In this document: positions 1-33,294 of the stretch, one piece after another | Numbering within the stretch: position 1 is the stretch's first letter | How the letters are laid out: each line of letters opens with the position of its first letter | Source of the DNA: Terriglobia bacterium | GTDB lineage: Bacteria > Acidobacteriota > Terriglobia > Terriglobales > Acidobacteriaceae | Direction of reading: 5' to 3' | DNA: 33,294 bases | Assembly (NCBI GenBank): GCA_032252755.1 | Contig: JAVUPY010000028.1 | Coordinates: forward strand, 1 to 33,294 | The notes under the pieces: model-generated | What the model was told of the DNA's origin: nothing | Database searches by the model: none | Seen by the model: the letters and a program-made list of their open reading frames with translations, nothing else | Made by a program: the position numbers and the translations under genes

Positions 1-184
1 CCGCTTCTCGCATGGACCCATAGAGCCGGTTGGCAACGGTTCTTCCCATATTGACGGCTTCGAGTATGTTGGGCGCGGTCTGCCGCGTGCGACCCGCTAA
101 CAGTGGCCAGAAAATCTTTTCCGCTGCGCTCTGCTGCTCACGCATTGCCCGCTGCCCCATCCGTGCCATTTTTCTACTGTCCAT
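1..184 (-). CDS. Hypothetical protein, N-terminal fragment (runs off left edge)
   Basis: An open frame starts with ATG at 184-182 on the minus strand and continues without a stop to the window edge, giving 61 complete codons. A good Shine-Dalgarno (GGAGGTT at 201-195, about 10 nt upstream) supports the start. The visible part is basic and Met/Arg/Gln-rich at the N-terminus (MDSRKMARMGQRAMREQQ), followed by a short mixed segment with no signal peptide and no motif I recognise. It lies on the presumed mobile-element side of the tRNA-Asn fragment at 846-868, so it may belong to that element. Function is unknown, and the real length cannot be seen. Confidence 0.5.
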   Translation of the reverse strand, partial: MDSRKMARMGQRAMREQQSAAEKIFWPLLAGRTRQTAPNILEAVNMGRTVANRLYGSMREA

Positions 185-394
185 CACTTCGGACAACCTC
201 CGGTACTGTCGATAAGTTAACCCTCCTTGCTAATTCTGTCAATAGGCGGGCGAAAATATTTTTTAAGCCCGAATCGCTCGTGACAAGCCCAACTTAGCCG
301 AAAATATTTCGAAGCGGCACAAGTGTTATTAATGTGCCGGACTAACGGGACGAATTACGGGGATTCTTAAGGATTTTTAAGCGCAAGTGCTTTA
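185..394. other. A/T-rich intergenic region with an 11-bp direct repeat
   Basis: No convincing gene is visible. The sequence is noticeably richer in A/T than the rest of the window. An 11-bp direct repeat, CGAAAATATTT, occurs at 251-261 and 299-309 (48 bp apart). It lies upstream of the leftward gene (start 184) and the rightward ORF (395), so it is presumably a divergent promoter region. I cannot assign -35/-10 boxes with confidence. Confidence 0.45.
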
Positions 395-721
395 GTGCGG
401 CGGGAATGCAGTTTTGGGAATAGGATTGAGAATTATGCTGAAGCAACACGCCCAAACTTGAACTGGTTAAATTCGGTGCTTGTTCACATTGATGGTGCAG
501 CCCATACCCCTGTTGAGAAATACAGAATCACCTACGTGAATGGCGAAGAGTTTCCTTGCTATCCTTTCGTCAGAGGTGTCTGTATACACCCTCGTAACCC
601 GGATGAGGAGAAACAGCATACGATACATGTGAGGGTTACTGCCGAAGGCTACAAACCAAAGGAGTACAGCTACCCATCCACGGCGGCAGAGATACCAAGC
701 ATCACTCTCGAAACTGATTAG
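395..721 (+). CDS. Hypothetical protein, possible beta-sandwich fold
   Basis: This 108-codon frame begins at a GTG; the upstream in-frame stop is at 368-370, so little extension is possible. No strong ribosome-binding site sits at the GTG, so the start is uncertain. The last ~80 residues alternate hydrophobic and polar residues with many Val/Ile/Tyr/Thr (for example HTIHVRVTAEGYKPKEY), which resembles a small beta-sandwich such as PEGA or carboxypeptidase-regulatory-like modules. There is no signal peptide. It lies inside the presumed integrated element and is less GC-biased than genes further right. It could be a remnant of a larger protein; I do not recognise a family. Confidence 0.45.
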   Translation: MRRECSFGNRIENYAEATRPNLNWLNSVLVHIDGAAHTPVEKYRITYVNGEEFPCYPFVRGVCIHPRNPDEEKQHTIHVRVTAEGYKPKEYSYPSTAAEIPSITLETD

Positions 722-845
722 CCGCCTTACTTGAGTCTTCTGCTGCGCTCTATCTGCGCTCCATTTGCCTGCGTAGGCATGATTCCTAATGTCTTCGGTG
801 TCATCCGCTGCTCTGCAACTGTTTGAAACTACGTTTTCAAGGTGA

Positions 846-868
846 TTCGAGTCCTACCTGAGGAGCCA
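846..868 (+). other. Detached tRNA-Asn 3' end (probable attachment-site scar)
   Basis: The 23 bases read as the T-loop, 3' T-stem, 3' acceptor strand, discriminator and CCA of a tRNA-Asn (TTCGAGTCC, then CTGAGGA, then GCCA). Bacterial tRNA-Asn genes characteristically end in GGTTCGAGTCCTACCTG.GGAGCCA. The bases to the left do not form the 5' T-stem, anticodon arm (no GTT loop) or 5' acceptor strand (no TCCTCAG), so only the 3' end is present. Such fragments arise when an integrase inserts an element into a tRNA gene; the distal junction keeps a copy of the 3' end in the same orientation. The element should then lie to the left, with the intact tRNA-Asn beyond the window. Confidence 0.7.
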
Positions 869-1045
869 TTCTTTCTAGGACTTACGCCGCGCACCCTCGG
901 CCGGCACTTAGCAATACTTAGCAATTCCCTCACAGATTGGGTCGTCTGCGGCGGCAGAACCGGCTTTTGGGCCTGTTCTTGCGTCGGCTTCGGCGCAGCC
1001 AAGATTGCATGTGTGCGCGCATCAATCTCTGGCTTGGGGCTTCTG
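869..1045. other. Intergenic region, nothing coding seen (gene gap 722-1045)
   Basis: Together with 722-845 this makes a 324-bp gap between the orphan gene ending at 721 and the leftward gene ending at 1046. It holds the tRNA-Asn 3' fragment and a short tandem repeat (906-925). Apparent plus-strand frames here run into the antisense of the gene at 1046-1348, have no ribosome-binding site and no recognisable protein character. I see no clear terminator hairpin. Confidence 0.5.
906..925. repeat. Tandem 10-bp direct repeat ACTTAGCAAT x2
   Basis: ACTTAGCAAT occurs twice head-to-tail without a spacer, about 40 bp inside the chromosome side of the tRNA-Asn fragment. Arm-type integrase sites and regulator half-sites can look like this, but a chance duplication is equally possible. 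Confidence 0.5.
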
Positions 1046-1348
1046 TCAGAACGATATGTCGCAATGGCCTCGCTGCCTCTTTCGTTTCATCTTGCAAGTT
1101 GAGCACAAAAACTCCTGCAAGTTCTCACTCACAATGTGGTCAGGGTACTCACAACGGATGGCAGGCAATAGTTGCTGAAGGTGCACCAGAGCCTCAGTCT
1201 TCCCGTTTAGGAGTAATTCTAGTCTCTCCTGCTGCGAAACCTGGCGTCGACTAGTAGGTGGCTGCGGCTGTGTCTGAGCCGAAAGGAGCGGCGATTCAAA
1301 GATAAGGATTAAAATGACCACGCTGACAACCTGCAAGCACTGTTTCAT
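1046..1348 (-). CDS. Small secreted hypothetical protein
   Basis: The 100-aa product starts with a clear Sec signal peptide: MKQC, a hydrophobic stretch of Val/Ile/Leu around residues 7-22, and a likely cleavage after LLSA (about residue 24). The mature part opens with a Gln/Pro-rich stretch and continues with a helical, Glu/Leu-rich middle. The basic C-terminus has four cysteines (residues ~66-96, including a CSTC pair), so disulfides are plausible in the periplasm. A good Shine-Dalgarno (GGAGAGG) precedes the ATG at 1348. It is the last gene of the leftward row, 55 nt after UDP-glucose dehydrogenase. I do not recognise a family; a role with the upstream locus is only positional inference. 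Confidence 0.6.
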   Translation of the reverse strand: MKQCLQVVSVVILILIFESPLLSAQTQPQPPTSRRQVSQQERLELLLNGKTEALVHLQQLLPAIRCEYPDHIVSENLQEFLCSTCKMKRKRQRGHCDISF

Positions 1349-1403
1349 AGCTATCCTCTCCCGCGTAAATCGTAGCGATTAGATCCCGTCTTTCTTGGTC
1401 GCA

Positions 1404-2855
1404 TCACTCACAGCCCGCGGTCCCCTCCTCACGGCTATCTCGTTCGCCCTTGCGCAACAAGCTACATTCAAAGACAGGGTACTTATCTGGGAACGCATCC
1501 GCCCGACCCATGCTGATGTATCCTAGTCCGTGCTTTGTAACTTCACCGGGGTCGAATAGATTCCTTCCATCAATAATGAGGTGGTATCTCAGGGCTCCAG
1601 ATATAACGCCGAGGTCGAGTCCCGCGAATTCCTCCCAGTCTGTCAGAATTACCAAAGCATCTTTGCCCTCAGCCGCGCCATACGCGGACTCAGCGAACTC
1701 GACGCCGGGACAATCCTTCAGCACCTCCCGGCCGTGCTCCATTGCTCCTGGATCGTAGATCGTGACTGCGCACCCTCCGTAGCAGAGGGACCGAATGATG
1801 GGAATTGCCGAAGACTCCCGCACGTCGTCCGTACCACCTTTAAAGGCAACTCCGAGAACTCCTAACTTTTTGCCCTTGAGTGTCCATAAGGCTTTTCGAA
1901 CTTTGTTCAGAAAGCGCAGACGCATGTCGTCGTTGATTCGAGAGACCTGACCGAGGAGACTAAAATCGTAACCTGCCTCATTAGCTACGGATCGAAAGGC
2001 CTTGAGGTCTTTTGGAAAGCACGACCCCCCGTACCCAATACCAGGTTTCAAGAATTGTGCGCCAATCCGTGAGTCAGAGCCGATCCCTTCCGCTACCTCT
2101 CCAATGTCAGCCCCTACCGCTTCGCAGATGCTTGCCACGGCGTTAATGAACGAAATCTTCGTGGCTAGAAATGCGTTGGACGCGTACTTGATCAACTCTG
2201 CACTTATCGTGCTTGTCAGAATCAGTCGCGCCTTCCCCGCATAGCTATCTGGACCCGGGATGCAAGACGGATTACGATAATACGATCCACCAGTAAGCGG
2301 GCCGTAGACCCGTCTAACCATATCCACAGCCGCTGGGTTATCACCGCCGATTACGATCCTGTCCGGATAGAGGAAGTCAACCACGGCAGTTCCCTCTTTG
2401 AGGAACTCTGGATTGGAGACGACATCGAAGAATTCCTGTGGCGCTCCATTGAGCAACATTGCTCGCCTAATCCATTTACTTGTATAAACCGGGACCGTAC
2501 TCTTCTCGACGATAACCTTATAAGTGCTGATTGCGCCTGCGATCTCCCGCGCGACTGCTTCCACGTAAGAAATATCAGCTTCTCCGTTTCCGTTCTCGGG
2601 CGTGCCCACGGCGATAAAGATCACCGAACTGTCTTTCGTCGCCGCAGGGAGATCATCCGAAAACCGCAGACGATCGCTTCGGTGCTTCTGGATTAGTTCC
2701 GGGATGAACTTCTCATGAATGGGGGTGACCCCGTTCTTGAGTCTCTCCAATTTCGTCAGATCATTGTCGATGCATGTAACGGAGTGCCCGATCTCACAAA
2801 ATCCAACTGCCGCGACAAGTCCAACGTAACCGGAACCAACCACCGCAATCTGCAT
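1404..2855 (-). CDS. ugd: UDP-glucose 6-dehydrogenase
   Basis: The 483-aa protein oxidises UDP-glucose to UDP-glucuronate with two NAD+ in the cytoplasm, supplying precursors for capsule, exopolysaccharide or LPS sugars. The N-terminal Rossmann fold shows GSGYVG at 7-12. The substrate signature EKSTVP (118-122) and NPEFLKEGTA (~148-157) are present, and the catalytic cysteine is Cys279 in GYGGSCFPKD. Length is slightly above the ~430-470 usual for the family because of a loop around 188-210 (TGGSYYRN...PDSYAGKAR) and a C-terminal tail. The ATG at 2855 follows a purine-rich GGAGAGACAAAGAGA. It lies 39 nt after the SPASM radical SAM gene and is probably cotranscribed, but its product may serve a general glycan pathway. 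Confidence 0.93.
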   Translation of the reverse strand: MQIAVVGSGYVGLVAAVGFCEIGHSVTCIDNDLTKLERLKNGVTPIHEKFIPELIQKHRSDRLRFSDDLPAATKDSSVIFIAVGTPENGNGEADISYVEAVAREIAGAISTYKVIVEKSTVPVYTSKWIRRAMLLNGAPQEFFDVVSNPEFLKEGTAVVDFLYPDRIVIGGDNPAAVDMVRRVYGPLTGGSYYRNPSCIPGPDSYAGKARLILTSTISAELIKYASNAFLATKISFINAVASICEAVGADIGEVAEGIGSDSRIGAQFLKPGIGYGGSCFPKDLKAFRSVANEAGYDFSLLGQVSRINDDMRLRFLNKVRKALWTLKGKKLGVLGVAFKGGTDDVRESSAIPIIRSLCYGGCAVTIYDPGAMEHGREVLKDCPGVEFAESAYGAAEGKDALVILTDWEEFAGLDLGVISGALRYHLIIDGRNLFDPGEVTKHGLGYISMGRADAFPDKYPVFECSLLRKGERDSREEGTAGCE

Positions 2856-2894
2856 TCTCTTTGTCTCTCCAAAGTCTTAGTGAGCGCCAGCGCG

Positions 2895-3938
2895 TTAGCT
2901 TCTCTGTCGGTAAAGAGAGCAGACGCAACGCTTGCACACGGCATTTGAATCCACCTGCAATTCTCTTCGGAAGTTCAGTGCCCTATCAGAGTTCAGCGCG
3001 TCTTTCAGATTTGTAGCCCCAAGCTTCCCAATTGGGGCATGGAAGAAACACGGTCGAATGTCACCATTTACTTCAATCACTGCTGATACCCAGGGAGCAT
3101 TGCACGGTGGTGCGATCGGAGCTTCCAGCCCGAGTTGGGCGCGGAACTGCCGGACAATTCGGCGCAACTTGTAGGGACTTTCCGCGATGAAGCCGGTTGC
3201 GATCTCCTGGCCGTACTCGCGAATGAGTTCCTCGATTTCATTCCCAAGTGACAAGATTTCATCGTGTGTAAGCGCAACCTGCTCCTGTCGGGCTAGTGGC
3301 CAGATCAGTTCCCGATTAAAAGCGGTGGAGGTCACGTCTGCTGCGAGAAAAGATACCGAAGCGAGTCCGAGCTCGCGCGACACCCGGACAGTCTCACGGA
3401 GGCACCTGTGATTGGAACGCTGAACGGTAGTACGGGCGCGGATGGGAAGATTCGACGAAAGTGACTGGACCCGCGCGATACCAGCGCTCATGGTTTCGAA
3501 GGCGTGAGGCACTCGGCGAATCTCGTTGTGGACGACAGCGGGACCGTCGAGCGAGACGATGACTTCATCCATGCTCTCAGCGATTTCCGATGCGTACTTG
3601 CCTATCAGTAGTCCTGCGGTAAGCAAAGTGAGACGGATGTTCAGTTTCCGCAGTGCTGCAGCGAGGACGAAGAGGCCGGGGTTCATCAGCGGTTCCCCGC
3701 CGGAGAAGACAACCCATTGCACGCGGAGGTCGCGGATCGAGGCCAAATGTGGCTCAAGATCGGACAAGGTGAGGTCACGGCTTTCAGCGGTCCGCCAGAT
3801 GTCGCACATGACGCAACGGCAGTTGCAGCGGCTGTGCGCCATAAGAATTAGGATGGAAAGTTCACTGATGATGTTGTGGTTGCGATCCGGAACTTCCACG
3901 AATTGGGGCGTGATTTCAGAGCCAGGCAGTGCTGACAT
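2895..3938 (-). CDS. Radical SAM protein with SPASM-like C-terminus
   Basis: The 347-aa protein has the [4Fe-4S]-SAM motif CxxxCxxC (Cys38, Cys42, Cys45 in CNCRCVMC) preceded by a beta strand LSILILMAHSRC. The SAM-binding FSGGEPLMNP follows, as does a radical-SAM barrel with SLDGP. The C-terminus carries further cysteines (PPCNAP, RPCFFH and CKRCVC), typical of SPASM/twitch auxiliary-cluster domains that modify peptides or other complex substrates. I chose the ATG at 3938 rather than the upstream in-frame ATG at 3956 because GGAGGTTGCGGA sits just before it at ideal spacing. The start lies inside the preceding methyltransferase-amidohydrolase gene (23-nt overlap), so the two are translationally coupled. 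Substrate unknown; it could be a RiPP maturase or a sactisynthase-like, anSME-like or heme-type enzyme. Confidence 0.85.
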   Translation of the reverse strand: MSALPGSEITPQFVEVPDRNHNIISELSILILMAHSRCNCRCVMCDIWRTAESRDLTLSDLEPHLASIRDLRVQWVVFSGGEPLMNPGLFVLAAALRKLNIRLTLLTAGLLIGKYASEIAESMDEVIVSLDGPAVVHNEIRRVPHAFETMSAGIARVQSLSSNLPIRARTTVQRSNHRCLRETVRVSRELGLASVSFLAADVTSTAFNRELIWPLARQEQVALTHDEILSLGNEIEELIREYGQEIATGFIAESPYKLRRIVRQFRAQLGLEAPIAPPCNAPWVSAVIEVNGDIRPCFFHAPIGKLGATNLKDALNSDRALNFRRELQVDSNAVCKRCVCSLYRQRS

Positions 3939-5877
3939 TCCGCAACCTCCTGCCATTCATGTATAAGTCGCAACCTAGATAGCGGATCGCATCTGCGAAA
4001 AGGCGACTGAGCGGGGCCCGCACCCAGCGGACGAGCCCGTCAATCTCGAGCGGACGTAGCCCGCGTGAAAGATGCTCGGGAATTCGCGCCAGCATTTCGT
4101 CCGACGCGAGCTGCACTCGGCCACCGCGGATGACGAGATCGATGTCTCGATAAGAAAGGCGCGTGAGCGTCTCGGCGGGCGACGCAGCTGATGCGCGAAC
4201 AGCAATAAGGTCAGCCATAGCACCGACTCGGATCTGGGCAAAACCATCTCGAAGACGAAGAATGCGGGCGGAGTTGTTGGTCGCTTGCGAGTAGAGCTCG
4301 TTCGCGGGAATACCTAGTTGCGCAGCAAAACGCAGTTCGTCAAGGAAATCCCCATTGGCGGTGAGAGACGAATCGCTGCCGAGTGCGACGTTGCGCACCG
4401 AGCGGATCATGTCGGGTGAGTGCGTGCGCCCAAAGAGGAAAGCATTTGAAGTTGGACACCAGATGAGTGCGGCGTCCTCACGATTGATAATCCGGACGGC
4501 CTCGTGGTCAAACGCGAGGCCATGGACGATTACGGTGCGAGAGTCGACAGCACCGGCGCTGACGAGATCGGCGAGATCGTGACGTGCTCGGGAGTCGACG
4601 CCTTCGGCGACATGGATAATGAAAGGGCATTCGGGAGCCGTGCGGTCGTGGCGCTTCTGGAGATTCTTCTCGAGAGCAATGGAGTGCGCCCAGGCGAACT
4701 CGCGAACGACCCGGACGGGAAAATCCTCTGATAGCATGTCGTCCGTCAGAGGGTTGTGATGACATACCGTCGTGACTCCGCAGAGGAGGTTACGCAGGGC
4801 TCCGAACCAGATTCGGGTGGATTTCGGGATTCGCTTGTAGTGGGAAATGATCCGGGCATCTTGTGTGTGAATGTCCGCGTACCATTCCGCGCAGTTCTCG
4901 TACAGACCGTGGCCGAGGCGCGGGAACAGCGAGAACTCGAGGTGATCGTGCGCGTTGATCAGGCCGGGGAGCACGGCATATCCGCTTAAATCGATTCCGG
5001 TAGCGGTTTGCGGTGTGGCGGTGACCGAATCGATGCGCCGCTGCTCGAGATGCAGTGAGCTCAGTATAAAGTCGGTAGGGGTCAGAGCGACTTGGCCACC
5101 TCTGAGGTCAGCCACGTCCGTGATCGCGGTCGGTATTTTACTGACGCACGTCTGCTTACTGCGGCAGGAATTGCTCGACCGCGGTCGCCGGAGTTGCAGG
5201 ATAAAGATCGCAGGGTACCCCAGTGCGCCTTCACCCAGCGGAACGCGACCGGCGCGACAGAGTAACTGGATTTCGGGCGGTCCGAACTTGGGTTCGATTT
5301 CGGCCGCAACCTCCAGTCCGGCCCGCTCGAAAATTGTCTTCAGGAACTCGACTTCCCACTCCTCAGTGCCGAGGTGCACCAGTCCGGCGGTATGGCGGAA
5401 ACTGCGGTTCCAGTGAAGCGCGCGAACAGTTCGCGGATGGAGGTCGGAGATGAAAGCTGTGCCGCCCGGACGGAGCAGACGCGCGACCTGAGCGGCAAAC
5501 CGCTGCGGATCAGGCAAGTGCGACAGCACGAACGACGAAAGGATGAGGTCAGCCGATTGCTCCGTGAATGCCACGGATGTGCAGTCACCCTGGAATAACT
5601 TCGCGCGAGGGCCGAGCTTAATGGTGGCCCGCTCGAGCATTTCAGCGGAAATATCGACGCCGCGCAGGCTCGCGGGCGAATTGCGATAAAGTGCAGCGAG
5701 CCATCGCCCGGTGCCGCATCCGAGATCGACCACGTCCTTACCTTCCACCCGTGGAAGCAGCGCACTGAGCACACGTTCTTCTAGAGAGAGCATCGGGTTC
5801 GGCTGCTCGTCGTAAACCTGCGCCCAGAGTGCGTAGGCCTCAAGCGATGACAATGAACCTGTGGCGGAGTCGGCCAT
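3916..5877 (-). CDS. Methyltransferase-amidohydrolase fusion protein
   Basis: One uninterrupted 653-codon frame encodes two enzymes. Residues ~1-225 are a class I SAM methyltransferase (motif I VVDLGCGTG at 49-57, acidic GVDIS at 73-77, LLRPGG at 134-139). After an Arg/Ser/Cys-rich linker (~228-250), residues ~255-600 form a COG0402-type amidohydrolase (cytosine/chlorohydrolase/SAH-MTA deaminase class). Its metal ligands are all visible: His310 and His312 (HDH), His422 (IHVAEG), His452 (VHG) and Asp502 (GSD). The start ATG at 5877 follows the previous stop by 1 nt and has a GGAGGAG upstream. No internal start with a ribosome-binding site is visible at the junction, so this is a genuine fusion on present evidence. 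A C-terminal extension of ~50 residues is unassigned. Removal of S-adenosylhomocysteine made by the methylases is an attractive but unproven role. Confidence 0.85.
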   Translation of the reverse strand: MADSATGSLSSLEAYALWAQVYDEQPNPMLSLEERVLSALLPRVEGKDVVDLGCGTGRWLAALYRNSPASLRGVDISAEMLERATIKLGPRAKLFQGDCTSVAFTEQSADLILSSFVLSHLPDPQRFAAQVARLLRPGGTAFISDLHPRTVRALHWNRSFRHTAGLVHLGTEEWEVEFLKTIFERAGLEVAAEIEPKFGPPEIQLLCRAGRVPLGEGALGYPAIFILQLRRPRSSNSCRSKQTCVSKIPTAITDVADLRGGQVALTPTDFILSSLHLEQRRIDSVTATPQTATGIDLSGYAVLPGLINAHDHLEFSLFPRLGHGLYENCAEWYADIHTQDARIISHYKRIPKSTRIWFGALRNLLCGVTTVCHHNPLTDDMLSEDFPVRVVREFAWAHSIALEKNLQKRHDRTAPECPFIIHVAEGVDSRARHDLADLVSAGAVDSRTVIVHGLAFDHEAVRIINREDAALIWCPTSNAFLFGRTHSPDMIRSVRNVALGSDSSLTANGDFLDELRFAAQLGIPANELYSQATNNSARILRLRDGFAQIRVGAMADLIAVRASAASPAETLTRLSYRDIDLVIRGGRVQLASDEMLARIPEHLSRGLRPLEIDGLVRWVRAPLSRLFADAIRYLGCDLYMNGRRLRNVSTAWL

Positions 5878-5878
5878 T

Positions 5879-7342
5879 TTACAGGCTCTCCTCCTTCGGC
5901 TTGCGCAATTCGATGAATCGCTGGGCCCAGCGAATTTCGTCGGGGTGTGAATACATCTTTGTGGCGTACCGCCATGAACTGAGGCTCCTGAGCATGGCGC
6001 GGCCCCAGCGCGGAGCGCGGATATCCTGCACCGTAGGCCAGCGTGCGCCGACGACAGTTTCGAAATTGTCAATGAGCTTCTTGGTTTTACGCTTGAGCCA
6101 GGGTGTATTGGGATCGATGCGGACCGTGAAGTCCATCCACTTCTTCGTCGCCCATTCTTCGGGGGTCGTCGGAAATTCGATGCGCCCGTCGACATCGCCG
6201 TACATCGCCTCGCGCTGCGGGACGGGCGTGTAGTGGTAAATGATGATCTCGGATTCTGGATTGATACGCTTGATCTTTCGAATGAACGCAAGCGTCTCAG
6301 CGGTGTCGCGCTCGGGGTCGCGCGGATTGCCGATCACGAAAGAGAATTCGGGAATGATTCCAAAGTAGCGGATGCGCTCGGCGAGTTCGAGTGTCTGGGC
6401 GGTCGTAATTCCTTTCTGCATCTCTTTGAGGGCCCAGTCGGACCCAGATTCAGCGCCGAAAAAGATCATGGCACAACCGGCGCGACGGATGGATTCGAGC
6501 GTCGAGTCGGAATAGCCTACGACGGTGTCGATGCGGCCTTCACACCACCAGCGTAGATTGAGCGGTGCAAGGCGATTGCAGAGATCACGCGTGTGGTCCT
6601 CACGTAGAAAGAAATTCATATCATAGAACTGGACGGAGTCGGTGCCGTGGTTCTTCGCGAGGTGCCGCAGGACGGCTTCGGTGCGCGCTGGACTCTCCAT
6701 CTTTTCGCGGTTTCCGTACGCAGCGTGTACTCCGCAGAAGCTGCACTTGAAGGGACAACCGATGCTAGCTTGGTGGGCGGCAGTACGGCGCCCGAAGAAC
6801 GATGGACGAAGGTATTTCTCCACCGGAATCGCGTGAAATGGCATCACCGGGAACGCGTCCGGTGCTTTCATTAGGCGTTCTGGGTTGTGGCGATGCAGGC
6901 CGAAGATGTCGCGATACGAGAGGCCCTTGATGTCGTCGGGTTTACCTTTCCCACGAAGGGCATCGAGCAATTCGAGAAGCGTGTCTTCTCCCTGGCCTCG
7001 CACGGCGTAGTCTACGTACTTTGCATTGAGCGCCGCGTCTGCGTAGATCGATGGAAAGTAGCCTCCCCAAGCGATGGCAACCGTGGGACGTAAGGACCGG
7101 ATCTCGCGACAATTCTCCATTGCTGAAGCCATTTGAGGGCCGGGCATGACCGTGACACCTAGAAGTTCGACACGGTTACGGTCTATGAGATCGACAATTG
7201 TCGCGACCGGGTCGTGATCGACGTTGCCGTCGACAATGGCATATTCCTCGCGGCCTTCGAGCACGGCAGCGAGCGCAAGCACCGACAGCGGGAAGCGACG
7301 GTTGCGGGGCTTCGTAGAGCGCGGATTGAAGAGAACGATCAT
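5879..7342 (-). CDS. B12-binding radical SAM protein (singleton of the locus)
   Basis: The 487-aa protein has an N-terminal Rossmann-like cobalamin-binding domain (~1-140; LLGVTVMPGPQ at 60-70, WGGYFPS, DYAVRGQGE). The radical SAM cluster motif is CPFKCSFC at 196-203, and FGAESGS marks the SAM-ribose region. The classical DxHxxG cobalamin motif is absent, as is usual in class B radical SAM methylases and relatives (BchE/Fom3-like). It is transcribed from an ATGA overlap with the zinc-ribbon methyltransferase, and the methyltransferase-amidohydrolase fusion follows 1 nt after its stop. Likely reactions are methylation or cyclisation at unactivated carbon or phosphorus. Substrate unknown. Confidence 0.86.
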   Translation of the reverse strand: MIVLFNPRSTKPRNRRFPLSVLALAAVLEGREEYAIVDGNVDHDPVATIVDLIDRNRVELLGVTVMPGPQMASAMENCREIRSLRPTVAIAWGGYFPSIYADAALNAKYVDYAVRGQGEDTLLELLDALRGKGKPDDIKGLSYRDIFGLHRHNPERLMKAPDAFPVMPFHAIPVEKYLRPSFFGRRTAAHQASIGCPFKCSFCGVHAAYGNREKMESPARTEAVLRHLAKNHGTDSVQFYDMNFFLREDHTRDLCNRLAPLNLRWWCEGRIDTVVGYSDSTLESIRRAGCAMIFFGAESGSDWALKEMQKGITTAQTLELAERIRYFGIIPEFSFVIGNPRDPERDTAETLAFIRKIKRINPESEIIIYHYTPVPQREAMYGDVDGRIEFPTTPEEWATKKWMDFTVRIDPNTPWLKRKTKKLIDNFETVVGARWPTVQDIRAPRWGRAMLRSLSSWRYATKMYSHPDEIRWAQRFIELRKPKEESL

Positions 7343-8340
7343 GCATTCACCATGCGAGCAACGTAGATTCGAAAGCTGGATGGCTCACGTTTGCCCTGGA
7401 GTCTTGCAAGGGTCGGACGTAGGGCCCAACGGAGGCCATAACTTGGTTGGTGAGTCTGCCAGCGGATTCCGAATAACTTTTCCATGTCACGTAATCGACG
7501 GTCGGTAAGGTATTCGCGGCTGGCGAGCGCGTCAGAGGGAAACCCGTACTGTTGCTGAAAAAAGGCGCGGCGCTCGCGGAGCATCTGTCGGCCGCTCTCT
7601 TCCTTCGAATACCAGGGCGTATCAGCAATGATGACCACGCCGCCCTTGCGAAGGCAGCGAATGGCTTCGCCAAGTGTCTTCGAGTAGTTCTCGGAGTAAT
7701 GAAACGAGGCGTTAAATATGACGCAGTCGAACTGGGTGCCTTCAAAGGGCAGCGCATCGAGTTCTGCCTGGAACCTGGGGAAGAGGCGCTCGAGTTTCTG
7801 CAGGTAATGCGTGGCAGCGCCGAGACCGTCGCTGTCATTGATCAGGAGATCGACCGCAACCGGACGATGCCCAAGCAATGAGAGGCGGTAGCTGAGCCAT
7901 CCATTCCCCGCGCCGAGATCGAGGATGGTGATACCTGAACGATTTCCCGCGACCTTCGGCAAGAGTTCCCGTTCGACGTATCGGTAAGTCTGGGCGCGAA
8001 TGCTCCACTGAGACTGGTTCTTCCCCGTAAGATCTCGAAACGGGAGCGCAAGATAATAGGCGGCGTCTTTACTTCCTCTGCCTTCGGCAGCGCGAACGAT
8101 TTGGTATTCGGTCAGGAATCGCTTGTAGTGCTCTTGGCGCTCTGGCGGAAGCGCAAGCAGGATTCCGCGCTGATGGTCGAGAACGAAGGAGCACCGCGGG
8201 CAGGTTATGCCATTGTTGAACGGAGTGCTGGTGTAATCAACCGCGCCCAGGTTGGACGTGCAGCGCGGGCAACGCAGGCGAAGTTTGCCGAGCTTTCCGC
8301 CAACGATTGATTGAGCACGGAGATTCGGGAGCGCGTTCAA
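7339..8340 (-). CDS. Class I SAM methyltransferase with N-terminal zinc ribbon
   Basis: The 333-aa protein starts with two CPRC knuckles (Cys24/27 and Cys47/50), a Trm112/RlmA-like zinc ribbon. A class I methyltransferase domain follows from ~110 (motif I TILDLGAGNG at 138-147; AVDLLIND for motif II; LRKGGVVIIAD for motif V/VI). The FNASFHYSENY segment replaces the usual N/DPPY-type motif, so it is more likely an O- or N-methyltransferase of a small molecule than a nucleic-acid base methylase. It overlaps both neighbours by 4 nt (ATGA), fixing the start at 8340 and implying coupled translation. Substrate unknown. Confidence 0.85.
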   Translation of the reverse strand: MNALPNLRAQSIVGGKLGKLRLRCPRCTSNLGAVDYTSTPFNNGITCPRCSFVLDHQRGILLALPPERQEHYKRFLTEYQIVRAAEGRGSKDAAYYLALPFRDLTGKNQSQWSIRAQTYRYVERELLPKVAGNRSGITILDLGAGNGWLSYRLSLLGHRPVAVDLLINDSDGLGAATHYLQKLERLFPRFQAELDALPFEGTQFDCVIFNASFHYSENYSKTLGEAIRCLRKGGVVIIADTPWYSKEESGRQMLRERRAFFQQQYGFPSDALASREYLTDRRLRDMEKLFGIRWQTHQPSYGLRWALRPTLARLQGKREPSSFRIYVARMVNA

Positions 8341-9143
8341 GACGACCTCCGGAAACGAAGAAGCATGTGATCCCCCATGACCCGGAACAGAGGCAGGTGA
8401 TTGATGAGGCGGTCTACAGTCCGAAGCAGCGAAAAAATGCGGCTATGCTTTTGCGCCAGCGATTCCACGTAAGATGGCGGGACTGCGACACCGATTCCGG
8501 AGACATTGATGTACCAGAACCACGGAGCGAACGCCTGGCGGATCTCAGAGACCCGCGGATACCATACCTCGACCGGGACCCCGCTGATCGTTGAAGAGAC
8601 GTGTCCGCTCCAACGACGAATCGCTTTTGCCCAATCGCCTCTTACTCCGTACCACAACGATTCCCATAGGCTAAAGGGAGTCGAGAAGACGAGAGCCACT
8701 TCAGCACCCGGGCGGAGGAGTGTTGCGAGTTGCTGTGCGACGTTGGCGAGATCGGCAACACAGTTGAGTCCTGAGAAGTTGGAGAATACCCCATCGAAGC
8801 GCCGATCGATCAAGAGCCCGCCAATATACTCATTTGGCAGTACAACGAACCGAACGGGAACGCGAGGCCGACGCCGCGCCTTCTTCTGGTTGGCTACCTC
8901 GATCATTGCCGGGGATGCATCACACCCGGTAACGCTGATTCCTTTTCCCGCCAGATGCAGAGCGTCTTCACCCGTGCCGCAGTTGAGTTCGAGGACCCGA
9001 TCACCCGGCTTCCAGAGACCGTCGATTTCTTCCCACACTGAGCCTCGCTGAGACGTGCCAACCAGCGAGTGAGTGAAGACCTCGTCATAGATTTCGGCGA
9101 TCTCGTCGAATGCAGGAATTGTATGAACAACGGCGGTACTCAT
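8337..9143 (-). CDS. Class I SAM-dependent methyltransferase
   Basis: The 268-aa protein has an AFDEIAEIYDEVF opening typical of ubiE/Methyltransf_11-25-like enzymes. Motif I is RVLELNCGTG (49-58), motif II GCDASPAMIE, motif IV FDGVFSNFSGLN and motif V LLRPG. The C-terminal ~90 residues (Trp/Tyr-rich, WYGVRGDWAKAIRRW onward) form a cap that would define the substrate. The start ATG at 9143 overlaps the stop of the upstream B12-radical SAM gene by 4 nt, and its own stop overlaps the next start in the same way. It probably methylates an intermediate of the locus; no substrate can be named. Confidence 0.85.
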   Translation of the reverse strand: MSTAVVHTIPAFDEIAEIYDEVFTHSLVGTSQRGSVWEEIDGLWKPGDRVLELNCGTGEDALHLAGKGISVTGCDASPAMIEVANQKKARRRPRVPVRFVVLPNEYIGGLLIDRRFDGVFSNFSGLNCVADLANVAQQLATLLRPGAEVALVFSTPFSLWESLWYGVRGDWAKAIRRWSGHVSSTISGVPVEVWYPRVSEIRQAFAPWFWYINVSGIGVAVPPSYVESLAQKHSRIFSLLRTVDRLINHLPLFRVMGDHMLLRFRRSS

Positions 9144-10528
9144 ACTTCCACCTCCATGGCAGTGGCGTGGAGCGAGGCACGGGCGATCTCTATGCGACGA
9201 CGGAGTTCGGCGCCAGTACCGTCCACATAACCGTGACGTTCAAGACGTGCGAGTTCGACCTCATCGTGCAGCAGCCGATCGGCGAATTCATAAAAGCGCT
9301 TGGAGTGGCGGCCGGATACTACGAGGTCACGGTCGGAGCTTTCGTCCCACGGCTTGATCTTTACGACTTGGTTTGTGACGTCCGCGTAATAGCGTGTACC
9401 TCTGATGGGATAGGCGACGGTGGTAAAAAAGACATCGGGATCGGACCGCTTGACGTGCTCGATCGTAGCTTCGATGTCAGGAATCTCTTCGCCCTGGTAT
9501 CCCCACATGAGGAACATGCCTGAGGCAATGCCGTGTGCGCGGGCCATTTCGACACCGTGCTGGACCTGTTCGACGCTAACGCCGCGTTCCATGGCGTCAA
9601 GAATGCGCTGCGAACCGCTTTCGGAGCCGATCCAGACGCGGAAGCAGCCGAGTTCTGCGAGCAGGTCCACAACTTCCTCGTTCATGCGGTCTGCGCGCGT
9701 GATGCACTCGAATGGAATGCGCAGAGAGCGGCGGCGCATTTCGGCCGCGTAGTCGCGCAGCCAGCCATAATGAATCGTGAAAACATCGTCAGCCACCCAG
9801 ACCATATCGGGGTTATAGCGACGCAAAAGCCATTCGACTTCGTCGACGACAAGCTTGGGATTGCGGCGACGATGAGTCTGACCGAAAACCTGGTGACTGC
9901 ACCATCGGCATTTGTATGGGCATCCCCGAGCAGTGATAAATGAAACCGAGCCTTTGCCGTGAGCGTTGCGCCAGGTGGAGACGTAGCGGTCGACGTCGAC
10001 GGCTTCGCGTGCAGGCCAGGGCTGTGCGTCCAGGTTGCGGATCTGTACACGTGGAAGCGTGCGATGGGTTTGGCCGGTCGAGTCACGATAGACGATTCCC
10101 GCGACATTGGAACAATCCGAGTTGTTTTCGAACGCTGATAGCAACTCTTCAACCGTGAGTTCTCCCTCGCCGAGGACGACTACGTCGGCTCCCGCGTCGA
10201 GGTATTCATCAACATAAGCGCCGGGTTCGGGGCCGCCCACGATCGTTTTCCAGCCGGCGCTTCGGGCGACACGGAGGATCTCGATGACGTTGCGGCGCGT
10301 CATGAGGTTGGCGTAGATGCCGAGGACGCTGGGACGCTCGCTCAAGAGATACGAGAAGAGGTCGAGGCGCGTGGAGAAAGTTGTGTCAAAGACCTCGACG
10401 TCGAAGCCCCGTGCGCGCAGATGCGAGCAGATGTAGAGAATGCCCAGTGGGACGTAGGGCTTCATGATCTGCAATTCCTTCGGATCTTCGCGAAGGAAAT
10501 AGCCGTGGGTGAGGACGAGATCGGACAT
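9140..10528 (-). CDS. B12-binding radical SAM protein (pair A, member 2)
   Basis: The 462-aa protein has an N-terminal B12-binding fold (~1-135, ending in ADVVVLGEGELT). The radical SAM motif is CPYKCRWC at 203-210, with WVADDVF and IGSESGS further on. Its opening (MSDLVLTHGYFL, PYVPLGILY) and its C-terminus (YPIRGTRYY, KPWDESSDRD, FYEFADRLLHDEVE) parallel the upstream gene at 10528-12006, so the two are tandem paralogues. No DxHxxG motif is seen. Start and upstream stop share one base (TAATG). Likely a cobalamin-dependent radical methylase or rearranging enzyme; substrate unknown. Confidence 0.86.
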   Translation of the reverse strand: MSDLVLTHGYFLREDPKELQIMKPYVPLGILYICSHLRARGFDVEVFDTTFSTRLDLFSYLLSERPSVLGIYANLMTRRNVIEILRVARSAGWKTIVGGPEPGAYVDEYLDAGADVVVLGEGELTVEELLSAFENNSDCSNVAGIVYRDSTGQTHRTLPRVQIRNLDAQPWPAREAVDVDRYVSTWRNAHGKGSVSFITARGCPYKCRWCSHQVFGQTHRRRNPKLVVDEVEWLLRRYNPDMVWVADDVFTIHYGWLRDYAAEMRRRSLRIPFECITRADRMNEEVVDLLAELGCFRVWIGSESGSQRILDAMERGVSVEQVQHGVEMARAHGIASGMFLMWGYQGEEIPDIEATIEHVKRSDPDVFFTTVAYPIRGTRYYADVTNQVVKIKPWDESSDRDLVVSGRHSKRFYEFADRLLHDEVELARLERHGYVDGTGAELRRRIEIARASLHATAMEVEV

Positions 10529-12006
10529 TAGTCTCCAGCCTCCGTGGAGAGCGCATTCAAAGACACGAAGACGTCACCTGGGGAGTGAAACGCTGGAAGT
10601 TCGGTGGCATCGTGGTTCCGGCTCAGTTGCTCCCGGCGCTCGATTTCGTTCCAGAGCGACTCTGCGCGGTTTGCGGATTCGGTTTCGCCGGACCAGCCTT
10701 CGACTTCGAGGTGGAGGGCATCGCGAATGAGACGGTAGAAGTCGTCGGTATAGGCGCCTTTGAACATTACGCAGAGGTCGTCGCTGTCATTCCAATTGCG
10801 CTTTGTGCCGAGTTGATCTCGGACACGCTGGTAGAAGCGCGTGTTGGGCAATGGGTACGAGAGCGACACACCGATGTCGTCGGGACGGGTACGGCGAACC
10901 AGGTCGACGGTTTTACGAATATCTGACCAGGTCTCTCCGGGATAACCGAATTGAAGAAAGAAGCAGGCTCGAATGCCAACTTGGAGCAGGTTTTCGCGAG
11001 CAATATAGACGTCCTCGACCCGAAGACTCTTCTCCATGGCGTCGAGCACGGGTTGCGAGCCGGATTCGACGCCCATCCACACTTCCTCACATCTGGCGCG
11101 CGACAGAGCGACAGCGACTTCGCTCGTTATAAGGTCGGCACGAGCCTGAATCTTGAACGGCACCTGGGCCCGGCGGTGCTCCACTTCATCGGCGAACGCA
11201 GATACCCAGCGACGGTTGAGACCGAAGATGTCGTCGGCGAACCAGATATGATCGGCGCCATAGCGATCGCGGAGCTCGAGCATCTCATCGGCGACTTGGG
11301 CCGGCGGATTCACGCGGAAGTTGTCCCCGAAGATGGGTTTTGCGCACCAGTTACAGCGGAAAGGACACCCGCGACTGGAAATCGCATTGAGCGAGAAACG
11401 TCCGTGAGCGCGGAGCCATGCGTCGCGATAGAGATCGTGGTCAACGAGATCGCGCGCGGGCGGCGGAAGAGGCGATGGATATCGAAGAGCCTGACGCGGC
11501 TCGGTTCGGTGGACGTGAGTCCCGCTGGAGTCAAGGAACGCAATTCCGGCAACTGACTCCACTCGTTGGCCGGCAAGTATCGCCAGGGAAGTTTGGAGCA
11601 GTGTGTGCTCGGCTTCGCCGATGAGTGCATATTCGAAACCGTGCGAGAGGAATTCGAGAGTATGGTCCGTCGCGTCTGAGCCGTGAACGACAACCCGAGC
11701 GCCGAAGGAGCGGGCCTCCTCAGCCATTTCGAACGCGACCTCGCGCATGCGGGTGAGGCACATTTTGGAGAGGAAGTTGAAATCGTCTTCGTAGACGGCG
11801 ACGATGGCGGGACGATGCTGTTCAAGTGCTTCGGCGAATCCGTCGGGCGAAGTGAGCATGGGATCGAAGAGCCCAACGGAGAGCCCGGATTGACGCAGCA
11901 GGGCCGCGGCGTAGAGGGTACCGAGCGGTGGGTATGGCTGCATTTTTCGAGCCTGCTTACGGTCGAACGGTAAGTGGTACGAATGTGTCAGCAGGACATC
12001 GGTCAC
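10528..12006 (-). CDS. B12-binding radical SAM protein (pair A, member 1)
   Basis: The 492-aa protein has a B12-binding domain (~1-145; opening MTDVLLTHSYHLPF, PYPPLGTLYAAALL, YALIGEAEHTLL). Its radical SAM motif is CPFRCNWC at 214-221, followed by IWFADDIFGLN and MGVESGS. The layout and several motifs match the downstream gene at 9140-10528, indicating tandem duplication followed by divergence; this copy has an Asp/Phe-rich loop (VYEDDFNFLSKM) where the other has YANLMTRRN. The start at 12006 lies 12 nt after the preceding stop. Substrate unknown. Confidence 0.86.
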   Translation of the reverse strand: MTDVLLTHSYHLPFDRKQARKMQPYPPLGTLYAAALLRQSGLSVGLFDPMLTSPDGFAEALEQHRPAIVAVYEDDFNFLSKMCLTRMREVAFEMAEEARSFGARVVVHGSDATDHTLEFLSHGFEYALIGEAEHTLLQTSLAILAGQRVESVAGIAFLDSSGTHVHRTEPRQALRYPSPLPPPARDLVDHDLYRDAWLRAHGRFSLNAISSRGCPFRCNWCAKPIFGDNFRVNPPAQVADEMLELRDRYGADHIWFADDIFGLNRRWVSAFADEVEHRRAQVPFKIQARADLITSEVAVALSRARCEEVWMGVESGSQPVLDAMEKSLRVEDVYIARENLLQVGIRACFFLQFGYPGETWSDIRKTVDLVRRTRPDDIGVSLSYPLPNTRFYQRVRDQLGTKRNWNDSDDLCVMFKGAYTDDFYRLIRDALHLEVEGWSGETESANRAESLWNEIERREQLSRNHDATELPAFHSPGDVFVSLNALSTEAGD

Positions 12007-12018
12007 GTGTTCACCTCA

Positions 12019-13515
12019 TTAGCAAACGTCGGCAATGCTTTCGCTGAGCGGTTGGCCCGTCACGAGAGAACGTCTTGTAGTGAATCGCTCAGCTTTACGG
12101 GCGAGCCACAGCTCCCATGGAAACGAGTAACGGTTCGAACGAACGCGCCAGCGCAGTGGAACGCCCAGCATGCGGCGCAGTCCTCGCCGCAGCAGCGGGT
12201 ACTCGAGCGTGGCTTTGCGAATCTGATTGTTCAGCAGGAAATACTCGAGCGCGCGGCGAAGGCGCTGGAGTTCCTCTCCTTGTAGCCACGGAAGAACGTT
12301 TTTACCCAGCGGCAATTCCACCCATTCCCGCAGCGACTGCGGCTCGTGGACGCCTAGCTCGCGAAGCTGCGGCCAGATGGGAATGCCGGGATACGGCGTG
12401 AAAATGTTCGGCGAAAAGCTCACGTTCCAGTAGAGGCGGGCAATGTCGCCCATAGTCTTTAGCGTCTCAATGCGGTCGGCCTCGGTTTCACCGGGATAGC
12501 CGAAGATCAAATTAAATGTGACATGAATGCCGCCGAGCATCGCTTTGCGAGCGGTCTCGTACATCTCGTCGACACGCTGGTGCCGCTTGTTCATCAGCTT
12601 GAGCACGGGAGCGGAAGTCGATTCCGTGCCGAAGCCCATGTGGGTGACGCCGCTCTCGCCGAGAAGACGGACCTCGTCTTCGCTCATGCGGCAGAGAAAG
12701 TCAGTCGAGGCTTGGAACGTCCAGCGGAATTTGAGTTTCGAGTCGACGAAGCCGCGGGCGATGCGAAGAGCGCGATGGAGGTCAACGGGAAAGTTGGAGT
12801 CGAGCATGGCGACCTCTTCGGCGCGATAGCGCGGAACGAGGTCGGTGACTTCGGCGACGACGCGGTCGGACTCCAAGGCGTTGAAGCGGCGCTTGTAGAA
12901 AACCATGTCAGTGCAGTAATTGCATGCGTAGGGGCAGCCGACGCTGGTAGCGTAAGCGAGTTTACGGATGCCGCTGACGCGCTCGTAGGAGTCGTGGTCG
13001 GCGAGATGAAATGCGGGCAGCGGGAGATCCTCGATCCACGTCAGGCGGCGCTCGGGTGCGTGCTGAATCATCCCAGCGGGCTTGGAGGAGACGCTGGCGA
13101 CGTCGGCGATGTCGCGATGTTCGGCGAGGCGCTCCGCGATTTCGAGCAGCGTCAGGTCACCCTGGCCGCGGACGACGTAATCAACAAAGCGCTCCTGCAA
13201 GGTCTGCGTGGGAAGCAGGCTCGGATGCCAGCCGCCAAAGATCACAGGGACCGAGGGGTGTAACTTCTTCATCGATTGCGCGACGCGGATGGCGCCGAGG
13301 ATCATGGGGCCGGTGAGCACGGAGATACCGAGACAAAGTGCGCCGGCGGATTCCTTCAGTACGCGGGCTTCGGCGTTTGGATCGATGACGGCATCGATAA
13401 GGACCACTTCGAAGCCGGCTTGCAGCAGAGGCGATGCCAGCGAGAGCAGGCAGAGAGGTGCGCTCAGTGGCGGTCCGTCGTATGCGGGATAGAAGAGGAC
13501 GACTTTGCCTTTCAT
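12019..13515 (-). CDS. B12-binding radical SAM protein (pair B, member 2)
   Basis: The 498-aa protein has a BchE-like layout: B12-binding domain (~1-135; GGWHPSLLP at 94-102, VDYVVRGQGD at 111-120), radical SAM motif CPYACNYC at 194-201, FGTESTS, and a C-terminal domain with FTPYPGIPIWPQL and VLPWLQGEELQRL. It is strikingly collinear with its upstream neighbour: the cluster motif sits at the same residue numbers and the C-terminal landmarks match. I chose ATG 13515, which gives the ATGA overlap seen repeatedly in this row; an ATG at 13521 is also possible. Longer in-frame extension upstream is antisense-like Arg/Pro-rich sequence and not real. Substrate unknown. Confidence 0.86.
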   Translation of the reverse strand: MKGKVVLFYPAYDGPPLSAPLCLLSLASPLLQAGFEVVLIDAVIDPNAEARVLKESAGALCLGISVLTGPMILGAIRVAQSMKKLHPSVPVIFGGWHPSLLPTQTLQERFVDYVVRGQGDLTLLEIAERLAEHRDIADVASVSSKPAGMIQHAPERRLTWIEDLPLPAFHLADHDSYERVSGIRKLAYATSVGCPYACNYCTDMVFYKRRFNALESDRVVAEVTDLVPRYRAEEVAMLDSNFPVDLHRALRIARGFVDSKLKFRWTFQASTDFLCRMSEDEVRLLGESGVTHMGFGTESTSAPVLKLMNKRHQRVDEMYETARKAMLGGIHVTFNLIFGYPGETEADRIETLKTMGDIARLYWNVSFSPNIFTPYPGIPIWPQLRELGVHEPQSLREWVELPLGKNVLPWLQGEELQRLRRALEYFLLNNQIRKATLEYPLLRRGLRRMLGVPLRWRVRSNRYSFPWELWLARKAERFTTRRSLVTGQPLSESIADVC

Positions 13516-15020
13516 CCGCATGCGGTTTGCACCTTGGCGGGTTCGAGCCGCTTGGCGTCGACGGCGGGCTTGAGCGCCGCCGTGCGCTGCTTGAGCTTGT
13601 CGTTGAGCCAGAGCTCGACAGGAAATTCGTAAAAATCGTGATCGAGGCGCCAGCGCGCTGGGAGCGAAATGGCTTTTTGCGCGAGGCGCGTGACACGGTC
13701 GCGGGTGTCGGCGGCAATTGGGATTCGATCGAAGGCGATGCGGAGATAGTCGCGCATCACCTGCAGGCGGCGATGCTCGCGCCCGTTGAGCCACGGGAGA
13801 ACGGTGTAGCGGGGGAAGAAGTCGGCCCAGCCTTCCAGCGATGCAGGAAGTTGAATGCCGATTTCGTCGGCGTGTTCGAGGATCGGTGCGCCCGGATATG
13901 GAGTGAAAATGTTGGTCCAGAATTCGGCGCCGGGAAAGCGGCGGCAGACGTCCATCATGAAGTCGACAGTCTGGCGGCACTCTTCGCGACCTTCGCCGGG
14001 GAACGCGAAGATGATGTTGAAGGACGGGCGAATATCGGCTTCGAGACAGCGCGCAGCGCTTTCGTAAATGGAATCGAAGTCCTGGAACTCCTTGTTCATG
14101 AGCTTCAGGATCTTCGGCGAGCCAGAGTCGACGCCCTGGCAGATCTGCTGGAGGCCGCTGCGGCGCAACAACTTCAGGTCTTCCCTGCTGAGTCGCGCAG
14201 TGAGGTTAGTGGTCGCCTGGATGCTCCACTTGAAGTTAGCACCGGCGCGGACCAGTCCTTCGCCGATGTGACGAGCGCGATCGAGGTCGACGAGGAAGTT
14301 GTCGTCAACCACCCAAAGCAGTTCGAGATTGTAACGGCGGGTCAGGTCGACGGTTTCTTCGACGAACTGTTCGGGCGAGAGAGCGTTCCACTTGCGGCCG
14401 TAGACACCAGCGTTCGTGCAATACGAACAATTGAAAGGGCAAGCGAGGCTCGAGGTGTACATCGCCCAGCGGCGTCCGCAACTGCGCTCGTAGGCGTCAA
14501 AGTCTGCGATCTGGTATGCCTTGGGGGGCATCTCGGCGAGCGCGCGCAAGGGCCTCTCAGGCGTGAGGATCAGCCTGCCTTCCCGCTTGAAACCGATGCC
14601 GCTGATGAGATCGACCGCGGAGCGCGACTCTACGTGCTGCACAAGTTCGAGTAGCGACTCTTCGCCCTGCCCACGAACCACGTAGTCGATGTAAGGCGCC
14701 TCTAGTGTCTGACGCGGCAGCAGGGATGGATGCCAACCGCCGAGGATGATCGGGAACTCTGGGTTCCACTCCTTCACTGCGCGGGCTATGGCGACGGTCT
14801 CGCGAATCATAGGTCCGGTGACGAGCGAGATCCCAAGACAGATCGCGTCTTTGACTTCTTCAACAACGCGCTTCTGAAAATTCGGAGTGATGGTGGAGTC
14901 GATGAGCACCACTTCATAACCGGCTCGCAGCAGTGGGGTGGCAACGGCAAGAATTCCCAGGGGCGCCGTCGCCTCGGTGCTGGCGAATGAGGGAAAGAAG
15001 AAGACGACTTTGCGGGACAT
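13512..15020 (-). CDS. B12-binding radical SAM protein (pair B, member 1; first gene of leftward row)
   Basis: The 502-aa protein has the B12-binding domain (~1-135; GISLVTGPM, GGWHPSLLP at 94-102, YVVRGQGEE), radical SAM motif CPFNCSYC at 194-201, VVDDNFLVD, QGVDSGS, and a C-terminal FTPYPGAPILE and VLPWLNGREHRRL. The family includes BchE and other cobalamin-dependent cyclases and methylases. I prefer ATG 15020 (GGAG about 9 nt upstream) over an in-frame GTG at 15035 that lacks a ribosome-binding site. As the first leftward gene it should be driven from the 127-bp divergent region containing the 15077-15142 inverted repeat. Confidence 0.87.
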   Translation of the reverse strand: MSRKVVFFFPSFASTEATAPLGILAVATPLLRAGYEVVLIDSTITPNFQKRVVEEVKDAICLGISLVTGPMIRETVAIARAVKEWNPEFPIILGGWHPSLLPRQTLEAPYIDYVVRGQGEESLLELVQHVESRSAVDLISGIGFKREGRLILTPERPLRALAEMPPKAYQIADFDAYERSCGRRWAMYTSSLACPFNCSYCTNAGVYGRKWNALSPEQFVEETVDLTRRYNLELLWVVDDNFLVDLDRARHIGEGLVRAGANFKWSIQATTNLTARLSREDLKLLRRSGLQQICQGVDSGSPKILKLMNKEFQDFDSIYESAARCLEADIRPSFNIIFAFPGEGREECRQTVDFMMDVCRRFPGAEFWTNIFTPYPGAPILEHADEIGIQLPASLEGWADFFPRYTVLPWLNGREHRRLQVMRDYLRIAFDRIPIAADTRDRVTRLAQKAISLPARWRLDHDFYEFPVELWLNDKLKQRTAALKPAVDAKRLEPAKVQTACG

Positions 15021-15076
15021 GCCTCTTGTCTCCACGAGAGAGACGATACGGTCGAAGCGATTGCCCGGTTGTCACA

Positions 15077-15142
15077 GCAATGTATCTCCGCTGTCATTTG
15101 TTCGCGGCGACGGTTAGTACCACCAGTTTCGCGATACATTGC
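15077..15142. promoter_or_regulatory. Perfect 10-bp inverted repeat in the divergent promoter region
   Basis: GCAATGTATC at 15077-15086 is mirrored exactly by GATACATTGC at 15133-15142, with 46 bp between arms (56 bp start to start, about 5.3 helical turns). It occupies most of the 127-bp spacer between the leftward B12-radical SAM row and the rightward HPrK-like gene. Each arm reads GATACATTGC toward its own gene, so it could be a shared operator pair or part of symmetric -10-like elements. The right arm lies only 5 nt before the HPrK-like ATG at 15148, which may mean that transcript is nearly leaderless. Confidence 0.5.
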
Positions 15143-15147
15143 AGAGG

Positions 15148-16137
15148 ATGCGACGGTTCTCACTCGACAACGACGCGCTTCCGATCCGTGCACAACTGGT
15201 CGTTGCAGGATGCAGATCAGTAGTACGCACGAACTCCGCCAAAGTAGTTTCTTCCTTGGGGAAATGGAGTACGCCCAAAGAACCCACACTCGAACACGAG
15301 TTCGAAGTCGCCGTACTGGTCGACCGCGGACTACGAAGACATTCGGCTCTTCCTCAATTCCGTGGGCGCGGACGATACGTGTTCGCAACCTTCCACAGTG
15401 TTGAGTCGTTCGTTTTCGATCTGCGAGAGCGTCGCGTCTTCGCTGCGGTATCGGATGAAACCGCACAGGACGTTGCATTTTGGACCACAGTCCTGATTCC
15501 TATCGCGATGGGAGTTCTGGGACCGATGCTCGGACTTTCACCGATGCACAGCGCCTGCCTCGAGATAAACGGCCACGGATTGCTGCTTGCAGGAGTCTCC
15601 GGTGCTGGCAAGTCGACATTAGCGACGGCCTTAGCGACGGAAGATATGGCGCTGGTTTCTGATGACTGGATCTATGCCGCCGAAGCGGACGGGTATGTGA
15701 CCGCTCACGGCTTGGGAGTGCCGCTGAAACTAATGCCCGATGCTGCGCAATATTTCGATGAGCTGCGAACGGAGGAGCCGCGGCTTTCTCTCAACGGAGA
15801 ACTGGCCTTCGAGATAGATGCGGGGAAGCTGCGCATAGAGGTCGCAGAGCGCTGCGCGCCCGAGTGCATCGTTTTCTTGGAGCGGTCCGATGGACAAAGC
15901 AGAATTGCCCCGCTGGAACGCACCGTGGCGAGGGAGTTCTTCGAACACAGCGCGGAACCGTTGCCCCCGGAGTTTGCCCACGCTGCCGAACGCCGTAAGC
16001 ACATCATTCATTCCGTTACCGATCGGGATTGTTGGCACTTTCAATATGCCGGACCTCCGCGCGAAGGCGCGAGGATTCTACGACAGTTTTTTGAGGACAT
16101 CTACCATGTCGAACGCGCCAGTGCTTCAGCTATCTAG
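15148..16137 (+). CDS. HPr-kinase-like (HprK-related) protein
   Basis: The 329-aa protein has a C-terminal P-loop domain: Walker A GVSGAGKST at 149-157, followed by LVSDDWIY (Asp172/173, Walker B-like). This matches HPr kinase/phosphorylase-type folds used in lasso-peptide tailoring kinases and HprK-related kinase systems. The N-terminal ~135 residues form the usual variable lead-in (YVFATFHS, FVFDLRERR, MHSACLEI before the P-loop). It phosphorylates a protein, peptide or sugar hydroxyl in known relatives; the substrate here is unknown. The ATG at 15148 is chosen, with an in-frame TTG at 15139 possible; neither has a well-spaced ribosome-binding site. Its 3' end overlaps the next gene by 32 nt. 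Confidence 0.75.
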   Translation: MRRFSLDNDALPIRAQLVVAGCRSVVRTNSAKVVSSLGKWSTPKEPTLEHEFEVAVLVDRGLRRHSALPQFRGRGRYVFATFHSVESFVFDLRERRVFAAVSDETAQDVAFWTTVLIPIAMGVLGPMLGLSPMHSACLEINGHGLLLAGVSGAGKSTLATALATEDMALVSDDWIYAAEADGYVTAHGLGVPLKLMPDAAQYFDELRTEEPRLSLNGELAFEIDAGKLRIEVAERCAPECIVFLERSDGQSRIAPLERTVAREFFEHSAEPLPPEFAHAAERRKHIIHSVTDRDCWHFQYAGPPREGARILRQFFEDIYHVERASASAI

Positions 16138-16516
16138 CCCGCCCGATTTGTTACGGCGCTTCGTACACTTGCCGAACGAACTCTGCCTTCGTAGCGCCGA
16201 TTGGCATTTGCATTTCATAACGAATGAACCGCGGCTCGCTACGGCGCTCGGAAACACTGCGGTCGTGTGTGATGGCGGCACCAGCAAGATGAAATGTACG
16301 ATCCTTTGCGACTCCGAACTCCCGCCGGAGTCAGGCGAGGGGATCTCAACAGAAACAAGCGACACAGTCTTCCTCAGCTTCGGTCGCGGCTGCCTCATCA
16401 CAGTTGATCGCGAGAACCGGGAAATAATCGGGTTCGTCGCTGCCGAGCTCCTGGACGGCTCATGGTCCGCCGTAATCGTCCCCGCGCTCATGGCCGTAAT
16501 GGCGGGAATGCAATGA
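16106..16516 (+). CDS. Stand-alone protein resembling the N-terminal domain of the HPrK-like kinase
   Basis: The 136-aa protein starts at ATG 16106 inside the end of the kinase gene and ends in an ATGA overlap with the nucleotidyltransferase gene. It has no P-loop. Residues ~34-133 line up by eye with residues ~21-123 of the neighbouring kinase: HFITNEPRLATALG against VVRTNSAKVVSSLG, TVFLSFGRGCLITVDREN against YVFATFHSVESFVFDLRE, and AVIVPALMAVM against TVLIPIAMGVL. It therefore looks like a duplicated N-terminal half without the catalytic domain, perhaps a substrate-binding or chaperone subunit. A distant PqqD-like role cannot be excluded. No signal peptide. Confidence 0.65.
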   Translation: MSNAPVLQLSSPPDLLRRFVHLPNELCLRSADWHLHFITNEPRLATALGNTAVVCDGGTSKMKCTILCDSELPPESGEGISTETSDTVFLSFGRGCLITVDRENREIIGFVAAELLDGSWSAVIVPALMAVMAGMQ

Positions 16517-17703
16517 CAGCCGATGTGATTCAGCAACGACGCGCCGTGCTGGCGTGCTTTAAACCGAAGCCCGATCTCGGTGAGTTTCTGAGGATTACCA
16601 CGAGTATTGAACGCACTCAGCTACTACGTTGGCTCGACGAGAGCGGAATGGCGATCTACTTGGTCCAACGGTTGGCAGAACATGAACTCTTCCAGCAAAT
16701 CGATGTAGATCTTCGCCAAGCGCTGTACCAGCGGACGGAAGCGAACCGACGCCGAACTTCGGTCCTGCTCCGTGAGTTTGAGCGGGTGAATACTGCCCTG
16801 CAATCCGTCGGAATCGAATATGCGGTTGTGAAGGGATTCACATTACGTCCTGAGTTCTGTCCCGAACCCTGGTTGCGACATCAATCGGATATTGACCTGC
16901 TGATCTCATCAACGGCGCTTGCTCCGGCAACCGAGTGCCTTGGATCGCTTGGATACAAACTGGAAGCAGGCGAAGGTTCAGGAGAAATTTGTTTCGCCCT
17001 TCGGTCCGAACACATGCCGTCCCCACAGGACTTCATCTACGACCCTCCGCGTCACCAGCACATTGAGGTTCACACTGATTTTTACCAGGCGCATTGCGGC
17101 GTTTCGCTCGAAGTGGGCCGCGACTGGGCAGAACACATCGAATGGCGAGAGATTGCTGGGGTGCGCTTCCCTGCCCTCCACCTGCCACACCGATTCCTTA
17201 CACAGGTTCTGCATGTGTTCCGTCACACCTCTTCCTGGGCAAGAGTGGCATGGCTTTACGAAATTGCGCGATTCGTCGAGCGATTTGAGAACAACGATGA
17301 GCTGTGGCATACGACGGATTCGTTGCTCTATGACGATAACGCTCGCAGGGCCTGCGGCGTTGTTTGCGTACTCGTCACAAATGCGTTTGGAACAAAGTTT
17401 CCCGCGATCATCCAGGAAACTTGGATTCAGCCTCTCCCGGTTCGGCAAATGTCGTGGATCAGGGAACATGCGGACTTGTGGATGCTCAGCGACTTCGCGC
17501 ATGCCAGCAAAACGGGTCTACTGCTACAGCGCGAGTTCGCCGATTCGACATTAACTTGGTGGAGTTATCGCGCCGCTCGCTATCGGAAGGCAATCAGGAA
17601 GCTGCAAGCATCGGGACACACGGGACCGCGATTCCTGATGGAGCGGGTCCGCAGACACATGGACTATGTGTGGCAGTCACTGAAATGGTCGGCGCACAAC
17701 TAG
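16513..17703 (+). CDS. Nucleotidyltransferase family protein (PF14907-like)
   Basis: The 396-aa protein shows features of the uncharacterised NTP_transf_5 family: YAVVKGFTL (Lys107-Gly108), an Arg before the acidic pair, HQSDIDLLI (Asp126/Asp128 as metal ligands), and a downstream IEVHTDF (~184-190). The start ATG 16513 overlaps the preceding stop (ATGA), so translation is coupled. Relatives occur beside HPrK-like kinases in lasso-peptide and HprK-related gene sets, where they are proposed to transfer a nucleotide to the modified product or protein. The C-terminal ~200 residues are helical and Trp/Arg-rich. The gene converges on the cytochrome row with a 20-nt gap. Confidence 0.8.
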   Translation: MTADVIQQRRAVLACFKPKPDLGEFLRITTSIERTQLLRWLDESGMAIYLVQRLAEHELFQQIDVDLRQALYQRTEANRRRTSVLLREFERVNTALQSVGIEYAVVKGFTLRPEFCPEPWLRHQSDIDLLISSTALAPATECLGSLGYKLEAGEGSGEICFALRSEHMPSPQDFIYDPPRHQHIEVHTDFYQAHCGVSLEVGRDWAEHIEWREIAGVRFPALHLPHRFLTQVLHVFRHTSSWARVAWLYEIARFVERFENNDELWHTTDSLLYDDNARRACGVVCVLVTNAFGTKFPAIIQETWIQPLPVRQMSWIREHADLWMLSDFAHASKTGLLLQREFADSTLTWWSYRAARYRKAIRKLQASGHTGPRFLMERVRRHMDYVWQSLKWSAHN

Positions 17704-17723
17704 ACTGAAACACCGAGGAAGAG

Positions 17724-18227
17724 CTAATTCCCGGCCGGACGTTCGTCCTTCTGACAGGTCTCGCCACTGTACATAGCAGGCTCACCCAGACTTCCGGCAT
17801 TGGGCAAGTGGCGGATATAGACCACAATGGACCAGATCTCGTCATTATTAAGAACCCCCTTCGACGCTGGCATGCCAGAAGGAAAGATTCCGTTGTCGAT
17901 GATCCACTTCAATTGGCCGTCCGAATAACCTTGCACAGAAGGCGAGTTCAGTTTTGGGACAGGCGGCGACATGTGCTCCGCGAATGGGACGCCGGTGTTC
18001 TGGCCATCCAGCCCGTGGCAGGCGGCGCAGTAATATGAGAAATTCTCACGGCCCTGTGCGATGTTTTCTGCGGTCGCCGGGAACGGGTTCTTAGCCTTGC
18101 GATTTCCAACGAACCACTTCTTGGCGCGCGTCATGACCGAGGTTTCCACTTTCCCCGGCGGTGTGGCCTTGCAGCCCGCGAGCATCACAGCGAACGCGAG
18201 CGGTAACAGTAGGTTGAGAGAACGCAT
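17724..18227 (-). CDS. Lipoprotein cytochrome c (monohaem)
   Basis: The 167-aa protein has a lipoprotein signal peptide (lipobox LAGC with Cys19), so it is tethered to a membrane on the periplasmic side. It carries one haem c motif, CAACH at 67-71. GIFPSGMPA supplies Met119 as the likely distal ligand, and EIWSIVVYIRHLP is the closing helix of class I cytochromes (cytochrome_CBB3 type). A C-terminal tail with one extra Cys is unassigned. It is the last gene of the row, 2 nt after the CuA-type gene, and presumably exchanges electrons with it. Confidence 0.9.
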   Translation of the reverse strand: MRSLNLLLPLAFAVMLAGCKATPPGKVETSVMTRAKKWFVGNRKAKNPFPATAENIAQGRENFSYYCAACHGLDGQNTGVPFAEHMSPPVPKLNSPSVQGYSDGQLKWIIDNGIFPSGMPASKGVLNNDEIWSIVVYIRHLPNAGSLGEPAMYSGETCQKDERPAGN

Positions 18228-18229
18228 AA

Positions 18230-18586
18230 TTATTCAATTACATGAATCTTAAATTTCATCCGGCCGTGGCCCATGCCGCAGAAGTGCGAGCACTTACCAA
18301 TGAAAGTACCCGCGGTTTCCGGTGTAAACGTCACCTCCGCAGTTTTTCCCTTCTTGATCTCTGTCTTGATGCCGAGTTCCTTCACGGCGAGCCCATGCGT
18401 AACGTCCGCGCTGGTAAGTTCCAGCGTGACCGGTTGCCCTTTGTGAACGGTGATCTCGGCAGGTTCATAGGCATAGCGTTTTGCAACGATTTCGATGCGC
18501 TCAGTAGCAGGTTGAGAAGTTCGCGCAACTGCGCCCGTGCTGACGATCCCAATAAGAAACAAAAGAATTGCTTCGGCAACCTTCAC
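18230..18586 (-). CDS. CuA-type cupredoxin (COX2-like, no transmembrane hairpin)
   Basis: The start is the GTG at 18586, set by AAGGAG five bases upstream; an earlier in-frame start would put a polar stretch before the signal sequence. The 118-aa product has a signal peptide (KVAEAILLFLIGIV) and a cupredoxin fold ending in CSHFCGMGHGRM. The CuA ligand set is present: His64 (THGL), Cys99, Cys103, His107 and Met110, with His101 in place of the usual Glu that binds through its backbone. It resembles the soluble domain of cytochrome oxidase subunit II, yet no COX1 or COX3 gene is present and the two N-terminal helices of COX2 are missing. It sits between two cytochrome c genes, so an electron-relay role is likely. 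Confidence 0.85.
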   Translation of the reverse strand: MKVAEAILLFLIGIVSTGAVARTSQPATERIEIVAKRYAYEPAEITVHKGQPVTLELTSADVTHGLAVKELGIKTEIKKGKTAEVTFTPETAGTFIGKCSHFCGMGHGRMKFKIHVIE

Positions 18587-18605
18587 AGAGTCTCCTTGGC
18601 CTGAT

Positions 18606-18911
18606 TTATTGCGCTGCGAGGAACTTAAGAAGTTCCTGTTCATCGTGGTGGCTAAGCATGGCGCGAGTCCGCATGTGCGCTAGCACTGCCGGAATAACCC
18701 GCGGCGAGAGATCATCTGGCGGCTGATGACAGCGGCCGCAGTGGATGGCGAATAGCTCAGCACCGGCGATGCCGCCTTGATTTCTGCCTTTCGCGGAATC
18801 GCGCCTCGCTGACGCTTGTGGTGCGGAACCGGCCGACGGCTGCACCGCAAGTGCAGTGCCGAGCAAGGCGGCAAGTGCTAGTGTGAAAACTGACGTAGAT
18901 CTATTCTTCAT
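18606..18911 (-). CDS. Small periplasmic cytochrome c
   Basis: The 101-aa protein starts with a Sec signal peptide (MKNRSTSVFTLALAALLGTALA). It has a single haem motif, CGRCH at 58-62. Downstream Met residues (Met80, Met85) may serve as distal ligand, and EQELLKFLAAQ is the terminal helix. The segment resembles the short diheme-less c-type cytochromes found next to oxidoreductases. Its ATG overlaps the porin stop by 4 nt (ATGA), and the CuA gene follows after 19 nt, so the three are coupled. Confidence 0.87.
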   Translation of the reverse strand: MKNRSTSVFTLALAALLGTALAVQPSAGSAPQASARRDSAKGRNQGGIAGAELFAIHCGRCHQPPDDLSPRVIPAVLAHMRTRAMLSHHDEQELLKFLAAQ

Positions 18912-19933
18912 TTGGATTGTCCCGGGAAAACTGGAAACAGGAACCGGTAGCTCACCGCGATATTCCAGTCGTTACGATCAGCACCGATCGAGTTCAGAAA
19001 ACGTCCGTAACTAGCATTTACACGCACATTTCGCGGCAAGTAATAGTTCACCCCGACGTCCGCTTGGCGCGCATCGCCGCGGGGGAGCAGGTCTTGTGGC
19101 AGGAACGAACTACGCCAGAACTGCTGGATCCGCAGAACGGGTTCCAGTCGCGCGATTAACGAGGAGTTCACCGGGGCGTTGACGAATCGAAATGCACCCT
19201 CGACCCAGTAACCGAGGCCAGCGGGAGAATGCGCATACTCAGAGCGGACCTCGACTGGGACTTGAGGCGGCTGCCAGGATAGATATGCGCCAGTAGCGTT
19301 GTAATGTTGATCCTGCAGAAACCGCTGGTATGAAGCGCCGATCTCCAGCCGCGGTTTCGTAATGAACAGTCCGGCGCGGCCACCCGCGGCGCGCCCGGAC
19401 TCGAACTTGTCAACCGAGCTATTCGCGGAGTAGTAGGCGGTGTAATTAAGTTGCCAATCAGGCGTGGAAATCGCGGCACCGCGCAACATGACGCCGTCAT
19501 TGGAACCCGCGGTGCGCGTGCCTATCGGAAAAATCAGCGGCGCTTCCTGGAAATTGTGGATCCAGACCGCGCTCACGCGTTCGGAGTACATGTTGAAGGG
19601 ACTGAGAAAGCGGCCGACGGAGACGGTAAGGCGTGGCGCTACACGGAAGTCGAGTTGCAGATAGTCGACTGCGGTGAAACCGGTCGCATCGTAGTTGCCA
19701 TTTACGTCTTTAGCAATGAACTCACGCAAATCGAAGCGCGACTCCAGTAGAAGACGGGAACTAAGAGGCGCCACGACGACTGGTGCGATCACTGGCTGAA
19801 AGAAATTCTGCCCGCCATCCGTCGTGCTGATAAGCCCGGCTCCACCGGAAATGATCGGCACGCCCGACTGTGCGAGCGTCATTCCAACACCAAGCGTCAG
19901 CAGGAAAAATACGGTTTGGAGAATTTGTTTCAT
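18908..19933 (-). CDS. Outer-membrane beta-barrel (porin-like) protein
   Basis: The 341-aa protein has a signal peptide (MKQILQTVFFLLTLGVGMTLA, cleavage before QSG) and then alternating aromatic/hydrophobic strands (LLLESRFDLREF, YLQLDFRVAPRLTVSVGRF, LNYTAYYSA). It ends with a strand ...ISVSYRFLF-like (WNIAVSYRFLFPVF), as expected for an outer-membrane barrel. The first ~45 residues are Gly/Val rich. No TonB box or plug domain is seen. It heads a coupled set with cytochrome c and CuA genes, so it may deliver a substrate to, or anchor, that electron-transfer module. Its start is preceded by a strong hairpin (19948-20004) and no evident Shine-Dalgarno. Confidence 0.75.
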   Translation of the reverse strand: MKQILQTVFFLLTLGVGMTLAQSGVPIISGGAGLISTTDGGQNFFQPVIAPVVVAPLSSRLLLESRFDLREFIAKDVNGNYDATGFTAVDYLQLDFRVAPRLTVSVGRFLSPFNMYSERVSAVWIHNFQEAPLIFPIGTRTAGSNDGVMLRGAAISTPDWQLNYTAYYSANSSVDKFESGRAAGGRAGLFITKPRLEIGASYQRFLQDQHYNATGAYLSWQPPQVPVEVRSEYAHSPAGLGYWVEGAFRFVNAPVNSSLIARLEPVLRIQQFWRSSFLPQDLLPRGDARQADVGVNYYLPRNVRVNASYGRFLNSIGADRNDWNIAVSYRFLFPVFPGQSK

Positions 19934-19947
19934 TCGCGGTATCGGAA

Positions 19948-20004
19948 ACGGCAGAGTCGTGATCGGAATCCGAGCCGGGTTTTCGAGTTCCTCGACTCTG
20001 CCGT
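19948..20004 (-). promoter_or_regulatory. Long-stem hairpin in the leader of the porin-like gene
   Basis: Bases 19948-19959 (ACGGCAGAGTCG) and 19993-20004 (CGACTCTGCCGT) are perfectly complementary over 12 bp. The 33-nt loop contains a further GGAA/TTCC pairing. On the minus-strand transcript the hairpin ends 14 nt before the porin start codon and is followed only by a short TTT. It may be a terminator-like element between the kinase and porin genes, a processing or stability hairpin, or a translational regulator. Confidence 0.55.
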
Positions 20005-20146
20005 CGTGCGATGGAAACGAACTTAACGTGTAACTTCGGTGCAGTTGTCACCAAAACGTAACCGCGCGGTGAACAATTCCCGTCGAGTTTGCAACTCGGA
20101 TCAATATTTGTAATGTGGTGTACAGTTCGCAGCTTTGGACCGAAGG

Positions 20147-21919
20147 TCACGCGAGGGCGCATTGCGCTTCCGACTGGAGGGGCACAAACCGGGGCAAGTG
20201 AACATGAATGACGGTTCCTGCTTCTGACGTCTTCTCTACTCGCACTTCTCCGCCATGGTCGTGCACAATCTTGTTGACGATTGCCAGCCCAAGACCTGTG
20301 CCGTTCACCTTTCCTGAACTGACGAAAGGATCGAAGAGGGTCTGCCGGACGGCTGCAGGTATGCCGTGACCGTTATCCGTCACCCGGATATCAAAGTGAG
20401 TCTTGTCTCCCTTAATCTCGAAGAGGATGTCGCCCCTTTGCCCCACCGTCGCTTCACAAGCATTCAGTGCAAGGTTAAAGAAAACGCGTTCGAGTTTGCG
20501 AGGGTCGAAGGATCCCTCCATGTCTCCTTCAGGTCGTATATAAATCGTACAGGCTCGGAATTCCTGTCTAGCATTTACGGCGTCTACTGCACGCCGGACG
20601 ACGTCATCTAGCTGCCCAAAAACTGGCGTTATCGTGCCGTCCTCGCGCGAGAGTTCGCGCAGAGAATCAATAAGGTCGGTCATCTGGTCGGATGCCGTCT
20701 TGATCTCCTGGTATATCTCCTCGCGATCCGCCGAATTTGCGCCGGCTTCATAAAGGAACTCAGCATTGGCAACAACGGCCGACAGGTAATGGCGCAGATC
20801 GTGAGAAATGGAACTAGCAGTGCGGCCAAGCGCCGCGATCCGCTCGGCCTGAATACGATGCTTCTGCGATTCCAGCAGCTGCGTTCTCATATTTGCAAAA
20901 GCGTTGCCAAGTTCAGCGATCTCAGTGCTGCCCTCGGGCTTGATCGAATAAGCGTAGTCACCTGCAGCTAGTGCGCGAACTCCCGCGACCAGATTATCCA
21001 GAGGACGAGTTACGGCGCGTGAGATAAGCGAAAAGACGATCGCCGCAAACAGGATTGCGGCGGCGCCAAGCGCGAAGATGGTCCGGTTGAGGTGTTGCAG
21101 GAATGCGTTTGATGTGGCAAGTGGAAGCAGGACATAGCATCGCACCGGCGTGGGCAAGCTCTCCTGAACCAGGACAGACGCCATCTCGTACTGCGCGTTC
21201 CCGAGTCTTATTTCTTCGCTACCAATGTCCGAAGTTTTCGCTAACCTGAGGTGCACCTGCAAAGCCTGCTGTTCTTCCGCCGAGAGAGTACTCGCAATAA
21301 CATTCCCATTCGTCGCAAGAGCAATCTGGCCGCCCGCACCACGTGCGAGCTGATCAGCAAAACTGTCGTCGACCTGGTATCCCGAAGCGATCAGGCCAAG
21401 TTGTTTTTCGTTTGGACCCGATCCGGCAGTAATCGGTCGAATGAACACCCAGTACAGGAGCCCATTGTCATACCACCAACTCGCTGACGCATCATCTCGG
21501 AGGGCCGCCTCCAAGTGCCGCTCGGAAGCCGCCCTTGACCATCCCGGTCGCGACACATGCAGAGCCATAACTTTACCCTGGTTATCAGAGAGCACCATCA
21601 GGTCACTGAGCGAGAGCCGAAAGAAGGGGGCCGCTCCATCCTGGATAGTCGGTGCGTCTGTCGTCATCAGGGCCTTCAGGGTTGGCAACTCGGCAAGCAA
21701 TGCAGCAGAACGCGAGAGTTGCGCTTCGCGCTGTCGTTGCACGCTCTTAAATGCTGTGATGGAGGCGGCGATTCCGTCCTGAACCTGTTGCTCTACTTGT
21801 GCACGAACGGTGTAGCGGACGATCAGCAGGACTCCGGTGGTGAGCGCGGCAATCAGCAGCAGCGTCGCAATCAATACTTGTGTTCGGAGACGCAGGTGCA
21901 TCATGACCTTACTCACCAT
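20147..21919 (-). CDS. Membrane sensor histidine kinase (Cache-like sensor, HAMP)
   Basis: The ~590-aa kinase has a basic N-terminus, TM1 (LIATLLLIAALTTGVLLIV), a periplasmic sensor of ~240 residues resembling a double-Cache domain, TM2 (FALGAAAILFAAIVFSLI), and a HAMP linker (PLDNLVAGVRALAAGDY). A His-kinase dimerisation helix follows (SSISHDLRHYLSAVV) and then HATPase boxes (NLALNACEA, DNGHGIP, GTGLGLAI). It should phosphorylate the adjacent regulator. I list ATG 21919; a TTG at 21931, forming a TTGA overlap with the regulator stop, and ATGs at 21904/21901 are alternatives, none with a strong ribosome-binding site. Confidence 0.9.
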   Translation of the reverse strand: MVSKVMMHLRLRTQVLIATLLLIAALTTGVLLIVRYTVRAQVEQQVQDGIAASITAFKSVQRQREAQLSRSAALLAELPTLKALMTTDAPTIQDGAAPFFRLSLSDLMVLSDNQGKVMALHVSRPGWSRAASERHLEAALRDDASASWWYDNGLLYWVFIRPITAGSGPNEKQLGLIASGYQVDDSFADQLARGAGGQIALATNGNVIASTLSAEEQQALQVHLRLAKTSDIGSEEIRLGNAQYEMASVLVQESLPTPVRCYVLLPLATSNAFLQHLNRTIFALGAAAILFAAIVFSLISRAVTRPLDNLVAGVRALAAGDYAYSIKPEGSTEIAELGNAFANMRTQLLESQKHRIQAERIAALGRTASSISHDLRHYLSAVVANAEFLYEAGANSADREEIYQEIKTASDQMTDLIDSLRELSREDGTITPVFGQLDDVVRRAVDAVNARQEFRACTIYIRPEGDMEGSFDPRKLERVFFNLALNACEATVGQRGDILFEIKGDKTHFDIRVTDNGHGIPAAVRQTLFDPFVSSGKVNGTGLGLAIVNKIVHDHGGEVRVEKTSEAGTVIHVHLPRFVPLQSEAQCALA

Positions 21920-21927
21920 GGCAACGC

Positions 21928-22653
21928 TCAATCTTGCAATGGAGAAGCCACTCCGTTGGGAACGAATTTGTACCCTAACCCATGCAGCGTCAGAAAATAC
22001 CGCGGGTTAGCCGGATCCGGTTCTAGTTTGTGACGCAAACGAAGGATGTGGTTATCTACCGTTCGAGTCGAAGGATAGTTCTGATATCCCCAAACCTCAT
22101 TCAGCAGTTCGTCCCTCGATATGACTCGCCCCGGCGACTTTGAGAAGAAGCGGACCACCTTGAACTCCTGCGCCGTCATCGTAACCGGGCGCCCAGCCCG
22201 CATAACTTCCATGCTTGTGAAGTCGATTCGTACATCACCGAAAGAGAACGTTTCGCGTGCCTTTCCCGGTTGCGCGTTCGCGGGTGTTTCGGAGCCTCGC
22301 CGCATTGCTCTCCGCACACGCGCAAGTAGTTCGCGTGGACTGAAAGGTTTGGTCACATAGTCGTCGGCTCCCAGTTCGAGCAGCAGAACCTTGTCTTCGA
22401 CTTCGGAATTGGCGCTAAGCACCACGATCGGGACGGAACTGTTCAGGTTCTTGAATTCGCGGCAGAGTTCTTTTCCCGAGATCCCGGGGAGTTTGAGATC
22501 GAGCACCACGACCGATGGCGCTTGACGCCGAAATGCCTCCAACCCAGCGACACCGTCGGAAGCGATTTGCACATCAAGAGCGTCAGCCAGGAACAAGCGT
22601 TGGAGTGTGCGCTGCATGGCCCGGCTATCCTCGACTACTAAGACGGTTTCCAT
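21928..22653 (-). CDS. OmpR/PhoB-family response regulator
   Basis: The 241-aa regulator has a receiver domain (VVEDSRAMQR; phospho-acceptor Asp52 in VLDLKLPG; Lys in YVTKPFSP). A winged-helix DNA-binding domain follows (VRIDFTSMEV, LTAQEFKVV-like TAQEFKVVRFF, RDELLNEVWGY, RTVDNHILRLRHKLE). It precedes and abuts the kinase gene and therefore forms its cognate pair. Its position inside the electron-transfer row suggests it controls those genes. The ATG at 22653 has AGGGGG just upstream. Confidence 0.93.
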   Translation of the reverse strand: METVLVVEDSRAMQRTLQRLFLADALDVQIASDGVAGLEAFRRQAPSVVVLDLKLPGISGKELCREFKNLNSSVPIVVLSANSEVEDKVLLLELGADDYVTKPFSPRELLARVRRAMRRGSETPANAQPGKARETFSFGDVRIDFTSMEVMRAGRPVTMTAQEFKVVRFFSKSPGRVISRDELLNEVWGYQNYPSTRTVDNHILRLRHKLEPDPANPRYFLTLHGLGYKFVPNGVASPLQD

Positions 22654-22662
22654 GAGATCCCC

Positions 22663-22680
22663 CTGAAATTCTTCTGAATT
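22663..22680. promoter_or_regulatory. Candidate regulator-binding direct repeat
   Basis: CTGAAATT (22663-22670) and CTGAATT (22674-22680) are repeated with 11-bp start-to-start spacing, the spacing typical of OmpR/PhoB-family tandem sites. They lie 10-27 nt upstream of the regulator start. The match is short, so autoregulation is only a possibility. Confidence 0.25.
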
Positions 22681-22769
22681 CCCCTATGTTCAACCAGCCG
22701 CTATGGATATTGGAAGGGGAAGGAAAACTTTGACCGCGTCGTTACAAGATTGCGACAATCAGCTTCCCC

Positions 22770-23477
22770 TCAGTAATCCGGCTTAAGCGCATCGGGATCG
22801 TAGTCTTTGCCGTATTTATTCTTGTGCCGGCGCGATTCCGCTTCCACGGTAAGAATGACTGGGCTCAGCGTTCGATTGCCCGCTATCTCAAGCGTATCTT
22901 GGGCAGACTGAAGAGCTTTTTGGGTAGCCCCCTCGTGCCAAACGTGCAATTCATATTTGCCGGGTGGAATGTCTGCAATCCTAATCCGCCCAGAGCTGTC
23001 CGATGTTCCGTACCACCAAGATCTTACTGCGATGATCACGGCGCTCATCTGGGGGTGAATGTTGCAAAACAGGTAAGAAACACCCGATTTGTCGAACTGT
23101 ACCGATTTCTCTCCGCCTGCCTGGTACAGGCCTAGATCAAACCGCTTTCCCTGGTAAAGCGAGAACACGTTGTGAAACCACGGGTCGAGATTTGGAAAAT
23201 CGACGTAACTGCCAAGCGGCACCACTAGCAAGTTCGGCACAAATTGCTTGTCCTTCTGCGCCATTCTGAAGTGCTTGTCTGAGGCTGTTGCGGCCCTGAA
23301 ACTCGAACTGACAGGTACCAGCCATGCTACGGACTTGCTCATGTCCTTGGGAGCCCGCTGGCGGCCAGCGTACGCAAGCTTCACCTCCAGTTCCAGGCTG
23401 TGGCCGACCTTTGGACGCTGCGCCAGCGCATTGGCACTGATCAGAACAGCTAACCCGAAGTGAAGGAAAGTCTTCAT
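22770..23477 (-). CDS. Periplasmic type-1 copper cupredoxin with carboxypeptidase-regulatory-like tail
   Basis: The 235-aa protein has a signal peptide (MKTFLHFGLAVLISANALA). Its plastocyanin-like domain shows the type-1 copper ligands His102 (PWFHNVF), Cys138, His141 and Met144 (FCNIHPQM). From ~160 a small beta domain (SGRIRIADIPPGKYELHVWHEG) resembles carboxypeptidase-regulatory-like modules. Proteins with this pairing are often labelled methylamine utilisation protein, but no methylamine dehydrogenase genes are present. It starts 2 nt after the upstream barrel gene and is likely an electron carrier at the outer-membrane face. Confidence 0.85.
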   Translation of the reverse strand: MKTFLHFGLAVLISANALAQRPKVGHSLELEVKLAYAGRQRAPKDMSKSVAWLVPVSSSFRAATASDKHFRMAQKDKQFVPNLLVVPLGSYVDFPNLDPWFHNVFSLYQGKRFDLGLYQAGGEKSVQFDKSGVSYLFCNIHPQMSAVIIAVRSWWYGTSDSSGRIRIADIPPGKYELHVWHEGATQKALQSAQDTLEIAGNRTLSPVILTVEAESRRHKNKYGKDYDPDALKPDY

Positions 23478-23479
23478 GT

Positions 23480-24994
23480 TTAAAAAATGAATCCGGCAGA
23501 AGCACCCATGTGATTCGCCGAGTATGGTTCGTCCGCAGCCTGAGTCGTCTTCAGGTGCCGATATTCGAGCGAAAACACCAGGTCAGACCGCGGTTTAAGA
23601 ACGTAATTCACCAGTAATGATTCATTCTTTGCCGCTATGGCCTCCAGATTCGGATCGAAGGCAGCGGCATTCCGCAACCCCAGCGAATCGAACCCGCCAT
23701 ATCCCGCCGCAACATTGAATTCGCTGCGCTCATTGACTCGATACTTCAGCTGGGACCATCCTCCCACTGACCTCAACCTGGCCAAGGCAGGTGCCGTCGT
23801 GGCCAGATACGTATAGCCGTTATTCTGCACTCTTGGTAAGCCAAGGCCACCGAATCCGCCCAATCCCTTGCCCGCAAAGAATTCACCCGAAAGCTCAAAG
23901 TGAGGCGCCAAAGGGGTCTTCCAATCGAACAGTCCGCCCCAGCCGGTGACGGAGTTTCCCCCGGGATAGCGCTGTGGCGTAATCACCCCTGCGATTCCGA
24001 AGGAAACTGGATGGTCTTCGTTATACCCGTTTCCGGAAATACGAACAGCATAAGCGGGCTGTTTCGAACTCTCCCCCGGTGTGGCATACCGACTGTCGGA
24101 GTAGTAGCCGGTATATCCCGAGTAGTCGAGGATGCCGCCCTCGAACTTCCACAGGACATTCGCGAGGTTTACCCTCTGTTCGACCCGCAGAGTCGGCGTC
24201 CATGTCCAGAGATTTCCAGCCGAGGCCAGCGCAGGCTCGGCTACAGTCGCATAGCTGGTGGGAGAATTCGGAGAGAAGAACAAGTAATCAAGGCCGCCGC
24301 TTATGGACGTGTGTTCCCAATCCATTCGCATTCGAGCCACGCGCAGGCGGGCTATGCCGCTGCTGTACCCGGAATAGCTCTCCGGAATGCCGCCGAAAAA
24401 GTCGACCTGGAGATCTGCCGAGGTGTGAGCACCTCCGATGTCTGGCCCATACCCCGTCAGGGAGAAAATCGACTGTCGCAACGATGCCCCGAACGAGCCA
24501 TCCGATGCCGCTGGCGGTTGCTCGTACGCGACCCGCGGTAAGTCGATTTCATCAACAACTCCCGAATTCCCAAAGACATTCAGCAAAAGCATGCCTGAGA
24601 GTTTCAGCCGGAATTTCGAGGCACTCCCGACCTTCGTCTGCTGTTGCTCCTGCACTTGGGCATTCAGCAATTGCCACTCGTCTTCCGTAATCTTCGCCGG
24701 GCGCGATTCTTGCTGGACGCCGGAGTTCTCGGCCACGGCACTCCCCGCGTGTCGCGCGCTAATTTCATTCACCTGGTGCTGCAGTTGCTCAACCACCGCG
24801 CTCAGTTGCTGCAGCTTATCTTGCGCTTCCGCAAGTTGGCGCTGAGTCATTTGTAACTGCTCCTGCAAACCCCGTACGGTTTCCCCTTCCTTCGTGCCGT
24901 CTCCGTTCGCCGCTTGCTGAGCGATCGCGAGATCCGAACAGACAAAGAAAACTACGACCCAGGCCGACTGCCTGACGATTCGTTGGAAGCACAT
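23480..24994 (-). CDS. Outer-membrane beta-barrel with N-terminal coiled coil
   Basis: The 504-aa protein has a signal peptide (hydrophobic AWVVVFFVCSDLAIA, cleavage near residue 25) and then a coiled coil at ~38-80 rich in Gln/Leu (LQEQLQMTQRQLAEAQDKLQ). After a linker, ~350 residues of amphipathic strands with aromatic girdles follow (ADLQVDFFGG, RVARMRMDWEH, FSLEYRHLKT), ending in the terminal Phe motif ASAGFIF expected by the BAM machinery. The coiled coil could trimerise or reach into the periplasm. It heads the leftward electron-transfer row; ATG 24994 has AGAGG five bases upstream. Confidence 0.8.
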   Translation of the reverse strand: MCFQRIVRQSAWVVVFFVCSDLAIAQQAANGDGTKEGETVRGLQEQLQMTQRQLAEAQDKLQQLSAVVEQLQHQVNEISARHAGSAVAENSGVQQESRPAKITEDEWQLLNAQVQEQQQTKVGSASKFRLKLSGMLLLNVFGNSGVVDEIDLPRVAYEQPPAASDGSFGASLRQSIFSLTGYGPDIGGAHTSADLQVDFFGGIPESYSGYSSGIARLRVARMRMDWEHTSISGGLDYLFFSPNSPTSYATVAEPALASAGNLWTWTPTLRVEQRVNLANVLWKFEGGILDYSGYTGYYSDSRYATPGESSKQPAYAVRISGNGYNEDHPVSFGIAGVITPQRYPGGNSVTGWGGLFDWKTPLAPHFELSGEFFAGKGLGGFGGLGLPRVQNNGYTYLATTAPALARLRSVGGWSQLKYRVNERSEFNVAAGYGGFDSLGLRNAAAFDPNLEAIAAKNESLLVNYVLKPRSDLVFSLEYRHLKTTQAADEPYSANHMGASAGFIF

Positions 24995-25807
24995 GATGCC
25001 CTCTTTCGTCGCAAGAACCCGGCATGTTGCGGAAGACTTTTCTGAATGGATGCACCTCCCCGCTCATGCGGCGCGTAATTTTTCCCTGAACCCCACAGGT
25101 GCACCTACGCTCCGCAAGGCATTAATGCGTGAGTGAGCGACTCCACGATATCGGCGTGTGCACCGCTGTGGAGCACTTCACTCACCAGACGTCGTCTGTG
25201 ATTAAATGTACCGGTTCGAAAAGTCGCGGGTGTCTGAAATGGATACATGTAGTTCGTCTCACCCCCTTACCTTCGGTCAGGATGAGGGCACACCTGACCT
25301 CTACCATGCACAGGTAGTTGAGAAGCTACGAAACTACGTCCGATTACTTGGAGACAGCCCTGCGAAAAAGGAACCTGCGGTTCTCAGGGGGAGCACAAAG
25401 ACTTACGCTATTTCGCCGAGCGCCAATTATGCGAAAAGCCGTTGATTCCCCAAGAAGAGCGGAACCGAACACTTCGCCAAGCGCTACGCCGCCCTTGACG
25501 GTCGCTGACGACAAAAGGAGTGCCCTCTGCGAATTGTCGCTCCGCTCGGGTGAATTCGGCAACAAAGAATGCGGGTGCTTCTCGAGCGCCGGGACCGTAG
25601 AAGGAGCGCCCGCCCGGACGATGGCGAACTCCGTGACAATACACGTATTCAGCCACCAGTCCGATTGAAAATTATCCTGCCCAACAGTTGCCTTCCGGGG
25701 GATAATGAACCTGCGATTTTTACGTCTTTCCCAGGCCGATCCCGGGGACAGAAGTCCGGATACACGTATCGTTCTTCGCACGATTGAGTACTGAAAGGTC
25801 GTGCAAT
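24995..25807. other. 813-bp divergent intergenic region, no convincing gene
   Basis: This spacer separates the leftward barrel gene from the rightward AcpS operon and must hold promoters for both. Several frames are open, including a 145-codon minus-strand frame (25344-25781), but they overlap each other in different frames, lack ribosome-binding sites and have Arg/Ser-rich antisense-like composition. Notable sites are a perfect palindrome AGGTGCACCT (25097-25106), a TGCACCT half-site at 25051-25057, and a repeated GAACCTGCG (near 25371 and 25708). No tRNA, terminator or IS end is evident. Confidence 0.5.
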
Positions 25808-26185
25808 TTGATCATCGGATCGGGCATCGACGTTGTGGAGAACTGCAGGGTTGAGCGAGAGCTATCTCGCGCAGAGTGGGAACCGGAGCAAGGTGTCTTC
25901 AGTTCTGGCGAGATTCATTTCTGTACTCATTCAAAAAAACCGGCCCTCCTATTTGCCACCTTCTTCGCGGTCAAAGAAGCGACGTTAAAAGCGCTCGGAA
26001 TCGAAAACACCAATCTCTCGCATTTTCACGACGTTGAAGTTCTCCCGAACGAACAGGGGAATTTGACAGTGAGGTTGTGCGGGCAGAGCCAGTTACTTTC
26101 TCAAAGACTGGGTGTGCACCGTGCATCAGTCGCGGTCACAACAAACGCGCGACTGAGTGGCGCCATCGTTGTGCTTGAGTCGTAA
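25808..26185 (+). CDS. AcpS-type 4'-phosphopantetheinyl transferase
   Basis: The ~125-aa protein transfers 4'-phosphopantetheine from CoA to an acyl carrier protein serine. It starts in the typical way as xIIGSGIDVVEN (metal-binding Asp8) and carries VFSSGEI and FAVKEATLKALG (Glu57, Lys61), the AcpS signature. I prefer TTG 25808 because it reproduces the family N-terminus and has GAAAGG 9-10 nt upstream; the TTG at 25784 would add eight residues without a ribosome-binding site. The ACP two genes downstream is the obvious substrate. It is probably a dedicated second copy rather than the housekeeping AcpS, which is normally elsewhere. Confidence 0.85.
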   Translation: MIIGSGIDVVENCRVERELSRAEWEPEQGVFSSGEIHFCTHSKKPALLFATFFAVKEATLKALGIENTNLSHFHDVEVLPNEQGNLTVRLCGQSQLLSQRLGVHRASVAVTTNARLSGAIVVLES

Positions 26186-26216
26186 GCTCTTCCGGTGGCG
26201 CCGGAATGAGCGACTT

Positions 26217-27917
26217 ATGCGCGACCTTCTGAAAGATGAAGAAGTCCTTACGCAGAGTGAGTGGTCCCAGGCCGAACGCGAACTGGGTTACAGGCCCGGT
26301 GAGCCGATCAACATCGGGTGGATGTGCAGCGATCGGCTCTGTGGACTGGGATTGGGAAATAAACCGGCCCTGATCTGGCAGGACTACCAGGGCAGACAGA
26401 AACGCTACACCTATGACGATCTGCGCGTTCGCTCGAATGTAATTGCAAACTTTCTGAGAGAACTGGGCGTGCAACCGCGCGAACGTGTGTGCCTGTTCAT
26501 GGATCGCGTTCCGGAGCTATATATCGGCTTCCTGGGGATTCTCAAGACAGGTGCCATCGCTCAACCGTTATTCTCTGCCTTCGGTGACGAGTCTCTTTTC
26601 GTGCGTCTTGAGGACGCTGGCACCGAAACGATCATCACTCAGAAAAAGCATCTTCACAAAGTTCGGAAAAACCGGCAGAAGCTTCCTTTCCTGAAGCGAA
26701 TCATTGTGGTGGACACGGAGGACTCTTCACTCCAACAGGGTGAAAGCTCGCTTGCGATGGACGATCTGCCGGCAGTAGAAGATTTCAAGGTATATCGAAC
26801 GACTGCCGAAAGCCCGTCGGTACTTCATTACACCTCCGGCACTACCGGACAGCCGAAAGGGGCCCAGCACGTCCACTATTCCATCATCTCTCAGTATCTG
26901 ACGTCGAAGCTCGCCCTTGATCTCCGTCCCGATGACATTTACTGGTGCAACGCGGACCCGGGATGGGTGACAGGCACATCCTACGGAATAATCGGTCCGT
27001 GGTCGAATGGCATGACTCAGGTAGTTCTCGATGCGGGGTTCAACGCTGACAAGTGGTACGACTTCATGGAAAGACAGCGGGTGACTGTCTGGTATTCGGC
27101 ACCGACAGCCATTCGCTTGCTGATGAAAGAAGGTGCCGACGTCGTAAAGAAACACGATCTGTCCAGCCTGCGGCACCTGGCAAGCGTCGGAGAGCCACTG
27201 AACGCAGAAGCAGTGATCTGGTCGCAGGAGGTTTTCGGAAAACCGTTTCACGATACCTTCTGGCAGACGGAGACAGGCTGCATCGTCATTACAAACCTGC
27301 CGGGGATGCCTATCAAGCCTGGGTCGATGGGCAAGCCATTCCCTGGAATCACCGCGACGGTTCTCAACACCAAAACTTTTGAACCGATCCAGGAAACGGG
27401 CATCGCGGGTCTGATTGCATTGCGTCCGGGTTGGCCCTCACAGATTCGCGGCTATTGGAAGAACGAAGCCGGATACAAGGCGAAATTCAAAAATGGCTGG
27501 TATCTCTGCGGCGACCGGGCGTCGATCGATAGCGACGGTTATTTCTGGTTCATGGGACGCGATGATGACGTAATCAACACGGGCGGTCACCTCATTGGTC
27601 CATTCGAAATCGAATCGGCGTTGTTGGAACATCCTTCCGTCGCCGAATCCGCTGCCGTGGCGAAACCCGATCCGGTAAACATGGAGGTGGTGAAGGCGTT
27701 TGTCACGCTCAAACGGGGATTCAGGCCGTCCGACGACCTCGAACTAGCCATTATGAACCACATCCGGAAGCGACTGTCGCCGCTGGCAATGCCGCAGGAG
27801 ATCGAATTTGTCGAGTCCTTGCCGAAAACTCGCAGCGGGAAAATTGTGCGCCGGATTTTGCGGTGCAAAGAGTTCAACGAACCGGTCGGGGATCTCTCGA
27901 CCGTGATGGAGGAGTAG
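26217..27917 (+). CDS. AMP-forming acetyl/acyl-CoA synthetase-type ligase
   Basis: The 566-aa adenylate-forming enzyme has the ATP-binding loop YTSGTTGQPKG (205-215), the A5-like WQTETG, GDRASID and a C-terminal LPKTRSGKIVRRILR with the catalytic lysine. Length and motifs fit the Bacillus AcsA-like acetyl/acyl-CoA synthetases. In this setting, directly before an ACP gene, it may instead load an acyl-AMP onto the ACP. ATG 26217 is chosen; a longer frame from 26157 would start inside the AcpS gene with Arg/Ser-rich sequence. It lies 31 nt after AcpS and 34 nt before the ACP. Confidence 0.87.
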   Translation: MRDLLKDEEVLTQSEWSQAERELGYRPGEPINIGWMCSDRLCGLGLGNKPALIWQDYQGRQKRYTYDDLRVRSNVIANFLRELGVQPRERVCLFMDRVPELYIGFLGILKTGAIAQPLFSAFGDESLFVRLEDAGTETIITQKKHLHKVRKNRQKLPFLKRIIVVDTEDSSLQQGESSLAMDDLPAVEDFKVYRTTAESPSVLHYTSGTTGQPKGAQHVHYSIISQYLTSKLALDLRPDDIYWCNADPGWVTGTSYGIIGPWSNGMTQVVLDAGFNADKWYDFMERQRVTVWYSAPTAIRLLMKEGADVVKKHDLSSLRHLASVGEPLNAEAVIWSQEVFGKPFHDTFWQTETGCIVITNLPGMPIKPGSMGKPFPGITATVLNTKTFEPIQETGIAGLIALRPGWPSQIRGYWKNEAGYKAKFKNGWYLCGDRASIDSDGYFWFMGRDDDVINTGGHLIGPFEIESALLEHPSVAESAAVAKPDPVNMEVVKAFVTLKRGFRPSDDLELAIMNHIRKRLSPLAMPQEIEFVESLPKTRSGKIVRRILRCKEFNEPVGDLSTVMEE

Positions 27918-27951
27918 GCAGCACACGTATTTGAGGGAAAGAGAGGTCCTC

Positions 27952-28218
27952 ATGGACGAACTTAAAGCAGTGATTCACGACTACGTGGTTAAGGAATATC
28001 TGGAAGAAGGCGACGAGAGGGTGATCACGGAGACGACGCCGATCATCAGCAGCGGAATCGTCGATTCTTTTTCGATGGTATCGCTGAAGAGATTCTTGGA
28101 GAAAAAGTACTCGATTCGAATTCCTGACGAGGAGGCTACTCCGGACGCTTTCGATACGGTTTCGAGCATAGCCACGCTGGTCAGGCGTTTTCAGCAAGCA
28201 CAGAAAGTCGAGGCGTAG
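27952..28218 (+). CDS. Acyl carrier protein (dedicated)
   Basis: The 88-aa acidic helical protein has a phosphopantetheine site Ser39 in GIVDSFSMVSL, where Asp-Ser-Phe replaces the Asp-Ser-Leu of fatty-acid ACPs. That variant is common in specialised carrier proteins. The ATG at 27952 is preceded by GAGAGGT. Flanked by a phosphopantetheinyl transferase, an AMP ligase and an oxoamine synthase, it should present an acyl thioester to the synthase. Confidence 0.9.
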   Translation: MDELKAVIHDYVVKEYLEEGDERVITETTPIISSGIVDSFSMVSLKRFLEKKYSIRIPDEEATPDAFDTVSSIATLVRRFQQAQKVEA

Positions 28219-28254
28219 TGAGTTCCATGGTCCACGACCTTCGGAGGGAACACC

Positions 28255-29502
28255 ATGGCTTTCAATGATTACGTACGCAATACATACGAGGCGGAATTGG
28301 AAGGGATCAAAGCCGCGGGTCTCTTCAAGGAAGAACGGTACATTCATTCGCCGCAGTTCTCTGAGATTGAAGTCGAATTCCCGGCAGGATCCGCAGTGCG
28401 CAAGTGCATCAACATCTGCGCAAATAATTACCTGGGACTGTCGAGTCATCCAGCGGTAGTAGCCGCCGCCCACGCTGGCCTGGATAGTCGAGGTTACGGT
28501 ATGTCCTCGGTTCGCTTCATCTGCGGGACCCAGGACATTCACCGGCAGTTGGAGAATCGGTTGACGGACTTCCTCGGTACCGAGGACACGCTACTGTTCC
28601 CTTCCTGCATGGACGCCAATGCCGGGTTCTTCGAAGCGTGCCTGAACGATCAGGACGTAATGATCGCCGATCGACTCGTGCATGCGTCCATTGTCGACGG
28701 CATGCGCCTGTGCAAGGCGATGCAAGACACGTACAAGCATTCCGACATGAATCACCTGGAAGAGAAACTCCAGGAGCACCAGGACAAGCGCCGCCGGATG
28801 GTCATCACGGATGGTGTGTTTTCGATGGACGGCGATCTCGCCAAACTTGCTGAAATCGTGTCGCTGGCGGAGAAGTATAACGCCATGGTGTTTGTCGACG
28901 ATTCCCATGCAACGGGATTCATCGGTCGCACGGGCCGCGGCACCCATGAACACTGCGGAGTGCTGGGAAAAATCGACGTCATCACCACGACCCTTGGCAA
29001 GGCGCTGGGCGGTGCTTCGGGTGGATGTGTCAGCGGACGGAAAGAACTGGTAGAGATGTGCCGGCAGCGAGCCCGGCCATACCTGTTTTCGAATGCGGTA
29101 GCACCCGTCATTGTCGCAGGTGCTCTGAAGGTGCTGGAGTTAATCTCGACGAGCACAGAACGACGCGACAAGCTGGAATGGAACGCCAGGTATTGGCGCG
29201 GGTTGCTGAAAGATGCTGGCTTCGATCTAAAAGAGGGGGAGAGCCCAATCGTTCCAGTCATGCTTTATGACGCCAAGCTCGCGCAGGATTTCGCCCGAGA
29301 TCTCTTTTACGAGGGAATCTACGCTGTGGGCTTCTTCTTCCCGGTAGTAGCGAAGGGACAGGCGCGCATCCGTACGCAATTATCCGCGGCTCACGAAAAA
29401 CATCATCTCGACACCGCGATCGAGGCGTTCAAGAAAATTGGCGAGAAGCACGGAATTCTTGGCATGGGCAAGAAAGAACTCCTCGCCAGAGTTGGAGCCT
29501 GA
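28255..29502 (+). CDS. Alpha-oxoamine synthase, Kbl-like (glycine C-acetyltransferase family)
   Basis: The 415-aa PLP enzyme condenses an acyl thioester with an amino acid, releasing CO2. It carries the PLP lysine (Lys249, LGKALGG), the Asp215/His218 pair (VDDSHATG), and ICANNYLGLSSHP and MSSVRFICGTQ, which are hallmarks of 2-amino-3-ketobutyrate CoA ligase rather than of serine palmitoyltransferase. No threonine dehydrogenase is adjacent; instead ACP, AMP ligase and AcpS genes precede it. A longer or ACP-bound acyl donor is therefore plausible. GGAGGG precedes the ATG at 28255 at good spacing. Confidence 0.9.
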   Translation: MAFNDYVRNTYEAELEGIKAAGLFKEERYIHSPQFSEIEVEFPAGSAVRKCINICANNYLGLSSHPAVVAAAHAGLDSRGYGMSSVRFICGTQDIHRQLENRLTDFLGTEDTLLFPSCMDANAGFFEACLNDQDVMIADRLVHASIVDGMRLCKAMQDTYKHSDMNHLEEKLQEHQDKRRRMVITDGVFSMDGDLAKLAEIVSLAEKYNAMVFVDDSHATGFIGRTGRGTHEHCGVLGKIDVITTTLGKALGGASGGCVSGRKELVEMCRQRARPYLFSNAVAPVIVAGALKVLELISTSTERRDKLEWNARYWRGLLKDAGFDLKEGESPIVPVMLYDAKLAQDFARDLFYEGIYAVGFFFPVVAKGQARIRTQLSAAHEKHHLDTAIEAFKKIGEKHGILGMGKKELLARVGA

Positions 29503-29587
29503 ACCAACAGCTGTTTGCCATGCTTCAGGGACTCGGCCTCGGTTACAGGGAGTTGCGCCGTGCACGACGCGGCGATGGAGGTCGAAA

Positions 29588-29770
29588 ATGATCTGCGCCG
29601 AGCTGGAAAAACTCGAAGGACAGCTGGACGACATCATTACAGAACTTGAGAAACCGTACCTGAGCGAGCAAGAACGTAAGAAGCTGGAGCAGGCATACGC
29701 CCGGCTCTCGCAAACTATTACGTCACACCAGAGAACGGGCCATGAAGGCGGGCCGTGCTATGAGGAGTGA
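29588..29770 (+). CDS. Small helical hypothetical protein (60 aa)
   Basis: A textbook GGAGGT lies five bases before ATG 29588. The product has two predicted amphipathic helices (ELEKLEGQLDDIITELE and SEQERKKLEQAYARLS) joined by PYL, i.e. an antiparallel coiled-coil hairpin, and a distinct tail HEGGPCYEE with one Cys. There is no signal peptide or membrane segment. It sits 85 nt after the oxoamine synthase and before the EF-P paralogue and is probably cotranscribed with both. I do not recognise a family; an adaptor or regulatory role is a guess. Confidence 0.7.
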   Translation: MICAELEKLEGQLDDIITELEKPYLSEQERKKLEQAYARLSQTITSHQRTGHEGGPCYEE

Positions 29771-29850
29771 CCGCGCCTCGGGTAACAGCGTTGATCAGTC
29801 TGCTGCGAGGAGCGCAGGTTTGTACCATTCAAGCGCTCCTGAGGGGGGTT

Positions 29851-30432
29851 ATGGTCATAGCATCTGATCTGCGGGTAGGGATGGCACTTCGGATTGATGG
29901 TCAGCCGTTCAAAGTCTTAGAGGTCGAAGCCAAGGCCGGCGCCGCCAAGATGGGGGGCTTGGTTCGGACCAAGGTAAGGAATGTGAAGAGTGGCCGACTG
30001 TGGGAACAGAACTTTCGCCCACAGGAGCGGTTGGAAGATTTGGAATTTGAGCGGCACCGGATGGAGTTTCTCTATAGCGACGGCCAGGTCTGCACATTCC
30101 AGCGTCTGGACAATTTCGAGCAAGTTGAACTTCCATCGACCACCATTGGTGCAGCCGAAAAATTTCTCCAACCCGGAATGGAATTCCCCGTCGAGTTCTT
30201 TGAGGGAGAGCCAATCGATATCGTCTTGCCGGATCTGATCGAATGTCGTGTCGCAAGTACTTCACCTCCCGCGCGTTCGCAGCAGGATTCGAGCAGAAAA
30301 GAAGCAATCCTGGAGAATGGCCTTTCCATCCAGGTTCCTTTGTTTATAGGTCCGGAAGAGATAGTCAGGATTGATCTCAGGACCGGCCGATATGTCGAAA
30401 GGGTTCGAACGGAGCACAAAAGAGGTGCCTGA
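29851..30432 (+). CDS. Divergent elongation factor P paralogue
   Basis: The 193-aa protein has the three-domain EF-P layout: KOW-like N-domain (ASDLRVGMALRIDGQPFKVLE), OB domain II (LEDLEFERHRMEFLYSDG) and OB domain III ending QVPLFIGPEEIVRIDLRTGRYVERV. EF-P relieves ribosomes stalled on polyproline. The loop that carries the modified lysine in canonical EF-P (PGKGG) is replaced by KAGAAKMGG (Lys28, Lys33), and the usual PGVKGDT linker of domain III is changed to PPARSQQDSSR. It is thus probably a paralogue with altered tip chemistry. ATG 29851 follows GAGGGGGG. Confidence 0.87.
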   Translation: MVIASDLRVGMALRIDGQPFKVLEVEAKAGAAKMGGLVRTKVRNVKSGRLWEQNFRPQERLEDLEFERHRMEFLYSDGQVCTFQRLDNFEQVELPSTTIGAAEKFLQPGMEFPVEFFEGEPIDIVLPDLIECRVASTSPPARSQQDSSRKEAILENGLSIQVPLFIGPEEIVRIDLRTGRYVERVRTEHKRGA

Positions 30433-30557
30433 TCGCGAATGCGGCCACAATGTTCCCTTATGCGTTGAATTGGATCTTACCGCGTAACCACTGCGGCGGC
30501 GCTCAAGGAAGCTTTCTCGACAATTCTGAGCCGACGAAACGCTGGGTGCAGGAGCGG

Positions 30558-31442
30558 TTAGCTGGCTTTCTTGGCAGACATGGATTGTGCCGTGTCCAGA
30601 TACTTCACGAACAGAACTTCATTCTGCGCCTCGTTATAGAGGAGTTCATCCGCGGAAGCCTTGATCATGAGGATGCCGAATCCTCCGGGGCGAATACCTC
30701 GCTCCTCACGAACCGACATGTGGGCGACAGGTTCCGATTCGGGCTGCCCAACGGCAGCATGGGTGAGTCCCTCGAAGGAGAAGCCGGGTCCGGGGTCGGC
30801 AATGCGGAACATTAGCATTCGCGGCGAGCGGACGGCGGCGATGCGTACCTTGCGGTTGGGATCGAGTTGACCGCCCCACTCGACGGCGTTGAGCAGGAGT
30901 TCGCGGAAGCACGAGGCGATTGTCTCGCGCTCGTCGCCGGGAAGATCAGCCTCCAATTTCATAATGAAGGTCTGAATACGCTCAGCCGCTTCGCGGGTGC
31001 ACGGGATGAGGAGTTCGACCCAGTGCGGTCGCGCAGACAGAACTTCTATCGCCGGTTCCTGGTTGTCGGAAAGAGCGCGTTGCGCGGCTTCCACGGCATC
31101 GCGTGGCGGAAACGGCTTGCTCAGGTAATCGTAGGCTTGTTCTTTGACGGCGCGCAGCAGAGTCTCCGAGGTGTCGTCGGAGGTCATCACGATAACTTTC
31201 GGATGGTAGCTACCGGCACGGATGCGCGCCAGTACTTCAAGGCCCGAGAGCTGCGGCATCCAGATGTCCAGGAATACGAGGTCGTACGGATTTTCCTGCA
31301 TCGCGTTTAGCGCGGCAAAGCCATCGGCCGCTTGTGAAACCTCGAATCCAGCGTTCCCCAGGAGTTTCGCTATGCCGTGACGAGTCGCGGCGTCATCATC
31401 CGCGATGAGGACTTTCTTTCCTGCCGGAGTTCCCCCGGACAT
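30558..31442 (-). CDS. Response regulator with C-terminal HATPase (anti-sigma/RsbW-like) domain
   Basis: The 294-aa protein has a receiver domain (DDDAATR; Asp59 in VFLDIWMP; YLSKPFPP) followed from ~145 by a GHKL ATPase of the RsbW/SpoIIAB type (FRELLLNAVEWGG N-box, FRIADPGPGF G1 box, RPGGFGILMIKASAD). No HisKA or DNA-binding domain is present. Such proteins use phosphorylation to switch a serine kinase or anti-sigma activity. It is divergent from the hybrid kinase starting at 31549 (106-bp spacer), which may phosphorylate it. Confidence 0.87.
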   Translation of the reverse strand: MSGGTPAGKKVLIADDDAATRHGIAKLLGNAGFEVSQAADGFAALNAMQENPYDLVFLDIWMPQLSGLEVLARIRAGSYHPKVIVMTSDDTSETLLRAVKEQAYDYLSKPFPPRDAVEAAQRALSDNQEPAIEVLSARPHWVELLIPCTREAAERIQTFIMKLEADLPGDERETIASCFRELLLNAVEWGGQLDPNRKVRIAAVRSPRMLMFRIADPGPGFSFEGLTHAAVGQPESEPVAHMSVREERGIRPGGFGILMIKASADELLYNEAQNEVLFVKYLDTAQSMSAKKAS

Positions 31443-31548
31443 AAACGGACCTCCCGATCATTGCGACTGGAATCGCAGAATAGTATGTCCTTGCACCGGT
31501 AGCGTCAAATAGGAACTTAGGGGTAGACTGCTCAGCCTCGGAGAACGT

Positions 31549-33294
31549 ATGTCTGCGTCACCCATCAAACCCCCCGGACCCGAAAATCAAGAGCCAGAAT
31601 TGCTCGACCTCGCGCTCGACCTCATTTGTGTGGCGGGCACCGACGGTTACTTCACGCGGATTAACCAGGCCTGGACAGACTCGCTCGGTTACACAAAAGA
31701 GGAGCTGCTCACGCAGCCCTGGATCAACGTCGTCCATCCGGAGGATCGGGAGGCGACGATTGCCGAGGCGACGAAGGTTTTTCAGGGATATAGGACGATG
31801 CGCTTTCGGAACCGTTGTCGCGCCAAAGACGGTTCCTACCGATGGATTGTCTGGACTGCTGCGGCGCCCGCCGACGGCCGATTTTTCTATGCGACCGGCC
31901 GCGACGTAACCGAATTGAAACGCGACCAGGATCTGCTGGTGGCGCAGTATGCCGTCACCAGGGTGTTGGCGGAAGCGTCATCGCTGGCAGAAGCCGCACC
32001 GAAAATCCTGCAGAAGATCTGCGAGACCCTGGAATGGGCCACAGGGAGCTTGTGGCAACTTGATAGGAGCAAGGGCGTATTGCGGTGCGTCGAAACTTGG
32101 CATATGCCCACGGCAAACGTCACTGAGTTCTCGGCGGCAACCCGTGCTGTTACCTTCGAGCGGGGACTTGGCCTCCCAGGACGAGTCTGGGCGAATGCAG
32201 ACGCGCATTGGATCGAAGATGTGACCAAGGATGCAAACTTCCCTCGCGCCCAGGTCGGTTTGAAAGAAGGCTTGCATAGTGCCTTTGCCTTCCCGGTTCT
32301 GTTGGGCGGCGAGGTATTGGCTGTTCTCGAGTTCTTCAGCGATCAGATCCGCCAGCCTGACACTAAGCTGCTCGCGCTTTTGTCATCAATCGGAAGCCAG
32401 GTTGGCCAGTTCATCGAACGCACCGACGCCGAAGCGGCGTTGCGAATCTACGCCCGCGAGTTGGAGTCCGCCAAGCAGATTGCGGAAGAAGCGACGAAGG
32501 CAAAGAGCGAGTTCCTGGCCAACATGAGCCACGAGATTCGCACGCCGCTGAACGCGATCATCGGATTGTCGTGGCTATGCCTGCAGTCGGACCTGGGGGA
32601 GAAGCAGCGGGAGTTTGTGCAGAAGACCGCGCTCGCGGCGCAGAATCTGATGCGGCTGGTGAACCAGATACTTGATGTGTCGAAGATTGAAAGCGGTGGC
32701 CTGCAGCTTGAGGCCGCGGATTTTTCGCTCGAGTCGGTGTTGGTGAACCTGGATACGATCATGGGCGAGCTGGCGCGTTCCAAAGGGCTCTTGTTCAGGA
32801 TTTCGCGAGCCGCACAGCTGCCGCAAAGGCTGCATGGAGATGCGCTGCGCCTGGAGCAAATTCTTACCAACCTGGCCAGCAACGGCGTCAAATTTACGAT
32901 GACCGGATCGGTGGATGTGTTTGTAGCGCAGAAGCAAAGCGATTCGAATGGCGTGGATCTTGAATTCTCAGTCAAGGACACGGGCATTGGAATGACGGGG
33001 GACCAGATTGAGCGCATCTTCAGGCCCTTCACGCAAGCCGACGACTCCACGACGCGCAAGTATGGCGGCAGCGGGCTTGGACTCACGATCAGCAAGCGGC
33101 TGGTGCAGATGATGGGGGGGGACCTGACGGTTGAGAGCTTTCCGGGGCTGGGCAGCACTTTCCGGTTCTCGGTTCATTTCTCGGCAGCCAAGGAGTCGCA
33201 AAGGAAGACTCGCAGCGGATCTTTCGGCGCGGAGGGGGTGTTGAACCGGGACATCGAAGCCGCATTTCGGGGAGCGCGCATCCTGGTGGCTGAG
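31549..33294 (+). CDS. PAS-GAF hybrid histidine kinase, C-terminus outside the window
   Basis: The 582 visible codons encode a PAS domain (~15-125; YFTRINQAWTDSLGY, HPEDREA, FRNRCRAKDGSYRWI), then a GAF domain (~135-290; FERGLGLPGRVWAN, HSAFAFPVLLGGEVLAV). A linker helix precedes the HisKA motif FLANMSHEIRTPLNAIIG (His328) and the HATPase (QILTNLASNGVKFT, VKDTGIGM, RKYGGSGLGLTI). The frame continues to the end at ILVAE, the start of a receiver domain, so it is a hybrid kinase. No transmembrane segment is seen, so it is cytoplasmic. GGAG precedes the ATG at 31549. Confidence 0.9.
   Translation, partial: MSASPIKPPGPENQEPELLDLALDLICVAGTDGYFTRINQAWTDSLGYTKEELLTQPWINVVHPEDREATIAEATKVFQGYRTMRFRNRCRAKDGSYRWIVWTAAAPADGRFFYATGRDVTELKRDQDLLVAQYAVTRVLAEASSLAEAAPKILQKICETLEWATGSLWQLDRSKGVLRCVETWHMPTANVTEFSAATRAVTFERGLGLPGRVWANADAHWIEDVTKDANFPRAQVGLKEGLHSAFAFPVLLGGEVLAVLEFFSDQIRQPDTKLLALLSSIGSQVGQFIERTDAEAALRIYARELESAKQIAEEATKAKSEFLANMSHEIRTPLNAIIGLSWLCLQSDLGEKQREFVQKTALAAQNLMRLVNQILDVSKIESGGLQLEAADFSLESVLVNLDTIMGELARSKGLLFRISRAAQLPQRLHGDALRLEQILTNLASNGVKFTMTGSVDVFVAQKQSDSNGVDLEFSVKDTGIGMTGDQIERIFRPFTQADDSTTRKYGGSGLGLTISKRLVQMMGGDLTVESFPGLGSTFRFSVHFSAAKESQRKTRSGSFGAEGVLNRDIEAAFRGARILVAE

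Follow-up and report, generated by a model that had tools for sequence, protein, structure and literature searches.

The window, 33,294 nt of DNA from a Terriglobia bacterium (GCA_032252755.1, contig JAVUPY010000028.1, positions 1 to 33,294, forward strand), carries nine abutting minus-strand genes and a divergent three-gene plus-strand arm between 2895 and 17703. The nine-gene arm encodes a SPASM radical SAM enzyme, a methyltransferase–amidohydrolase fusion, five B12-binding radical SAM enzymes and two methyltransferases. The plus arm encodes an HPrK-like kinase, a small HPrK-N-like protein and a PF14907 nucleotidyltransferase (NTP5). Every domain named in the original prediction is present where it had been placed, and the genes do overlap or nearly abut: intergenic distances in the minus arm lie between –23 and +12 bases, and at 127 bases the gap between the arms is the largest within or between them. 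A nucleotide-sugar dehydrogenase gene (Pfam) adjoins the locus. Neither the Rfam scan nor the tRNA scan of the window gave a hit.

The SPASM enzyme (2895–3938, minus strand, 347 aa) matches PF04055 and PF13186, the latter at 38.2 bits against a cut-off of 21.5, as expected for the SPASM-like protein foreseen here. Its nearest NCBIfam models score far under cut-off, and its closest solved sequence is BlsE. The B12-binding enzymes lie on the same strand at 5879–7342 (B12_1), 9140–10528 (B12_2), 10528–12006 (B12_3), 12019–13521 (B12_4) and 13512–15020 (B12_5). All five exceed the cut-offs for both PF02310 and PF04055, which bears out the predicted count of cobalamin-binding enzymes; the assignment of B12_2 also draws on an alignment. 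The CxxxCxxC motif is kept in all six radical SAM proteins. B12_4 and B12_5 are 41% identical, and B12_4 is absent or relocated in some relatives. In a compact variant of the cluster (L168–L170), B12_3 is the only B12 enzyme found.

No B12 enzyme reaches the curated NCBIfam cut-off of a named equivalog (BchE, HpnJ, HpnR, ladderane type, ApyD, PhpK). The highest score among the models listed, relative to cut-off, is that of B12_2 against TIGR04013 (110 of 251 bits, or 44%), and the same protein gives 152 of 481 bits against the BchE model. Weak scores against HpnJ, HpnR and the ladderane-type model could hint that the enzymes modify a membrane lipid, be it a hopanoid, a ladderane-like lipid or an ether lipid. 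Yet every score is far under the curated cut-off, and BchE and ApyD score equally well. No lipid gene was recognized among the recurrent neighbors, and a lipid product would not account for the riboflavin genes or the MFS module described below. We consider this reading very unlikely.

The three predicted methyltransferase domains were found by Pfam, one of them fused to the amidohydrolase. The fusion (3916–5877, minus strand, 653 aa) has a COG0402-like, deaminase-type C-terminal half with an Amidohydro_1 match; in other loci, the methyltransferase and the amidohydrolase are separate genes. MT2 (7339–8340, minus strand) has a Cys-rich N-terminus, judged by eye. MT3 (8337–9143, minus strand) was found in 73 of 80 genome–contig loci and adjoins B12_2 in most of them. 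The metal and acid residues of the amidohydrolase (HxH, H, E, H, D) are invariant in 31 sequences, and its fold is closest to nucleoside and nucleobase deaminases (Z about 32), for example adenosine deaminase (Z 32.7) and isocytosine deaminase (Z 30.6). By its active-site set and fold, the C-terminal half is thus a putative COG0402-type deaminase, in agreement with the class first proposed.

On the plus strand, the HPrK-like P-loop kinase (15148–16137; P-loop GVSGAGKST) matches Hpr_kinase_C (PF07475) at 33.3 bits, exactly the cut-off, with only positions 9–56 of PF07475 aligned. It scores well under the TIGR00679 and TIGR04352 cut-offs; by the former (35.4 bits; cut-off 240), it is not an HPr kinase proper. 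The protein at 16106–16516 is weakly related to the N-domain of this kinase (BLASTP E 0.002 in a single comparison; hhalign E 3.3e-5, probability 72%), in line with the homology suggested originally, and small proteins occupy the same place, directly after HPrK, in L043, L133, L182 and L187. NTP5 (16513–17703) has an NTP_transf_5 match of 127 bits (cut-off 31.2), as predicted. Its DxD (D126, D128) and KG motifs are invariant in 15 sequences. The fold is that of a Pol-beta-type nucleotidyltransferase, with small-molecule nucleotidyltransferases among the closest folds, although MenT toxins are equally close. No useful relative of the kinase or of NTP5 emerged from sequence searches of solved structures.

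The prediction that the window lacks NRPS/PKS, lasso cyclase and lanthipeptide synthetase genes also held among the window proteins scanned with Pfam and NCBIfam, which included neither an asparagine-synthetase-like cyclase nor a B-type protease of the lasso peptide kind. SPASM and B12-radical SAM enzymes and HPrK/PF14907 proteins do occur in RiPP loci, so the cluster might mature a RiPP with its precursor encoded elsewhere. But the gaps in both arms leave no room for a precursor gene, in line with the original remark that no clear precursor is visible. In addition, the small families present in at least four loci, as called by a gene finder with a 40-codon floor that was not tuned for short genes, are cytochrome c, cupredoxin, HPrK-N-like and one family of ∼104 residues. 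This last family has a signal-peptide-like start and is found in L068, L095, L119 and L122 but not in the window. Neither the protein upstream of B12_3 in L155 nor L065:16536–17741 has a Pfam match. A RiPP product seems most improbable. Passages of lasso peptide papers mention an HPr kinase and a nucleotidyltransferase.

The genes predicted to form the locus are there, but the relevant neighborhood extends past 17703 to about 24994. All of its further genes lie on the minus strand. A cytochrome c with a lipoprotein-like N-terminus and one CxxCH (17724–18227, Pfam) is followed by a COX2-like cupredoxin (18230–18643, Pfam), a porin-like outer-membrane protein with weak, sub-cut-off porin matches (18908–19933), a sensor histidine kinase and response regulator (20147–22653, Pfam), and, at 22770–24994, a cupredoxin/CarboxypepD-like protein, named from sub-cut-off matches, with a protein that is porin-like by eye. 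Pfam gave no match for window positions 23480–24994 or for L071:8350–11157. In relatives, genes for the cytochrome c, the cupredoxin, outer-membrane proteins, the sensor kinase and the regulator are again found with the cluster.

To describe the distribution of the locus, we counted orthologs of the B12 enzymes in 396 genomes of the phylum, with a match of at least about 490 bits, a threshold of our choosing, defining those of B12_1 and B12_2. B12_2 is present in 36 genomes, B12_1 in 34, B12_3-like proteins in 37 and B12_4/5 in 26. B12_2 and B12_1 occur together in 32 genomes, at most 20 kb apart in 27, and B12_2 and B12_3 in 31, within 20 kb in all 31. Exceptions are few: B12_1 without B12_2 (G116, G266), B12_2 without B12_1 (four genomes), B12_3-like without B12_2 (six, three of them with the compact variant) and B12_4/5 without B12_2 (one). 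These counts rule out a chance neighborhood, and homologs scattered singly are confined to these exceptions. All nine genes are kept in order in 8 of 40 fetched stretches. Among the best 80 matches listed, a smaller core that includes B12_2 is present in other phyla, and named strains of Edaphobacter, Granulicella and Terriglobus have related loci, with Terriglobus albidus and Edaphobacter lichenicola among the cultured carriers, which opens the locus to testing. The genomes are related and some loci represent the same contig twice (L044/L085, L160/L162), so the counts are not independent, and p-values for B12 co-occurrence and for the MFS association below are descriptive only. Genes in relatives were called with our own codon-model gene finder, with which starts may be misplaced and short genes overlooked. 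Many neighbors were named by eye or by similarity grouping, with Pfam run on representatives; L078–L081, with too few training hits, were excluded from the grouping. Conserved gene order and co-occurrence both argue for the single pathway originally proposed, and it is near certain that the gene set at 2895–17703 is a conserved pathway, far beyond chance.

We then compared 42 family genomes of our choosing: 19 with the full cluster, 3 with the compact cluster and 20 same-family negatives among those listed. The outer-membrane protein gene is present in 22/22 positives (including G352, where it has an in-frame stop) versus 5/20 negatives, and NTP5 (E<1e-20) in 22/22 versus 1/20. The predicted co-occurrence of the HPrK-like/nucleotidyltransferase cassette with the B12 genes is thus seen for NTP5. 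In five positives, the outer-membrane protein and NTP5 genes lie apart.

Much of the neighborhood is polysaccharide machinery, which speaks against a riboflavin-branch reading. In several genomes, export, flippase, polymerase, chain-length and glycosyltransferase genes (Pfam on L180) lie beside the NTP5 and outer-membrane protein genes, and such genes also lie near some B12 clusters. A GT87-type protein (Pfam on one) recurs in 17 loci, some from the same genome twice. The distant loci L073/L074 have a glycosyltransferase-family gene and, by eye, a sugar-epimerase-like gene, and in the window there is the adjoining nucleotide-sugar dehydrogenase. The cluster could therefore make or decorate an unusual sugar or lipid-linked unit of a surface polysaccharide, activated by the kinase and nucleotidyltransferase and polymerized and exported by Wza/Wzx/Wzy. 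Polysaccharide genes are common among Acidobacteriaceae, however, and these neighbors could be bystanders. L176, L177 and L178 have NTP5, HPrK and outer-membrane protein genes without nearby Wza or Wzy homologs, and no export or polymerase gene is among the window proteins scanned, although the contig ends there. A sugar would also leave the cluster-linked GTP cyclohydrolase II and DHBP synthase unexplained. We regard a polysaccharide role as possible, if somewhat unlikely.

A further module combines a TonB receptor, HPrK and an MFS permease. Among the 42 family genomes, the permease gene was found in all four negatives with both NTP5 and outer-membrane protein genes, in 0/16 remaining negatives and in 2/22 positives. 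We examined 23 stretches around the MFS gene, from 22 of 27 genomes with this gene: HPrK lies within 3.5 kb in 22 and a TonB receptor is present in 19. In G225, the MFS gene is about 15 kb from NTP5, and HPrK was not seen in the stretch examined. A clean mutual exclusion of synthesis and import is nearly true in the 42 genomes but fails in 250 family genomes, of which 10 have MFS and B12 genes, 17 MFS only and 38 B12 only (odds ratio 2.9). MFS occurs in 6/34 genomes with B12_2 (counting G603, where the genes are split over contig ends), 4/14 with B12_3 only and 17/202 with neither. MFS and B12 genes are thus positively, not negatively, associated, and a division into producers and importers is not clean.

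The TonB receptor and MFS permease beside HPrK, together with the nearby cupredoxin and cytochrome c, would also suit a secreted metallophore or other exported natural product, with the TonB–MFS pair serving uptake or piracy and the two redox proteins handling copper or electrons. P450, PhyH oxygenase and UGT-type glycosyltransferase genes (Pfam) and, by eye, ABC-exporter-like genes are present in some clusters. But these oxygenases and the exporter are confined to subsets, no known metallophore gene was recognized, and a kinase and nucleotidyltransferase beside a transporter would better fit activation of an imported cofactor. This alternative strikes us as improbable.

Genes of the riboflavin pathway provide a clue to the scaffold. 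An extra GTP cyclohydrolase II gene was found in 7/22 positives, in each case adjoining the cluster, and in 0/20 negatives. G426, a further positive, has broken pieces of this gene on another contig. In the tree, the cluster copies (seven rows, two of them identical) group together with 100/100 support, and they retain the zinc cysteines and QEGRGIGL. A linked second DHBP synthase is present in 3/3 compact clusters, and no other intact second copy was found among the 42 genomes. These second copies are not monophyletic, and the G049 enzyme resembles housekeeping copies in being a RibBA whose RibA half has diverged. Few clusters have extra riboflavin genes, and two or three events may account for them. 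Neither gene was found in the window's 33 kb or in most fetched cluster loci. The original statement that the locus has no recognizable scaffold gene therefore stands for the window but not for these relatives, whose cluster-linked GTP cyclohydrolase II and DHBP synthase suggest a riboflavin-branch scaffold.

The locus very probably makes a small molecule by means of its five vitamin-B12-dependent radical enzymes. Our tentative reading, plausible but far from secure, is that the product is an undescribed vitamin-like metabolite of the riboflavin branch, activated by the kinase and nucleotidyltransferase and connected with redox proteins of the periplasm. We infer the flavin link from relatives, the window itself having no such gene. 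Also counting against this reading are the small number of clusters with riboflavin genes, the positive association of MFS and B12 genes, the arrangement in G225, the separated outer-membrane protein and NTP5 genes of five positives, the nearby polysaccharide machinery, the HPrK/PF14907 pair of L194 and the likeness of the NTP5 fold to MenT toxins. The nine-gene arm would then be a biosynthetic operon for a small vitamin-like metabolite, and the scaffold, in the window's version too, would most likely branch from riboflavin synthesis at the pyrimidine product of GTP cyclohydrolase II. Radical enzymes yield 5'-deoxyadenosine and S-adenosylhomocysteine; the amidohydrolase half might clear these compounds or else deaminate a pyrimidine-type intermediate. 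The B12-radical SAM enzymes and methyltransferases would then methylate or rearrange carbons, to give what is expected to be a heavily C-modified product. Whether made or imported, this product would be phosphorylated by the HPrK-like kinase and nucleotidylated by the PF14907 enzyme, much as riboflavin is converted to FMN and FAD. Cytochrome c, cupredoxin and outer-membrane proteins would be its likely users or partners, and non-producers may acquire it via the TonB receptor and MFS permease.

Taken furthest, the riboflavin-branch reading would make the product a new vitamin, namely a redox cofactor related to flavins or lumazines. The five B12-radical SAM enzymes would C-methylate or rearrange it, and its own HPrK-like/PF14907 pair would phosphorylate and nucleotidylate it. 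It would act together with cytochrome c and cupredoxin in the periplasm, and some soil Acidobacteria would make it while others import it via a dedicated TonB–MFS system. In all these particulars together this is a speculative proposal, and we doubt that every part will hold. Still, unusual carbon chemistry is to be expected of a conserved operon with five B12-radical SAM enzymes, and the co-inherited kinase, nucleotidyltransferase and redox proteins, with the separate TonB–MFS module of relatives, fit a shared vitamin or cofactor better than an ordinary antibiotic. Should the riboflavin link hold, it supplies a testable starting scaffold, and at least some HPrK/PF14907 pairs would be small-molecule activators.

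Among the titles and abstract openings listed from the open-licence literature, none describes such a locus, consistent with the view that it matches no known pathway, yet its parts have recognizable counterparts. The BchE, HpnJ, PhpK, TsrM, OxsB, AprD4, CysS and TokK families share the B12-binding and radical SAM domains and CxxxCxxC, and their solved members give sequence matches to the locus enzymes; here, by contrast, five such enzymes are in one operon and no characterized family claims them. COG0402-type deaminases (MTA/SAH deaminase, isocytosine deaminase, TrzN/AtzA) have the same fold (top rows Z 29–33) and the same full set of metal ligands as the locus amidohydrolase, which is 14–24% identical in the rows listed and, unlike them, is fused to or paired with a methyltransferase. 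The nucleotidyltransferases ANT(2'')-Ia and LnuA and the MenT toxins have the Pol-beta-type fold in common with NTP5 (Z about 9–13), at 8–15% identity and with extra helical parts outside the matched core. The same two protein types are adjacent in the HPrK/PF14907 pairs of lasso peptide, SynChlorMet and exosortase-type loci, and L194 too has such a pair in another setting. The pair studied here is instead tied to B12-radical SAM, cytochrome c and cupredoxin genes, or elsewhere to a TonB–MFS pair, and falls under the cut-offs of TIGR04249/04352/04355. As for riboflavin and FAD synthesis (RibA, RibB, RibD, RibF), some relatives' clusters have their own RibA and three a second RibB, whereas the window has neither, and its putative deaminase is an amidohydrolase. 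The locus kinase and nucleotidyltransferase belong to families other than those of the riboflavin/FAD pathway, but their paired logic would resemble that of RibF.

The window makes up one entire contig (C28; 33,294 bases) of a 5.39-Mb genome. Nine genes form the minus arm of the locus (15020-2895, minus strand), with gaps of -23 to +12 bases between them: those for the SPASM enzyme, a methyltransferase-amidohydrolase fusion (MTAH), B12_1, MT2, MT3 and B12_2 through B12_5. The plus arm, encoding an HPrK-like kinase, a small HPrK-N-like protein and the PF14907 nucleotidyltransferase NTP5, starts 127 bases away. Domain searches bore out the domain assignments originally made for both arms. The CxxxCxxC motif is retained in the SPASM enzyme and all five B12 enzymes, and against NCBIfam all six scored below the cut-offs of the named radical SAM families. 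B12_4 and B12_5 share 41% identity; other matches within the same genome are far weaker. Left of the nucleotide-sugar dehydrogenase gene, at 1-1400 of the window, are short ORFs only, one of which (395-721) resembles, by eye, a piece of a larger secreted-domain protein.

Among 396 genomes of the phylum, orthologues of B12_2, B12_1, B12_3-like and B12_4/5 were found in 36, 34, 37 and 26, respectively. B12_2 shares a genome with B12_1 in 32 cases, with B12_3-like in 31 and with B12_4/5 in 25; the partner lies within 20 kb in 27, 31 and 23 genomes, respectively, and all four types occur together in 23. We compared gene order in 40 stretches from relatives. All nine genes appear in the window's order in eight (L042, L043, L044, L046, L056, L057, L058 and L077), and in seven more the order is kept minus B12_4 or minus a detected MT2 (L045, L048, L054, L055, L060, L065 and L069). 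B12_4 is relocated in L050 and stands on its own, away from the cluster, in four stretches from four genomes (L047, L049, L075 and L076). The remainder are cut or overlapping (5/40; L051, L052, L053, L059 and L070), rearranged and distant (6/40; L063, L067 and L071-L074), reduced in gene number (5/40; L061, L062, L064, L066 and L068), or flanks only (4/40). A P450-family gene lies near the solitary B12_4 in L075 and L076. The minus-arm cluster and its relatives almost certainly represent one conserved pathway.

The best 80 loci from named genomes come mostly from Acidobacteriota, with additional records from Chloroflexota, KSB1, Actinobacteria, Gemmatimonadetes and Myxococcales. Many of these 80 loci are truncated. 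MT3 was found in 73, B12_3 in 71, B12_1 in 57, B12_5 in 52, MT2 in 50, the fusion or its halves in 47, SPASM in 45, B12_4 in 36, HPrK in 18 and NTP5 in 16. B12_1, B12_2, B12_3, B12_5, MT3, MTAH and SPASM occur together in 34 of the 80, and outside Acidobacteriota the commonest combination is B12_3-B12_2-MT3. A gene that similarity places with HPrK directly precedes B12_2 in L154 and B12_3 in L164. That position is taken by a more divergent protein in L160 and L162, which are one contig, and in L161 and L163; the L160 protein, the one analyzed, matches HPrK below the cut-off. A family of ∼300 residues lies before or near B12_3 in seven loci, mostly of Chloroflexota (L149, L150, L155, L157, L137, L067 and L073). 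Its L155 member gave no Pfam match, and a nucleotidyltransferase-like GS...DxD pattern is visible by eye; this family may replace NTP5 in those loci. In two Bryobacteraceae/Terriglobia clusters, multiheme cytochrome c genes come next (L127:9581-12501, with Pfam matches; L132:17661-20111), together with, by eye, a large outer-membrane-type protein.

We profiled 42 family genomes, of which 19 have a full cluster, 3 a compact variant (G049, G130 and G359) in which B12_3 is the only B12 enzyme found, and 20 no cluster. Each has at least two matches to GTP cyclohydrolase II. An extra copy is present in seven positives, namely four full clusters of one close group (G094, G155, G163 and G337) and the compact three, and it adjoins the cluster in 7/7. 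In the compact variant MT3 and B12_3 flank it within the operon; a single in-frame stop interrupts the copy of G130, and in G049 a fourth match lies ∼15 kb from the cluster. One cluster-linked copy scores 195 bits with Pfam. Cluster copies, which retain the zinc cysteines and QEGRGIGL, form one clade (seven rows, two identical) with 100/100 support, separate from housekeeping copies. The enzyme of Bryobacterales locus L122 falls outside this clade; L140 has a RibBA that could be a housekeeping gene. DHBP synthase is single-copy in 38/42 genomes; all three compact-cluster genomes have a second, ∼10-17 kb from B12_3, with families confirmed. These second synthases do not group together in a single clade; the G049 enzyme is a RibBA whose RibA half has diverged. 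G426 has DHBP synthase pieces, and broken GTP cyclohydrolase II pieces on another contig. In family RibBA proteins (L226, L228, L230, L232, L234, L236, L238 and L240) the GTP cyclohydrolase II half is strongly diverged, and the motifs are kept in a separate stand-alone enzyme. That both riboflavin entry enzymes have extra copies near one operon points to use of riboflavin-branch intermediates by the compact cluster. Since B12_3, MT2, MT3, amidohydrolase, HPrK and NTP5 are common to it and the window, we infer that the window's cluster may do so as well.

Among the families seen repeatedly around the cluster are a GT87-type protein (17 loci), cytochrome c (13), a cupredoxin (12), a second cupredoxin-like protein (10), a regulator (10), an outer-membrane protein (9) and a sensor kinase (8), counts that include some genomes twice. 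Two genes were profiled in the 42 genomes. The outer-membrane protein is present in 22/22 positives (one with an in-frame stop) versus 5/20 negatives, and NTP5, at E<1e-20, in 22/22 versus 1/20, with weaker matches in five negatives. At most 20 kb separate NTP5 from B12_2 or B12_3 in 18/22 positives, and the outer-membrane protein from them in 13/22; in the other nine, the outer-membrane protein is beside NTP5 in four (G241, G281, G352 and G426) and apart from NTP5 in five (G103, G233, G249, G329 and G370). Detached copies in L185, L189 and L190 sit among PhyH-, ABC- or flavin-reductase-like genes, accompanied by an uncharacterized family of ∼400 residues. In four negatives (G036, G147, G195 and G225) NTP5 and the outer-membrane protein are close together; in three of these, NTP5 matches the window's protein weakly and other NTP5 proteins well.

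HPrK and NTP5 have an MFS permease and a TonB-type receptor as neighbors in G036, G147 and G195; in G225, ∼15 kb separate the MFS gene and NTP5. Across the 42 genomes, the MFS gene occurs in 4/4 module-only negatives, 0/16 other negatives and 2/22 positives (G249, unlinked; G426, beside its NTP5 region). All 26 genomes with NTP5 and the outer-membrane protein, a count that omits G257 (diverged outer-membrane protein, no NTP5), have B12 genes, the MFS gene or both. The MFS gene and B12 genes are positively associated among 250 family genomes (MFS gene 27, B12 genes 48, both 10); some carriers of both may make and import the product, or MFS may export it. HPrK lies within 3.5 kb of the MFS gene in 22 of 23 stretches (22 genomes), which also hold the TonB receptor (19), outer-membrane protein (17), NTP5 (16) and cytochrome c (12). 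HPrK-MFS-TonB is thus a real module, and a possible import route.

We propose that the locus would serve to make, activate and use a vitamin-like small molecule that probably derives from riboflavin. That the product is a small molecule that is also transported is slightly favored. In several genomes, export, flippase and polymerase genes adjoin NTP5 or the outer-membrane protein, so the main rival is a building block of surface polysaccharide, a reading that leaves the extra riboflavin enzymes unexplained. For the vitamin-like molecule, a riboflavin-branch scaffold is a tentative assignment, at somewhat below even odds; HPrK and NTP5 acting as its activating pair is a little more doubtful, and a redox use is rather unlikely.

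The amidohydrolase half keeps all metal ligands and the acid across 31 sequences. For its structure model (mean pLDDT 87, with the first 51 residues unreliable), the best fold matches are adenosine/MTA/SAH-type deaminases (Z 32-33), followed by isocytosine deaminase (Z 30.6) and triazine hydrolases (Z near 30). Because rows at most one Z unit apart are treated as ties, the model leaves the enzyme with two candidate roles: to deaminate a pyrimidine, or to scavenge 5'-deoxyadenosine and SAH. Among the open-licence papers that the searches brought up, no such locus is described in a title or the start of an abstract, which is weak evidence of novelty. The NTP5 model (pLDDT 83.5) has a Pol-beta-type nucleotidyltransferase core, retains DxD, and has MenT1 (Z 12.7), ANT(2'')-Ia (11.8) and LnuA (10.9) as its nearest fold neighbors. 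HPrK keeps its P-loop, and its resemblance to HPr kinase is confined to that region. A different locus, L194 (G121:C7:66000-85999), encodes at ∼8900-13000 a PF14907-like NTP5 and a SPASM-like protein, alongside a protein of 103 residues, one that by eye is HPrK-like, and an ORF of 59 residues; possibly this locus is of the RiPP kind. HPrK and PF14907 proteins also occur in exosortase and lasso contexts.
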